Part shown: positions 1 to 64,000 of the stretch, piece after piece
Layout: each line of letters begins with the position of its first letter
How positions within the stretch are numbered: position 1 is the stretch's first letter
Origin: Cymbomonas tetramitiformis
Lineage: Eukaryota > Chlorophyta > Pyramimonadophyceae > Pyramimonadales > Pyramimonadaceae
Assembly: GCA_001247695.2 (NCBI GenBank)
Contig: LGRX02033391.1
Coordinates: 24,123 to 88,122 of the forward strand
DNA length: 64,000 nucleotides
Reading direction: 5' to 3'
Notes under the pieces: generated by a model
What the model saw: the letters and a program-made list of their open reading frames with translations, nothing else
What the model was told of the DNA's origin: nothing
Database searches by the model: none
Position numbers and translations under genes: made by a program

Positions 1-1
1 T

Positions 2-1408
2 CCCACTAGTCTAACAGACATACTCAACAAACTCACTGACGGCTCATATGACAGAACAATAGCTAAAGCTTTACACAAATATGGCCACACACAAATAGGG
101 ATATGTGACGATGTGCACTGGAGGATGGTGATGTTTTTACAGACGCAGGAAAACGAGCTTTCGGCCTACATTTACGACCCCATGGGAAATAGGGAGAACG
201 ACACCGCCCCGGCGAAACTGCAAACAGCACTCAAAACATGGCTAGCACGAAGAAACACGAAAGACAACTTAAACGAAACAAATATATATACAAACATGCA
301 CAAGTATCAAACCGACAGTTACAACTGCGGTGTATGGATAGCGCAGGCGGCCCGTGTGTGGAACGACTGGAACAAGAATTGCAGTGACACTCCGTTTTTC
401 GAACATCTATACAGACGTCACAGCACGGACATAGCGGACTTCAGCAGCATGGAGAACTATATGTCTAACCTTAGACGGAACTTCAGAAAAGCGATTTCGC
501 TGCCAGAAACCATCTCGGGACCGAGAGATCTGATCGAGAGTGGCACTGAAGATAGGCCTATAGAACCCGAAGGAATTCTGAGAACGGATGATGAGAATAT
601 ACCGAAGGAAACAGGTGAAAGAATGCAAACTGAATTTACAGCAGTTGGATTGGCAAGCTCTAGCACCACGTTCCCACCGAACCTTACACGTAGAGGCCCA
701 GTCACAATAGCCCAGATGCAAGCTCTGATAAACCGATACAAACTTGACTGGGTGGTACATAACAACCTTACTGAAGCCTCAGCGTGCATTTCCACATGTC
801 ATCGAGTACGAACAACGGTCACAGGAAATCTACAAAAAACCCTCCAAATACACCTGGTCATAGTTCAAGACCAGTGGCAGATACTTCTACATATGACGGG
901 CCTCAAACCGGTCATTTGCAGCTTACTCTCACACCGGAACACACCCGCAATAACGGGATTGAATTTATCACTATCCCCCGACCTTTCTCGACAATGCATC
1001 AACCTAAAATACCTCATGCACCATAACAATCAGGGCGTTCTTACCTTCGTAGCGGCCCACACTTACTATAACATACTCTCAACTACCAAGTATTATACGG
1101 TAAAGCACCTAGAGCGTGACATAACTTTTGAGCTAAATAAACTAAATATAACCAGCACAGACCCCAATAAATACTACCGAGCACACAGACTGGAGAACGA
1201 CGAGTCGATAACGCTAATAAGAAACTCTCTCAGAAACCACTGTAGCACCATAAGCCGGGAAGGCTGCCGAGGTCATGACTTTAACCGAAAACCTACAAAT
1301 ACGAGAACATGCGTTGCGCGAACGCGAACAGAACAGCGCAAAAACCCCCCATGCCAAAACCGCAAGGACATAGGGCGGCTTATGCCAGGAAAATTAAAAG
1401 ACGGGTGA
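2..1408 (+). CDS. LINE ORF1 with Ulp1-like (C48) cysteine protease domain, 5' partial
   Basis: The frame is open from base 2, so the first ATG/GTG inside the window is not the real start. The N-terminal part has the Ulp1/SENP layout: His-Trp at 116-121 (DDVHW), an Asp in YDPMGN near 170-185, then Gln...Cys in QTDSYNCGVW with the Cys codon at 326-328. All four catalytic positions (His, Asp, Gln, Cys) are present, so the fold may be active. The rest, from about residue 110 of the visible part, is polar with no motif I recognise. Ulp1 enzymes cut SUMO-type tails. In a LINE the role is unknown; cleavage of its own polyprotein or of host ubiquitin-like modifiers are both possible. It overlaps ORF2 by 100 bases in a different frame. 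Confidence 0.75.
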   Translation, partial: PTSLTDILNKLTDGSYDRTIAKALHKYGHTQIGICDDVHWRMVMFLQTQENELSAYIYDPMGNRENDTAPAKLQTALKTWLARRNTKDNLNETNIYTNMHKYQTDSYNCGVWIAQAARVWNDWNKNCSDTPFFEHLYRRHSTDIADFSSMENYMSNLRRNFRKAISLPETISGPRDLIESGTEDRPIEPEGILRTDDENIPKETGERMQTEFTAVGLASSSTTFPPNLTRRGPVTIAQMQALINRYKLDWVVHNNLTEASACISTCHRVRTTVTGNLQKTLQIHLVIVQDQWQILLHMTGLKPVICSLLSHRNTPAITGLNLSLSPDLSRQCINLKYLMHHNNQGVLTFVAAHTYYNILSTTKYYTVKHLERDITFELNKLNITSTDPNKYYRAHRLENDESITLIRNSLRNHCSTISREGCRGHDFNRKPTNTRTCVARTRTEQRKNPPCQNRKDIGRLMPGKLKDG

Positions 1409-4400
1409 TCGACACCAAATGTGCAAACCAAGTCTTTGAACTAGAAAACAACTACGATGACGCAGGTAGATGTAGGAACCAGGCCAAGTATAAGACCAAA
1501 CAAACCGAGAGAAATGACACGGAGAGACTCACCAGGCTGCAAGAAGCCCAAACATCAAACAACATAATTATCATGGGTATAAATATGAGAGGGCTCAGGC
1601 ATGCATCTGAGGATAAACGTAGCCTCATCAAACTTGAAACCATATGCAACCTAATTTTAGACAGAAGAGCGGATATAGTTTGCATATCAGAAACAAAAAT
1701 AAATAATGAAAACCTGCCGCTAGTAAAAGCGCTCATGCAACAAAAAGGCATCCAATATCGCACAACCTTTGTCGACAACAGGGCTACAAAAGATTCTATG
1801 ATCTTATGGGACCCGTCAAGAATACCGCTTACACCCTCAGTCACCAAAGTTGATGGCAGTGAAAAACGTTCGGTAATGATTAAATTCGTGGGGAAAAAAG
1901 GCTTTACGCTCTATGTAGCCAGTGCATACATGAACGATGCCTCACTCCAGGACGGACAGACAGAATTTTACGATACTTTAAATGACTGGGCCGCTAACGC
2001 AGGGCAGGATGTCGATAAGGCCTATATAGAGATAGGCGATAAAAACTGTACGCTGACACAACGCCAACGCATAACAGGAGGTAATATAATGACCTACCAA
2101 GAGCATCAAGAGAAAAATAAGCATCTTCTCTCCCATTTAAGCAATGACAGATGCATGCTAAAAGAAATATTGATGACACACTTCCCGAAGGATGACATCT
2201 TTACACATGTCATATCTAATTCGTCGAAAGCCAAACTTACGCATGTCATTGCCAATACCACAATGGGTAACATGATAGTCAATTCAGGATGGACCGAATC
2301 GAACCCATACATAATGTCGGACCATGGAATAGTGTGGGCAGAAGTGAGAATGCCTACGACTGGACAACTAACCAAGAAGGCAACCGAGACGTCGAATGCT
2401 CCTCGTTTTGCAGGAGCTAAAGAAATGACACACGACGAGTATCCGGGTTATCCTGTTCGCATGAATTACAAAGTCCCGCACAAAAACCTCAGAACAAGAA
2501 TTACCAAAAAAATGTTGGCTGCATTTCTGGAGTCAAACGGGTACAATGCCGATCACCTAATGCATGCGTGCCAGAACAGGAATAAGGCCAAAGCTGAAAT
2601 ATCCATAATATTAGGAGATACTTATGACTACGACCCTAAGAACACGAACCCGGATGGTACCCCTGTAACTGTTAATAAGTTATCCAAGGAAAATGGGAAA
2701 ATGGACAGCATAGAGCAAGGATTAAAATGGCACAACAAAGCCAAAGAATGGTGGATCCATCTTAACGCCCCTTGGAACATGGCCCATTTGCTCTCCAGGG
2801 GAAGGGGAATGCCAGAAGGGGCATTTAACGTCAGTGTGTGCCCTGAAAAGAACACATGGACCATTGGTTTACCTACAAGCAAATGCAAGAAAGAAGTTTC
2901 GGCGTACATGAAGAACCACGCCCGGCTAGGTCCGTTAGAAATCAAGAAAATACAAAAAACCGAAAGTACTGAATCAATGAATACATGGACGATCACGCTG
3001 CACTCCCACATACCCGCCCCTTTTTGGCAACATTATGGTACTGATCTAGAAACTGCAGCATTGGGAAACCTTAACCTTACCTTTGACTACGCCACAGGAT
3101 GGATCTCATACTCTAATAGATTGCACTCCTTACTGAACGCAGAGATAAGTACTAAGAAAGTACTAAGGCCGGAGGAGCCCTTTAATGCGGAGAAAACTTG
3201 GATTACACTACATGAACAGGCAACCAAAGCTGCAAGTCATGCCTTCGGTACGAAAAGTAATGGTGGGTACCATGCTCAGCCGAAGCCCTCAGCAGTCTCT
3301 AACTACACCTATAAATGGATGAACACTTTGCGTAGATCGGTGCACTATATGGAAAAACGTGCTCACTACCACATTATTCCTAAAGTAGCCATCAAAGCTA
3401 TAGGTACAATCCCTTTCCCGTCACTTAAAGCCAAGCAAGGCGAAGAGGCAAAGGACTGGCTGAATAGACTTGCTTCGAACCTACCATTGTTCAGAAAAGC
3501 GTTTCAAGAAAGTAGAAAAGCGGATCTGGAACGCAGGAACCTTATGGAAAAGGAAGCACTTCAGTTACTATTCACAACTAACCTCTCACGCTTTTTAGAC
3601 ACGGTGATGGGTAAAGTCAAAGTAACGACAACAGGTGCCGCTCCTATACCTGACGAGCGAGGCATTATTCCAGATAACGAAAAAGACAGATTGGACGCGA
3701 ATCTGAGAGAATACAAGGACAAAAAATTATTTAGCACGAAACCTAATAGACCCGAAACGTTACCTGCCTGGTTACAAGAAATATTGAGAGATAGTCCGAA
3801 ACTCCCTGGCACGGTAGTATTGGAACTCACCAAGGTGATACCGCAGAAAGAACTTGATTTGGCTTACACCACATGCGGAATTTCTACGGCACCGGGACCA
3901 TCAGGTATGAGATACTCTCAATGGATAAAAGGTCCGGGAAACTTTCAAACCTTAACCCTAGAACTTTTCAATCACATTCTAAATACGGGTGCCTTCCCGA
4001 AAGATGCCAAAGCTGGCATCATCCTGCCGATCCCCAAGAACCCTCTCGAACCCTGCACCCCGGAAAATGCAAGACCGCTCACTATGCTCGAAACTGGACT
4101 CAAACTTTTTAACACAATCATTGCCAACAGAATTAAAGCCTCCCTTAATAGACATCCCATTTTCTTCCCGATACAGGATGCGTTTTTACCGAACAGAAGC
4201 ATTGACGATTCACTACACATTTTAAATGAAGTCATCTCAGATGCAAACAGGTTCGATAAGGAGCTGCACATAGTGTACCTTGATCTTAAACAAGCTTTCG
4301 ACAGGGCTGAGTTTTGGATGAGCAACATCGCTCTTGAAAAGTTGGGCTTCCCGGAGAAAATAATTAGAGTAATATCCAATATCACCGAAAATGCCTCAAG

Positions 4401-7400
4401 AGCCGTCCTCACCGAAGATGGTTTGACTGATGAGTGGTCATTAGAATGCGGGGTTCCACAAGGTGAAGTTCTGAGCCCGCTAAGATTTGTTGCAATAATG
4501 GACATTTTAGCAATATGGCTAGCAAAAAGAGCGAGCGGTGCAAACCCGACAAAAGAGGTATACGGATATTCACTCCAGGAAACGACCAAGAAGGGGGCAT
4601 CACCATCCCAAACGGGCAGTATTCTAACCCCTTTGGGGCCCTCAGTCACCGATATCTCACCAAACATCTTTGCCAGATTTTTCTGCGATGACATAGTGCT
4701 AATAGGAAAGAGTAAGCAAGAAGTCCAAGACATGCTTGGAGTAGTGAATGAATTTATGAAATTTATTGGCATTCCCATAAATACTAAGAAATCTAAATAC
4801 ACCTTCCGCAAACAAATTAAAACCACGCGAGCCAACGCGAGAAGATTTAGCGACACAGACATGCAACTGATGTCTGGAGGTAGCCTTGAATGTAACACAG
4901 ACAACTGCGGTCCCTCACTGCAAGCGAAATGGATTCCCCCCGCAAACCCGGAGTTTTTAGATTTCAGCGATACCACCGAAGCAAATCGATACCTAGGAGT
5001 CTGGTATTCACTTGATGGCAAATGGGAAAAACAAACGGAGGTCCTTCTAAACAGACTTAAAAGTACTCTTGAGTCAATTCAACTCCAAAATCTGAACCTG
5101 CACCAACTTAGATATGTTCTGAACGCTGTAGTGGTTCCAAGAATGGCCTACCCGTTAAAGGTTACCTCAGCTATAGCAAATAAAACGAAAAACGTTGCAC
5201 TTGAACTAGACAGACTGATCGCTGCCTTTGTCATCAAGTATATGGGAAACCCTGTAGACACTAATCATCAAGCGATCTTCACCGCAGTATGCTACGGCGG
5301 GTATGGAATAGACAGTGTCCATGACATAGCAATAGCAAACTGCATAACTGAGACTATGTCCACATTGTGCTCGTATGAGGAGAGTGAGTACTGGCAGCGG
5401 AACAGATTTGAGCGATTTCAGGATCCATTTTTACGGGAACTTTACCTTAAACATAGCAACGCTTGGCATAAGATCATGAGGAACATCATAGCACGAGAAT
5501 GTAAGAAAATAGGGATAAACGGGGGACCCTTTTCACACTATGCCACCTATGATCGGGACGAAGATAAGCATCTGAACTGGTTCAAACGTACTGCGCACAT
5601 GATGGCCAGAACAGGCTATGCGATAGACTCTAAATGTCTGCCGCAGAACGTGCATGGAGAAAATAGTTTGATAGCAGCCCTTCCCTCCTCGGTCTACAAC
5701 TCTCGTGCAACGATAAACGCGATTCAGAAATATGACTTGAAACAAACGGGTGCTTTTCTTTCACCATGTGGTGGTATCTTCAGACCTTGGGCTGAACTTA
5801 AGACGGTTCTAGGACTGTCGGGCAATGAGAAACCTGACTGGCTTAAAAACATAGAAAAAGAGATGACACTTCAACAAAATGACCATAACTGTGACATTAG
5901 GTACGTTAAAAAGCAATACAGGGATATGTGCGAAGACTTGGCACCAAACTGCTTCTACTGGAAAGGGGGAGGTGCCACACAGAAAGTTGAACTCGTACAC
6001 ATTCAAGAGCTTGACGAGTTGTTACCCACAATTAAGTACAGAAAATACAACACAAACCTCGGTTGTTCGACCAGCTACACTGTGCAAGAAAACGTGTATA
6101 CGATGACGTTGGACGAGAACACTCATATTCTTCACGGAGAGAGCGTTCTGATACCGGTAGGCAACCAACTTGATTATATGGAAAATGACACTTTCCCCCA
6201 GACAGCAACACTCAAAACAAACACCCCGGCGCGATATCTTGAATATGTTCAAGATCGTCTTGAAGAAATATTACACGAAAGAGCCAGGACCAGAATGGCA
6301 GACGAAGACAGCGAATACAGCTGCCCAAGTGGATCAGATCAAGACACGACAGAAGTGAGGCAGACCACACCGCCACTTCACTCCTACGACACAGCAAGCG
6401 ATGGGTCTCTTTTTTCTAGCAAGGGCACTGCATGTAGCGGCGCTGCGTACGCAGTCAGGGGGATGAATGGAAACCCGCCACTGATTAGAAAAGCAAACAT
6501 TCCAATACACAAGCCGTTCTACTGTCCTGATTCCTTCATAAGATCGGATATACAACTTCCCAGCTCTACAACGGCGGAGATAGTGGGGCTACGACTTCTA
6601 CTTAGTGAGCAGAAGGACTACATTTTGAGCTCCGTGGCCCCCACGATACATGCTATTGATTCCATGGCCACTATTACGGCGGTCACAAAGGACAAACGTA
6701 ACATGAGCATACGCGATAAACTAAGAGAGCCCAACCGGGCAAATATACAAGCAGTCAGACTTGTGCTGGAGGAACTTGGTTACTATGAAGGCAATGAGAA
6801 CAGCAAAATAATCCTGAAATGGATAAGAGGCCACAATGACGACACCTTACACGATAAGGTTGACCGAGCAGCCAAGAGGGCTTCATTTAGATGCGACGGG
6901 CCACCGCCTCGATTTGATCCTTCGGATGAGATGCCCCACTCACTTTTTTACAGGAATGTTCCGGTAATGGGAGATATTCGAACCCATGTTAGGAACATAC
7001 AAAAACTAAGTCATTACCATATCTGGAAAAATATGAGACAGCAAGGTAGAAATCTTAGACTGCTGGAACATAATGAAGCCCCTCCCATTAGGGACCTGTC
7101 AAAGGCTGCACCTAAGCATTTTACGGCGAGCAGAAACAGAGAATTACTGGGACTACAAGCCTCTCCGGCACGACTTAAAAAACTCGGAAAAATTGAAATG
7201 TCGGATTGCCCATACTGTGTAGCGGGAACTACTTGCACGTTTGAACACATCCAGCTTCACTGTCCGGGACCCAGTGGGGCCTTGAACACCACCAGAAAAG
7301 AACAGGATGATAGCCTGAGGAAACTGGTTAAGGAAAACGTCAATGACACACCCAGGCTTGTCAACCCAGGGAAAGGAAACTCTTTTCTAAAAATGGACAA

Positions 7401-7899
7401 CTTAAACTTGTTTCCAATGGCTGATCTTAGAAATAATATGACTACCGAACTTCACCTCTCTGCTCTGCCTGAAGCCGGTATGTACAGGCCATCGAAAACG
7501 AAGAATGGAGCTTTGGCGGTCACTGCCAAAGGGAAAACCGAAGAAGGTGCTGACTCTATGGTCTACCCTGACTTGCAATACGTGAGAAGACAGGAGTTTT
7601 GGAAGCTGATTGCATGGCACCATCTTTCCACTAAGAAAACCCCTCTGCACATGACTGAATACGCAGAGAGAGCACATGATGTACATATGGCAGTTGAAGC
7701 ATGCAAACACGAGTCGGGCGATCCAAAGAACTGCTATGCGATTAGAAGAGATTTGCTTGACATATCGATAGATGACAGACATTTAGACGAAGACGGCTGT
7801 GAGCTTTTTAGCAACCCCCTCAATGCGCACCCCAAATCCATGCAGAAGATGCATTCCCACGAGAAAGATGAAGAGAGCGCTAAAACCCTTTTGCAGTAA
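1309..7899 (+). CDS. LINE ORF2: APE endonuclease, reverse transcriptase, RNase H polyprotein
   Basis: 2196 codons. Near residues 90-345 lies an exonuclease-endonuclease-phosphatase domain: INMRGL, ADIVCISETK, GDKN (usually GDFN) and the C-terminal SDHGIVW. The reverse transcriptase spans nucleotides 3870-4810 with GPSGMRYSQW, YLDLKQAFDR, GVPQGEVLSPL and FFCDD, a variant of FADD keeping both catalytic Asp. RNase HI lies at about 6395-6885 (SDGS, AEIVGL, AIDSMAT, WIRGHNDD). A Cys/His knuckle CPYC...H...C follows at 7206-7265. The enzyme would nick target DNA and reverse-transcribe LINE RNA there. The region after 7265 leads towards the methyltransferase-like ORF and ends with ELFSNPLNAHP before a TAA. 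The start is uncertain: the first 60-80 residues may not be translated, or may follow ORF1 by reinitiation. Confidence 0.9.
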   Translation: MRCANANRTAQKPPMPKPQGHRAAYARKIKRRVIDTKCANQVFELENNYDDAGRCRNQAKYKTKQTERNDTERLTRLQEAQTSNNIIIMGINMRGLRHASEDKRSLIKLETICNLILDRRADIVCISETKINNENLPLVKALMQQKGIQYRTTFVDNRATKDSMILWDPSRIPLTPSVTKVDGSEKRSVMIKFVGKKGFTLYVASAYMNDASLQDGQTEFYDTLNDWAANAGQDVDKAYIEIGDKNCTLTQRQRITGGNIMTYQEHQEKNKHLLSHLSNDRCMLKEILMTHFPKDDIFTHVISNSSKAKLTHVIANTTMGNMIVNSGWTESNPYIMSDHGIVWAEVRMPTTGQLTKKATETSNAPRFAGAKEMTHDEYPGYPVRMNYKVPHKNLRTRITKKMLAAFLESNGYNADHLMHACQNRNKAKAEISIILGDTYDYDPKNTNPDGTPVTVNKLSKENGKMDSIEQGLKWHNKAKEWWIHLNAPWNMAHLLSRGRGMPEGAFNVSVCPEKNTWTIGLPTSKCKKEVSAYMKNHARLGPLEIKKIQKTESTESMNTWTITLHSHIPAPFWQHYGTDLETAALGNLNLTFDYATGWISYSNRLHSLLNAEISTKKVLRPEEPFNAEKTWITLHEQATKAASHAFGTKSNGGYHAQPKPSAVSNYTYKWMNTLRRSVHYMEKRAHYHIIPKVAIKAIGTIPFPSLKAKQGEEAKDWLNRLASNLPLFRKAFQESRKADLERRNLMEKEALQLLFTTNLSRFLDTVMGKVKVTTTGAAPIPDERGIIPDNEKDRLDANLREYKDKKLFSTKPNRPETLPAWLQEILRDSPKLPGTVVLELTKVIPQKELDLAYTTCGISTAPGPSGMRYSQWIKGPGNFQTLTLELFNHILNTGAFPKDAKAGIILPIPKNPLEPCTPENARPLTMLETGLKLFNTIIANRIKASLNRHPIFFPIQDAFLPNRSIDDSLHILNEVISDANRFDKELHIVYLDLKQAFDRAEFWMSNIALEKLGFPEKIIRVISNITENASRAVLTEDGLTDEWSLECGVPQGEVLSPLRFVAIMDILAIWLAKRASGANPTKEVYGYSLQETTKKGASPSQTGSILTPLGPSVTDISPNIFARFFCDDIVLIGKSKQEVQDMLGVVNEFMKFIGIPINTKKSKYTFRKQIKTTRANARRFSDTDMQLMSGGSLECNTDNCGPSLQAKWIPPANPEFLDFSDTTEANRYLGVWYSLDGKWEKQTEVLLNRLKSTLESIQLQNLNLHQLRYVLNAVVVPRMAYPLKVTSAIANKTKNVALELDRLIAAFVIKYMGNPVDTNHQAIFTAVCYGGYGIDSVHDIAIANCITETMSTLCSYEESEYWQRNRFERFQDPFLRELYLKHSNAWHKIMRNIIARECKKIGINGGPFSHYATYDRDEDKHLNWFKRTAHMMARTGYAIDSKCLPQNVHGENSLIAALPSSVYNSRATINAIQKYDLKQTGAFLSPCGGIFRPWAELKTVLGLSGNEKPDWLKNIEKEMTLQQNDHNCDIRYVKKQYRDMCEDLAPNCFYWKGGGATQKVELVHIQELDELLPTIKYRKYNTNLGCSTSYTVQENVYTMTLDENTHILHGESVLIPVGNQLDYMENDTFPQTATLKTNTPARYLEYVQDRLEEILHERARTRMADEDSEYSCPSGSDQDTTEVRQTTPPLHSYDTASDGSLFSSKGTACSGAAYAVRGMNGNPPLIRKANIPIHKPFYCPDSFIRSDIQLPSSTTAEIVGLRLLLSEQKDYILSSVAPTIHAIDSMATITAVTKDKRNMSIRDKLREPNRANIQAVRLVLEELGYYEGNENSKIILKWIRGHNDDTLHDKVDRAAKRASFRCDGPPPRFDPSDEMPHSLFYRNVPVMGDIRTHVRNIQKLSHYHIWKNMRQQGRNLRLLEHNEAPPIRDLSKAAPKHFTASRNRELLGLQASPARLKKLGKIEMSDCPYCVAGTTCTFEHIQLHCPGPSGALNTTRKEQDDSLRKLVKENVNDTPRLVNPGKGNSFLKMDNLNLFPMADLRNNMTTELHLSALPEAGMYRPSKTKNGALAVTAKGKTEEGADSMVYPDLQYVRRQEFWKLIAWHHLSTKKTPLHMTEYAERAHDVHMAVEACKHESGDPKNCYAIRRDLLDISIDDRHLDEDGCELFSNPLNAHPKSMQKMHSHEKDEESAKTLLQ

Positions 7900-8863
7900 T
7901 GGCAAGATAGGCTTCGATGGCCTAGCATTAGATGCGTACATTAATCCCATAACAGGACGGGGCAGGAATGTTTATGGAAACCCCCCCTTTGACGGTAAGG
8001 ATAACAATAGCGCCACTTCTGCGGTTATGACAACGTTGGCACTCGGTGCGCGAGCGGCTCAAACCTCGTCAGGCTTCACTGGTGTATGGATACTGCCCTT
8101 ATCTGTAAAAAATCAAAAGAAGTGGATTGCGAAAGGGTATGAACTCGTTTTCAGGTTTCCTCGGGACACCATTCCCTTTATCCCGCACGGATACTGGACC
8201 GGAGATGAGCCGTACAAACTGCCGGGGAGTGGTTGCTACAAAGACGACTTTTCGGATGTAGTCATCATAGCGATAGACAGCAACAAATATGAGCGTAAAC
8301 CAACTTTTGACTGGAGGGCCACTCAAAAGAAGATAGCAAGATGGTTCATTAATGTCCTGCCGGAGTCTAAGATCACAAACCGCAGGCTTGAAGCCACTGG
8401 ACTTCCACTCTCAGCCTGGAGAGAAATCCTTGATGAAAGAGACCAAGTCATGCCTACCTCGCTCTGCCCGTGGCCTGTAAATGATACGCCGTTGCGGCCT
8501 GAAACCTTAAGCACATATTTTGGCGGCCACCATGACACTCACTATACTTCGGACAAGCTGAAACCCTTCAAGAGTACGATACTGTGGCCCAAGGAGCTTA
8601 CTCTTACGGGACACCTCCCAAAGCACTTTGACAAAGTGCTCCATATCGTGGGGGTTTCCAAAAGGAAAGTAAAACCACTTATTAAGAAAATATCGAGGCT
8701 TTGTAGACACCACGTGAAAATCAGACGAAATATCTTCTTGAACGAGTTCACTGAGCCATCTAATGATGAACCGTGCCTCTCGAACATTGATATGACCCCC
8801 ACCGTTACCGAAGAAAATGCGATTTTTGACACTCGTGAGCACTTCACAAACATCGTCACGTGA
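7799..8863 (+). CDS. LINE ORF3: NPPF methyltransferase-like (Dam/DIRS-type) domain
   Basis: The frame is +1 relative to ORF2 and overlaps its last 100 bases. Convincing coding starts near 7894 with GKIGFDGLALDAY, followed by VYGNPPFDGK and a hydrophobic strand GVWILPLS..W, then FPRDTIPFIPHGYW and a Cys. NPPF/Y/W is motif IV of adenine-N6 methyltransferases. The same order (NPP, helix, hydrophobic strand ending in Pro-x-Trp, then a Pro-rich turn) is seen in the DIRS elements and in Copia pol in this window. The end of ORF2, CELFSNPLNAHP, looks like the missing N-terminal part of the domain, so ORF2 and ORF3 probably form one protein joined by a frameshift or split by a one-base lesion near 7880-7897. 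The C-terminal third (residues 230-354) is basic and unrecognised. Catalytic activity is unproven. Confidence 0.65.
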   Translation: MSFLATPSMRTPNPCRRCIPTRKMKRALKPFCSNGKIGFDGLALDAYINPITGRGRNVYGNPPFDGKDNNSATSAVMTTLALGARAAQTSSGFTGVWILPLSVKNQKKWIAKGYELVFRFPRDTIPFIPHGYWTGDEPYKLPGSGCYKDDFSDVVIIAIDSNKYERKPTFDWRATQKKIARWFINVLPESKITNRRLEATGLPLSAWREILDERDQVMPTSLCPWPVNDTPLRPETLSTYFGGHHDTHYTSDKLKPFKSTILWPKELTLTGHLPKHFDKVLHIVGVSKRKVKPLIKKISRLCRHHVKIRRNIFLNEFTEPSNDEPCLSNIDMTPTVTEENAIFDTREHFTNIVT

Positions 8864-9285
8864 GATTTCATGACTAAATGTGATTCTCCCCTTTGGGGGT
8901 AGGGGTCTCCCCCCTCCCTACCCCCCTCCCTCCACCCCCGCCGTCCATCCGCCTCACCACCGCCCCCCTTTTCCTTCTTCCTCATCCAACTGCCCCCCTA
9001 GTTCTTCGTCTCCCCTCCACCACCGCCGGGCAGCAGCCAGCCGCTCCACTTCCGCTCGTTCCGCTCGGGCTGCTGACCGCCTGCCGGCTAGCCTTTTTGG
9101 CGCATACCGCGTTTTTTTGCTAGTTGTGCTTTCCTCAGTAGGCTACTGAGATGAGCTACATTGTAGCGCACCATGTGTGAGGGAGTAGCCCCTAGCTTCT
9201 GCTAGCCTGCCTTGTGCAGGGTTACAGCTTCCCAGGACCGTGTCCGTACACCCGGTGTAAATGTAATATTATTATTATTATTATT
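8864..9285 (+). repeat. LINE 3' UTR with (ATT)n tail
   Basis: Non-coding, very C-rich at first (8885-9050), then a mixed stretch ending GTGTAAATGTAATATT and six or so ATT repeats. A diverged copy of the same 3' end lies at about 16791-17230, sharing TTGTGCTTT, GTAGCCCC, TAGCCTGC...GCAGG and GTAAATGT followed by ATT repeats. The shared end defines the LINE 3' terminus. Short ORFs in this stretch are products of the C-rich composition. Confidence 0.75.
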
Positions 9286-10515
9286 GCGGAGTGGGAGCCG
9301 ACTCGGCAGTGGGGGCCTGACGTGGACGTACGTCTCGACGAGTCTGCTCGGCTCGGCGTGCACGAGTTTTCGGAGGCCTTGCGTTCCGAACCGGTGCGTC
9401 GGTACTAACTTCATGAGGGGGGCCCTGAGCTCTCCGGCTGGTGGACGGGTCGGCACAGTGGAGATCGTGAGTACCTCACGGACCATTGGTGTACCCCTGA
9501 GGGGGTCCTTGCTCCGGTCATAGATGCCTCTGGTTGGCAAGGGGGTATTGCCCTTCGTGATTGGAGGCACATTGTGGACTTCCCGGTGGAGGAACGGGCC
9601 CCTCACAAGAGCTCTAACTTCCGGGAGGCTAGTACGGCTGCGGCGGCTGTGGAGCTTTTGGGTCCGAGCCATCGTGGTGAGCGCCTCCTGCTCAGGACGG
9701 ACAATACGACTACGATGAGCATGGTCAACAAGCAGGGCACTATGGCCCCAGACTTGTGGCCGGTTTGTAAGCGTATGTTCGACTCGGCTGCTCTCTACGA
9801 CCTGGACTTGGCTGCTGAGCATATCCCGGGTGTTGAGAACTGGCTGTCAGATGGTCTTTCGAGATATGTCCGGCGGAAGGACTGCTCTGATTGGCAGTAT
9901 CGCAGAGACGAGTTTGAGTCCATTGCTGACACGATGGCTATGCCTTTCACTTTGGACGGCGGGGCGGACCCGGTTGGGACTAATGCCCATCTGCCTCGTT
10001 ATCGTTCTGTGGTCGATGGATTCACCCGATCACCTGTGGATGGGGAGCACGTGTACTCGAACCCCGATTATGCATGCGTTCGGGAGTATCTGGAGCACTT
10101 CCTTGCGTGCCAGAGGAGGTCACCCTTCGGGACGGCGGGCACGTTCGTTCTCCCGGTGTGGGACACCTATGACTGGTGGCCGTTGTTGAAGGGGGCCCAC
10201 GTGCTGCGGGTGTACCCGACGGGGTCGGACCTGTTCACGTCACCTGAGTGGCGGAATCTGGCTGCGGGTGATGGCACGTATGCTTTCGGTGCGGAGCGGG
10301 CCTTCAGGGGCTCCACTCACTGGCCGGTGGTTGTGGTCCACTTTCCCCCCCTTCTTCCCGGCAGGCGAGACCGTGCGGCACCTGAAGGCTCGTGTACACC
10401 ATCTTCACTCAGAGCTCGGCGGGCGGTGCCCGTGCTTACGGGGGACCCGGCACATGACCGTATGCTTATGTCTCGTGTGCCGCCGACTTATGTGTCGAAG
10501 CTGTGCCGGGATTGA
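9286..10515 (+). pseudogene. DIRS RT C-terminus/RNase H plus methyltransferase-like domain
   Basis: The frame runs from the LINE junction with one in-frame TAA at 9406-9408. RNase H motifs follow: IDASGWQGG at about 9511, a TDNTTT motif near 9697, and HIPGVENWLSDGLSR near 9819. Then comes the DIRS methyltransferase-like domain: NAHLPRY, HVYSNPDY at about 10049 (NPD where active enzymes have NPP), TFVLPVW, WWPLL and YPTGSDLFTSP. The NPD change and the internal stop suggest an inactive copy. The segment before the stop (VDVRLDESARLG) may be the RT thumb region. In intact elements this protein makes DNA from the element's RNA; the role of the methyltransferase-like part is unknown. Confidence 0.8.
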
Positions 10516-10543
10516 GATCGGACTCACGGGCATGGTCCGGTGA

Positions 10544-11704
10544 TTGGGCTGCTGGGCCGGAGCTGCGGGGTGGAGGCAGGGGGCACATGCCCTCACACGG
10601 CTGACTTCCCGCCTGTTGGCCATGCGGACGAGGGACTCCACGGACACGGTGCACGCTCGGGGCATCCGTGATATTTCCTTCTTCCTCGGGCATTTCGGTG
10701 GCACCACGTTGCCCGCCACGGTGGAGGAGGTCTTGGGGTATGCGGGCTATGCGGTGGAGCTGCGGGAGTTCCGGCTGGACTCCTCGTCGGTCCGCACTTA
10801 CGTCTCGGGTGTTTCCGCCTGGCATGTGGAGATGTCTGCGGTGTTGCGGGCTTGTGGCATGCGTGACTCTGTTGGCCTGCCATGCAGGTTGCAGAACCCG
10901 TGCAAGGCCTCTCTGGTGGGGACGATCCTGCGGGTCTTGGATAAGCACTACAAGAAGCCGTCCTCTGCGAAGTCGTGCTGGACTCTTGTGCAGTGGGTGA
11001 CCATCTATCGGTATGGCTTCGTCATCGCTCGCCGGTCGGGTAGGCACCACCGGCTCCTCTTTTTGTTTTGCACGGTGGGTTGCCTTCGGCCTACAGGCAC
11101 GAGGTACCTCCGTGTGTTCTATCGCCTTCGACGCTGCTCAAAGGGGGTGTCCATTGAGTTCTACTCCCCGGAGGACGTTTCCATTCCGCACGTTGTGGTG
11201 GTTCGTGCGGACGGGGACCTGCGGCCCTATGTTCGGGGCAGGCTGCAGCGGGATAAGAACGTGGATGCTCGGAGGCCCCGTTACTTCTACCTGCCGGAGC
11301 ACATCCCTGGGCTGGGCTGCAGCCCGGTGGCTCTGTTGGAGGAGTACGTTCTGCGGGAACGTGTGTCATCGGGGGGGCTGCTGTTTGCGGCGCCTAAAGG
11401 GGCTTCGGGGTGGTATCCGGGGCCCTATATAGGGCACGGCCGTGCCTTTGTGCGGGCCTACGGGCGTGCCTACCCCGGTGCTCGGGATGGGCGCCTCTAT
11501 GGTGGTGGCAGTGCCCGGAAGTCTTTGGGCCAGTGGCTTTGGACGTATGGGTGGGCCAGCCGTATGATTTCCGACGTCGGGGGTTGGTACACCCCCAAGA
11601 CGGCTATGGACCTCTATTTCACGACACACCGCACCACCATATTGCAGGCATTGGAGCAGCTTGGTAGTGTTACGTCTCTTGTGACTGTGTCCCACTTGCG
11701 GTGA
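10544..11704 (+). CDS. Tyrosine recombinase of DIRS element
   Basis: About 386 codons, open from a TGA at 10541. An N-terminal SAM-like helical part (residues 30-130, DISFFLGHFGG...YVSGVSAWH) precedes the catalytic core: the first Arg in CLRPTGTRYLR near 11077-11112, then SARKSLGQWLWTYGWAS, where SARKS replaces the usual HSLR, and GGWYTPKTAMDLYF carrying the nucleophile Tyr. The enzyme would insert circular cDNA by recombination. The start codon is unclear (no ATG at the head of the ORF). The second-box His is not obvious, so activity is uncertain. Confidence 0.8.
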   Translation: MGCWAGAAGWRQGAHALTRLTSRLLAMRTRDSTDTVHARGIRDISFFLGHFGGTTLPATVEEVLGYAGYAVELREFRLDSSSVRTYVSGVSAWHVEMSAVLRACGMRDSVGLPCRLQNPCKASLVGTILRVLDKHYKKPSSAKSCWTLVQWVTIYRYGFVIARRSGRHHRLLFLFCTVGCLRPTGTRYLRVFYRLRRCSKGVSIEFYSPEDVSIPHVVVVRADGDLRPYVRGRLQRDKNVDARRPRYFYLPEHIPGLGCSPVALLEEYVLRERVSSGGLLFAAPKGASGWYPGPYIGHGRAFVRAYGRAYPGARDGRLYGGGSARKSLGQWLWTYGWASRMISDVGGWYTPKTAMDLYFTTHRTTILQALEQLGSVTSLVTVSHLR

Positions 11705-12028
11705 TGTGCAGGGTGCCTGGCGGAATTGCCCCCGGATCTGGCAGCTACGGTGCAGGCGGGGCTGGCGGCTGCAGGTGGAGGTGTGTTGCTGCGGGGTCAG
11801 ATTGGTGACCACTACTTCTGCGAGCCGTATAATATGGCAATGGCTACGGAGCGGCCATTGGGTGCTGGTGACGATGATCATGCATCTTCTTGTGGCTGCT
11901 CTGACTGTGAGTATATTGCGGCTTGGAGGCAGTGGGGCCAGGGTGGCAGTGATTCAGATCATTCATCGGATTCTCTCTGGTGCCCGTGTGGAGACGGCGG
12001 GGCAGATTGTCCGGCAGAATCTCTCTGA
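11705..12028 (+). other. Cys-rich open segment in frame after the recombinase stop
   Basis: Directly after the recombinase TGA the same frame stays open for about 107 codons: CAGCLAELPPDL, CGCSDCEY and CPCGDGGADC. The codons look used rather than random. It could be a C-terminal extension reached by stop readthrough, a small separate protein, or a former C-terminus cut off by a stop mutation. I do not recognise the Cys pattern. Confidence 0.35.
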
Positions 12029-12073
12029 TGTTGTGCTCGTATCCTTTACTGTTACATTGCTGAGATGGTGGGA

Positions 12074-12205
12074 CAGTTGAGCCTTGCTGAACTGCTTTCA
12101 GCCTGGCCCAGCTGTTTTGGGTTCGGATTACAGCACACATCCGTTCGTTGTACAAAGCATTTGTTTATTCCTACTGAAGTGTAAATCTGATATTACTGCA
12201 AAGAA
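12074..12205 (+). repeat. Direct repeat copy 1 (DIRS terminal/split repeat)
   Basis: Begins CAGTTGAGCCTTGCTGAAC and runs to GATATTACTGC. Nearly identical to 12642-12774, 568 bases downstream (one clear difference, TTCGG versus TTTGG). The stretch between the copies, 12206-12641, has no gene I can support. Short direct repeats after the recombinase fit the split direct repeats of Ngaro/PAT elements. Confidence 0.75.
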
Positions 12206-12641
12206 AGGCAAGGTGCAACCGACAGAATGAGGAGAAACGACGCTGTTCTGAATTTTTCTTGGCAGATACAAAATAGCAGATTTCAGGGGGCCCCTCTTAG
12301 GCCCGAAATTTTGGATTTCGTTCACTGTGGTAACCGTCGATTCACAGAGACAATTTTAATTGGATTTCGTTCGCTGTAGCATTCAGTCGAGACTATTCGT
12401 TCACTGTACGGTTCAGATTGAGTTACAGAGACAGTTTTTATACCTAAGAGCCACTGGCAGTATGACAGATTGACAGTTGGCAGCCTAGAGACAAGACCGT
12501 CGGAGAGTGCTCGTGCAAGCAGCTAAATAACCTAGCCTTCGGAGACCTCTGTGTTTTGGGAACTTCAGCCCAAATAGTAACTCTCTAGCTAACAATATTT
12601 CTTTGATTTATAAGAGACACCCGACCCGGCCCTCCCATGGC

Positions 12642-12774
12642 CAGTTGAGCCTTGCTGAACTGCTTTCAGCCTGGCCCAGCTGTTTTGGGTTTGGATTACA
12701 GCACACATCCGTTCGTTGTACAAAGCATTTGTTTATTCCTACTGAAGTGTAAATCTGATATTACTGCGAAGAAA
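12642..12774 (+). repeat. Direct repeat copy 2 (DIRS terminal/split repeat)
   Basis: Second copy of the ~132-bp repeat. It runs straight into the GCACTGCATCTGCA minisatellite at about 12778, so the minisatellite begins at or inside the element's end. Confidence 0.75.
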
Positions 12775-12777
12775 ATT

Positions 12778-13608
12778 TCTGGCGCACTGCATTTGAGCAT
12801 TTCTGGCGCAATACATCTGCACATTTCTGGCGCACTGCATCTGCATCTCAATGGCGCACTGCATCTGCATCTCACTGGCACACTGCATCCGCATCTCACT
12901 GGCACAATGCATCCGCATCTCACTGCCGCACTGTATATGCACATCTCAGCACCGCATCAGCACATTCTGGCGCACTGCATCTGCATCTCACTGGCGCGCC
13001 GCATTTGAATCTCACATCTCACTGGCGCACTGCATTTGCATCTCACTGACGCGCATTTGCACATTTCTGGCGCACTGCACCCGCATCGCAATGGCGCACT
13101 GCATCTGCGTCTCACATCTCACTGGCACACTGCATCTGCATTTCACTGGCGCACTGCATCTGCACATTCTGACGCATTGCATCTGCATCTCAAGGGCGCA
13201 CTGCATCTGCATCTCACATCTCGTTGGCGCACCGCATTTGCATCTCATGGCGCACTGCATCTGCACATTTCTGGCGCACTGCATCACGCACATCTCCGGC
13301 GCACTGCGTTTGCACATTTCTGGCGCACTGCGTTTGCGCATTTCGCATTTGCATCTCACGGCACACTGCATTGCACATTTCCAGCGCATGCATCATTTTG
13401 GCGCATTGCATGCATCTCTGGAGCACCGCATCTCATCTCATCTGCACATTTCTGGCGCATCTGCACAGCATCAGCATTTCTGGCGCATTGCATCTGCATC
13501 TCACTGGCACACATACGCATCTCACTGGCGCACTGCATCTGCACATTTCAGGCGCATTGCATCTGCATCTCACTGGCGCACTGCATCTGCATCTCACATC
13601 TCGTTGGG
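12778..13608 (+). repeat. Minisatellite of CTGGCGCACTGCATCTGCA units
   Basis: About 830 bases of degenerate tandem units, mostly 22-33 bases, each holding GGCGCACTGCATCTGCA with CATTT or CATCTCA spacers. Several frames stay open on both strands (His/Leu/Ala-rich on +, Met/Gln/Cys-rich on -), an effect of the period and not evidence of genes. Its right edge is fused in frame to the RT fragment at 13609. Confidence 0.9.
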
Positions 13609-14487
13609 TCAAGGGTGCTCCCGTACATGGACGACATCCTGTTGCTGCTGAGCAGCAGGATCGAGGCGCTTAGGGCGCGCGAGTTGACATCTCGGGTCTT
13701 GATGAGACTCGGATTAAGCCGCAACGAGAAGAAGGGGCAATGGGAGCCCACACAGCTGGTGGAGCACCTCGGGTTGGAGGTGGACCTCAAGGCGGGACAG
13801 TTCCGCGTTACGCCGGCGAGGCTGCAGAAGATTCACTTGCAGGCCAAGGCGCTTCTCAGCGAGGCGTCGAGGCAACGGCGGTGGCTGCCAGCGCGGAGGA
13901 TTGCAGCGTTCGCGGGACTGTGCCAGTCCGTGTATCTGGCAGTCCCTCCGGCGAGACTGTATCTCAGAGAGCTGCACTTCGTGCTGACCACCAAGCGGGG
14001 ATGGGGCGCGAAGGTGAAGCTGACAAGGCAGGCGTGGGGCGACATCGAGTGGTGGCTCAGGCTGCCGGCTCAGAGCCGGTGGAACGGTCGCAAGATCTGG
14101 CGCAGCCACACCGACGCCTCTCTGTTTGCGTGGGGCGGGGTGCTGAACCTCAAGCACGCCGCAAGAGGATTCTGGTCCGACGAGCTGCGGCACCTGCATA
14201 TCACGCACCTGGAGCTGGAGGCCGTGTACAAAACGGTGCAATCCTTCCTGAGTGAGCTCACCGGCAAGGTAGTTCGCCTCTACTGCGACAACCAGGCGGT
14301 GGTGGCCATGCTCTCGCACTTCACCTCGCGCAACCCGGAGCTGATGCAGCGAATGCGAAGGCTGTGGATCCTCCTGGACTTAAACGACATCGAGCTCCAG
14401 GCGAGGTACATCAGAAGCGAGGCAAACGAGTGGGCCGACCGCCTGTCCAGGGACAAGGACCTCGACGATTGGAGGCTGAACCGCTAG
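13609..14487 (+). pseudogene. DIRS reverse transcriptase (partial) and RNase H
   Basis: The RT begins just before its catalytic box, YMDDILLLL at about 13624; the fingers domain is lost to the minisatellite. Then VEHLGLEVD, the thumb-like region, and RNase H: HTDASLFAWGG (14107), LELEAV, LYCDNQAVV (14280) and NEWADRLSRD. It ends at a TAG at 14485 that falls exactly where related elements continue into the NPPW domain, so this stop or an adjacent indel breaks the polyprotein. The upstream minisatellite is in frame, but a fusion protein is unlikely to be real. Confidence 0.85.
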
Positions 14488-14488
14488 C

Positions 14489-14899
14489 AGGTGGTTCCAG
14501 TGGGCAGAGCGGGAGTGGCACCGGCACACCGTGGACCGGTTCGCCTCAAAGCTCTCCGCCCATCTGCCTCGGTACTACGGGCAATGGCACGACCCGGGGT
14601 GCGAGGGAGTGGACTCTTTGGCCTACTCCTGGCTAGGAGAGGTCAACTGGGTAAACCCGCCCTGGTCCCTCCTCGACGAGGTGGCGCACAAGCTGCGGGA
14701 AGAGGGGTGCGCAGCCACGGTGGTGGCGCCCTACTGGCCCGGGAAGATGTGGTTCCAGCAGCTGGAGGCCATGGCCGACGAGGTGGTGATCCTGCTATGG
14801 GGCAGGGACCTCTTTACTCCCAGCAGGCTCCGGGGGTCCGAGCTGCTCGGGGCCTCAAAGTGGGACGCCATCATGTTCCGCATTTCCGCCTCCCGGTGA
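14489..14899 (+). CDS. DIRS NPPW methyltransferase-like domain
   Basis: The frame continues the RNase H ORF after a shift of reading frame. Motifs: WFQWAEREWHRHTVDRFAS, LPRYYGQWHD, GVDSL, VNWVNPPWSLLDEV (NPPW near 14660), AATVVAPYWP and WFQQLE. This is the domain of DIRS/PAT elements described as related to phage adenine methyltransferases. Asn-Pro-Pro-Trp is the expected motif IV, so it keeps the catalytic signature lost in the first DIRS copy. It would follow RNase H in the same polyprotein in an intact element. Confidence 0.75.
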   Translation, partial: RWFQWAEREWHRHTVDRFASKLSAHLPRYYGQWHDPGCEGVDSLAYSWLGEVNWVNPPWSLLDEVAHKLREEGCAATVVAPYWPGKMWFQQLEAMADEVVILLWGRDLFTPSRLRGSELLGASKWDAIMFRISASR

Positions 14900-14952
14900 G
14901 CCATTACCAGCGGGATGGGGGGCGGGCGGCAGAGCGCGCCCCGCGGGCGGAG

Positions 14953-15156
14953 CCTGCTCGAGGCTGCAGGGTGAAGGTATATTGGCGGTTGGATGATGCT
15001 TGGTACGCGGGCACGGTGGGCGACACGGGGCCGGACGGCAAGACCCACATTGCCTACGAGGATGGAGATGAGGAGCACTTGGACATGGCCAAGGAGCGGT
15101 ACGAGGTGATCCCGGCAGCGGTGCAAGAGGTGAGCGACTGGGATGTGGCGCTATAG
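14953..15156 (+). CDS. Tudor-like domain within the DIRS element
   Basis: A short frame reads RVKVYWRLDDAWYAGTV, then THIAYEDGDEEHLDMAKERYEVI, the barrel pattern of Tudor-type chromatin readers (Trp-Tyr-x-Gly-x-Val, then Tyr-x-Asp-Gly-Asp-x-Glu-x-Leu). It lies between the NPPW domain and the recombinase and is in the same frame as the recombinase, separated only by a TAG at 15154. In an intact relative it would be an N-terminal extension of the recombinase and could guide integration to marked chromatin. That role is inference. Confidence 0.6.
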   Translation, partial: PARGCRVKVYWRLDDAWYAGTVGDTGPDGKTHIAYEDGDEEHLDMAKERYEVIPAAVQEVSDWDVAL

Positions 15157-15579
15157 CAACGCTGGAGGGGTGAGCTGGGGAGCAGCTCCCTCACGGAGCT
15201 GGCAGTGCAGATGCAGGGTGCGGCGCTGGGCAGCAAGACGGTGGGCAACTACCGGCCGAAGGCTCGTGCCTTCATGACATTCTGTGAGGCAGAAGGCAGG
15301 GAGTGGCTCCCGGCAACGGAGGCCACGGTGAGGCTGTACATTGCCCAGATGTTGGACAAGGGCACGGTGCAGGCGTCCAACACGCAGCCTTACCTCTCCG
15401 CCATCAACAACTACCACGAGGACATGGGGCTCCCCGGACCTGCAAAGGGCCGGGCGGTCTCCAGGGCAGTGAAGGGCATGTCCCGCCTGCAGGTGCAGGC
15501 AGCTGATGCCGCAGGTGAGGAGCAGCCGGTGCGGACCTGGGACCATGGGGGAAGGGGCTTTAAGCCTTTGGCTCTCTGA
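15157..15579 (+). pseudogene. Tyrosine recombinase N-terminal (SAM-like) domain, truncated
   Basis: Reads SLTELAVQMQ, LGSKTVGNYRPKARAFMTFC, ATVRLYIAQMLDKG, NTQPYLSAINNYHEDMGLP, the core-binding N-terminal domain of DIRS/Ngaro recombinases. The catalytic Arg, His-x-x-Arg and Tyr boxes are absent: the frame runs out at about 15540 into unrelated pyrimidine-rich DNA. Confidence 0.8.
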
Positions 15580-16790
15580 CTCCCTGTGGGACATACACCC
15601 TTCGGCCTCTCCACCCTCCCCTCTTTTCTTCCTCTCCCTCCTTGGGGGATTTTCTCTCCCCCTAGAGGTTTTTTTCCCGTTTGTTCTTTCTTTATTTTAC
15701 TTTTTTCCCCCTTTGGGAACTTTTTTCCTCACTTTCATATTCCTTACTCTCTAGCTTTATATATATACCACCTTCCTTTTCTATATTGACCTTTGTCCCT
15801 CACTTGGTTTATTTTACCCTTTATTTATTTTATTTTCATTTTTATTTTTATCTATTTTTTCCAGCCTGGACCTGCCCGCATCCTCCCCTTCGATTTCGAT
15901 CGCTGACCACGGCCTCTCGCATTTTTGACCCATCCCGCATTCCCGCGCGGACTAGCTTCACTTCCGCCTCCATTCCCACTGTCCGTCTTTCATACTCTCG
16001 GCCTGATCTCTTTCCTTCGCTAGATTTTTGGCGCTGCGTCCTTTCTGATCTTGCCATCCCATTAGTTCATCCTTGGTTATTTCCTCCCCCTGCCTTGGTT
16101 CCACGGGATCACCCTGCCTTACGTTCCACTGCGACGACGCTATCTGCCGACGCTCCGACGCTCGACGCTCCGTGCATCGGTCCCTGTCTCCCTGCTTCCT
16201 CCCTGCCCGACTTCTGTCACCCCACGGTGAGATCTTCTCCCCCTCTTTCTCGCCTGTGCAGGGTTGCTTTGTTTCACACTTTCACACGACATACACACAC
16301 AGCATACACAGCATACACAGCATACACACGAGAGTCAAAGCTCACAGTGCTACTGGGCCAGAGCAGCATGCACCACCCCCCTCTTTCCTTACTCTCCCTG
16401 CTTGATCTATCCTTCTTCTTACCCTTACTCTGCCTGCCTGAACCGTCGCGCCTTGATGGCTGGCAAGTCTGAGGAGCCCATTGCAAGCGGAGGAACCATG
16501 GTGATCACGTGCACCGCACCTTGATTCCTCCCCGAATTTCATCCTGACTTTTTGCTTGCATGGGTCCGAGCACCCCTGTCAGAGCCTCAGATCCTGACAC
16601 ACTATCCATGGGGACGTGCGGTGCAGTGTCGGGATAGAACCGACTTCCCCTCTGGCTTTGGCTTAGAACTTCTTGCTTTCCTTGTTCACTCTGCTTTTCG
16701 CCTCTCCCTTCCCTCTCTCTTCTCACCCTTCTCCCTTGCCTGACCTGCTTCCTCCTCCTTATTCTCTGCTCCCTGCTCATTGGTCATTGG
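15580..16790. other. Pyrimidine-rich DNA, no gene seen
   Basis: Long T/C-rich runs on the + strand (15600-15880 especially), and an ACACACAGCATACACAG microsatellite near 16290-16340. Long frames here are caused by composition. It may be UTR or spacer of a LINE or DIRS element; nothing in it identifies one. Confidence 0.6.
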
Positions 16791-17230
16791 TCATTGGTTT
16801 AGGATAGGTGGGCGAGAGTCTCCTCCCCTCCACCACCGTGAGCAGAGGTGGGGAGGACTCCCCTCCCCGCCTCCTCCCCTCCCCACTCCTCCCTCCCCTT
16901 CCCCTTCCGCCATCCCGAGCCCCTCCGCCCACCCCTTCCGCCCGCCCGACCGATCCACCTCCCTCCCATCCAGTCGCAGCTCCACCACCGTTTTCCTGGC
17001 CGCAGCTGTTGCTCCGCCGGCATGATATTCTGGCACTACTTGTGCTTTGTTCGCTCTGCCGAGATTTCTCTTTTCGATGAGATTAGGATGAGCCCCTCAG
17101 GGCGCGCTATGATATTTGGGGTAGCCCCACATGGACTTCCGTTAGCCTGCTTGCAGGAGTACATCACCCTCAGGACCTGGTCCTCTTTATCGGCGTAAAT
17201 GTTTTATTATTATTATTATTATTTATTATC
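16791..17230 (+). mobile_element. 5'-truncated LINE copy (3' UTR and ATT tail only)
   Basis: Homologous to 8864-9285: C-rich head, then TTGTGCTTTG, GGTAGCCCCA, TTAGCCTGCTTGCAGG, GCGTAAATGTTTTATT and a run of ATT repeats to about 17225. No ORF remains. This is the usual outcome of aborted target-primed reverse transcription. No clear target duplication found. Confidence 0.7.
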
Positions 17231-17234
17231 ATTA

Positions 17235-17430
17235 AAGTCTTGAAATACCGCACCTCATGATCTTGATGGTCCATGGTGGCGTCGGCTGCCGCCTGCATCT
17301 CCTTGCGCAAGCCCTCAACATCGATCGCCGTGCCATTTTTTTCAGCATCATCATCCACCTCCACTTGTGCCTCAGGATGATTATTCCCACAAAACTCGAA
17401 GCCATTGGCAGGTGACGGTTTGAAGTCTCG
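17235..17430 (-). pseudogene. Exon-like coding fragment, unknown protein
   Basis: On the minus strand an acceptor-like TTAATTAG precedes an open stretch reading RDFKPSPANGFEFCG, VEVDDDAEKNG, IDVEGLRKEMQAAADATM and HEVRYFKTL. It stops at the ATT tail of the LINE fragment, so the rest of the gene is lost or displaced. Acidic then helical; not recognised. The adjoining 17431-17790 stretch has no gene I can support. Confidence 0.35.
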
Positions 17431-17791
17431 TACCTAATTAATATTAACCTCAGCAGGTTTCAACATGTATAATTGCTGTGACATGCTGTGCTAGAAGAAT
17501 CGAAGCATATGTTGTACCCATATTTGTACATAAATTTGCATACTTGTACATGCCATGCATACGCGTGAATAAAAATGCAATCAAAAGTCTACCGGGGCTC
17601 GCCGACTACGCAAGCATCACACACAAATCACAAGTTATGTAATAATTTCTAATAAAACTTGCGGGGCGACTTGCGTGTCGCCTACGTGTTGCCTACGTGT
17701 CGCTTACGTGTCGCATTTGCTATGAAATGGCAACGATTTTTAGACCACTGCATATGCCAAAAAATCAAGGGTTTTAGACCGCGCACGCAAA

Positions 17792-18952
17792 TCAAAAATA
17801 CCATATTGTCTGTTTGGAGGAGTATTGGGGCGTACCTCGCCAGTAGTCTTCACAGACCCATCTATCTGCCAGAGTTACTTGCATTGGTGCACCTTTGCGA
17901 ATGGTAAGGTTGCACCGTTTGGCACACTCCTCAGACACAAAGTTGTCGGAGGCGCCGGAGTCGACCAGCACCTTGATCATGTGGCCACGCAGGTACGCAT
18001 AGAACACTAACAATAAGGGTCCATCATCATCCCTTACCGCAGCCAGAGTACTGGCGAGACGGGAACGCGCCGCGTACCGCCACTTAATGGTCCCATCCTT
18101 TCGGATGTGCTTGCAGTGACGGTCCTCCGGCAAGGCGTGCGACTTCAATGCACATATGCTGGCAACGTGTTCCCCTTGCCCACCCGCGGCGTGGTCTGCC
18201 GCACTGACAGGGGTGTCTTCACCGTCGACATCGGTGTCGCTGACATGTATGGCACCACTGTCTATAGTGGCATCGCTGGTGGCATCACCGTCAGTGGCAC
18301 TGACATGTGTGGTGCTGGCGTCAGCATCAGTGGCACTAATATGGGCAGAATCGCTGTCCCCAGCGCTGTCGCCGATGGCATCATCGTCAGTGGCGCTGAT
18401 ATGGGTGGTGCTGGTGGCGGCAGTGTCAGTGATACTCACGAGGATGGAGTCGCTGTCCCCGACGCTGTTGCTGGTGGCATCACCGCCGTCAGTGACGCTG
18501 ACATGGGTGGTGCTGGTGGCGGCAGTGTCAGTGGCACTTACATGGGTGGGGTCGCTGTCCCAGGCGCTGTCGCTGGTGGCATCACTGTCAGTAACGCTGA
18601 CATGGGTGGTGCCGGTGGTGGCAATGTCAGTGGCGCTCACGTGGGTGGAATCGCTGTTCCCCGCGCTGTTGCTGGTCGCATCTCCGTCAGTGGCGTTAGG
18701 TCCAGTAACAAGGGTCTCCTCTGAGATGGGGCGTGCAGATTTTGGACTCCACCTAACTGCTCGAACTGCTGCAATGTTCAGCACATCGGTCATCTCCTCC
18801 GAGGTCAGGCATGTGGGAGATATCTGCCGCGACCCAGCCCGCGCCATGCGCTGCGTGAAGTTCAAACTGTCGTCTGATGAGACGGGGAAGGACAGCGGGT
18901 GTTGCATGATAACTCTGCGCCGCCCTTCTGGGGTCCAGGTCTCCTCGATCAC
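17792..18952 (-). pseudogene. Gypsy-like retroelement: repeat-rich linker and aspartic protease
   Basis: The minus-strand frame begins EETWTPEGRRR, passes through a long Thr/Ser/Asp/Ala region of imperfect repeats of about 85 bases (SATD...THVSVTD, 18180-18720), and ends in a retropepsin-like domain: HMIKVLVDSGASDNFVSEECAKR at about 17930. DSGAS is the active-site motif. After VTLADR the protein becomes unrelated and stops at 17792, so the distal protease and all of RT, RNase H and integrase are missing. Cleavage of the element's polyprotein would have been its job. Part of the same decayed minus-strand element as 19140-20250 and probably 38180-40306. Confidence 0.6.
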
Positions 18953-19139
18953 TCCCGCTGGTGCCTCCTGTCGTTGCTGCGACCGGCATCCCCCTGCTGG
19001 CTGATGCTGTCAATGAGGCCAATCCCTTGCGTCGGGCCATGCATCCCCTCAGTAACATCTGCGGGTGCCACCTGCCGCTGCTGCGACCGGGCGTGCGGAT
19101 GCTGGCCGGGAGTGTCCGAGCATACCTCCGGTGCCGGCG

Positions 19140-19607
19140 CTAGAGGTGGCCGTGTATGGGAGGCCTCCACCGGAGCGTCACAGCAGCTTTCCTCACGGTG
19201 CTGATGACCCCCATATGCTTGGAGACAAAGTTCCTGCATTCTCCGGGACTCTGCCGCACGCACTGAGCGAGGTGGTCTCGAGCGTTTGCGCCCACTCCTC
19301 GACGGCCGGGAAGGGAGGCCACCGGACTGTCGGCGTCACTGGGCGGCGTGTCCCCCGGAGAGCATGATTCGGGGACAGTAGAGTGCACCTCCGCTGTTGC
19401 GTTGGCTTGCTCCGCCCGCTCGATAGCAGCCGCAGTCTCCGAATTCATGCCCTGTGATTCAGCCTGCTGTTGCGCACGATACTGGCTGCACTGGATCTCC
19501 ATCATTGGAGTGGGAGACATCTCCCCATCGGTCTCCATGGCATCTCCAGCACCAGCCTGCAAGGCGGAAAGGGTTCCAAAGTGGACCTTCCGCTGCCCTC
19601 GAAACAT
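19140..19607 (-). pseudogene. Gag-linker segment of minus-strand Gypsy-like element
   Basis: Open frame reading MFRGQRKVHFG, MSPTPMMEIQCSQYRAQQQ, AAAIERAEQANATAEV, CSPGDTPPSD. A helical, Gln/Ala-rich stretch suggests a gag spacer. It is separated from the next segment upstream by a stop at 19609 and from the protease segment downstream by frame changes near 18950-19140. No motif recognised; assigned by position and strand. Confidence 0.35.
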
Positions 19608-19608
19608 G

Positions 19609-20250
19609 CTAGCTAGTCACTGCCCGCCAAGCCATAGCCCCGCGGCGACGTATCTGCCTAACCGGAGAGGAGTCCGAGGGTTCTAAGGGGTGAGTGACGA
19701 GGGCTGAGTCCTGCTGCTGCTGAGCCCGCCTACTGCGACAGAGGCGGTACTGCCTCTGGATCACCAATGCCACAGCCTTCCTGCGTTTTCTAAGGCGCCT
19801 GATCCCCATTGCCTGCCATGCCTGCGGATGCTGCTTCACTGCCCTCGGGCCATACTCGCTGCTGGCTGCATGCAGTTTCTCAGCCGGGGACAGCTCCCTC
19901 CATGCAGAGCACAACATTTGGGTCCGCGCGTCCCCGCTGTCATCCCCCTCCTGCATGCCCTCCTGCAGGCGGTCTCTAATCATCGAGCTCAGCCCCGCTC
20001 TCCGCTGCCCATGCAAGGCAGGAGACGTTGCGGAACGCCGCGTGGCAAATCGCTGGTTTTGCTCGAGTAACTTACATGCTGCCTCGGGGGACTTCCGTAG
20101 CTGCTTCTTCAGTTTCTTCATCATGGCGACAGGCGATAGCAGCCCAGGTACCCGTCTCCATTTCCAGAATTCTAACTGCTGCCGCTGGTCCTCCGGGGAA
20201 TCCTGGTACACATCTGACGACCCAGGCGCGGGCAGGAGCAAAACGCCACA
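19609..20250 (-). pseudogene. Gag-linker segment, interrupted by TIR element at 20251
   Basis: Minus-strand frame GSSDVYQDSPEDQRQQLEF, MMKKLKKQLRKSPEAACKLL, MIRDRLQEGMQEGDD, WRELSPAEKLHAASSEYG, QAMGIRRLRKRRKAVALVIQ. Strongly basic and helical, perhaps nucleic-acid binding. The frame appears to continue past 20250 only because the TIR happens to be open; the true upstream part should lie beyond the inserted elements, near 38.06 kb. I could not prove that join from the reading frame. Confidence 0.4.
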
Positions 20251-20840
20251 GAGCGGTCGCAAAAAGTTAAATGTCACAAGTATGGTCACATGCATAATGC
20301 AAATATTTCATGTTTTGACTTTCGCCGCACCTTGCCGCGACTATTCTAAGGTTCACCGCGCATTTGGTTTTTGGAAAAAATTTTCTGGAGCTCGCAATTG
20401 AGAAAAAACTGCTGTTTTGGGCATGTTTTGGTGGTTTTATAGTGCGGGGGGTATATTGCGGGATGAAATAAGCTAGTTTTGAAGTTCGCCGCACCTTGCC
20501 GCGACAATTCTAAGGTTCACCGCGTTTTTGGATCATAGAAAAAATCTTTTCCAAGCTTGTAATTGCGAAAAAAACGTTATTTTGGCCCTTTTTCGCCCAT
20601 TTTGAGTGCGCGTGAGTGTGTTGGGTGAGTTGGGCGATGTAATAAGGGAGTTTAGAAGTTCGCCGCACCTTGCCGCGACAATTCTAAGATTCACCGCGTT
20701 TTTGGATTATGGAAAACATCTTTTTCCAGCTTGGAATTGCGAAAAAATCGTTATTTCGGCCCTTTTTCGCCCGTTTTGAGTGCGCGCAAGTGTGTGGGTT
20801 GACTTGGGGGAAGTAATATGCGAGTTTTGAAGTTATTTAG
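20251..20840 (+). repeat. Left terminal inverted repeat with tandem subrepeats
   Basis: After the 18-bp end come three tandem units of about 175 bases, each opening TTCGCCGCACCTTGCCGCGA followed by ATTCTAAGGTTCACCGCG (units near 20320, 20484, 20660). The same units occur inverted at 28826-29215. Likely binding sites for the element's transposase. Confidence 0.85.
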
Positions 20841-21105
20841 CAGAGTGTTTTAAGTCTGTTTGTGAATATCTTGATTATTACGTGCTGCAACAAGCTGTGC
20901 AATGCCAATCGAACTTAAAAATAAGGAATCATATGTGTAATAATGCAGCAATCTAGAAACCATATGTCTAATGCGTGCAACAGAAAGACGACGCAATGGA
21001 AAACAATGAAGGCAACTAAAAACATCAAAGTATAAGTAAACAGCAGTCAAAACAAAGCAAAGCATATTAATGGTGATATATCTGCATTTTTAAATTTCGG
21101 TACTA

Positions 21106-21573
21106 CTAACGCCTCCACTGCCACTGGGCAAACTCCTCCAGACTCAGGTTGCGAGGTGCTGCGTGTCCCGGAGTCTGCCCATATCCCCCAAAAGCAGCAC
21201 TTAACATCCTTGCTTGTTGCAATGACATCGTGACCTGGGGCTCTGCCTGCAGCTGAGGCGCTACCAAGGCCCCTGCATGCATCGGCAGGCTGGGCATAAA
21301 TTGCCCCGCGTTGCTGAAATGCCCCCCCGCCACGGCGTAGTTTCCAAGGAGCGGCACAGGCTCGAGGGGGGTGCTCGCAGCCGCGGGTGCGGAAGGAATG
21401 GCTGCGGGGGGCACTTCCACAGCAGTGCGCGCCTTCAGCTGACCCTCCAACTCCTTGATCTGTAGCTCCACCTGCAGATCAGCTAGGCGTTGCATGAGTT
21501 GGGCGTTGGCTTGCGGTTGGTCTTGCTGCTGCTCCGGCCGATGAGGCTGCTGAGCTTGCTGCTCCTGCTGATG

Positions 21574-21618
<45 letters not shown>

Positions 21619-24600
21619 AAGAGGCTGCTGCTCCAGAGTCTGTTGCTGCAGAGGCTGATGCTGGTGCGGCGGTGGCAGCTGCTGTGGCTGCTGCTGTGGC
21701 TGCTGCTGCTGAGGCTGATGCTGCTGCGGAGGCGGCTGCTGCTGACGTTGCTGCTGCTGCGGAGGCGGCTGCTGCTCTGGCTGCTGCTGCTGCTCCACAT
21801 AAATCTGGGAGGCAGGCTGCATTTCTTCATCTGACCACAAGTCCAGAGTTGCCAGTGTCGACAGTGCCTCATCTCCCATATCGATGTTCGAGTTTGCTGC
21901 CGGCTCCAACGACTGCGCCCCTGGCTCTGTCCTAGCCGCAGCCACCGCCATGCTCGTTGTCCTCCCGCGCTTCCGAGATCCCCTAGACCCCGGCGGGGGC
22001 TCAGAAATGGTCGTCCTTGGCCGCTTGGGAGGCTTCGTAGGATTTCCCTTCCCCGCTCCCTTTCCCTTGCTAGCAGCTCCCCCCGCCGCCGGCTGCGATG
22101 CTATCCGCGGGGGGCGTTTTGGTGGACATCTCGAAGCAGGCTTGAACACTGCCTTTGAGGCATTCTTGGCTACAGCCCCACCCGCTGCAACCTTACCAGC
22201 CTTCTTCGTGGGTGCTGCTCCCCCAGCTGCTGCCCCTCCAGCTGCTGTTCTCCCCGTAGCTCCCCCCCCCGTTCCTGCCGTGTTCTGAGCAATCGCTGGG
22301 AGGTCATCGTAGTGCACAGGGGTGAGTTCACCTTCATACATCCACGTGTCTTCTTTCCGCTTGTGATGGTTGAAGTGGCGGACGGGTCTCCATTTCCACC
22401 TTAAGACCAACTCCTTGAAGGACTCCACTGCCTCCAACAGCTTGACGTCAATGCTGCTCCTTGCCTCCACCTTCTCGGCTTGTAACAGCAGAGCAGCAGA
22501 AGCGTTGAGGTTGCTGTGGCGAAAACACACCGTCCTCCGGCCGCCGCCGCGTATCGAAGCCGAGAATGGCACCGCCGGATTCTCCTCCAACAGCCAGGGG
22601 CCATACACACAGACGCCCAGTGCATTCTGGGCTGTCTTTCCCCTGGCCGGCGCGAAGGCAATCCAGAAAAGATCGAGGTGCTTCTGATGCACCACAACCC
22701 TCCCGAAAGCCATATCACCCCTCAGGGTGTTGCGCAGCTTCAGGCTGTCCTGCAACGTGTTCCCAAGCGCCAAACAGTCCTGTGCGTGCCAAGCTGTCAC
22801 GAATTGCAACTCGGCTTTGAGAGCCCGCATCGCAAAGCTCGGAAGTGGACGTTGTGATGAGGGGAGGAGTTCCGTGGTGTCCACCGCAGAGAAGTCCTTG
22901 TCCGGACCATACTTCCGGAACACGGGGAACGTGGTGTTCTCTGGCAGGATCACGCCCTTCTTGTCCACGTAAAAATGCGCTGACCATCGAGGCACCCCGG
23001 AGTAGTCGAACTCCACCGCCGCGTGCACCAGCGCCCCCGAAAAGATCACAACGCTCTTCGCATCGAGGTGCAACGTGAGCGAAGTCAGGGTCTCCTTGTC
23101 AAGCATTTCCCTGGGCACCAAGTGGGATCCAGGGTATACCCGAAACTGATACTGGTCGGAGATGATCAGCATCACCCCAACCTCCCCCGCGTCGTAATGG
23201 TTGTCCTGACGAGCCGCACCACCGTGTGTCATCAGCAACGTGCGCCCCATCTTCCCCGACCGCATCACCAACTCCACCTCAGTCCCAGAGGTAAGTGTGG
23301 ATATGACGTCCGCCCCAACCCCCTCCAACCGCTTCATGAACCCCGTGCCATCCTCCACGTCCACGATACACCTCTTGCTATCTGGAACGGACGTGGTGTG
23401 CACCCCATCAGTTTTGAACGACATGAAATTCTGCCGGACGTTCTTCACGAGGTACCCCTCGTGAAATTGTTTCGCGAGGACTTCGACAGGCGAAGGGTCC
23501 TCCAGCCTGCACACGCAATAGCCGTCCTCCTCAAACTGCTTGCGCCAGTTAGAAGGCCACACCAGCCCAACCTTCTCCACTGCTTCTGGCTGCCCCTGCT
23601 CCTGCGCCTCCCCAGTCTGCACCCCCGGCTGCTGCTGCTGGGATCCACCCGCGGATTCGCCAGCAGACCCCTGCCCCGCCTGCTTCTCCTGCTGCCCCTC
23701 CCCAGCCTGCTCCGCCGCCGCCTCCTTCTCCGCTGCCGGCTGCTGCTGCTGGGATCCACCCGCGGATTCGCCAGCAGACCCCTGCCCCGCCTGCTTCTCC
23801 TGCTGCCCCTCCCCAGCCTGCTCCGCCGCCGCCTCCTTCTCCGCTGCCGGCTGCTGCTGCTGGGATCCACCCGCAGACTCGCCAGCAGACCCCTGCCCCG
23901 CCTGCTTCTCCTGCTGCCCCTCCCCAGCCTGCTCCGCCGCCCGCCTCCTTCTCCGCTGCCGGCTGCTGCTGCTGGGATCCACCCGCAGACTCGCCAGCAG
24001 ACCCCTGCCCCGCCTGCTTCTCATGCTGCCCCTCCCCAGCCTGCTCCGCCGCCGCCTCCTTCTTCGCTGCCGGCTGCTGCTGCTGGGATCCACCCGCAGA
24101 CTCGCCAGCAGACCCCTGCCCCGCCTGCTTCTCCTGCTGCCCCTCCCCAGCCTGCACCGCCGCCCCCTGTTGCTCCTCCGATACCACAGGGGCTTCACCA
24201 GAAGACTCCTCAAGCGCGGGGAAGTCTAGGGGCTGTATCGACATGGGGCCGGGCTGGAGGCCCAATGCAGCCGGCCATCGCAGGGGAAGGCCTGCTCTGC
24301 CACTTTTACCGCAAAAATTGCGACCGCATGTGGTCGCGTCCTCAACCTCACCAGGCCTGCATATCCCATGGAAGGAGCGATGGCAGGCAGTGCAGCCGTG
24401 CCCTGGAGCACGATCGTCGTCCTTGCCCAACCCGCAAAATAGACACCAGTCCTGGGCGTATTTCCCGCAACGCCCGCACTCTCCAGGGTAGGAGTCCCCA
24501 GCAGCGCAAACCCCATGGTAGTGCCCATCGCACATCGAACATGGCTGTGGTAGCACCCCCACTCGAGCAGCTTCGCCGTGTGGGCAGTTGGGCACCACGC

Positions 24601-24909
24601 AGAACTTGCGCGTTGGAAAAAGATCTTTTTTCATTAGTCGTTTTTTTGGTTCTTCTGTCCCGCTGAAGGCTTCTGACATCGCAAGCCCCCGCTTTCCTGC
24701 CATGTCTTCCCGATCTAAAACAAAAGTACCCAAAGTACTTCTTTTAGCTCGTCCAGGTGCTCTTGGCCAATAAATATACTGCTCGCGCAAGGCAGGCACG
24801 CGAAGCCGTCGTGATGGTCTGTTATTTCCCACAACTCACAATCTTCACCAAAGGAGATGTATACTTTTGCTTCGCGTGTGCAATAATCACAAGGCTGCCT
24901 GGCAGGCAT
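21106..24909 (-). CDS. Zinc-cluster and 2-oxoglutarate/Fe(II) dioxygenase protein (frame broken)
   Basis: Read from 24909 (MPARQPCDYC) leftwards. N-terminal Cys/His clusters: CDYC...CLPC, then CVVPNC, CSMCDGHYHGVC, CGRCGKYAQDWCLFC, CTACHRSFHGIC (24300-24600), PHD/RING-like zinc binders. Next five 111-bp (37-residue) repeats ending SAGGSQQQQPAAEKEA. Then a double-stranded beta-helix dioxygenase: NHYDAG giving the His-x-Asp pair (about 23200), PGSHL, VVIFSGALVHAAVEF with the distal His, and PRWSAHFY with the 2-oxoglutarate Arg. A basic Ala/Gly/Lys linker, a polyglutamine tract and a short helical tail follow. Likely nuclear, perhaps oxidising methylated DNA bases as TET/JBP proteins do (inference). 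Two frame breaks: one extra C in repeat unit four (23936-23946), and one near 24720, where the first zinc segment shifts frame. Confidence 0.7.
21525..21797 (-). repeat. CTG/CAG tract encoding polyglutamine
   Basis: The + strand carries an uninterrupted run of CTG at about 21573-21616 within a longer Gln/Pro-rich region. On the minus strand this encodes 15 consecutive Gln inside the dioxygenase protein. Length is likely variable between copies. Confidence 0.9.
23630..24170 (-). repeat. Five 111-bp tandem repeats in the dioxygenase gene
   Basis: GGATCC marks recur at 23641, 23752, 23863, 23975 and 24086, that is spacings of 111, 111, 112 and 111. Each unit encodes 37 residues rich in Glu, Gln, Gly and Ala. 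The single 112-base spacing is the site of the frame break. Confidence 0.95.
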
Positions 24910-25397
24910 TTTGGGAGGTGATGTTTTTTAGTGTCGTGCATGTTTTCAATCACATGCCTTTCACCGCACGTAGGATCAACACCCCACTGTGACTGGGACG
25001 ATCGTGCGTGCGGTGAAGTGGTTCCTCAGTAACGACAGAATCTGGGATATAAGTCGATGGGCATTTCACCGCACGCAGGATCAAAACACCACTGTGACTG
25101 GGACGATCGTGCGTGCGATGAAGTGGTTCCTCAATAAGGACAGAATCTGGTAAAAAGTCGATGGACATTTCACCGCACGCACGATCGAAACACCACTGTG
25201 ACTGGGACGATCGTGCGTGCGGTAAAGTGGGTGCTCGCAAGAAAACATTTTAGCAACATGCTATGCACCCATATTTTTAAACTTAAACGCGTTGTTGCTT
25301 TAATAATTCACAAGTCGATAGTTGTATATTGTGCCGTTATGCCAGGTTAATAGCATGGGATTCACCGCTTGTGAGCGGTATATATCGTGCGAGAAAT
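24910..25397. promoter_or_regulatory. Divergent promoter region with three inverted-repeat units
   Basis: Lies between the two divergent genes. Three tandem units of 104-105 bases start at 24960, 25065 and 25169. Each opens TTCACCGCACGCA and closes GATCGTGCGTGCGGTGAA, so every unit can fold on itself. TTCACCGC is also in the terminal repeats, which would let one protein bind both the ends and the promoter and so control its own expression. Confidence 0.65.
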
Positions 25398-28300
25398 ATG
25401 GCTTCTCTGGGGTTCCTTGTGGATATGCTGCCATGGCTACACGACCTGAGTGCAGCAGCGCGCGATTTTCCGTTGAGTTTGCCAGTTGCTGTAGGGAACC
25501 AGGATCGAGGAACAAACCTAGTCCGAGAAATAGGCGAGTTTGTTGCTCATTGGAACCACCTCGCTCCTTCAAAAGATGTTACGCCAGTAGCGACTGCTGT
25601 CGCGAATGCGGGCACGCCATCTTCACCTGCTGTCCAGCGGCGTGCAGACGCTACGCCAGTCACCACAGATGGCGCACCTGCGCTCACCTCATCATCCCCT
25701 CCTGTCCAACAGCGCGTTGATGGTACCCCAGTTACCACAGGTGGCGCGCATGCGACCACACCTTCTTCCACTGCTATTAAACGGCGTAAAAATGCAAAGA
25801 AAAGGAAAAGTGACGAAAGAGGGAGAAAGCGTTTGAGGGAGGAAAATGCTGAAGCGCCACGGTCAGAAGGAACCCAACCCGAAGCTAGCAATGCAGAAGA
25901 TTCTGGAGGAGTGCCGCGGGGAAGCAAAACGTACTGGAACACGAAGTTGGCGACAGTTTTTTCAAAGGCCTCCAAGCTCATTCCAGGCGCGCTTGGGAAC
26001 TATGTCGCTTCCTTGTCGTCGGAGGAGCAATGCGCGGTACGCGAAAAGATTTTGCGCAGGCCAGAGGACCGCGTTGGGAACATACTGGTCAGGAGCTTAC
26101 GAGCGTCATTTCAGGCTGTCTCCACCAGCAGATGCAAAGAGATTCTCGACATTCGGATGGCAGGTGCAGCTATGGCGTTTGGGGGACCCGAGGAGAGCGT
26201 GGGCGAGATCGCCTCGGTTTTAGGCATACGATCACCTGTTGTGAATACAGGGATGATTGGACACAGTAACTTGCTTGCTGGAGCTGGCTTCGGGATGGAA
26301 CATAGGCGACGAAGCGGGCTACTGGTTGGCTTGGTGAGGACCAACATTAATCTGCCTAACCAGGTAGTGAGCGCGGAGATCGAGAAGAAAATCCGGGCTT
26401 TCTGGCTCAGTGATGGGATCACTCGAGTGTCCACGAGCAAACGGGATGTTCTTACGCTCCGGCATGCAGATGGGACAGTGGAGAAGGCTCCGAAGCAGTG
26501 GTTAGAAATGACGCAGCTTGAGGTGTATCGCAAGCTCATGAAGAAGGAACCTGGTTTGAAGATTGGGCTTAGGACGTTCGAGCAAAAGAAACCAAAGCAA
26601 GTCCGAAGACTCACTCGACATGACACAATTTCTTGTTGCTGCAGATACCATGAGGAGATGCGGCTGGCGGTTACTGGGTATCACAGGGCACACGAAGTAC
26701 TGCAATCGAATTGTGATTGCGGGGACAGGGTTTGCTGCCCACTGGTGGGGGGGCAGCGGGCCGTGATGTCCAACCGCAAACCTACTCTTGCGTTTCCGGA
26801 CAAAGTATGCGGACGTGTTGAGGTGGGTTGCTCTACGTCCAGTTTTACAGCTGCCCAGATTTGTCCGAAGCCAACTCTGGATAACGGGGAGCCGGCTGAG
26901 TTCCACGATCTCGCCTGTCTAGATGGTTCGTGTGGGAACTGTTCGGGGCTGCAGAACATGACTTTGTGTGCCTCGGAGATTTCGCAGCAGCTGCCTTTGG
27001 TGGAGTGGAGCACGTATGAAAATGCGTTGCTTGGGCAGGACGCAAACGGGAAGAATAAGTATCGGGTGCAGTATGTTCAAAAAAGGACCCCTGTGGGGGA
27101 GCTAGTGGCAAAGCTGCAGGCCGTGCTCCTTGGGCACGTTCCAGGGGACTCCGCGAACTGCACGTGCTCTGGCAGTTTTGCGCAGAAGACGGAGCAGGGA
27201 AGCTGGGAGTTGATGCAATTAGACGGCGTGGGGGGACGGGCGTGTCCTTTTTTGAAGCCATATGCCTACCACTGCTTCATGGCTCAGCACTCAATGAAGA
27301 TGTTTAACATGTGCAAAGCTAACTTGCCCTTGGGACATGTTTGCCTTCTTTTTGACTACAGCGAGAACCATTCGCTGAACATCCCACGGGCTATCCAGTC
27401 GTTGCATTGGGTATGTAAACAAGCGACACTTCTGTGTTGTGTGCTATGGCGGCATGCAACTCTGGAGGTGGACGGCGTGGAGTCCACGGAGGCGAACCCT
27501 GTCATTGTGAAGGACCTCATCTACCTCATCAGCGACGACATGCCACATAGTCACCGAGGAATTCAACATATGCGCAAGCTTATCGTGAGTGAGTATTTCG
27601 TGAAGAGAGGTATCCCGCTGCCAATATTCATCCACGAGTGGGCTGATGGATGCGGGGGTCAAAACAAGTGCGCAACTGCCTTTGCGGACGTGGTGGAGAG
27701 CGGACGGACAACGGAGTGGGTCAGAGGGCTCGGCATCCCGTGCCAGCGCAACTTTTTTGAAACATCGCACGCACGAGGCGAGCAAGACGCTATGGGAGTG
27801 GCAGTCAAGCATGAGGCGAGCCTGGCGGTGATGTCCACCACTGATAAGTGGCATGGGAGGATTCTAACCGCGAGAGACTTGTACGAGTTCTGCATGGAGA
27901 GGCTTCAATTCGCCAAGGACCAAGGCTCTAATCGGCGTTCCGCGTTTGGACAGCGTTTCTTTTTCCTGGTGGAAGGAGACGACGTGGATACCTCGGGGCC
28001 TGAGTTCGACACGGTGGACGGCACTTTGGCGTTGCACTCCATCCGTGCGGGAGTGGGGTTGTTGGTGGGCCTGAAGCGGGAGCGCCAATGCTACTGCGAG
28101 TATTGCTATGAGCAATGCACGCGCGCGGAGCCGGATTGTGAAGGGTGCCACTACGCGAGCCACGTGGACAGTTGGGTGCCCTTCACCCTGAAGGCCAAAA
28201 CACAAGCGCAAGCCCGGCAAACACGAATGGCGGCTGCAGAACTAGCACACGACACGGGCGTGCTAGTTGCGCGAGGTAATATTTTTGCCCGGCCTTCTAG

Positions 28301-28634
28301 GGGGGATGAGTTGCACCCCTACTATTTGGTGAAGGCACTTAGTGGAGTGCAAGAGGTGCGGGACGAGGGCGGGTGGCGAGATGACTACTACACACCAAGC
28401 GGGAGTGGTGTGCTTGCTGCTTTTGGAGATCAAGTACTCGAAGGCCGTTTCTTGGAATGGCTTGATGAAGGAACGTGCACCGAATACTACATAGATAGCG
28501 CAAAGAAGTGTTTGACATATTCTCACCATGTAGTGTGCGCGGAGGTGTCCGTGACCAAACGCAGAATTAAGGGCCAAGACATCTTCCGCGTATCAGATGA
28601 GGAGCACGAGCGTATCCTATCATTATTATATTAG
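25398..28634 (+). CDS. DDE-type transposase of the 9-kb TIR element
   Basis: About 1078 codons from ATG at 25398 (MASLGFLVDML); the frame is open further back but has no ATG. An N-terminal disordered, basic region (to about residue 180) precedes a helical domain, a Cys/His-rich part (CCCRYHEE, CDCGDRVCC) and the catalytic core: LLFDYSENHS (about 27346), HEWADGCGGQNKC (27630-27669) and FFETSHARGEQDAMG (27755-27797). This order, Asp-x-x-Glu-Asn, Asp-Gly-x-x-x-Gln-x-Lys, Ser-His-x-x-Gly-x-x-Asp, recurs in uncharacterised transposase-like proteins of many eukaryotes and fits an RNase H-fold DDE/D enzyme. A Cys-rich C-terminal part (CYCEYCYEQC...CEGC) follows. No frame damage seen. Superfamily not assigned. 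Confidence 0.75.
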   Translation: MASLGFLVDMLPWLHDLSAAARDFPLSLPVAVGNQDRGTNLVREIGEFVAHWNHLAPSKDVTPVATAVANAGTPSSPAVQRRADATPVTTDGAPALTSSSPPVQQRVDGTPVTTGGAHATTPSSTAIKRRKNAKKRKSDERGRKRLREENAEAPRSEGTQPEASNAEDSGGVPRGSKTYWNTKLATVFSKASKLIPGALGNYVASLSSEEQCAVREKILRRPEDRVGNILVRSLRASFQAVSTSRCKEILDIRMAGAAMAFGGPEESVGEIASVLGIRSPVVNTGMIGHSNLLAGAGFGMEHRRRSGLLVGLVRTNINLPNQVVSAEIEKKIRAFWLSDGITRVSTSKRDVLTLRHADGTVEKAPKQWLEMTQLEVYRKLMKKEPGLKIGLRTFEQKKPKQVRRLTRHDTISCCCRYHEEMRLAVTGYHRAHEVLQSNCDCGDRVCCPLVGGQRAVMSNRKPTLAFPDKVCGRVEVGCSTSSFTAAQICPKPTLDNGEPAEFHDLACLDGSCGNCSGLQNMTLCASEISQQLPLVEWSTYENALLGQDANGKNKYRVQYVQKRTPVGELVAKLQAVLLGHVPGDSANCTCSGSFAQKTEQGSWELMQLDGVGGRACPFLKPYAYHCFMAQHSMKMFNMCKANLPLGHVCLLFDYSENHSLNIPRAIQSLHWVCKQATLLCCVLWRHATLEVDGVESTEANPVIVKDLIYLISDDMPHSHRGIQHMRKLIVSEYFVKRGIPLPIFIHEWADGCGGQNKCATAFADVVESGRTTEWVRGLGIPCQRNFFETSHARGEQDAMGVAVKHEASLAVMSTTDKWHGRILTARDLYEFCMERLQFAKDQGSNRRSAFGQRFFFLVEGDDVDTSGPEFDTVDGTLALHSIRAGVGLLVGLKRERQCYCEYCYEQCTRAEPDCEGCHYASHVDSWVPFTLKAKTQAQARQTRMAAAELAHDTGVLVARGNIFARPSRGDELHPYYLVKALSGVQEVRDEGGWRDDYYTPSGSGVLAAFGDQVLEGRFLEWLDEGTCTEYYIDSAKKCLTYSHHVVCAEVSVTKRRIKGQDIFRVSDEEHERILSLLY

Positions 28635-28825
28635 AATTTGGACCGCCTTGTTTTATTGATAGTTTGTGCAAATGAAATGACATGAAATAATGCGGGCTTT
28701 AAAATTCATGTTTTGCAACCCACTTATCACCCCACGGGCGCGTACGCACCAAAACCCTAAATAAACAGTTCTGAAACAGTCATTTTAACCCATTTCAACC
28801 TGAAAATTCTAATTTGCCAAAATTC

Positions 28826-29279
28826 AAATGCGCGGTGAAGCTTAGAATTGTCGCGGCAAGGTGCGGCGAACTTCTAAACTCCCTTATTACATCGCCCAAC
28901 TCACCCAACACACTCACGCGCACTCAAAATGGGCGAAAAAGGGCCAAAATAACGATTTTTTCGCAATTACAAGCTTGGAAAAGATTTTTTCTATGATCCA
29001 AAAACGCGGTGAACCTTAGAATTGTCGCGGCAAGGTGCGGCGAACTTCAAAACTAGCTTATTTCATCCCGCAATATACCCCCCGCACTATAAAACCACCA
29101 AAACAGGCCCAAAACAGCAGTTTTTTCTCAATTGCGAGCTCCAGAATTTTTTTTTTCAAAAACCAAATGCGCGGTGAACCTTAGAATAGTTGCGGCAAGG
29201 TGCGGCGAAAGTTTTTGAAACAAAAATCATTATTTATCTTCCATTATGCATTTGCCGCACGAACTTTTTGCGACCGCTC
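28826..29279 (-). repeat. Right terminal inverted repeat with tandem subrepeats
   Basis: Inverted counterpart of 20251-20840 with three partial to full units (CGCGGTGAACCTTAGAATTG then TCGCGGCAAGGTGCGGCGAA). Units match the left ones in mirrored order, and the end GAACTTTTTGCGACCGCTC complements the left end. Confidence 0.85.
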
Positions 29280-29816
29280 CACAATCCTGAAAATGATAGT
29301 TCGCACACTCTCATTTCACTATCATTTTTGAAGATATTCGCAATGGGGTATATTTTGGGTGTTTAAGGTACATTTATTGGTGCTAATACACGGACGATCT
29401 TTGATTTTTTGAAATTTTTGGCTTAAAGCAGTTTTTGGGCGATATTTGTGCTCCGCGCGTGGCGCGGAGGACCCATAAATAGCAAACAATTGGAATATAA
29501 AGCAAATGATGTATACGAAGGGTGTTCAAAGTACGTTTTTGGTTGGTAAATACAGGCTGTTTTGTCCGAATGCTAAAAAACTTTGTACACAGCAATTTTG
29601 GGGTCATTTTGTTGCCGCGCAGGAGTCATGCTTGATAGGGTTTAGGGTTCCCAAGTCAATCTAAGCAAATTTGAGCCAGTAATGCGTTGGATATAAGAGA
29701 CAAGCTGAAAACGGTTGTCTATATCCTCGTTTGTATGTCCAGCTATCCTGGGGCCGTATGCCTGCTGAACACATATTCGTCATGTTAACACAATATTACT
29801 TCATTACCAGGGTTCA

Positions 29817-32800
29817 TCAATAGAGGTTGCGTCGATAGTACCATGCATACACGTCGTACAACCAACGGCTTACTGCAATCCGTGGGTGGGGGTACACATC
29901 ATTGTACCACCAGAACATGGTGAATATTCTAGTGGACCGTGGCAAATGAAGATACGTAAAGCCCCAAGCAGATGCTGCCCCCATGTGATATGCCAAGGTC
30001 ACGGGCAACCGGACCTCCTCATAAAGACGCCGTGCGAAATTGTACCGGTACACCGGAACAAGTGTTTCTAACGCCCTGAGCATCCTTTCTTCCACCCAGT
30101 CCCGCACGAAGCAGCTCTCCCTCCACCTTCGAAGATCTCCTGTCCACTGCAGAACGATCCGCAAGGCAGCACCGGCTAGCTCCTCCGCCTGCAAAAACAA
30201 ACCAATAAGTTTCAGTCACGTATCGACAAAAAAAACAGCAATTTTCGGTCACGAAAGTATCGAAATAAAGTTTGCATAACAACTAAAAAGTGCAGATACT
30301 AAAGTTTCTTATATACACTATACATATGTACAAACTATATAACATTGTAATTTGTTTTTTCTAGTAGCTAAGACGTCATCGAAGTTCTGAACTAAAGCCT
30401 TTGCGTATATCGTCTCCTTGCTGGCTGGTTGTGCACCATCGGTGGCCGCGGCCAGCCCTCGGTATTTAGCCAAAGCCGACATTGCAGGAGCGTTTTTTGT
30501 CCTGTCCTGCGAGCCCATGTCCTCAACGATTTGCAAGGCCTCTTCGGCGGACTGATTGTACTCCTGAATGTCAAGGAACGGTTCTCCAACTGGCGTTGTC
30601 GGGATTGGGGCGGAGTCCCCAACGGTACTCGGCCCCGAGCTGTGTTCCAAGAGCTGACCGGTGCGCTGCGTGAGTAGTCCCTGTTGAAAGCAAGCAGCCA
30701 TGTGCAAAGTTATCATTCGCTCCGTCCTGCAGCTGGGTGCAAACCAAACAAATTGCGGACATTGACATCTTGGAGTGCGCCGTACCTGAATAAGCTGCAT
30801 GCTCAGGTTTCGAACGTACGTGAGCTCCTCCGAATGGCCTTTGCGGAACATCTCGAACTGCTCGCGAAACGCGTCTTTCAGCGCGTTCATGGTATCAATC
30901 TGCTGGGCCTGGAAGCCGCCCTGAAGAGCGACGACGTGGCTGTGATTTTTATCGTTCATCTCGGAAAGTTGAGTCCGGTTCGCATCAGCTTGCGCGAAAT
31001 AATCCTGCGCCAGTTGCGCCTGAACTCCCAACATCTTCTCCTCCCGAACAAGATGTTCTTGAATACGCTCTTTGGCCTCGGCCTTCTCCTGTCGAATTCT
31101 TTCTTCGTGCTGAGCTGCCAACTGGGCCTTCTCCTCCGCAAAACGTTGTGCCTGCTCCTGCAATTGGGTTGTGAGATTCGCCGAAGCGGCTTGCAAGCGC
31201 TTCACTTCCTCCTGCAGCGCTGGGCTGGTATCGTACCGCGCCTGCTTCTGGATGTCCTCCGCCGTCTGCCTCGTCAGTGCCGCAAGCCACGCCTTATTTG
31301 GACCGCCACTGGTTTTCATCTCCTCCTGCAAAGCCTGTTTCCTCTCCTTCCGCTTGTCTCCAGCCTTCGTAGAAGTAACCACCACAGGCTCTTCCTCAAA
31401 GTCTTGAGTGTCTGCAGAGTTGCTGTCGGATACGTGCGGTCCTGCTGCTGTGATGCGTGCTGTGACCTTTGGCTTCGCGTCGACCACTGCGCCTCTTCGC
31501 AGGCGGCGGCTTCGCCTCAACGGTCTTGTCTTGGTTTTCGTTAGGAGGTGGAAATTCCGCGAAGCTCCACTTTTGCTTGGCTACCTCCGGAAATTTCGAG
31601 TATTCCACCACGATAACTCCGACCCCCCGGAGGTTAACCCCTGTCGCCATGTTCGAGTATGCCAACCGCCATCGTGCCGCAGTCCCGTTCTTCTTAGTAG
31701 TCTGCTTCGCCTCTTCTTGCTTAAGCTTGATAAGCAGCTTAGATGACGCCCACTTGTAAACCTCGTGAAGGTCGTGCTCCTCCTTCTTCTCGTTCTTAGA
31801 AAGAAGGAATGCGTCTTGTTCATCACCACCGACGACCTCCTGAATTGTGCGAAGCCGTACAGGCCACCCCTCGCTCTTCTTCTTATTCAGGCGAAGTGGG
31901 GGATACCCCTGGCAGTAACGCTCCACGCGCTGAATGGAAACAGCTCGATTATTGAGCGCAGGCATCTGAAAGTAAAAGAAGTATTGTCGTTGTCCTCTCT
32001 GGGCATTGCCTGGCTCCTCCCTCTGCGCACAAAGGGTGACATGCCACTGCCCACCCTTTGTCTGCGTCAGGGCAAAAAAACGCAAAATGGTGTCCTTGTC
32101 TAGCAGCATGGCGTACTGCCTGAGCGCGGTCTTGAACTTCACCTCCACCCGCATGCCTCGCACGATGGTGAAGTGAAACGTGGACCCCGCGACGATGACG
32201 TGATACTGGAAAGCAATATACACCTGCAAAACCACAAAGCGTAAATCCACAACCCGCCAGCTTCAGTGTCAAGGTTATGAATAAAGTCCGTTCACATGTA
32301 TATTCCTTGAACAAAATACTCTATGGTATACAAACAATCCGATTAGAGCGAATGAGGACGGCACTCACCGCCTGAAGCTCATCGTTTATCGTATACTCGG
32401 GCACGTTCGACTGCACCGACTTGATGATAGACGACTGGCTCGCGGACTTCTCTGCCGACATTTTCTCTTTAGGGAAATACGTCATGTGCTCCGCCGCGTC
32501 GTCGTAGTCGGCTCTGAAAAAGTAGGTGTCCTCCAGCTTTCGAGTGTCTTGATTTCGTCCGATGGTGACAATCTTCACGTCAATCACGTCCCCGCAGTCC
32601 GCAACCGTCGCCGCCAGTGCTTCAGCATAGGAGCCATACGTATCCATGCCCCCGTCATATGCGCGAGGGTCCTTGATTCTGGGGTTCAGGACTATTATCC
32701 TCCCCCCATTAGCATCATTGGCCGTCAACGTCCGAACAACACTGCTTGCCATGGATAAAAACACCAGTGCTGGCATCTTCCGCTTGTTCACATGCTTGAG

Positions 32801-33574
32801 CTCCACCAAGAATCCAGGACGCATGTCAGGATCCGAACCGTCCCAATCACCAAAGTCGGCGTTGTGCACGGCCTGAACTTTTAAACTCAAATCGGTGCCA
32901 CCATCGTCCACGCCGCAGTTAGAACTGAGAAGGTACTCGCATAGCATTTCCTTCGTGAACGGACTAAACAAATGTGTGTCGTCCGTGATGTCCAGGAGGT
33001 AGCGGTTCTTATCGCGAAGCCCGCCCTCTGTCATCATCAGACCCAGCTGCACGGGTTCCCATGCGGGGTCGATGTTTTTTACAGATGTGGGAAACACGAC
33101 CTCGCGCACCTTTGTATCGCACGATCCGGGGTCTGCCGCTCGCAGGGCGTCAGCTAGGAACTCGCTTGGCTCAATGTCGTTGTCAGCGGCGACCCCGCCA
33201 ATGCCCAAAGCTTGAGCATCCTCGATAGCCGCAGTTTCCTCCAGAGATTCTTCCCGTTCTCCAGTGTTGCACACCACAAGATTGGGCGTGAGGACATCTG
33301 GCTGACTAGCGTCTTCTGTCAACCTTTGGATTGCAACTGGCCCGAGAAACTGGAGGTCAAGGAGTTTCTCTTTGCTGGCGTCGGAAAGTTGTTTGAAGAT
33401 AGTTTCCAGTTGTTCGCAGTCTTGATGAACTTCGCACTTCCTATCTCGCATCCAGGAGATATCATCCAAAGTCTCCTTGTCACTTTCTTGAAGTTCTATT
33501 ACTATCTGCTGTATCGCCTCCCTGTCGCTGCCCCAATCAAATACTTCCGGGGTATTCTGTTGCGTTTCCGACAT
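29817..33574 (-). CDS. Spliced coiled-coil protein with possible PD-(D/E)xK motif
   Basis: Starts ATG at 33574 (MSETQQNTPEVFDW). Proposed exons on the minus strand: 33574-32369; 32223-30786; 30680-30324; 30188-29817. Introns 32368-32224 (GTGAGT...TTTTGCAG), 30785-30681 (GTACGG...TTCAACAG) and 30323-30189 (GTATAG...TTTTTGCAG) all join in frame; the last donor is weak. An apparent one-base frame break lies near 31490. Exon 1 has an acidic region and SDPDMRPGFLVELKHVNK, whose Asp...Glu-x-Lys could be a restriction-like nuclease core (weak). Exon 2 ends in a long coiled coil (about 30900-31250). The last exon is Trp/Tyr/Arg-rich. Function unknown; as partner of the transposase it may take part in transposition. 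Confidence 0.6.
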
Positions 33575-33975
33575 TTTTAAAAAGAACTAATTTCTTAACA
33601 AGAGAATATGTTTCTGAGACGTTTTGGCGCTAACGTGAAATTACCTGAAATAATTTGTTATATTGCTTTTGGCGCTTGGGTCTTAGTTTTTGGCTCTGCG
33701 ATGGAGCTTTTGGCGCTTGGGTCTTAGTTTTTGGCTCTGCGATCGAGCTTTTGGCGCTTGGGTCTTAGTTTTTGAGCGCGATCGCTTGGTCTTAGTTTTT
33801 GGCGCTGCGATCACGGAATACCGTCGATTCAGAATCGTACATTCAGAATCGACGGCAGATCGAGCCAAAAACTAAGACCCAAGCGCCAACAGCTCGATCG
33901 CAGAGCCAAAAACTAAGACCCAAGCGCCAAAAGCAATATGACAAATTATTTCAGGTAGTTTCACGTTAGCGTGCT
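33575..33975. promoter_or_regulatory. Palindromic divergent promoter
   Basis: Positions 33629-33702 and 33897-33970 are inverted copies, 72 of 74 bases matching, from GCTAACGTGAAA to CTCTGCGAT. Between them more copies of TTGGCGCTTGGGTCTTAG face each other, and the centre has CCGTCGATTC...GAATCGACGG (33814-33853). Start codons of the two genes lie 55 bases left and 6 bases right of the outer arms, so both genes have almost the same 5' sequence. This implies equal, coupled expression and one shared regulator. Confidence 0.8.
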
Positions 33976-36900
33976 ATGTCTGAGAATAGGAGGGCTTCCA
34001 GGAGTGTTGTTCTCGAAAATCATGCCGGGACAATCGGTCAGTTTTGCGAGGAATCGTATACTTGCGGTTGTTTGGCGCAATGCTCAAAGCTTTTTCAGTA
34101 CCATTCATATGCCAACAACATCCAACACAAGAAACAGTTAACCCAAAAGGAATTCAAGTCTCTCATGATGAAAACCTTGGAAGCCGCGGTTGTACGGGAC
34201 GTGAAAACGGGTGCGCGCCTGATACCGGATGGGGTACCTTTCAAGTTTAACGAGAAGCTCGTATGTCCAACCAGCTTTCGGAATCTTTGGGGCCTAACAC
34301 CAGCTTCTTATTTTCGCTACAAAAACGATGTTTTGCAAGCGGGTGGAGTCTTCCCGGATACGAAAGTTTTTCGGGAACCGAAGAAAACGAAGCTTTTGAA
34401 GGTGACTGCTTGCTACGAAGCTTTTAAAGATTGGGCGATGTTGCACTTCTTGAAAGGCCTTCCGCAGGATATGCCGGCAAGCGGTGCAAAACCGATTACT
34501 GCACCTGACTATGACGTCTTGTTTAAGTCGTACGTGGAGAGATGCCCCCTGCCGGTCCAAGTTGTACAAGGCGTTTTCCGCGACTTTTGCACTCGTTTGT
34601 TAGGCGAGGAAAAGGTGATTGTGCGGAAGAAGATTGAAGTCACCAGCATGTGCACGACGTGCGACGACCTCGGCGCCCAAAAGCACCGCCTGCAGTACGC
34701 GGATCCGAATCCCATAGAATATCGGGCGTACCTAGAGCGCAAACAGTATCACGAGACCACCCATAAGTTCCAGCGCGATGAGTACGATAAGCGTAGGCGG
34801 GACGGGAGTGATCCCGGCGGAGAATGTGACTCAATAGCACTGGATGGGGCGGCCAACCAGAACACGGTGGTGCCGCATGCGCCACACAAGGTGAAGAGCC
34901 TGAATGAGAAGAAGCAGCACTTTTTCAATCTCCACCTGCAACTCACCATTCTGCATGGTACACGCTTGCTTTTCCATGTGGCGTACCCGTGGAGCGCCCC
35001 CAAGGGTGCGAACATGATGCTCACCACGCTGTGTAACCTGCTGCAACTACAATGTCAGCCCACTGAGAACAACCGGTACTTGCGGCGTACACTATGCCTG
35101 CAAGTGGATGGGGGATCGGAGAATTGGAACCGTCATGTCTTCGGGTTCATGGCCCTGTTGGTGCACTACGACATCTACGAGAAAATAGAGCTGCATCGCT
35201 TGATGGTAGGCCATACGCACAACGACGTCGACGGTTGGTTCGGGCTTATGAAGATGCAGGTCTTCGGGAAAGATGCAACCAAAGCCGGAAAGTGGCTTAT
35301 CACCTTGGAAGAGTACATCGACTGGATCAACGGCTGGACCATTAAAAGGTTCGACAAGGATGTTTACGTGCAGGGTTCACAGCTGGACTTCAAAGCGTGG
35401 ATGCACGACCATGTAAACTGGTCTCTTACTGGATATGCGGGCCTCGAACGAGCTGTGCACTTTCTGCACTTTGAGAAAGACGTCGACTCGGTTGTGCGGA
35501 TGAAGTACAAAAACGGTGTTCATATGAAGACGTTCATGCCAACGGGGGTGGACAATGATTCGAGAAAGGGTTTGATCGCCATGAAGAGTTATCCGGAGCT
35601 AACCAGCTCTCCAGAGTTAGCACCGGTGAAACCTTTGGAGGACGAGAAAGACACTCTAGCCGCCTTCGAACGCATTCGTGACCGCGCGGACTATCGCATC
35701 ACTCACGAGCAGCAAGAAACGCTGTTGAAGTACTTCCCGTTACCCAAGAGTAATGCGGACTACGAGACATGGAACGGACCTCGACCGGACGTGCAGGCGC
35801 CGTTGGACCTGCAGCTGATGCAAAACAGGGCGTGGCATAAAGCCCCGGTAGAAACTCACCCGTACGTGGGACCGGTACAGGAGCGGCAGGTGGAAACCAT
35901 TGCAGATGGCATCAACGTGCGGGTCAAGGACCTTCCGATTCAGGTCGACGTCATTTTGGCTAAGTGTATACACAAGGCAAACTTCGCGAAGGACATTTCA
36001 TTTTGGTGAGTGGGTAGTTGTGTGCTTCGTTTATTGTTTTTCCAGGTATTTATTATCGTGCCTTCACGTCTAAGTTTTAAAGTACACTTTGCAGGTATAA
36101 CACGCGGGAAGTGAAAGCCGTGTTGGTACACTTGGGCCTTCCGGTTGACGGTTATGCTCTCGACTTGGCTACTCGTTTGTTCAATCATACGAACGAGGAA
36201 CGTCAAGCCGCACGGAGGCCCTCTGAAGTGAGGGCACGTGAGCCGCGTGGAGATGCAGCAGGAAGCGGCGAAGTTGCAGGGCGTGGTGCATCGACCAAAG
36301 GTTCTGGGCGCGGGCGCGCAGGAAGCGGCGAAGTTGCAGGGCGTGGTGCATCTGGCAAAGGTTCTGGGCGCGGGCGTTCAGCAAAAGGTGGAGTTGCAGC
36401 GCAGGCTCCGGGCCAAGGTTCTGTGCGCGGGGGGTCAGCTCCAGCTGCCAATAATGGAACGCGCAGGAATGGGGATACCACGGAGTTGCCCTTCAGCTCC
36501 AAGGGAGGCGGACAGAAAGGAGGCGGTCGAACAGCGTCTTCAAAGCGTTTGCGACCTACTTCCCAAACAAGCTCGCCAGTGGAGAAGCCTGCTCCGAAGA
36601 CTCGACGAGAGCAAGCAGCTATGAGCAAACGGACTCGAGATCCTCAGTCCGGAAGCTCGCCGATCGTATCCCCACCGCAGGCCAAACAACGTGGCCCGAG
36701 TAAAGGGTCCGGGTCGCAGCGGCGTTTATTTTCAGGAAAACGTGTTCAACTCACCCCGGCAACAAGCCCGGGAGCCGATCCAGGCACACAGTCGCCGCAG
36801 GCGCACGAGCTTAATTCCCTTGCGAAGGAAGTGGAGAAAGGCGTCGCCGCCGACAATTCAGAGGACACGGACTCCGACGCGGACTTGCCTTTGGTACTCC

Positions 36901-37415
36901 GTCGGGCAAAATACCAGCCTCAACCTCAAGATTCCGACTCCGCATCGGAAGACGACACCCCCCTGGCATGCCGCTTTTTGCCAACGGACTATACGTTCGA
37001 AATGCTTGATCCTGGGTGCTTCGCGGTTACCGCAGCAGGGGAGGCGGATGCAGCTGACCAGTGCTCATTCACGTTCAAGATATCACAGAGACAGCGTTCA
37101 CCGCCACTCCACTTTGTTGAGGTTTTGGAGGTCGACAAAGCCAAGAAGCTTGTGCATTGGCAGTTTTGGCTACCTTGTGCCCATCATCTTATCAGCAACT
37201 CAAAGCGTACCAGCCGTACATACAAGAGCGTGGATATCCTGTTTCAGGCAGACGCTTTTCGGCGTGGAAACTCCAAGCTTCGAGCATGGCACCCCTTCGA
37301 TGCAGACGAAGTTGTTACTTGTTGGGATGCAGGCGCAAAGGCACCCACAGGCGCCATCCCGATCGGAGATGAGAAGACCGAGCTTTTGAAGGTGGCTACT
37401 GACAATGCTGAGTAG
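33976..37415 (+). CDS. Spliced DDE-type transposase (DUF7869-like)
   Basis: Exon 1 33976-36005, intron 36006-36094 (GTGAGT...CTTTGCAG), exon 2 36095-37415; the join keeps the frame (ISFW then YNTREVK). Without splicing a TGA follows at 36007. Catalytic core: DSIALDGAANQN (about 34830), LQVDGGSENWNRHVF (35098-35142) and LMVGHTHNDVDGWFG (35203-35247). Asp-x-Gly-x-Glu-Asn followed by Val-Gly-His-Thr-His-x-x-Asp-x-Asp is the pattern of the DUF7869 transposase-like family. Upstream are Cys/His positions (CTTCDDLGAQKHRL). Exon 2 adds a Gly/Arg/Lys-rich low-complexity stretch with internal repeats (36230-36480), an acidic stretch and a folded C-terminal domain (DYTFEMLDPGCF..VHWQFWLP) not recognised. 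Apparently intact, about 1117 residues. Confidence 0.75.
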
Positions 37416-38179
37416 TTAGCCGGTGTCTCGCAGAGTTTTAGTACTTAGTACGCTAACGTGTATGCATACTTTCGTATGATGTCTTACACCAAGTTTTTTT
37501 TAACATTACAGACTTAAACCCTAAGATGAGTGTCACTCACGGTATACATGAACCATTTTTTCGCACATCCTGAAGGCATGATAGCTCAGGATATAAACTG
37601 TGATATGTTTTTTGTGCGTTGAGAGCCATTTGCAATCCTTAGATGTAATAAACTCTCCAAAGTCGTCATATATTGAAGGGAACCCTACGATTCACTGTTT
37701 TTCGTGGCGCGTAGAACATAAAATCAACCCCAAAAAGTGCCTTGACCCTCAAAAATGAAAATTCTGCCAACGTCCCATTATTTGCAATTAAAAAATAGCT
37801 TAACTGCACCAGAATATGACGAACTTCCGCATACATATATAGCTTTTCGTCAATTCGACTTTTTTGAAATTCGGTGTTGACGCGGGCCACTAATACTGCT
37901 TAAATGGAGCATACGTACCACCTATCCCAAAATTCTGGACTAAAAACCATCGAGCATACTTATTCGTATCATATATAACTACTTTAACCCAATACCACAC
38001 TAAAATTCAGCCACTCTCATTTCACTATCATTTTCATGCAAGACTATCATTTTCAGGATTGAGGCGTTGCAAGTCTCTGTAGTCTATGGCCCGAGGTGGG
38101 GGCCCAGTCACCACAGTATGATTCTGGTGTGCTCGGCGCCATCCTCGTGCAGGCAGTGGCTGTGACTTCGGGGCCATTG

Positions 38180-39804
38180 CTACATTCTCACTGGCACTGG
38201 ATAGCCGGTGTGTGGGTCTTCTACCAGTGAAGCGGCCACATTTGAAGAGCGGGGCCGCGCGGGCGATCGCTGCCTCCTCAGTCGCTTCTGGTACGATAGA
38301 GACTCAAGGATGGTGGCAATCTCCTCCCCGAGGTCTGTATGTATGTCCGCCCACTGTGGCACACATGCCTCCTGCTGCTGAGGCAGCCGGGCGTGGTTCA
38401 CCCCTCCTGTCTGCCCCAACACCCTCCCTTCATCTATGGGGAGGCACTCCGCGCCCGTAGGCGCATTCACTGTTCCTGCTCGGGGGCATGCTCCTGCCCC
38501 CCAGCCTACCCGAAAAAGATCCTCCTCACCCATCTCAGCGGCGAACAGCTGACAAGACCCCGGTGCCATGTTCTCCAGCTCCGCCAGCTCGTCATACACA
38601 TTCCTTTCGCTGTGCTCAAGTGAATCCTCTTCAATGTCTCCCGCCAATGCTGCCAAGCACACCGCTGCCTGTGCCTTTCCTGCCAAGTAAACTGCCCTGT
38701 TCTCCAAGCACACCTTCAGCTTCGCCGAATCATTGCAGCCACCCATCAGATGCTGGTCGCTGCCACACGCGTAGCAATCCCTCTTCCTAGGAGAACGGCG
38801 TGACGAGCCTGCCGCCCCGGATACTGCTGGCGAGCTTCGGGGAGGTGGTGCGACTGCAGCAACCTGCCCTGCCGACCTGTCGGCCACTGCTGGTGCAGCT
38901 TGCGCCCGCGGCTGAAATCTGGAGAATGAGCGGGGTGTCGCTGGCTGTTGCCGAAGCCGCAGCTCAGCTTGTACTCGCTGCGTAATGTTGGCGGCGAGGG
39001 CAGCCTCCTGACGGTCGTGGTATGCTTCCACATCAGTTGCAACCGTCCTGACCTGAAGAATGGCTGAGTGGTAGGAAGCTCCCCTCTGCTTCTGCTTGTC
39101 TTCCCACTCCTGCGGCCGGGCCAAAGAGAGGCCGATGTTGTCCAGCTTCGCCCGCACTTCCTCCTTACGCCGCAGACCATTAAAGTATTGCTGCAACAGC
39201 TCCTCCTTTGTGAGTGACCCACACCCATCACACACCATGCTTAAGAAATTCACCGTGCGGAAGCGAGAGCCCAGTCGGAGGTGGTAGCTCCAATCACTCT
39301 CCGACTCCTGCCTGTCACGGATGAGTTCGGGTTTCAGCTCGCAAAGCTGTGCTTGGGTGAATTCCACAGAAAGGGCTAAGTCACCGACAAACCGAGCCAC
39401 CGATGTATAGCGTTCCAACCGCTGCCGCCAGCCCCCCCCGTTGCCATCTCTGTGAGGTATCGCCGTTGAGCAACTTCGAGTCGGGCATGTGCAACATCCC
39501 ACAGCAGTTTGGGGATGGAGGTCTGCGTGCCTCCAGCAGGCCTGCAACTCGGCTCCGATAATGCACTCGCCACTTCATGGTGCTCGAAGAACCTCAACGA
39601 AGATCCGGAAAATGACTCCAGTGCATCTAAAGGTGCTACTTTATTCCCCGGTTCCATGAAGGCAGGCAGGTCGTGGGTGATCATTTCGGAGAGGGACTGC
39701 AGGGCCTTGTCCTCGTTAAACACCGCCCTAGAGTCAGGGGTGTACATGGCTGCTGGGTTCTCGGGCTCCGCGATAACCCGCTGGACTCGGCAGTGTGGGA
39801 ACAA
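38180..39804 (-). pseudogene. Gag of minus-strand Gypsy-like element: capsid-like region and CCHC knuckle
   Basis: Two overlapping frames. The first, from 39804, reads VIAEPENPAAMYTP, SEMITHDLPAFME, SSLRFFEHHEV, LLWDVAHARLEVAQRRYLTEM; it passes into the second at a run of C (39431-39438), where a one-base indel is likely. The second reads SVARFVGDLALSVEFTQ, WSYHLRLGSRFRTVNFLSMV, LTKEELLQQYFNGLR, a retrotransposon-gag pattern, then CYACGSDQHLMGGC (CX2CX4HX4C, about 38735-38776), a nucleocapsid zinc knuckle. It ends at a TAG at 38180, 119 bases before the TIR element. Virion-like assembly and RNA binding would be its role. Frame breaks mark it as decayed. Confidence 0.8.
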
Positions 39805-39934
39805 ATGGCGGAGCGTGCACTGACGAGGGCGGAATCGTGGTTACTTGCCGCTGCGCAACCGCTGTGGAGAATAGTGACGGACGATGGTGGGAGGATGTCG
39901 CGACCTGACCGAGGGCGTTTCTTGCCTCTATAAA

Positions 39935-40306
39935 TCAAGGTGCCATGCTAGCTTTTGCCCACGCCTGCAATCCCGGGAAGTGATACGCTGCAGACACTGA
40001 CTCGGGGAATGCATCTGCTACCGACACATAGGGAACCATCCTCCAATCTACTGTAACCCGTGCCCTGCCCTGGCTTGCAGCCGCACGCAGCGCTGTGTCG
40101 GCCACGCCCTTATTCATTAAAAGGACATAAGTGGGGACTTGGGGAGAGGTCAGTGGCCTCAGCTGGGGGAAACACCCATGTGCAGCCGCGAGTGACTCAG
40201 GGTCAAGCCCTATGATGGTCAGAGCCCTAAGTGCAGCTTGCATGAGGCCCTCATCATCACGATAGGCATATGGGAGATGGGCCACCACGGGGATGCCGGC
40301 AGGTGC
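39935..40306 (-). pseudogene. Gag N-terminal part, interrupted by LTR element at 40307
   Basis: Minus-strand frame APAGIPVVAHLPYAYRDD, LRALTIIGLDPESLAAAHG, VPTYVLLMNKGVADTALR, WRMVPYVSVADAFPES. It abuts the LTR at 40312. Joining it to the minus-strand frame that ends at 60079 (VEGHSLWVMPDV), using the AACAT duplication once, gives one open frame, so the gag gene was whole when the LTR element landed in it. It ends at a TGA at 39935. Confidence 0.7.
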
Positions 40307-40311
40307 AACAT

Positions 40312-40593
40312 ACTGGGATTTAGCCGTTTTGCACCCGACAGCCCTGACCGGGAGTCCCGGTGCAGGCCTCGGCTAGACCCCTAGTCCATCTCAGACTGTG
40401 TGATTAGTTCGATCTGATCCGACGGTCCGTACCGCACGTGTCACGTTCCGACCCATCGGGTTAGGGTTTAGTGCATATATAGACTTTACCGTATTCACTA
40501 TCTTGACTTTTATCACTTATCTATATCTAGTGCTTGGATAGCCCTTCCACTGTGTTTGCCCACCTGATAGTATCCCACGAGGATATCCCAGTA
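40312..40593 (+). repeat. 5' LTR of gag-only element
   Basis: Starts ACTGGGATTTAGCCG and ends GGATATCCCAGTA. The ends form an ACTGGGA/TCCCAGT inverted repeat rather than TG...CA. A TATA-like CATATATAGACTTTACC lies at about 40475. Confidence 0.9.
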
Positions 40594-43110
40594 GGTCGTG
40601 GACCCATTCCACGTGTCTTCCTCTGCTTAAGGGGATGATTGGCTAAACAAGCCGTTGTCCTCGGGCGTGGGGGCGCCCTATGGGAGATTAACGACGTGTT
40701 GCTAAGTGGTTGAGTGACATTAGAGATTGGAGCTGTGCGAGGGGCTGGGGCGACTATTTCGACTTCGGGTGTGTTATTGCTGGGGGAATTCCGCGGAAAT
40801 TTGCTACTTTCGCGCCTTATCCAGCGACCTCTATTGGTACCTTGGTCCACATTGCAGAGTGTCGCTTTGTGTCCGACATTCCTGGCGTTTCCTTCACGCC
40901 CTCCATCTTCGTTGCTATCACTCACTACTGGCGCTACTTCGTTACATTTTCCTTGCCCCCACGCATGAGACACAGGCATTCTAGTTCGATGAGTGGACCA
41001 TCACATCAGACACGCTCCAAGAGGAGCAAGCAGCACATGGCACCAGAGGGCCGAAATATCAGTATTTCGATATTAGGGTTCGATATCGATCAGGAATAGG
41101 TCGTCTATAGGTGTACCAATGTGTTTATTACACATTTCGATGTTGGGGAATTCGATGGTGAAGTCCGATTTTGTGTAAGAATATCAAAAGAGCGTGTAAA
41201 CTATGATCAAACCCTAAGGGGTACCATACCAGCATTGATATTGATCGACCGTGTATGCATTCTCGACTACGCAATGTTTATTTTCCGGTAGCAACAGCTT
41301 GTTGGTGTATGTATAGTTAATTTAAACAAATATTTCCAGTTGTCAGCCGCAGTGGCAACGCTCACAACGCAAGTTCGAGACATGCGGGATGGCTACTGAC
41401 CTGAGTGGCATCGTGCCACTCCTTTACACCCGTCTATGAGGGTTTTATTATATACATCGATATAAATTACTCTACGTACTATTTAACGAGTGCCTAAGTC
41501 AGCTTCCTAGTTACTGGTAGTCCCAGTGTGTCGAGATAAGAAAGATACAGGCAAGGTGCATTGATAAGCTAGTTCGGCACCGGCTCCAGTTGAACAACTC
41601 AGGCTCCAGCTCATGCGCCTGCAGTCGACAGTTAAACTTGTCAGGAACGGATGCCAGCGTGCTCACTGAATGTTCTTATACTCACGCAGGGCATGCAAGG
41701 GTGCCAGTCAAGACAATACACCGTTAAATATTGAAAGCACACTCATGAGTAGGCAGAAAAGTACCATACCTTTTCTGATGTTGTCTGCAGCGTGCGGCGA
41801 GACGGTTCGGAATTCAACCGATGCCGTATGAGCAAAGCTCTCCGGACTTCCACCCCAACATAGTCAAACAAACAATTTCGCTATCCACCTGGTGCGTTCG
41901 GTCGCACTGGATAGCCAACGAGGTAGTCCCAGCGTTCCGTCATCCCACGGGGAGATTCAACCGTCTACCCTAACATACTCCGCTGATGCAAGCGGCACCT
42001 TGGCCGAATGCAGGCAGACAAACCAACCAAAAGTCCTGTCGCATAGTGAAGGAACAAAAAAATAGACTGCGCTGTGCAGCTGCGGTTTGGCAGCCTGCCA
42101 AATCTCCGTATCCAGTCGACAGACCCGAGATCACTGCGAAAAACATAAACCCACCCACAACGTCCAAAACCAATTCGAAAACAGCAAGCAAAGGCCCGAC
42201 CAAAGCTTCTAAAAAATATGTCACTGGAAATATTTGTAGAGCTTACCTAATAGGCATACATGGGACCTGCAAGCCACTTTCGAGGTGGTTGCAGCCCACG
42301 AAAAATCAGCAGCATTCTCCATCTATTACAACCTGCGAAAAATACGGAAACCAAAGGCTGCACGTCAGTAAGGGCCGTACCGCTTTGAAAAAACAAAGGT
42401 CTATGTGCCAAACGAAAATACAAAAACTGCCTGCCCTCCCAAGCAGCGCGCATTCCCGAATAGGTCTGGGATAAGACTGGGGGTGCGGGAGCAGACGTTC
42501 TGCAAAAGCCGGCAAGTTAGACACGACTTAGAAAGTACTACGAGAGGCGGGGAGACTAAAAATATTTCACTAAATTAACATGTAAAAGATGTAATAAGTT
42601 TCCAGGGAAACCGATGGCATTCGCTTACCAGGATTGCCATGTTAGAGTATCCACTGGTTTTGCGACCTGCAAAGCGCCCCACAAGCACACACGCAAGCAG
42701 TATGAGTGACCAAATTTCGACTGCACAGTTACAAATTCGGCTTCGGCAGTGAGATTCGCAGCAAAAAGTTGCGTAATCTTCGATAAGTTCAAGAGACCTT
42801 GCCCGAAGGCCGGCAAGGGCTTTTACAGGCGCGACAAAACGTTTAAGAAAATAACTAACACAAACTAAGGCGGAAACAAAAGTGAAAAATACAAGGACGT
42901 ACCGCGTCGTGGCTTCCAGACGTCTGTGACAATGTTGTGAGTTTTCAAAATGTTTTCAAAGACTAAAAGCCACTTTTTTTCAATGTGGCGGCGTCCTTTC
43001 GTGTCCAATAGAATCGTCGCGAGGTGCCGCGGGCGACCCCCCGCGGGGGCGCTCGTGGCAGTTGTTAGCAACGTATTTTCGTCGATTTTTCGCGGGATCC
43101 CTTATTTTTC
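40594..43110. other. Long leader region, no confident gene
   Basis: About 2.5 kb between the 5' LTR and gag. A short + frame at 40989 (MSGPSHQTRSKRSKQ) could be a first exon. On the minus strand several open blocks between 43071 and 41970 have splice-like borders, for example HIEKKWLLVFENILKTHN before GTACGT at 42902, and a block after TGTAAAAG at 42820. These might be exons of an unrecognised gene. Nothing matches a known family by eye. Confidence 0.3.
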
Positions 43111-43486
43111 GTGACACTGTCACCGGTGCCATGTGAGCTCTTTAAGCAGTCGCAAATAGACAAAGTTGTGCGACTGCCAAATTCCGTGCGGGATTCGCCT
43201 ACCCCGCAGACACCACCAGTGCCGGCTCCGACTCCAGCAGCTGAGAACGACCCTGTTGGGTTGGTAGCAGCACGCGCGAGTTTCATCGAGCAGGCAGAGA
43301 AGGCACGAGATGTCCTCAAGGAGGCACGACACCGCAAATGGGCGAAGGCGGTGTCCAAGTACGCGCTTGGGGGTGAGAGCGTGCGCTTCTGGGATGAGGA
43401 TGATTCTGGTAAGCTCGCCAAGATTATCACGGCTTTGAAGAACGACTTCGACGCGAATGGTTTGGATTTGGACGTTTTCGACTTGT
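43111..43486 (+). pseudogene. Gag of the outer LTR element, 5' half (split by Copia)
   Basis: Reads VGLVAARASFIEQAEKARD, KWAKAVSKYALGG, IITALKNDFDANGLDLDVF up to the Copia insertion. The other half resumes at 52958. Using one copy of CTTGT, Asp-Leu-Ser-Asn-Thr is restored across the join with no frame change. Its start is not certain: the open frame begins with a GTG, and an upstream exon is possible. Confidence 0.75.
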
Positions 43487-43836
43487 TGACGAGTATACAG
43501 TATCTCAGACGTCTGCAGCACGAGTCACAGTACACAGTTCCTCGTGCCACACGTCACACTGTATATCGAGTTTACACCTCTCAGTGTGTCACAGCCTGTT
43601 CAGTGTCAGTTCACGACCATGAACTTATAATTCATGACCATGAATTCCTCATTCACGACCATGAACCTGACACTGCTGACGTGTCACTCACTCAGTGAAT
43701 TAGTTCACCGAAACCGTTTCCCACTTTAGACTTAGAAAACTTTACGACACCGCAACAGCAATATTTTATCTACAGCAGTATATCGTTTTATGCGTTTGCT
43801 TGTGTTTGCCTTTCCCGTTTTCTTGTATTCTCATCT
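43487..43836 (+). repeat. Copia 5' LTR
   Basis: 350 bp. It contains three spaced copies of a short CATGAA motif (43618-43668: ACGACCATGAAC, CATGACCATGAATTC, ACGACCATGAACC) that could be enhancer-like sites. Confidence 0.95.
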
Positions 43837-43850
43837 GGTATGAGCCCACC
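43836..43850 (+). other. Primer-binding site (initiator tRNA-Met type)
   Basis: TGGTATGAGCCC starts with the last base of the 5' LTR and resembles the TGGTATCAGAGC site, complementary to the 3' end of initiator tRNA-Met, used by many plant and algal Copia elements. Confidence 0.6.
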
Positions 43851-44114
43851 ACTACTTCCACTACTGCGACATCATCTCTGGTCACAGATCCGCGCGTTTT
43901 GAGTCGTCAGATTTGAGATTTTCCGGGCCGACAGTAGATTCTGCATTTCCGGGGGGGGGCGCCTCTCCAGATCGCTACATCGAAGTCTGTGCCGCGGAAG
44001 CGCTGGATCATTTTTCCAAAAATAACTAGGCAACTCCAATTTGCCCAACATCTACGCGAGATCATCACGTACAACATCTAATCTCTCCGGCGACATCACC
44101 GACCGTATTGAACG

Positions 44115-47100
44115 ATGGGTGGCCACGCGACCCCTCAACACGAAGCCGGATCACCGGCGAATTCCCTGTCAAATTCCCAAGGAACGACGGGACCACGAAA
44201 CCCACAGCGCTCGCTCTTCACGACGACCGAGCAACTACCTCAACATGCAACGACGGAGGAGCTGATCACCAATGTCAACGCCAACCGCACGGAGATTGCA
44301 CGCCTTTCCGCTGAATTCCATGCTCTCACGGAAAGATTCCGCGCGACGTTCAAATTTACCGCCGAAAACACCGAGAAAATTAACGCCTTTCCGCTCAAGT
44401 TCTGTACCTCAGAGTCATTTGCGGACCATCTCACAGATTTCGACGAGAAATTGCAAATTCTGCCAGGCCTCGTCCAGAAATGCAACGACGCCATCGCTCG
44501 CGTCAACCGCGCCTCACTTTCGCCGACGAACACCGACAATTACGACGAATTGACCGGCGCACAACTCTCCCACGAAGTCGACAACGACTCCAACGTGGAA
44601 ATGACTGACGAGATTACGGCATCCGAGTACATGAGCGGACGTCGCCCGACGCCCACGACTATGGCCGTTCTCGCCGCCAGGACGCGCACTGACATCTTCA
44701 AATCTTATTTGTCGACCAACTACATCCTGAACCTCGCCCGAGCCTTGAAGGTCGAGTACTACAACTTGACCGACATCCCTCAGGACCAACAACCGAAGGA
44801 ATTGCACTTAAATGTGCTTTGCCGCGGTGGAGAAGTAGTCTTCAACAAGCTACTCACCGCCATCAGCACGTGCTTGAAAACCGTGCGCGTGGGGCATTCC
44901 GAAAAACTACTTGACCTACGCCAACGTATGGTCACCGTCGACGTTGCCTCCGCCTACGACGAGTGCTTGAACGCCATCCTCGCCGCTCTCTTAATGAGAG
45001 TCACTACCGGCACGACGAAGTCCACCATCAACGCGCTCACGCACTCCGACGACCGGCTCACTAAAGATGGGCGAGCCCTCCTACTGCATCTGAAGTGCCT
45101 CCTCGCCAACTACCCCGCGTTGGACACGGAGGAGTACCTCAAGACGGCTAAAGCGCTACGGGTCACCGAAGACGTCGACCCTATGCACATCATCGACTCC
45201 TTTCGCCAACAAGTCCAGCTACATCGTATTCAGTACCCCGCCTACTCCGAGCGCGAGGCACAAAAGCTCTTCTACGAGATGCTGAAGGACTCTCAGGCCG
45301 TTGCGAAAAAGAAGTTCGAAAGCCCGCTATATTACAACATCCTCGAGGAGTACAACCGCGACGCACGTACAGCGAACCTGGGCTACCCGGGCGGCCTGAC
45401 TACATTTTTCCAGGACGTACAGCAGCGATGGTATCGCGTCGGTGCTGCACACGCTGACCATGTCCGTTCTGGATCACACCCGGCGAAAGCGAACGCCTTC
45501 ACGGGTGAATTTCGACAAAACCCTAAGTCCACCACCGACACCAACCGTGGGAAGACGCCTGATCGTTCACGCCCACAAGGTGGTGCGAAATCCGCGCCTG
45601 ATCGACCACGCTCTTCGACTCCGTACCCTCAGTTCCCATCCCAGCCTGAAGCCACTATGGAAGAGAGAAAGACCTACGAGAAGGAACTCTACAACTTCCA
45701 AAAGAAGAAACACGCCGGGAAGCCCAACGTCGACACTATCGTCAAGGGAACCTGGTCTGGCATGAAGTTCACCCAAGCCAACGAAACCGACGGCTTCCCG
45801 TGCAGGACGTGCTACATTGTCAAGAAGAAGACCGTCCACCACAGCCACGGCCGTGCCGGTTGCCCTTGTTCCCTAAGCGAGAAGATGCTCAAGTACGACA
45901 CCCGCACTCCGAGGGCGAACTCTCTCAGCAGTCGGAAGCCGTCACCGCCGCCGCCTACGCTGGCGGCTGTCGCAAACGCCTCCTCTTCTCAGACACCTAC
46001 TCTCGAAGAGATCAAGACCATCTTCACCGGCGATCAACGAAAGGCCCTCGCCGCGATCCTTGCGAGCGAGAACGCCTCCGTCACCACTTTTTCAGGTGGT
46101 GCTACACCTACACCTCCTTCCGTGAAGCACATCTCGGAAGGTGGTGCAGACTCCGACGACGACGGCGACGAGGAGTTCCCCGCCTTCCAACGAGCACCTC
46201 AAAGAATGGCCTGGCCTATCGCTAAGGCCAAGGTCTCCCTCAACATGCTCACCGTCAACAAACCCTCTGCTGTACCTCCTTCTGCTCACAACAGGAGGAA
46301 AGTTCAGCAGGGGTACTACATGCCCCTTCCTACGCCGCCTAACGACGACGACGACGACTTTCAGCCAGCGTCGCCCGACTACAGCGTCACGTCGTCCGAA
46401 GAGGCCAACACCGACTCCTTCACCGTAGTCAACTCCAAGAAGGCTTTCAGACCTTCGCCTACGACGACGCACTCCGTCAACGTCCTCACCGTCAACTCCT
46501 TTGATGCACTCACTTCCGACGACTCCGACGTGCCTGAACACGCTCCTCTTCTCTCCGACGTCCATTCCGACGACTACTCGCAGCCTGAAGCAGCAGTTCA
46601 CGCCTCGCAGAAGCTCATCTCCGCGAAGAAGAAGATGCAACGACGAGAACAGAAGAAGCTGAGGAAGACCCGCAGCCGCCAGGACGACGAGTCCTGGTAC
46701 GTTCCTGTGCGACCCCTTCGACCTCACATGACGACGAGATCAACTCAGACCTCCGAGACTCACGCCAACAAGCTCCCGAAGGCCTATATTTTCCCTTCCG
46801 GCGCAAACCCTAACCGAAATCACGAGAAAACCTCCCACGCCGCCACCGAAACCATTCTCGGCACCGGTGAGGTGGTGCTATCTCACATTATACAACCTCA
46901 ACACGTTCCCACTCTCCGATCACCTCCACAGCCGCACACACCTTCGTCCGGCTCCGTGGACCTTCATGAACCTACGACACCTTCATTAACCTACGAAGAC
47001 GCTACCCTCCTCGACGACTGCCTCGAGGAAGCACAGCAGCTGATCAGCCTCGTCACCGCCGAGCCGCCACCAACTTCGACAACAACACTCGACGACATCG

Positions 47101-48062
47101 ACGAGGTCGCGGACGAGCTTCCCGTAGACCTGCATGGGCCTACGGTGACCGTATCGGCCGAAACCCTACGGCAAACCACATCTTGCCACGTGGCACCGGG
47201 ATGCACCACGTGGCACAGCCGCCACCGTATAGAGGACGAGTCCCCCGACATTTACATCCTACCGGGGCTCGTATTGGCCCTTGGATTGGCCTCGAGATCG
47301 ACAACGAGCAAACTTCACCGTTCACACCCTTGGGACCCCCTCGGGACCCCCTCCGGACCCCCTCGTGAAAAAGATGACATCGTCACTTTTTGCGGCGAGC
47401 TCCCACAGTCCACTCGAAGCTTGGATCAGTCCATTTCCACCTCCGACCTTCCTCATCCACCATCCACCATCCACAAAGCCACTTACGCTTTCATGGTTCG
47501 AGCCGGAGATGCCACAACCACCATGCCATTAATGGGTGATTACTTTGCAGCAGATTTGGACTCAGAACAGCAACAAAAAGCTGTTGCAAAAGTCCGTTTT
47601 TCGACCATCGACTCGACGGCCGTTTCGGACACCATGGCTAAGCCCATTCCGGCCGAAGACGCTACCTTCACCTACACACCGACCTCGAGCACCTCTGGTA
47701 ACCTTTCGAGATCATCCTCGGTCTCATCTGACGAGCAGAGCCGCCATGAAGACCCAGAAGACTTCACCATCCCCATCAGCCAAAACCCTGAGTATGTATC
47801 GCCGGATTGGCCACAAACTCAGGGTTTCTCGCAGCTTGGACTTTCGGACGACCTGTACGAGTCCTCCAGCGACGGTGAGACCGCCTACGAGCCGCCATCA
47901 TCGTCACCGTGGCCACTTACCTTCGACGATGACACCATCGACCAGTGGCTTGCGATTCAGCTTGCTAAACAAGCACCTCGGCACATCGACATGAACGAAA
48001 CCTTCGATGACAATGCCCTGTTCCACCAAAGCCTTGGCTACGGTGGAAACACCACCTACTGA
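44115..48062 (+). CDS. Copia gag-like ORF
   Basis: 1315 codons from ATG at 44115, long for a Copia gag. The N-terminal 150 residues are helical; a capsid-like region follows (FKSYLSTNYILNLARALKVEYYNL, LRQRMVTVDVASAYDECLNAIL, LLHLKCLLANYPALDTEEYL, YSEREAQKLFYEML). A Cys/His cluster, CRTCYIVKKKTVHHSHGRAGC (about 45800-45865), may act as the nucleocapsid. After it a 600-residue Ser/Pro/Asp-rich region, likely disordered, continues to NTTY and a TGA at 48060-48062. The next in-frame codon is CTA, and pol follows in the same frame. Confidence 0.85.
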   Translation: MGGHATPQHEAGSPANSLSNSQGTTGPRNPQRSLFTTTEQLPQHATTEELITNVNANRTEIARLSAEFHALTERFRATFKFTAENTEKINAFPLKFCTSESFADHLTDFDEKLQILPGLVQKCNDAIARVNRASLSPTNTDNYDELTGAQLSHEVDNDSNVEMTDEITASEYMSGRRPTPTTMAVLAARTRTDIFKSYLSTNYILNLARALKVEYYNLTDIPQDQQPKELHLNVLCRGGEVVFNKLLTAISTCLKTVRVGHSEKLLDLRQRMVTVDVASAYDECLNAILAALLMRVTTGTTKSTINALTHSDDRLTKDGRALLLHLKCLLANYPALDTEEYLKTAKALRVTEDVDPMHIIDSFRQQVQLHRIQYPAYSEREAQKLFYEMLKDSQAVAKKKFESPLYYNILEEYNRDARTANLGYPGGLTTFFQDVQQRWYRVGAAHADHVRSGSHPAKANAFTGEFRQNPKSTTDTNRGKTPDRSRPQGGAKSAPDRPRSSTPYPQFPSQPEATMEERKTYEKELYNFQKKKHAGKPNVDTIVKGTWSGMKFTQANETDGFPCRTCYIVKKKTVHHSHGRAGCPCSLSEKMLKYDTRTPRANSLSSRKPSPPPPTLAAVANASSSQTPTLEEIKTIFTGDQRKALAAILASENASVTTFSGGATPTPPSVKHISEGGADSDDDGDEEFPAFQRAPQRMAWPIAKAKVSLNMLTVNKPSAVPPSAHNRRKVQQGYYMPLPTPPNDDDDDFQPASPDYSVTSSEEANTDSFTVVNSKKAFRPSPTTTHSVNVLTVNSFDALTSDDSDVPEHAPLLSDVHSDDYSQPEAAVHASQKLISAKKKMQRREQKKLRKTRSRQDDESWYVPVRPLRPHMTTRSTQTSETHANKLPKAYIFPSGANPNRNHEKTSHAATETILGTGEVVLSHIIQPQHVPTLRSPPQPHTPSSGSVDLHEPTTPSLTYEDATLLDDCLEEAQQLISLVTAEPPPTSTTTLDDIDEVADELPVDLHGPTVTVSAETLRQTTSCHVAPGCTTWHSRHRIEDESPDIYILPGLVLALGLASRSTTSKLHRSHPWDPLGTPSGPPREKDDIVTFCGELPQSTRSLDQSISTSDLPHPPSTIHKATYAFMVRAGDATTTMPLMGDYFAADLDSEQQQKAVAKVRFSTIDSTAVSDTMAKPIPAEDATFTYTPTSSTSGNLSRSSSVSSDEQSRHEDPEDFTIPISQNPEYVSPDWPQTQGFSQLGLSDDLYESSSDGETAYEPPSSSPWPLTFDDDTIDQWLAIQLAKQAPRHIDMNETFDDNALFHQSLGYGGNTTY

Positions 48063-48131
48063 CTACCTCACCACGGGTGCGGCGCCGTCAGCAACTGCCG
48101 CGACCTGTGCTGCCGTAACTTCGGCAGCACC
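48060..48131 (+). promoter_or_regulatory. UGA-CUA stop and hairpins between gag and pol (readthrough candidate)
   Basis: The gag TGA is followed by CTA and no other in-frame stop before the pol ATG at 48132. Two hairpins follow: GCGGC (48080-48084) with GCCGC (48097-48101), and a perfect 9-bp stem GTGCTGCCG (48107-48115) with CGGCAGCAC (48122-48130). UGA-CUA plus a downstream structure is a well-known readthrough signal in viruses and some cellular genes. Translation through it would give a gag-pol fusion. Confidence 0.6.
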
Positions 48132-51100
48132 ATGGGAGGTGACCACGTATACTCTACGGGCACTACTCCGAAACAGAGTGACGAGATGCTAGTGGACTCC
48201 GGAGCCTCCGTCTGCCTCTTCAACTCCGAGGACATGTTCGCACAAGTCAACCCGTGCAGAACGAGCCTCCACACAGCCAGCACCATCGACTTCAAGCCGG
48301 CCGGTATTGGCACCGCCAAGATCGACTTTAGCATGAACGATGGCACCGTACACACGGTGGTGCTACCCGACACCTACTACGACCCCAATGCACCAAACCT
48401 CCTCTCCGTCCGTCAGATGATCGACGCCGGCTTCGGCTCTCCAGACTTCATTAAGCTGTTTTGGCATCACGAAGCACGCCTCTTCGACATCCTCGACACC
48501 GGCAAGGACTATATCGTGCACCCTGACCAGTGGTCTCCTTCATCAACTTCTGCTCTCTCTCTTTCCCAACGACGACCCTTACTACAGCCACCGCCTTCAG
48601 TCTTGGCCGAGAAGGGCACCGTTGATTGGATGGTGCGACGAACAGCCTACCTCGACTACGCCGCCTTCAACCCTCACGGTGTATGCCACGTCGATCTCTA
48701 CACCGACGGCAAGCCTTACCCTGAGGGTAACTCGCAGTGCGAGCACTACTACTCCCTCGACGACCCCGCCGAGGAACACCATTGGCACGGCAGAGCTTTC
48801 TGGGCGAACCCGCCGTACCTCAACGCCTTAATCCACCGTATGTTGTCCAAGATGCTCAAGGATTTCTGGAAGGACCCCAACAACACCTCCTACACTGTTG
48901 TACTACGACGTTCGGAGGCTGCAGCTTGGTGGCCACTCACGTATTTCTTCCAGGAGATCGACAGTATCCCTGCGGGCACTACCGGATTGTTCTCGCGTCC
49001 ACGCGCGGGCACCTACGACCCTGAGGCACTCACGGACGCCGCCGGCGAAGGTGGTGCCGATCGAGTGTTCATCCAGGGCACGCCCTTCGACACGGTGGTG
49101 TTGTACAAAGACGCCAACACCGTGCCACGCATCGACCCAAACCAGTACCTTCACACATGCCTCGGCCACTACTCCGCCGACTACATTATCCACCTCATCA
49201 AGAAAGGCGTCAAATTCTGCGTCAACAGCCAGCGTATATCTCCGCGGACGCTGAAGACGCTACTGAACGACTGCGGCTGCGCGCATTGCAAAGCCGCGAA
49301 CACACATCGTCCAGGGCCATTTACCACTTTCGTCAACGCCATCCCACCGACTTCGCCGGTATCCCTACCGTCGGTCGCTAAGCCTGTGAAATGGGCTGAT
49401 GCGAAACCGTTCGAGTATATATTCGCCGACACCTGGGGACCGTGCAGACCGCCTGGCTTCGACGACTCCGTATATATACATGCCTTCAAATGCCCTGCGA
49501 CCAAGAAAGCCTACGCCTTCTCCTCATCTACGAAAGGCGGACAGCACCTTCAACTTCAACACGTTCTTGACGACGTTCATGCCCACGGTCACCACCCGCA
49601 GCACATCGTCTTCAGGACCGACAACGCACACGAGTTCGCCTCCGACGAGATGCGTACTATATTCCGACAGTACAAGATCAAACACCGCCCTGGACCTCCC
49701 TATATGCACGAGTTCCAGGCGCAGATCGAAGTACTCTGGCATGACATGGCCAAGATCATGACGACTACCCTGAAGACGTACGGCGCACCGCTGAACGTCT
49801 GGCCTTTGGCAGCACTTCATGCCATTAACACCATCATGAACGTCATGCCTAACCGCCACATCAACATGGACACTCCCCACTATCGGTTCACCCGAACACA
49901 CTTCGACTACCGACAGCTCCGCCCTTTCTGGTCCGAATGCTACGTCTGGCAGGACCCTGACCAGCGGCAGAAGACTGGCGAACCTCTTCAGGTCTCCGCC
50001 AAACTCATCGACAATGCCAAGCGCTATCGTTACGTTGGCAACCTGCCGAACTCCGTCTACCTCTGTTTCGACACCGCCAAGGCGAAGCTCAAGGAATTGG
50101 CGAAACCCACTTTCCTTCCAGACTACGATGTTATCTCGAAGCACCTCGCCAACACGGACGAGGCCCTTCGCGAGCCATCTACGGACGCCGAGCCGTACAT
50201 GCGTTCCCTTTATCCTATACGACGACCGCACGAGCTCAAGTCCAACGCCATCCTCGACATCGCTTGCTCCAAGCACGGCACCGAGACTCATGCTTACGTA
50301 CAAGTCCATGACGCACAGCAGAATCTGCCTGTCTGGACGAAGCTGAAGCACTACCTCGCCATGGACAAGTCCCACTACTCTGTCCTACAACAACATTCAC
50401 GACATCGCCAAAAACATGGCGACACGAACGTCCACCACCCCTGCTTCGCACAATGTGCGGCGAGACCTGTGGACCGCATGAAGTACCACCCAGCCACCAT
50501 CGTATCTGTCGACCACGACCCTGATGCGAAGCTACGGTACCAGGTGTACTTCGACTCCATGGACAAGCACAGCACCGCCTACTGCGACACCGACGCTGTT
50601 GTCCTCGACTCTACGGTCAAAGCCATGCTCGTCGCCGCACGAGATTCTGGCGACGACCCTGCTGACTTCCCAGACGACGTCTTCATGGACGAGCCTGACG
50701 ACGTCAAAGCAACGGCCGCCCTCCTTGGACCGAACCGCCATCACTGGGAAGCTGCGAAGCACAAAGAGATGGACGGCGTCACCGAAGAAGGACGAGCCGT
50801 CATGGTCAAGTCCTTTCCCAAAGACGCCAAAGTATTACCCACGAAGCTCGTGTGTAAGAAAAAGCGCAAACCTGATGGCACTCTCGACAAGTTCAAGATG
50901 CGCTGCACGACCCGTGGCGACCTCGACAAGTCCTACTACAGCGACTTCGACGTATTCGCACCCACGGCCAACCTCCACACGTTTCGACTCCTGATGACCC
51001 TGTGTATCTTACACGGGTGCATGCCGTACCACTACGACGTCTCCCAGGCCTTCCTCCAGGCGCCTATCCCCGAGGACGAGCAGTACTACATCAAATTCCC

Positions 51101-52454
51101 CAAGCAGTACACTCACCCCGACGGCTATATTGGCGCGAAAATGCTTTACGCCCTTTACGGGCACCGCACCTCAGGACGCCTCTGGAGCGACACCGCTCAC
51201 AACTTCATGAGCGACAACTTTCCCACTCTTAAACGCTCTACTTACGACGAGTGCCTGTACATTGGAACCGTCGACGGCAAGCTACTCTTTGTCCTAATCT
51301 ACGTTGACGACTTCGTTGTTGGCGCACAAGACGAGGCCACCAGAGTGAACTTCCACAACCGCCTCATGAACACCTTCACCGCCACCTACTCCGGCGTGAT
51401 CAACCAATTTCTCCAACTGAAGATCGACGTCACGACGAAAGTCAACGACAACGGCGACTCAGTCCCTGTGAAGATCGACATCTCGAACGAGCGAAGCATC
51501 GAACACCTCGCCGCGAAGTTCCAGATCAACACCGCGAAACAGCAACCTCGTTCACCTATGCTCGAGGGCCTCAACATTCAGGTTCCCAACGCCGAGTCCA
51601 TCGACCGCAGCATTGAGACGCCTGTACGCTCCATCGTATATTCGCTCCTCTGGTTGGCGCGAACTATCCGACCTGACATCTACTACCACGTCACCTACCT
51701 CGCCCAATTCTGTCACACGCCTACTGCCGAAATCATGTCAGCAGCCAAGCGCATTCTCGCCTACGTCTACGGTACCCGCGACTTCTCCCTGACGTACGAG
51801 ATTGATGAACAGCAACCTCAACTAGCAGTCTACTGCGACGCCGACCACGCTGGCGACACCTCCGACCGCAACTCTGTATCTGGCTACTGCCTATACATGC
51901 ACGGTATGCTGATCGACTGGTGGTCGAAGAAACAAAAATCATCAGCAGCGCTATCTTCGACTGAGGCCGAGTATATCGCCATGTCTGAAGCCTGCGTCTC
52001 CGCCCTGGGTATTCGCAACACACTTGCCGAGTACTGGGACCTCGACAGCGACACTATTCCTGTCCACATCGACAACGCAGCTGTTACGCACATCGCGACA
52101 CAGCGGCAGCTGTCCTCACGACTTAAGCACGTCGAAGTGCGCTTTCACGCAGTTCGACAGTGGTGCATCGGCGAAAACGCCAAGTTCCACACCGTCTGGA
52201 TTTCCACCGACGACAACATGGCCGACATCTTCACGAAGGCCCTACCTATCACCAAACAAGGTGTACCGCTCGTCATTAAACACACTGACGCCTTACTCAA
52301 CATCAAAGGCCGCAGAGTGAAACTTCGAGAGCAACTACGAGCAGCCGATCAGCAGAAGCAGCACGCAGCAGCAATGAAACTAGAAAAAGATCAATCGAAC
52401 GAAAGCATCATCCTTGCTACACTTAGAAAGCATGGCTACAGCCCAACAACCTGA
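48132..52454 (+). CDS. Copia pol: protease, methyltransferase-like domain, integrase, RT, RNase H
   Basis: 1440 codons from the first ATG; the frame is open back to the gag stop. Protease: MLVDSGASVCLFN (about 48187). Then at about 48637-49010 an extra domain with YYSLDDPAEEHHWHGRAFW, ANPPY (48811), YTVVLRR, AWWPLTYFF and GTTGLFSRP, matching the DIRS methyltransferase-like domain in order and spacing. Integrase: zinc finger HTCLGH...CGCAHC, catalytic FADTWGP (49424), FRTDNAHEF (49612) and QAQIEVLWH (49719). Reverse transcriptase: YDVSQAFLQAP and YVDD at 51300-51311. RNase H: CDADHAGD (51835), SSTEAEYIA and NMADIFTKALP. Standard Copia order apart from the inserted domain. No stop or frameshift seen. 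Confidence 0.95.
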   Translation: MGGDHVYSTGTTPKQSDEMLVDSGASVCLFNSEDMFAQVNPCRTSLHTASTIDFKPAGIGTAKIDFSMNDGTVHTVVLPDTYYDPNAPNLLSVRQMIDAGFGSPDFIKLFWHHEARLFDILDTGKDYIVHPDQWSPSSTSALSLSQRRPLLQPPPSVLAEKGTVDWMVRRTAYLDYAAFNPHGVCHVDLYTDGKPYPEGNSQCEHYYSLDDPAEEHHWHGRAFWANPPYLNALIHRMLSKMLKDFWKDPNNTSYTVVLRRSEAAAWWPLTYFFQEIDSIPAGTTGLFSRPRAGTYDPEALTDAAGEGGADRVFIQGTPFDTVVLYKDANTVPRIDPNQYLHTCLGHYSADYIIHLIKKGVKFCVNSQRISPRTLKTLLNDCGCAHCKAANTHRPGPFTTFVNAIPPTSPVSLPSVAKPVKWADAKPFEYIFADTWGPCRPPGFDDSVYIHAFKCPATKKAYAFSSSTKGGQHLQLQHVLDDVHAHGHHPQHIVFRTDNAHEFASDEMRTIFRQYKIKHRPGPPYMHEFQAQIEVLWHDMAKIMTTTLKTYGAPLNVWPLAALHAINTIMNVMPNRHINMDTPHYRFTRTHFDYRQLRPFWSECYVWQDPDQRQKTGEPLQVSAKLIDNAKRYRYVGNLPNSVYLCFDTAKAKLKELAKPTFLPDYDVISKHLANTDEALREPSTDAEPYMRSLYPIRRPHELKSNAILDIACSKHGTETHAYVQVHDAQQNLPVWTKLKHYLAMDKSHYSVLQQHSRHRQKHGDTNVHHPCFAQCAARPVDRMKYHPATIVSVDHDPDAKLRYQVYFDSMDKHSTAYCDTDAVVLDSTVKAMLVAARDSGDDPADFPDDVFMDEPDDVKATAALLGPNRHHWEAAKHKEMDGVTEEGRAVMVKSFPKDAKVLPTKLVCKKKRKPDGTLDKFKMRCTTRGDLDKSYYSDFDVFAPTANLHTFRLLMTLCILHGCMPYHYDVSQAFLQAPIPEDEQYYIKFPKQYTHPDGYIGAKMLYALYGHRTSGRLWSDTAHNFMSDNFPTLKRSTYDECLYIGTVDGKLLFVLIYVDDFVVGAQDEATRVNFHNRLMNTFTATYSGVINQFLQLKIDVTTKVNDNGDSVPVKIDISNERSIEHLAAKFQINTAKQQPRSPMLEGLNIQVPNAESIDRSIETPVRSIVYSLLWLARTIRPDIYYHVTYLAQFCHTPTAEIMSAAKRILAYVYGTRDFSLTYEIDEQQPQLAVYCDADHAGDTSDRNSVSGYCLYMHGMLIDWWSKKQKSSAALSSTEAEYIAMSEACVSALGIRNTLAEYWDLDSDTIPVHIDNAAVTHIATQRQLSSRLKHVEVRFHAVRQWCIGENAKFHTVWISTDDNMADIFTKALPITKQGVPLVIKHTDALLNIKGRRVKLREQLRAADQQKQHAAAMKLEKDQSNESIILATLRKHGYSPTT

Positions 52455-52602
52455 CAGTTCCACAGTGACTAGCACAACTTAGCAAGTTACAATTACCTAG
52501 GACCCTAACTATTTGCCTCCGGCAGTGTATCCGTCCCACCGCGAACCGTACACACCGAACCGTAGACACAGTCTGTCACCACACCCACGAGCTGTGGTGG
52601 TG

Positions 52603-52952
52603 TGACGAGTATACAGTATCTCAGACGTCTGCAGCACGAGTCACAGTACACAGTTCCTCGTGCCACACGTCACACTGTATATCGAGTTTACACCTCTCAG
52701 TGTGTCACAGCCTGTTCAGTGTCAGTTCACGACCATGAACTTATAATTCATGACCATGAATTCCTCATTCACGACCATGAACCTGACACTGCTGACGTGT
52801 CACTCACTCAGTGAATTAGTTCACCGAAACCGTTTCCCACTTTAGACTTAGAAAACTTTACGACACCGCAACAGCAATATTTTATCTACAGCAGTATATC
52901 GTTTTATACTTTTGCTTGTGTTTGCCTTTCCCGTTTTCTTGTATTCTCATCT
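52603..52952 (+). repeat. Copia 3' LTR
   Basis: 350 bp, 348 matching the 5' LTR. Followed directly by the CTTGT duplication and the rest of the interrupted gag. Confidence 0.95.
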
Positions 52953-53565
52953 CTTGTCCAATACCGCTCGCGAGGTGCACCCGGCTGTCAACGGTGTCCT
53001 CTACGACACGTTGGCGCACATTGTAGCTGATGGTTCGGCTGCGGAGATGTTCCTCGAGGGCGCTGGGGATGCATCTGACCGAGATGGGCGTCGTGAGATG
53101 ATCGACTTGGCCAAGGGGTGCATTCCCGTTGGCCTAATGACCTCCCACATGAAGGAGTACTACACCATACGCTACGAGGCGAAGGTGGATCCGCGCAAGG
53201 CGCTCACGCTAGAGCACCGCTTGGTCAAGGAAAACACCACACCTGGGTGGTTTCCTGACGACGAGTCGCGCAAGCAGGCCATGGTGGAGCGCCTCGACCC
53301 GGAGTTCTATCGCGCATTGTTGGACAAGTACCCGTTGGAGGCAGACCTTGCTAAGGTCAGCCTGCGGGAACGTGTCCACCAGATCACGGCGGTCTACATC
53401 TCGTGGGCGACGCGGCAGCAGCGGGTGCCACGACGCTCGCGCCTGGTGGCACAGGCGGTGTCACGGGCGCGTTGGTGGCGACTGAAGAACCGGGCGGAGG
53501 CGACGAGAGCGCATTCGACGAAAACCAGAAGCTGCTGCGGCAGATTTTGGACCGACTTAAGTTAG
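52953..53565 (+). pseudogene. Gag of the outer LTR element, middle part
   Basis: Continues the gag after Copia: TAREVHPAVNGVLYDTLAHI, MIDLAKGCIPVGLMTSHMKEYY, KALTLEHRLVKENTTPGWF, MVERLDPEFYRALLDKYPLE. This is the helical capsid pattern of Copia-type gag (UBN2/retrotran_gag-like). Near 53400-53430 the meaningful frame passes to the next ORF, implying an indel or a programmed shift. Confidence 0.75.
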
Positions 53566-54371
53566 TTGAGGCGTACGTTAAGTCCACCGGCGGGCACTCA
53601 GCAGTGACACAGGCGGCGAAACGGCAGCGGGGCGGGCTGGCGGGATTCCGCAACGGTGTTGCGCCCACGGTGGGATTCGACGTGCACGCCAAGAAGGCTC
53701 TGCCCCTCTGCACCAAGTGCAGTGTGGGTGGAAAGAAGTTTTATCATCTGTACCGGGATTGCGAGCGTGGAGGGCGTCGACACACTCCTGGTTCCACTGC
53801 GGCTTATTGCCAGCCGGCAGCGGAGGTGACGGAAGAGGATTTCGAATACGCGGCGTTGGCGTTTCGGTTTCAGCAGGCGGCTGACGAGGGAGCAGAGGCG
53901 TTCGCGGCGGCAGCGGAGACCTACGGCGCTCCGGAGGTACTCAGCGGGGAGCTGGCTGGAGGATTGGACCTGTCCGCCTACGGCTTTGCCGTTGACGGGC
54001 AGGCGGACGCGGGCGAGCGGGATCTGCGGGATCCTGAGCTGGTGAGGCTATCGCAGGAGGTGGACGCGGCAGCGGCGAGGTGCGGGGTGAGTTTCACACA
54101 CGTGAGCGTCCCCCCGCAGGTGGTGCCTGGGCCTGGTGGTGTGCACGCGGTGGGTGCACGCGGCACGAGCATGAGCGCATTCACGTGTGCGGACGCTGAC
54201 GGTGCAGCGGAGCAGGTGCCCGGGAGCATGCTCGCGGCTTACGAGCACGGTGGTGCTGTTGCGGATGCCGTTGTGCCGGAGCCCCGGGTGCTCATCGTGG
54301 AGCCTACGGGTGAGTTCAGCGGTCAGATTGTGGTTCTTGACGCGAGGATGCTGCGGAGGCTGAGCGGGTAG
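53403..54371 (+). CDS. Gag C-terminal part with zinc knuckle
   Basis: Frame overlapping the previous one: GGTGGVTGALVATEEPGGGD, NQKLLRQILDRLKLVEAYV (coiled coil), then CTKCSVGGKKFYHLYRDC (CX2CX8HX4C, about 53710-53765), which is a wider spacing than the usual CX2CX4HX4C. The C-terminal region is acidic and Ala/Gly-rich. It ends at a TAG at 54369; another frame there continues as AECEAAILQMRQEDLAA up to the TIR-like insertion at about 54422. Confidence 0.65.
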   Translation: MGDAAAAGATTLAPGGTGGVTGALVATEEPGGGDESAFDENQKLLRQILDRLKLVEAYVKSTGGHSAVTQAAKRQRGGLAGFRNGVAPTVGFDVHAKKALPLCTKCSVGGKKFYHLYRDCERGGRRHTPGSTAAYCQPAAEVTEEDFEYAALAFRFQQAADEGAEAFAAAAETYGAPEVLSGELAGGLDLSAYGFAVDGQADAGERDLRDPELVRLSQEVDAAAARCGVSFTHVSVPPQVVPGPGGVHAVGARGTSMSAFTCADADGAAEQVPGSMLAAYEHGGAVADAVVPEPRVLIVEPTGEFSGQIVVLDARMLRRLSG

Positions 54372-54439
54372 CAGAGTGCGAGGCGGCTATTCTCCAGATG
54401 AGGCAGGAGGACCTGGCAGCACACCCTACAAAAACAGAA

Positions 54440-54905
54440 ATTTGTTGGTAAGGCCATACCTAGGCGATACTAGGTACGGTACCTGGTACGGCCTAGTTAG
54501 GGCTGTCCTTTTGGGTTCGAAAAAGTACGGGGTAAGTGGGGTTCAGGTTAGGCCGTACCTGGTATGGCCGAACCTTGGCAATACCATTGATGTATATTGT
54601 CTTGGCATGGCCGTACCTGGTATGGCCGTACCGGTCTCTGTGTACTTCATTAGTACGGCCATACCATAGCTTAATACCAGATATATATGGCCGTACCTGC
54701 CCCTTTGGTATTGCATTAATATAGCCATATTTTGATAAAACATTGGCTTTGTAAGGCCTTACCTGTACCGTACCTAGTACGGCCATACTATTCAAAGGTA
54801 TTGCCAAAGTATGGCCATACGGTGCATGGTATGTACTGTGTAGGTACGGCCATATTATAACCGTATTCTATGTAGTACGGGACAAGTTTCGCCATACGCA
54901 TCGTT
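54440..54905. repeat. Left array of GGTAyGGCCrTACC palindromes
   Basis: A dozen or more copies or halves of GGTATGGCCATACC and GGTACGGCCGTACC variants, in both spacings. The motif is self-complementary. A matching array lies at 58145-58890, and scattered copies at 56815-56970. Confidence 0.85.
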
Positions 54906-54959
54906 TAAGTACTGCATCGGTATGCCCGTATTAAAACGATATTTAATATTATATATTTC

Positions 54960-55030
54960 AGCGAGAGCGGGATTCGAACCAGCATTTTTCAGCACACGGG
55001 CTGCTTGAGCTACCATTGCTCCATCTCGCT
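54960..55030 (-). tRNA. tRNA-like gene or pseudogene, anticodon uncertain
   Basis: Minus strand, 71 nt. Acceptor stem AGCGAGA with TCTCGCT pairs at all 7 positions; D arm GAGC...GCTC; T arm with GGTTCGAATCC, a perfect B box. The anticodon arm (AAGCA, loop GCCCGTG, TGCTG) has one mismatch and C instead of U at position 33. By position the anticodon would read CCG (Arg), but the odd loop makes this doubtful. It may be a tRNA pseudogene or the head of a SINE inside the transposable element. Confidence 0.55.
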
Positions 55031-57034
55031 TACAATTGTCATAAATTGCGTATGTAATCTTGCCAATATACTGAGTTAGTATGGCATCATGCTTTGACGC
55101 CGGAGCTGAAGGTTGCAAGCACTTCAATCGATATGGGCGGGATGCGTGTGTAATGTCCTTGTGTACTTCAGATCGTTCAGTTCAGTACTTCATGTTTTTA
55201 CATGAAGTACTGACTTTGAAGACTGTGCAAGTACACCGGTGACAACATGCCGTGCGTGTCACTGCGGCCCTGATCTGCAAGGCGGGCGGATAAGTATCCG
55301 CAGATCAGCGGATCCATGCTGTCTACCAAGTATGGGCGGGGTATGGCCATACTTACCGAGGACTTTTGCACTTTAACCTAATTTTGCGCGTTGACCGTCT
55401 TCATGCTTCTTGATATTCTGCAAACGATAACAATAAAGCCGCCGTCTTAGACTAGCTGTTTGTAAAGCAAAAGTCTTTGAAAACAGCTGGAAGAAATATG
55501 CGACAACATTACGAATATTTAAAGTGCGGCGGCCGTTCTGCGGACATTCAGCGCGGAGACTTACCTCAGATGCGTTGATCATCGGGATCGCTACTTGAGG
55601 AACTTGTTCAAACGTCTGTTGTGAACGCCGCAGTCCAGCTTCTAAAAATAGCAGCAGCTAATATACGTTTGCTTGTTGAAGACGCTATGGTCGATGCTAC
55701 TTCAAATCTGTAGCGCGAACACAACGAAATTAAAGGCGGCGTATTCAAATTCTTGGGAACAAACGCACTTGAAAGTAGAGGGTCAAGACTTGACCAAGTT
55801 AAAGTAACGCATACGTACCTGAAGGACCGGAACCGCAGTGTTTCCATCAATTTCAACTCGGTCAGATATGCAGGAGCCGCAATCTCGCTCTCCTTAAAGA
55901 AATTAGTCACGCAGACTTCAATCTTCGACGGAGTTGCGGGTTTTCATCAGGCACGTACTCCTTAAACTTAAACTGCGCAGTACACTGCCAAAAAATACAC
56001 GTGCCTACGGTGCAAGCGGCACCTGCTGTGACGCTTGCGTTTTGAAAGTGTTGGTGTAGACCGCAACGGCACTGACGCTTTAGAGTCAAGAGTGCTCAAC
56101 GGGGAGGGCTCGTCTACAGTCAATTGTCTATTCTGTATTCAAATTGCGCGATCGATGAAATCGGGTATCGATCTCGATTCTGACGGATACAACGATACAG
56201 TGCCACACGATTTTGACGCAGGTCACCCGCACGATGCGTAATGATCTCGATCGAAGAATCGACTGCAGTATCGATGACTCGAGCAGTCGATTTCAACTAG
56301 CACCTGTGAAAAGATTTTTTTCCGGTGATTCAAAAAAGAAATCCCCGTTGTACGTGTGTGGGGGTTTTTTGCACTACGAGCATAATTTTGGATTTTTGAG
56401 AAGTTCGACATATTTCACTGTAAATGCCCCATCTTTGCACCGAATTTTGTTTTTGGGAGTTTTTTCCGGTTTTTCAGGAAAACTGGCATTTTTTTCCGAA
56501 CCCACGAAGGACAGCCCCACTTACCCCATACTTGTTCGTCCTTTTCGTACCTCAGCCCCACTTACCCCGTACTTGTTCGTCCTTTTCGTACCTTGGCCCC
56601 ACTTACCCCGTGCTTTTTCGAACACAAAATGACAGCCCTGCCTAGCCACAACCTAGCCCATACCCCAGATTCAACTCCACCATGTCTCAGCCACACTTAC
56701 CCCGTACTTTTTCGAACACAAAAGGACAGCCCTGCGCAGGTCATACCCCAAAAAGGACAGCCCTACCTAGGCCATACCCCAAAAAGGACGGCCCTAACTG
56801 GCATGGTGGTACCTATTTTTGGTATGGCCGTATTGTTCAACGTACCTTGATGAAGTATGGCCAAGGTACAATTTTAAGTATGGCCGTGCCAGTTTAGGTA
56901 TGGCCGTATTGGTCAACGTACCTTGGCCATACTTCATGATTAGGTATGGCCGTACCTTTTCGACCAACACCATACCCGAGTTTGCACTTCCAAAACGTGA
57001 CTTGGAGCGATGGGATACGCGTTGCAGGCATCGA

Positions 57035-58106
57035 ATGGCCAACCGTGGGCAACGGTTAACACAGGGTGGGATACCGGCAGCAGCAAAGTCCCAAAACTAT
57101 GCAAAAAAAGCAGCTCTCGCACTCCGGCCAAATAAAAAGGCGCATGGTGGTGGAGGTGGAGGTGAAGGTGAAGGTAAAGTTGAAGGTGAAGGTGAAGGAT
57201 ATGATGCCGACGATGACGATGGCGAAGCGCAAGATCCAAAGAAACCTCGGATTTCCGACTGGGAACATGAGTTTTGGGGAGGTATGGACGGAAGTGAGGC
57301 GGAAGCGTTGGCGCGGGCCAACGGGGGGAGCTTGAACGACTTCGCTTCCACGTCCCGTGATATATACCCTCAGCCCCTCTGCGACCCGGGCGAGGCCTCC
57401 GAGGTCAGGGTCGGCATGAACATCAGGTGACCTCCCGAGCCGAGTGCGTGTATGCATTCGGTGATGTAGTGCATCATACGTGCCATCGTATCTTGGCAAT
57501 ACAGTACACACTTTTCGGTAGGTTGTCCCGTGCCACAACCGTCCCATGTCAGGGTATGGTAATAGTACGTGCAGACTTTCGCACACTCGGATGGAATGTC
57601 TTACGGAAATCATTGGTAGATGCAAACTTGTGCGCCGGAGGCCCTGTCCAAATTTTTAGTTTGCATGGCGATATTATTAGGTACCTAGGTCCTCGGTTGT
57701 ATTCAGTGATGTGCATACCACCGTGCGTACCCCGACCGTACGCACTGTAGGTATTTGGTAGGCAGGCCCGTACTAAGGCCGTACCACGTTAGGGTGCGGG
57801 TGGTGGTACGGGAGGACATGTTGATGACAGTACTTTGGTGTTTGCAGGGATTCGGACCCCGGCGGGGGTCATCGAATGGCGAATCAAAGGCCTTTGCCAG
57901 TCAACGACTACGGTCATGTGACGGGGGCTAAGTATGAAGACATTCTGCGGGTTTGGTGTGATGGTGAATTGGGCAAAGGCGATAAGCAATTAGAAATGGT
58001 TATGACGACCCTTGCGCAAGAAACCGTGGATAAAGAGATCAAAAATGCAACGGCCTCTTGTGACCTTGTGAATTTTTGTACATATGAATCAACGGCTTTC
58101 CGGTAA
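57035..58106 (+). CDS. Two-exon gene of the palindrome-rich element, unknown function
   Basis: Exon 1 57035-57426 (MANRGQRLTQGG, a Gly/Glu/Lys repeat near 57145-57200, ISDWEHEFWGG, LNDFASTSRDIYPQP), intron 57427-57847 (GTGACC...TGTTTGCAG), exon 2 57848-58106 (PLPVNDYGHVTGAKYEDIL, KQLEMVMTTLAQETVDKEI). The join keeps the frame (NIR then DSDPGGG). About 217 residues. The intron carries the element's own palindromic motif. The open frame extends upstream of the chosen ATG, so an earlier exon is possible. Not recognised. Confidence 0.5.
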
Positions 58107-58144
58107 TAACGTTTCAATATATCTCGTTATTTGCAAGGATAAAT

Positions 58145-58890
58145 AATATGGCCGTACCCGGGCGGTGTCACTGGTATATATGGTGCAGGTATGGTCCTAG
58201 TATGGGGTAGGGAGTATGGCCTTACCTGCACGATACCTGCGCCATACCCCTGGCATGGCGCAGGTATGGTCCTAGTATGGGGTAAAAAGTAAGGCCGTAC
58301 CTGTACCATACCTGCCCCATACCCCTGGCATGGCGCAGGTATGGTCGTGCCGGTATGGTCCTAGTATGGGGTAATAAGTAAGGCCTTACCTGTACCATAC
58401 CTGCCCCATACCCCTGGCATGGCGCAGGTATGGTGCCGGTATGGTCCTAGTATGGGGTGAAAGGTAAGGCCATACCTGCACCATACCCCTAGTATGGTGT
58501 TGGTATGGTCATACTCGTAATAGTTAGTGCGGCCATCCCAGCACAATACCTCTCGGTATGGTATTGGTATGGCCATACCCGTATGCCCTACTAGGGCAGT
58601 ACCTTGACGTATGTGCACCAGGTATGGCCGTACTTCAACTCAGGTATTGCCAGGTATGGCCCTGATAAGGAAATTCGCCACTTTCAATTCCAAATCCTGG
58701 AAACGTGAAAGGTATTTTCACCTCCAAACTTGACCTATATGTCTTAGAATTTCGTCCTTTATGCATACATGCAATGAAACATGTCGAATGAACACTTTCA
58801 TGTTCACGGTTTTGGCCCATTTTGGCCAATGCACAATTGTACGGGTATAGTATGGCCGTACTATACTCAGGTATGGCCATAGGTAGGGCC
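58145..58890. repeat. Right array of GGTAyGGCCrTACC palindromes
   Basis: Includes longer direct repeats of about 70-85 bases built on CCTGGCATGGCGCAGGTATG and GTCCTAGTATGGGGTA (58195-58460). Counterpart of the left array; together they form subterminal repeats of the TIR-like element. Confidence 0.85.
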
Positions 58891-58936
58891 AAGGTACGGG
58901 GTCCTGTTTTTGTAGGTACAGCAGCACAGCGCCTTC

Positions 58937-59467
58937 ATGGCACGTGCACCGGTGCAGCAGAACGACGAGAAGAAGAAGATTGAGGAGCAGGCGGTGGTGC
59001 CTGCACGGTGCCGTGGTGCGGCCGCTCAGCCGGTGGGCTGTGGGGCCTCGCCTTTCGGTGCCAGCCAGCGGCTGATGTGGACCGTGTGCATGCTTGGCAT
59101 GTTCGTGTGTGTGGCGGGAGCACTGCGGGGCACGGGAGAGCTGGGGGCGGCTGGAGGCGGGCCGGCTCATTTGGCAGAAGAGTTTTTCACGGACGAGCAC
59201 GGCCGGGTGTGGTTCTACCCGGAGCCGGTCGAGATTACGTTCGGGACGCACGACATTGACGGCTGGGAGCACAGGCTACAGGAGGCGGTAGACGTGCTCA
59301 CGGCACGTGTTCGTGACGTATTGCCGTCGGATGGTGGTGCAGCTGCAGATGGTGGTGCACTGGCAGCTGGTGGTGCTCACGTGTACGGCAACCCGCCGTT
59401 CGACGTGGCAGAAGATTGCGAGGAGGCAGCGGTGCTGGGTGACTACGAGGACGAGTACGAGTACTAG
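58937..59467 (+). CDS. Small membrane-type ORF of the outer LTR element
   Basis: 176 codons from ATG at 58937 (MARAPVQQNDEKKK). One hydrophobic segment, MWTVCMLGMFVCVAGALRG (residues 47-65), after a basic N-terminus suggests a type II membrane or signal-anchor protein. Then EEFFTDEHGRVWFYPEP and an Ala/Gly-rich stretch ending HVYGNPPFDVAEDCEE and an acidic tail. HVYGNPPFD is close to motif IV of the methyltransferase-like domain in the LINE ORF3, but the rest of the domain is absent, so it may be a remnant or chance. It lies between the TIR-like element and the 3' LTR. Confidence 0.45.
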   Translation: MARAPVQQNDEKKKIEEQAVVPARCRGAAAQPVGCGASPFGASQRLMWTVCMLGMFVCVAGALRGTGELGAAGGGPAHLAEEFFTDEHGRVWFYPEPVEITFGTHDIDGWEHRLQEAVDVLTARVRDVLPSDGGAAADGGALAAGGAHVYGNPPFDVAEDCEEAAVLGDYEDEYEY

Positions 59468-59791
59468 CTGTGCTGCGGGCACACTGTGGCAGCGGGCCTA
59501 GTGTGACCTATGTGTGCTCGGGTGACAGGCAGGGGGACCATTGCACCGACACAACTTTGTTATTCACCGTAGTATTTGGCAGATTTTGCTTTTTCAGCTG
59601 TGGTGCATCTGTAGATTTCAGATTGCAGATCCGTTTTCACTGTTGCAGTTATTCACTGTAGTTTCCGTCGGCTATGCAGCCACTGCTAGGATTCTCAGAA
59701 TTGCACAGTATGTTTCGTCATCGGACTTTATGCATCTCATGTATTTGCATATCTCACTTTCTGGCACACCACTCCTCGATGGAGGTGGTGT

Positions 59792-60073
59792 ACTGGGATT
59801 TAGCCGTTTTGCACCCGACAGCCCTGACCGGGAGTCCCGGTGCAGGCCTCGGCTAGACCCCTAGTCCATCTCAGACTGTGTGATTAGTTCGATCTGATCC
59901 GACGGTCCGTACCGCACGTGTCACGTTCCGACCCATCGGGTTAGGGTTTAGTGCATATATAGACTTTACCGTATTCACTATCTTGACTTTTATCACTTAT
60001 CTATATCTAGTGCTTGGATAGCCCTTCCACTGTGTTTGCCCACCTGATAGTATCCCACGAGGATATCCCAGTA
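59792..60073 (+). repeat. 3' LTR of gag-only element
   Basis: No difference seen from the 5' LTR over 282 bases, followed by the AACAT target duplication. Preceded by GATGGAGGTGGTGT, a possible polypurine primer. Confidence 0.9.
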
Positions 60074-60078
60074 AACAT

Positions 60079-60370
60079 CCGGCATCACCCAAAGCGAGTG
60101 ACCCTCCACTGTGGCCACGAGGACCTGTACCGGTGGGCGGCCTGCTCCCCCCGGCTCTGGATGCCTCACTGATGTCCCTGGCTGGGCTTGTGATGGAGCG
60201 GACGGAACCGCTGGTTGTTGCGCGGGTGGAGGGGGATGAAGTGGCTGCTGATTTGGTGGAGGGGGATGAACCGGCTGTGACTGCTGATTTGGTGGGGCTG
60301 CATGTATCGGGGTAGAAAGAGCTGCAGGTGGCTGTGTGGGGGGAATCTGTTGGCGACGGCCCCCTACGTT
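60079..60370 (-). pseudogene. Gag N-terminus of the minus-strand Gypsy-like element
   Basis: The minus-strand frame reads NVGGRRQQIPPTQPP, Pro/Gln-rich repeats (HPPPPNQQPLHPPPPAQQP), then GRPPVQVLVATVEGHSLW and VMPDV before the LTR insertion. It continues at 40306 once the LTR element is removed. The frame runs on upstream into AT-rich repeats, where no start can be chosen. Confidence 0.65.
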
Positions 60371-60850
60371 TTCAGAAATATTCAATACTATATTGAATAT
60401 ATATTGAACGCATATTGAATATATACTGGAGATATATCCAATATACCGGAGATATTCAATACATTTCCAATATATTGACACAAGTATTGAACCGCTATCG
60501 GCCTTAATAGTGGTGAAAGTGAGCATGCTGGCATGACACTCAAATGAGGTCAGACTCGCCCACTAGCACTTGGTATCATCTACGATAGGGTCTAGCCGTA
60601 TGCTGACAAGTTTTCACGGCATTTGGACGCGTATCGTAGAAGTTGGCATTTTGGGGCTTTTGTAAAACAGGGGCCGATGTATTGAATCTGGGCAAAACGA
60701 TTGGAGGGGTGTTCAATATACGTTCAATATATATATTGAACATATATTGGAACATATTGAACAAGTATTGAAACATTTACTCATGCAAACTTCCTTCAAT
60801 ATATGTTCAATATACGTTCAATATACGTGAATTCTGCAACACTCATGTAG
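60370..60850. repeat. AT-rich ATATTGAA / TTCAATAT repeats
   Basis: Many copies of ATATTGAATATAT and ATATTCAATA in both orientations, at 60380-60490 and 60710-60835, with a 200-base unique stretch between. The motifs are near-palindromic and mirror each other across the unique centre, resembling long inverted ends of a small element. No gene. Confidence 0.7.
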
Positions 60851-61168
60851 TATTCCTTCAGTGAGGGCGAGGATGCACCCCAACGGACAAAAAAATCGTT
60901 TTTTACTGACAATATTAATTTTATTTGTAAATTACGTAGTATTGTGTGCGAGGGTAGATATATTTTTTGAAAAATCATGCAGGGAAAATACCGGAGGAGC
61001 CGAACGAGCCCAGTGGAGGCCGACACAGCGCGCGACCCGACCTTCCCACCCGTCGCCTTCCTGCCTTAGTTCTACCAGACGGGACACTAACTACAAACCC
61101 TCTTCCCCTTCCGCAGGACAACTCTCCTTTTACCCGTACTCTCCTCTTTCAGCCTTCTACGCAGGTGA

Positions 61169-62507
61169 AGATGGTCTCCATCATCAACGCGGGCACCCGG
61201 AAAGCGCTCGAGAGCACCATCCCAGGGCTGCAGCTGCGTCAGGAGGGGGCGCAGGAAGAAGGACCAGGCATCTTCGAGAACTTGCTGCGGGAGCAGCAGG
61301 AGCTCCCGGGAAGCGAGCTCCGCCAGGCGCTGGCCACCAGACAGGGGAGGCCACTGCATTGGGCGCAACACCCAACGAGGCAGTTTGCCCCATTCACTCT
61401 CACGGTCCCCAGCCTGGGGGGGCCGGCATCTCCTTTCCAGGGACCAAGATGGGGGGAGAGGACAGGCCCGGACGACTGGAGAACGCTATACGCCCGTGCA
61501 GGTTCCATCCGGGCGGCGGTGGGCTCCCGCATCTGGGCCTGCCGTATGAGGCTTGCGGCAACGTTCTGGGGGACGCGGCAGGGGGCGTACGCCAGGCACC
61601 TGAGCAGGGCATCGGGGTCTGGAGCCCTCCCGCCGCGCAGGAGGCACTACAGGCAGCGTCGCAGGTTCACGCTGGAACAGACGGAGCCGCGGGCGGCGGG
61701 ACAGGCGGGGACATCGTGGGCGTCCTGGACCGTGGCCATCGCGGTGGTCTCGTTCCTTGCCATCCTGCGGAGGCGCGGGACCCTCCGCAGGAAAGCGGCA
61801 AGGTGGCCGGCGGCCACCCTCGTGGCAGTGGTCCGCTGGAGAGGTTTTGTTCGCAGGAGGGAAGCACTAGCAACACTGCCCAACTCATCGCTGCAGGAAC
61901 TGGAGGCGGCGGCCGCTATGGCCGACATAGTACAGGGGCTGGGGCTCCAGTACTTTTGCAGAGAGGGGAACCTGGACGGGCTCAGCAACGAAGTCCGGAC
62001 CCTAAGGGGGGTTGTCGCCAGGCACCTCGATGTGGACCTGCGGAGAGGCCTCCCGGGGTCTTACCAGAAGAGGCTTCTCGGGCTGGCAGGAGCGGCGAGC
62101 ACCCCGTGGGGACGGGCCATCCGGGCCTCACCGCAGCTCAAAAGCATCCTCTCGCAGGACTGGGCGATACAGTTCTCCCCGGACTACCATCTTGTACGAC
62201 TGGGGAGGTCCCTCCCGCGGGGGCACGTCCTCCGGGAGCAGGTGCTGCGGCGCAGGTGGTTCACAGGGGGGGGCAACAGGTGGAGCGCCCCTGTGCACTC
62301 AGCACGCCGACAGAGGAGGAACTGGTGTTCCAGCGGCGGCTCGACTGCCCTTTCAGGGCAGACACCAAGTTGGTCTTCCTGCACATCAGGGCAAAAGAGT
62401 CCGCCAGGGTGCACAGCCCTCCGCCCCCGGACATCGCGGCCGTGGTCAGGGACTCGCAACTTCCGGCGTCCCTGAGGGACTGGCTGGTACTATCCTGCAT
62501 TGGGTAG
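61169..62507 (+). CDS. Unrecognised protein gene with a frame change at a G run
   Basis: ATG at 61169 (MVSIINAGTRKALESTIPG). The coding look of this frame holds to about 62265: ENLLREQQELPGSELRQAL, RLAATFWGTRQGAYARHL, a hydrophobic WASWTVAIAVVSFLAIL that may span a membrane, then RRREALATLPNSSLQELEA and SYQKRLLGLAGAAS. At G8 (62264-62271) the sensible frame becomes the one ending at 62507: TPTEEELVFQRRLDCPFRAD, KLVFLHIRAKESARVHS, LRDWLVLSCIG. A one-base indel or a -1 slip would join them. Downstream GTAAAC...TTGCAG at 62542-62583 looks like a short intron. No family recognised; the N-terminal frame also extends upstream of the ATG. Confidence 0.5.
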
Positions 62508-63070
62508 ACAGCAGGACTCATCCGCGCTGGGTCTTGCGCCTGGTAAACTTTTTTAATAAACTATCATCGTTTACTGACTTGCAGGAGTGTACGTCCCGTG
62601 GTGACATCCGTCAAACACACACCTGCATTTTGTACCGTGAGCCCGCATCAGACAATAGGACGGAGCACGCCTACGGACTGGGAGTAAGACCGACCCCTAA
62701 GAGGGCCCGCGGAAGCCAGTAGTTCCGGCAGTTGGTGGGCTACTTACGATGAAAAGTTCAGGGGGCAGAGGCAGTGTCATGAAATTATACAACCATCACA
62801 CGATTTTCTCTTAAAAATATATAAATTAACTTTATAGTGGAGCGCCCCCTGAATTTTCGAAACACTTCGGACTTGACCGCGCTTCAAGTAAGCGGTGAAA
62901 TAACCCCTTTGGGGCATTTTAAAGCAGCTCTAGCGCAGTATTTTATTTTATTTGGTAACAATATTTTGTTTCAGAATGTCCACGCCTTGTTGTGGGCCAC
63001 TCTAGAAGAGTTTTACGCTAGCGCTTGGAACGCTCTTTGGCTTTGGGAAGTTTCGACGAGATGGTGCACT
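62508..63070. other. Spacer with a small inverted repeat
   Basis: TTCAGGGGGC at about 62767 faces GCCCCCTGAA at about 62846, on either side of an AT-rich stretch. This could be a tiny inverted-repeat element or hairpin. The stretch 62850-63070 loosely resembles the satellite that follows (CTTTGGGG, TTTCGACGAGATGG). No gene supported. Confidence 0.35.
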
Positions 63071-63169
63071 ACGATCTTCTAACAGTTGATTTGTATTCTA
63101 TTTCCGTTATATTGTATGGTAACATGACAATTTTCTAGCTACGCTTAATCATACGCGTTTGCACTCGAA

Positions 63170-63930
63170 GTTTCTCTTGTTCACAAATTCACAGATCGGC
63201 AGACCCTTCGATAGCGGGAAAACTGCTATTCTGACGGCGGTTTGGACTTTACCGGCGTCTTCCTCGCGGAAATCTACCCCATTTAAGTATTTTCATCACT
63301 TCATTTGGTTAACTTTCGAGGAGATGGGTGATCTCTTCGCAACCCTATCTTTTTGAGGACAGTTTTTTTCAGTTTGCATTGCGAACGTGGCATTAGCTCA
63401 AACAGAGCGCCAAACTGCGGTTTGGAGGTCTCGGTTAAAACCCGGGATGCCACACAATAGAAGAGTGTTCAACGACACTCGTTTACTTACCTTCTCCTTT
63501 TTGAAAGATTCGCAGGTTTTCAGACCCTTCGATAGCGGGAAAACCGCTATTTTCACGACTATTTTGACTTCACGAGCGGTTTCCTCGCGGAAAACTACCC
63601 CATGAACGTATTTTCATCACTTCCTTTGGTTAACTTTTCGAAGAGATGGGTGATCTCTTCGCAACCCTATCTTTTTGAGGACAGTTTTTTTCAGTTTGCA
63701 TTGCGAACGTGGCATTAGCTCAAACAGAGCGCCAAACTGCGGTTTGGAGGTCTCGGTTAAAACCCGGGATGCCACACAATAGAAGAGTGTTCAACGACAC
63801 TCGTTTACTTACCTTCTCCTTTTTGAAAGATTCGCAGGTTTTCAGACCCTTCGACAGCGGGAAAACCGCTATTTTCACGACTATTTTGACTTCACGAGCG
63901 TTTTCCTCGCGGAAAACTACCCCATGAAAG
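63170..63930 (+). repeat. Tandem satellite of about 322 bp
   Basis: GTGGCATTAGCTCAAACAGA at 63388 recurs at 63710, period 322, with near identity over the shared length. A more diverged unit precedes it from about 63170 (AGACCCTTCGATAGCGGGAA, CTTCGCAACCCTATCTTTTT). Each unit also carries short inverted pairs (CTGCGGTTTGG, AAAACCGC). Apparent 72-residue ORFs are copies of the unit. Confidence 0.9.
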
Positions 63931-64000
63931 TATGGGGGGGCATGGTGGACACACAAGCATCTTGGGGGCACAGTGGACAGACACGCATCTGGGGGGGCAC
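63931..64000 (+). repeat. Start of a second G-rich repeat
   Basis: GGGGGCATGGTGGACACACA followed by AGCATCT and GGGGGCACAGTGGACAGACACGCATCT: two units of about 33 bases, cut by the window end. Confidence 0.6.

Follow-up and report, generated by a model that had tools for sequence, protein, structure and literature searches.

Dam-like methyltransferase domains in DIRS, Gypsy and Copia retrotransposons, and a probable relative in a LINE, of the green alga Cymbomonas tetramitiformis

In 2011 a methyltransferase domain was listed for DIRS1-like retrotransposons, its function being given as unknown (PMC3266345). Those elements share with the putative DIRS elements described here the order reverse transcriptase (RT), RNase H and methyltransferase, together with a tyrosine recombinase (probable in ours); they differ in that one of our families, DIRS-A, carries NPD[YF], and the sections of that paper drawn on here cover DIRS only. 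Ty3/Gypsy and DIRS elements that encode Dam and Dcm are also known, green algae included (PMC6338049). As in that report, we find a Dam-like domain in both Gypsy and DIRS, and one of our Gypsy copies (L052) adds a C5-methylase-like region to its Dam-like region; the sections of the report drawn on here contain no mention of LINE carriers and the word "Copia" occurs 0 times in its text, whereas we describe a Copia carrier and a probable LINE carrier. A third set of elements, SymbioLINE-Dnmt, SymbioDIRS-Dnmt3 and KnitGypsy-Dnmt3, bears C5 DNA methyltransferases (PMC5890265). According to the portion of that study used here, LINE, DIRS and Gypsy elements repeatedly gained a DNA methyltransferase that is under purifying selection, and methylation of cDNA was proposed; the enzymes are cytosine methyltransferases structurally unrelated to Dam. 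SymbioLINE-Dnmt has its methyltransferase in an upstream ORF, in contrast to the C-terminal domain of our LINE, and the Symbiodinium Copia lacks a methyltransferase, unlike the Copia described below (PMC5890265).

Outside retrotransposons, the closest relatives are the Dam proteins of phages (PF05869 / PHROG_111), whose pattern of WxTP, D(L/A)xxx...N, NPP[YFW], LP..WW and GRxxF is largely common to our Copia and DIRS domains; the phage proteins stand alone, whereas the domains here are parts of polyproteins. Thus, Dam-like domains in DIRS and Gypsy are already known, as is the capture of C5-methylases by LINE, DIRS and Gypsy. A Dam-like domain in Copia, and probably in LINE, looks new, and a literature search for Copia or LINE carriers of such a domain found none.

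We analysed a window of 64,000 nucleotides from the 852 Mb genome of Cymbomonas tetramitiformis; coordinates are those of the window, and the elements, ORFs and domains given lie on the + strand. The first-pass annotation had read five NPPx-type motifs as one methyltransferase-like domain shared by different element classes. All five motifs were found where it had put them; four belong to real domains (Copia, DIRS-A with NPDY, DIRS-B with NPPW and LINE with NPPF) and the fifth, in the 58937 ORF, is due to chance. Since the loose form of the motif, [DNSH]P[PD][YFW], occurs 19 times across the six frames of the window, the motif alone is weak evidence, and profile evidence decides. By this evidence the Copia, DIRS-A and DIRS-B domains are Dam-like adenine-methyltransferase domains. 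Considered with their relatives elsewhere in the genome, three superfamilies (DIRS, Gypsy and Copia) carry Dam-like amino-methyltransferase domains within Pol, beside RNase H or integrase. Similarity extends beyond the motif: when each family (Copia, DIRS-A, DIRS-B and Gypsy) was left out of the profile and compared with 1000 motif-keeping shuffles, 0/1000 scored as well in every case, so that in Copia, DIRS and Gypsy the likeness is not due to convergence by chance.

The window copies nevertheless score below the curated PF05869 cut-off of 28.1 bits (Copia 25.3, DIRS-B 19.7; DIRS-A and LINE without a match), whereas genome relatives exceed it, with 48.3 bits for Gypsy L052, 51.7 for the DIRS-type L016 and 53.2 for L014. 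A first look at the genome gave 7257 Dam candidates; of the top 150, which were scored, 150/150 lay above the cut-off. The recurrence for which the first-pass annotation had suggested a genome survey is seen, with Dam-like, LINE-type and Copia-type domains at many loci, and purifying selection keeps the domain in the three families tested (Copia, LINE and DIRS-A).

The Copia element is complete (43487..52952), with LTRs at 43487-43836 and 52603-52952 that are identical at 348/350 positions and a target site duplication (TSD), CTTGT, at 43482-43486 and 52953-52957. An ORF in the gag position (44112..48062) is in the same frame as pol (48063..52454), one stop codon separating them. Pfam matches in pol follow the order Pol_BBD, Dam, rve and RVT_2; the protease-integrase-RT order, the LTRs and the TSD are those of Ty1/Copia, and the methyltransferase domain (48618..49127, NPPY at 48807-48818) sits between protease and integrase. 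This domain matched Pfam Dam (E 1.4e-5), a PHROG DNA methyltransferase (E 1.3e-4) and, in hhalign, 12 phage Dams (E 1.9e-8 over 133 columns). Among the 150 genome matches scored of 6024 candidates, 143 had no inner stop; the canonical motif was present in 20/20 loci, window copy included, and dN/dS was 0.064-0.150 in 14/15 pairs, within the range of the integrase. A protein search with Copia gave 2 relatives, P0001 and P0002, both below the curated cut-off (23.9 and 27.2 bits).

Two DIRS elements are present in the window. The right half of DIRS-A (9293..11704) contains RNase H, the methyltransferase and a recombinase ORF; the left half, which bears the RT, is part of L053 and precedes the window. 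Its Dam-like domain (9886..10390, variant motif NPDY at 10060-10071) matched neither Pfam nor PHROG; hhalign gave E 1.7e-4 to phage Dam and 4e-6 to the Copia domain, and 693 of its 1000 shuffles yielded any score. The downstream ORF (10544..11704), which had no Pfam match, is probably a tyrosine recombinase, judging from its motif. NPD[YF] replaced [DNS]PP[YFW] in 7/7 DIRS-A sequences (the window copy and 6 fetched relatives), and with this conserved variant the domain may be inactive; its dN/dS was 0.142-0.287 across 5 pairs. DIRS-B is a fragment (13594..15579) comprising the RT end (RVT_1, E 0.0064), RNase H (RT_RNaseH, E 1e-4), the methyltransferase and the N-terminal domain of the recombinase (Phage_int_SAM_1, E 4.2e-5). 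Its domain (14480..14899) gave E 7.3e-4 to Pfam Dam, 2e-8 to PHROG_111 and 5.2e-9 in hhalign, and NPPW at 14654-14665, seen in one copy, fits [DNS]PP[YFW]. A third family, DIRS-C, combines RT and Dam in L016 and has a Phage_integrase match (E 0.0015) in L013. Ty3/Gypsy elements elsewhere in the genome also bear the Dam-like domain, which is placed after RNase H in both DIRS and Gypsy, and in DIRS-C and Gypsy the canonical [DNS]PP[YFW] was found in 14/14 sequences from 13 loci.

The LINE, a non-LTR retrotransposon, occupies 1..9285 of the window, which is the 3' 9.3 kb of a copy of about 12.0 kb (contig 21368-33407). It is inserted into DIRS-A with a 7-bp target duplication, GCGGAGT (right copy 9286-9292), and an (ATT)n tail, and the junction is spanned by the DIRS-A relative L097; the class assignment follows from its non-LTR RT, TSD and 3' repeat tail. 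The RT domain (4030..4821) covers residues 916-1179 of the ORF 1285-7899 (RVT_1, E 8.6e-23), and the element, judging from motifs, may also encode an endonuclease and a Ulp1-like protease, neither of which had a Pfam match. The window copy leaves the polyprotein frame at 7753..7899, where ELFSNPLNAHP forms the first part of the methyltransferase-like domain, and the domain core follows at 7868..8305, with NPPF at 7979-7990. The domain is thus frameshifted here; a programmed +1 shift or a separate third ORF was dropped as an explanation, the domain being in a single frame in 28/30 fetched copies. We also set aside a RecQ helicase, which heads a 3257-aa ORF in L051, as a part of the element, as it is absent from three other long copies. 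In L096 what we take, by its motif, to be a RecQ-like N-terminal half lies directly upstream, so that copy seems to be inserted in a RecQ gene.

Whether the LINE domain belongs with the others was judged from several comparisons. It had no match in Pfam (7/7 members), PHROG, phages searched with the domain or PDB searched with the LINE alignment, two AlphaFold runs were too poor (pLDDT 44 and 39), and a first hhalign comparison with phage Dam matched only 11 columns. These failures would suit an unrelated fold that has NPPF by chance, leaving the methyltransferase to Copia, DIRS and Gypsy, and the same window does hold a chance NPPF, in the false ORF58916, which the LINE alignment matched over 25 columns with E 1.4e-5; a small E-value can thus come from a short motif in common. 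Against such a fold, which we consider possible though the less probable reading, NPPFDG occurs in 30/30 fetched genome loci, window copy included, despite mostly saturated dS. Furthermore, against a 30-sequence Dam profile the LINE alignment gave E 1.6e-4 over 62 columns, extending in register from NPPF, past LP and W, as far as the strand that corresponds to GRxxF, and 0/100 motif-keeping column shuffles did as well (best shuffle E 1.1e-3). In hmmsearch, shuffles as good numbered 1/1000 for L046 (whole-sequence score), 5-26/1000 for five sequences (best domain) and 46/1000 for the false ORF. Kinship of the LINE domain to Dam is thus moderately supported by these alignments, and this many-copy family probably carries a divergent Dam relative at the C-terminus of its polyprotein. 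Of 121 genome matches scored among 4499 candidates, 118 had no inner stop; the domain had the lowest dN of three segments in 10/10 pairs, with dN/dS 0.031 in the sole pair with unsaturated dS. Protein searches found 1 LINE relative, and 0 with the LINE read-through query.

The 58937 ORF (58916..59467), which the first-pass annotation had regarded as a possible remnant of an NPPF methyltransferase, is the C-terminal tail of a gag-like reading frame. Profile comparison, shuffles and fetched relatives revealed neither homology beyond NPPF nor a conserved motif: NPP[FY] was missing in 4/7 fetched relatives, which have YGRPPF (twice), YGLPF and YGNSPF.

As had been noted, elements that bear the domain integrate by different enzymes: a tyrosine recombinase in DIRS, an integrase in Copia and Gypsy and, for its probable relative, those of the LINE. 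From this it had been proposed that one and the same domain moved horizontally from class to class within the genomes of algae. Gypsy and DIRS-C domains are indeed 38-48% identical over 94-113 residues, and a single clade of all element-borne domains, although a worse fit, was not rejected (AU p 0.174). The best tree, however, separates Copia, which groups with Enc34-like phage Dams (91/99), from a group of DIRS and Gypsy (93/94), within which DIRS A and C stand together, apart from Gypsy (87/81); the first and last of these branches are unstarred. In DIRS and Gypsy alike the domain follows RNase H, so common ancestry accounts for these two as well as exchange does; the LINE domain is too divergent for placement. 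We consider exchange unlikely. The likely history suggested by the tree is that phage-type Dam genes were acquired at least twice, by Copia apart from DIRS/Gypsy.

The reading that we prefer, to which we give about an even chance as a whole, is that Dam-like domains inside Pol of DIRS, Gypsy and Copia, and their divergent probable relative in LINE, methylate element cDNA. The domain would be an S-adenosylmethionine-dependent N6-adenine methyltransferase synthesised within Pol. Its substrate in DIRS, Gypsy and Copia would be adenines in the cDNA of the element itself, methylated inside the particle or ahead of integration; in LINEs, where copying takes place at the target, the substrate would be nascent cDNA or the insertion site. 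The mark might let a new copy resemble expressed host chromatin or protect it from nucleases. Target-primed copying of LINEs leaves no free cDNA, so a single role across classes is not obvious. For the same reason LINEs would be best suited by a PCIF1-like methylation of RNA, whether of the transcripts of the element or of caps, which would aid translation, packaging or escape from RNA sensing. A weak PCIF1 likeness was seen in Copia P0002 (PF12237, E 0.023), and a PCIF1 chain ranked first when a Dam-like alignment was compared with PDB (E 0.074); both scores are non-significant, phage DNA Dam proteins match far better and the location beside RNase H and integrase indicates cDNA, which makes a role on RNA improbable. 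Still less probable is a loss of catalysis in at least some lineages, with the domain retained in Pol as a module for assembly or for binding nucleic acids: NPD[YF] in all DIRS-A sequences, under purifying selection, would agree with it, but the canonical motif prevails in every Copia and LINE locus and every DIRS-C and Gypsy sequence examined.

Marking of cDNA with 6mA by these domains, which we infer, would fit the finding that expressed genes of Chlamydomonas and several protists carry 6mA, as described in the sections used of PMC12695648. The same sections state that transposons of these organisms carry 5mC, not 6mA, and that Trichomonas transposons show no 6mA enrichment, which counts against the cDNA-marking explanation (PMC12695648). 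We advance only tentatively, as doubtful, the wider proposal that an adenine-methyltransferase domain became fixed in each of four superfamilies of one algal nucleus, Copia and LINE for the first time, through at least two or three separate captures, because host-like 6mA marking of new copies is a general counter-defence in 6mA-using hosts. The repeated gain of cytosine methyltransferases by retrotransposons is a known parallel. With comparable conserved domains in DIRS, Gypsy, Copia and probably LINE, at many loci and with at least one very young Copia copy, a single genome makes the question of function testable and allows element classes that make cDNA in particles to be compared with those that copy at the target.

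Viral contigs searched with P0003, DIRS-A, DIRS-B, Copia and LINE queries yielded no relative. The proteins P0001 and P0003 were ruled out as belonging to a second species, both matching the genome of the window, at 100% (first 700 residues compared) and 95%, respectively; P0002 is 77% identical to the nearest Copia locus of the Cymbomonas genome.

The adenine-methyltransferase-like regions of the Copia element (NPPY) and of DIRS-B (NPPW), a truncated second DIRS fragment at 13594-15579 that follows the LINE-split DIRS element, were recognised by both Pfam and PHROG, and profile comparison with 12 phage Dam proteins gave E-values of 1.9e-8 and 5.2e-9, respectively. DIRS-A (NPDY), the other DIRS element in the window, had no match in a Pfam search, but its domain aligned with phage Dam (E 1.7e-4, 123 columns) and with Copia (E 4e-6, 149 columns). 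When the motif was kept and the tested family was left out of the profile, 0/1000 shuffles equalled the real sequence in each of Copia, DIRS-A (in which just 693 of the 1000 scored at all), DIRS-B and Gypsy, and the motif order in the alignment was identical across phage, Copia and DIRS. At the sequence level, these results demonstrate a Dam-like domain in Copia, DIRS and Gypsy, in agreement with the first-pass annotation of the Copia and both DIRS elements. In translations, short imperfect repeats at 12800-13600 break up the DIRS-B reverse transcriptase (RT), and the stretch in frame after its RNase H (RVKVYWRLDDAWYAGTVGD..., 14488-15156) is one that we take, from its motif, to be Tudor-like.

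The genome surveyed, in which the window is contig C23306:24123-88122, comprised 852 Mb in 25,745 contigs and, given the P0001 match described below, belongs to the green alga C. tetramitiformis or to a strain close to it; the published long-read assembly of this alga has 914 Mb and 68% interspersed repeats (PMC10675990). First-look candidates, which are not copy numbers and of which only the best were scored, numbered 7257 for Pfam Dam (PF05869; 150/150 of the best over the cut-off), 6024 for the Copia domain (best 150 scored, 143 without inner stops) and 6032 for the DIRS-A domain (best 150 scored). Among the eight loci fetched with the PF05869 search, two are Gypsy-type and the other six appear DIRS-type, with Dam following RNase H. 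Pfam confirmed RT in the two DIRS-type loci tested (L013 and L016) and Phage_integrase in L013 (E 0.0015), and four of the six carry an HxxR...W...Y pattern that is presumably a recombinase. In the Ty3/Gypsy polyprotein L052 (G000:C10371:10500-18499), protease, RT and RNase H are followed by Dam (48.3 bits), then by integrase and a chromodomain, and the C-terminus beyond these is C5-cytosine-methylase-like (E 0.0077, below the cut-off).

In a tree of 30 domains other than those of the LINE, Copia grouped with three Enc34-like phage Dams (support 91/99), and DIRS and Gypsy formed one group (93/94) containing DIRS-A and DIRS-C together (87/81), none of these starred; rows L088 and L089 (DIRS-C) and L090 (Gypsy) were assigned from domain similarity alone. 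DIRS-B sat unplaced on a very long branch. Because Copia stands apart with phage Dams and a single clade forced on all element domains is 7.9 log units worse (AU p 0.174), the best reading is that the domain was probably captured twice; a single capture would be compatible with the data at that p-value. The proposal of one domain common to element classes holds as to recurrence in Copia, DIRS and Gypsy, whereas the best tree has two captures.

Earlier papers already describe DIRS elements with an MT domain (PMC3266345), Gypsy and DIRS elements that encode Dam and Dcm, green algae included (PMC6338049), and C5 enzymes carried by LINE, DIRS and Gypsy (PMC5890265). Among the matches listed in the open-access literature, no report of Copia or LINE elements with a Dam-like domain was recognised, so priority for these carriers is tentative. 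Iyer and Aravind have reportedly worked on eukaryotic adenine methylases. The domain's putative substrate, mark and benefit to the element are all things that we infer.

The Copia element is complete (43487-52952; LTRs identical at 348/350, target duplication CTTGT) and interrupts a gag-like ORF of another element, the tail of which is ORF58916 (58916-59467). This ORF, for which a genome search gave 45 matches among 88 candidates, had been put forward as a possible NPPF remnant (the "58937 ORF"). That identification is ruled out: in seven fetched relatives the sequence proves to be the C-terminal portion of a gag-like ORF and includes a hydrophobic stretch, and their motif site varies (YGRPPF, YGLPF, YGNSPF, YGNPPF or YGNPPY). 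The Copia gag-position ORF (44112-48062) and pol (48063-52454) share a frame with one stop codon between them, an arrangement that suggests stop-codon readthrough.

A DIRS element is split by the LINE (~12.0 kb; contig 21368-33407, window 1-9285), which has a GCGGAGT target duplication and an (ATT)n tail. L097, an uninterrupted relative of the split element, can be aligned with both of its pieces, the RT half that lies upstream of the window and the RNase H side that lies downstream of the LINE. The NPPF domain of the LINE is probably related to Dam, judging from sequence comparison. NPPFDG is present at 30/30 fetched LINE loci, and at 28/30 a single frame spans CELF or CELL through NPPFDG, the exceptions being L050 and the window copy, in which the domain is divided over two frames; open frames >3000 aa hold 6/121 scored matches. 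An alignment of 25 LINE sequences (Neff 1.35) matched a 30-sequence Dam profile (E 1.6e-4, probability 51%, 62 columns), with NPPF, LP, W and the strand matching GRxxF all in register. None of 100 motif-keeping column shuffles did as well (best 1.1e-3), and ORF58916 reached 1.5e-3 over 13 columns; with a narrower 17-sequence profile E was 4.3e-3, compared with 0.042 for the best among 40 plain shuffles. Against this, a seven-member LINE-domain set had no match in Pfam or PDB, and in hmmsearch 5 to 26 of 1000 motif-keeping shuffles equalled or bettered the best-domain scores of five LINE sequences, counts that do not clearly set these apart from the false ORF58916 (46); for the whole-sequence score of LINE L046 the count was 1/1000. 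Furthermore, the LINE alignment matched ORF58916 itself (E 1.4e-5, probability 80%, 25 columns round VYGNPPFD), so a short motif alone can yield E-values of about that size. Ahead of the RT, the LINE 5' part (L053, window 1-1408) holds what we take, from motifs, to be a zinc-knuckle-like ORF and a Ulp1-like protease stretch (H...D...QTDSYNCGVW); a Pfam search of these stretches gave no match. In another copy (L051/L096, G000:C13891), RecQ helicase sequence and the LINE polyprotein form one 3257-aa frame, apparently because the LINE inserted into a gene or element encoding that helicase.

Selection was gauged in Copia, LINE and DIRS-A. The dN/dS of the Copia domain was 0.064-0.150 in 14/15 pairs (0.273 in the fifteenth, a near-identical pair), within the integrase range where measurable and below protease in 14/15 pairs, and that of DIRS-A was 0.142-0.287 in five pairs (five of six fetched relatives used). 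Among five LINE loci, domain dN was the lowest of three segments in 10/10 pairs; dS was saturated in nine, and the remaining pair gave a dN/dS of 0.031. The window Copia and its public relatives P0001 and P0002 are equally conserved in the domain (89 and 73%) and RT (90 and 67%). P0001 (CYMTET_55755), a C. tetramitiformis protein, is 100% identical to one genome locus over the first 700 residues, which were those compared; its gene model, in which Copia pol is joined to a tubulin-tyrosine ligase domain, is probably a chimera that arose when a retrotransposon insertion was annotated.
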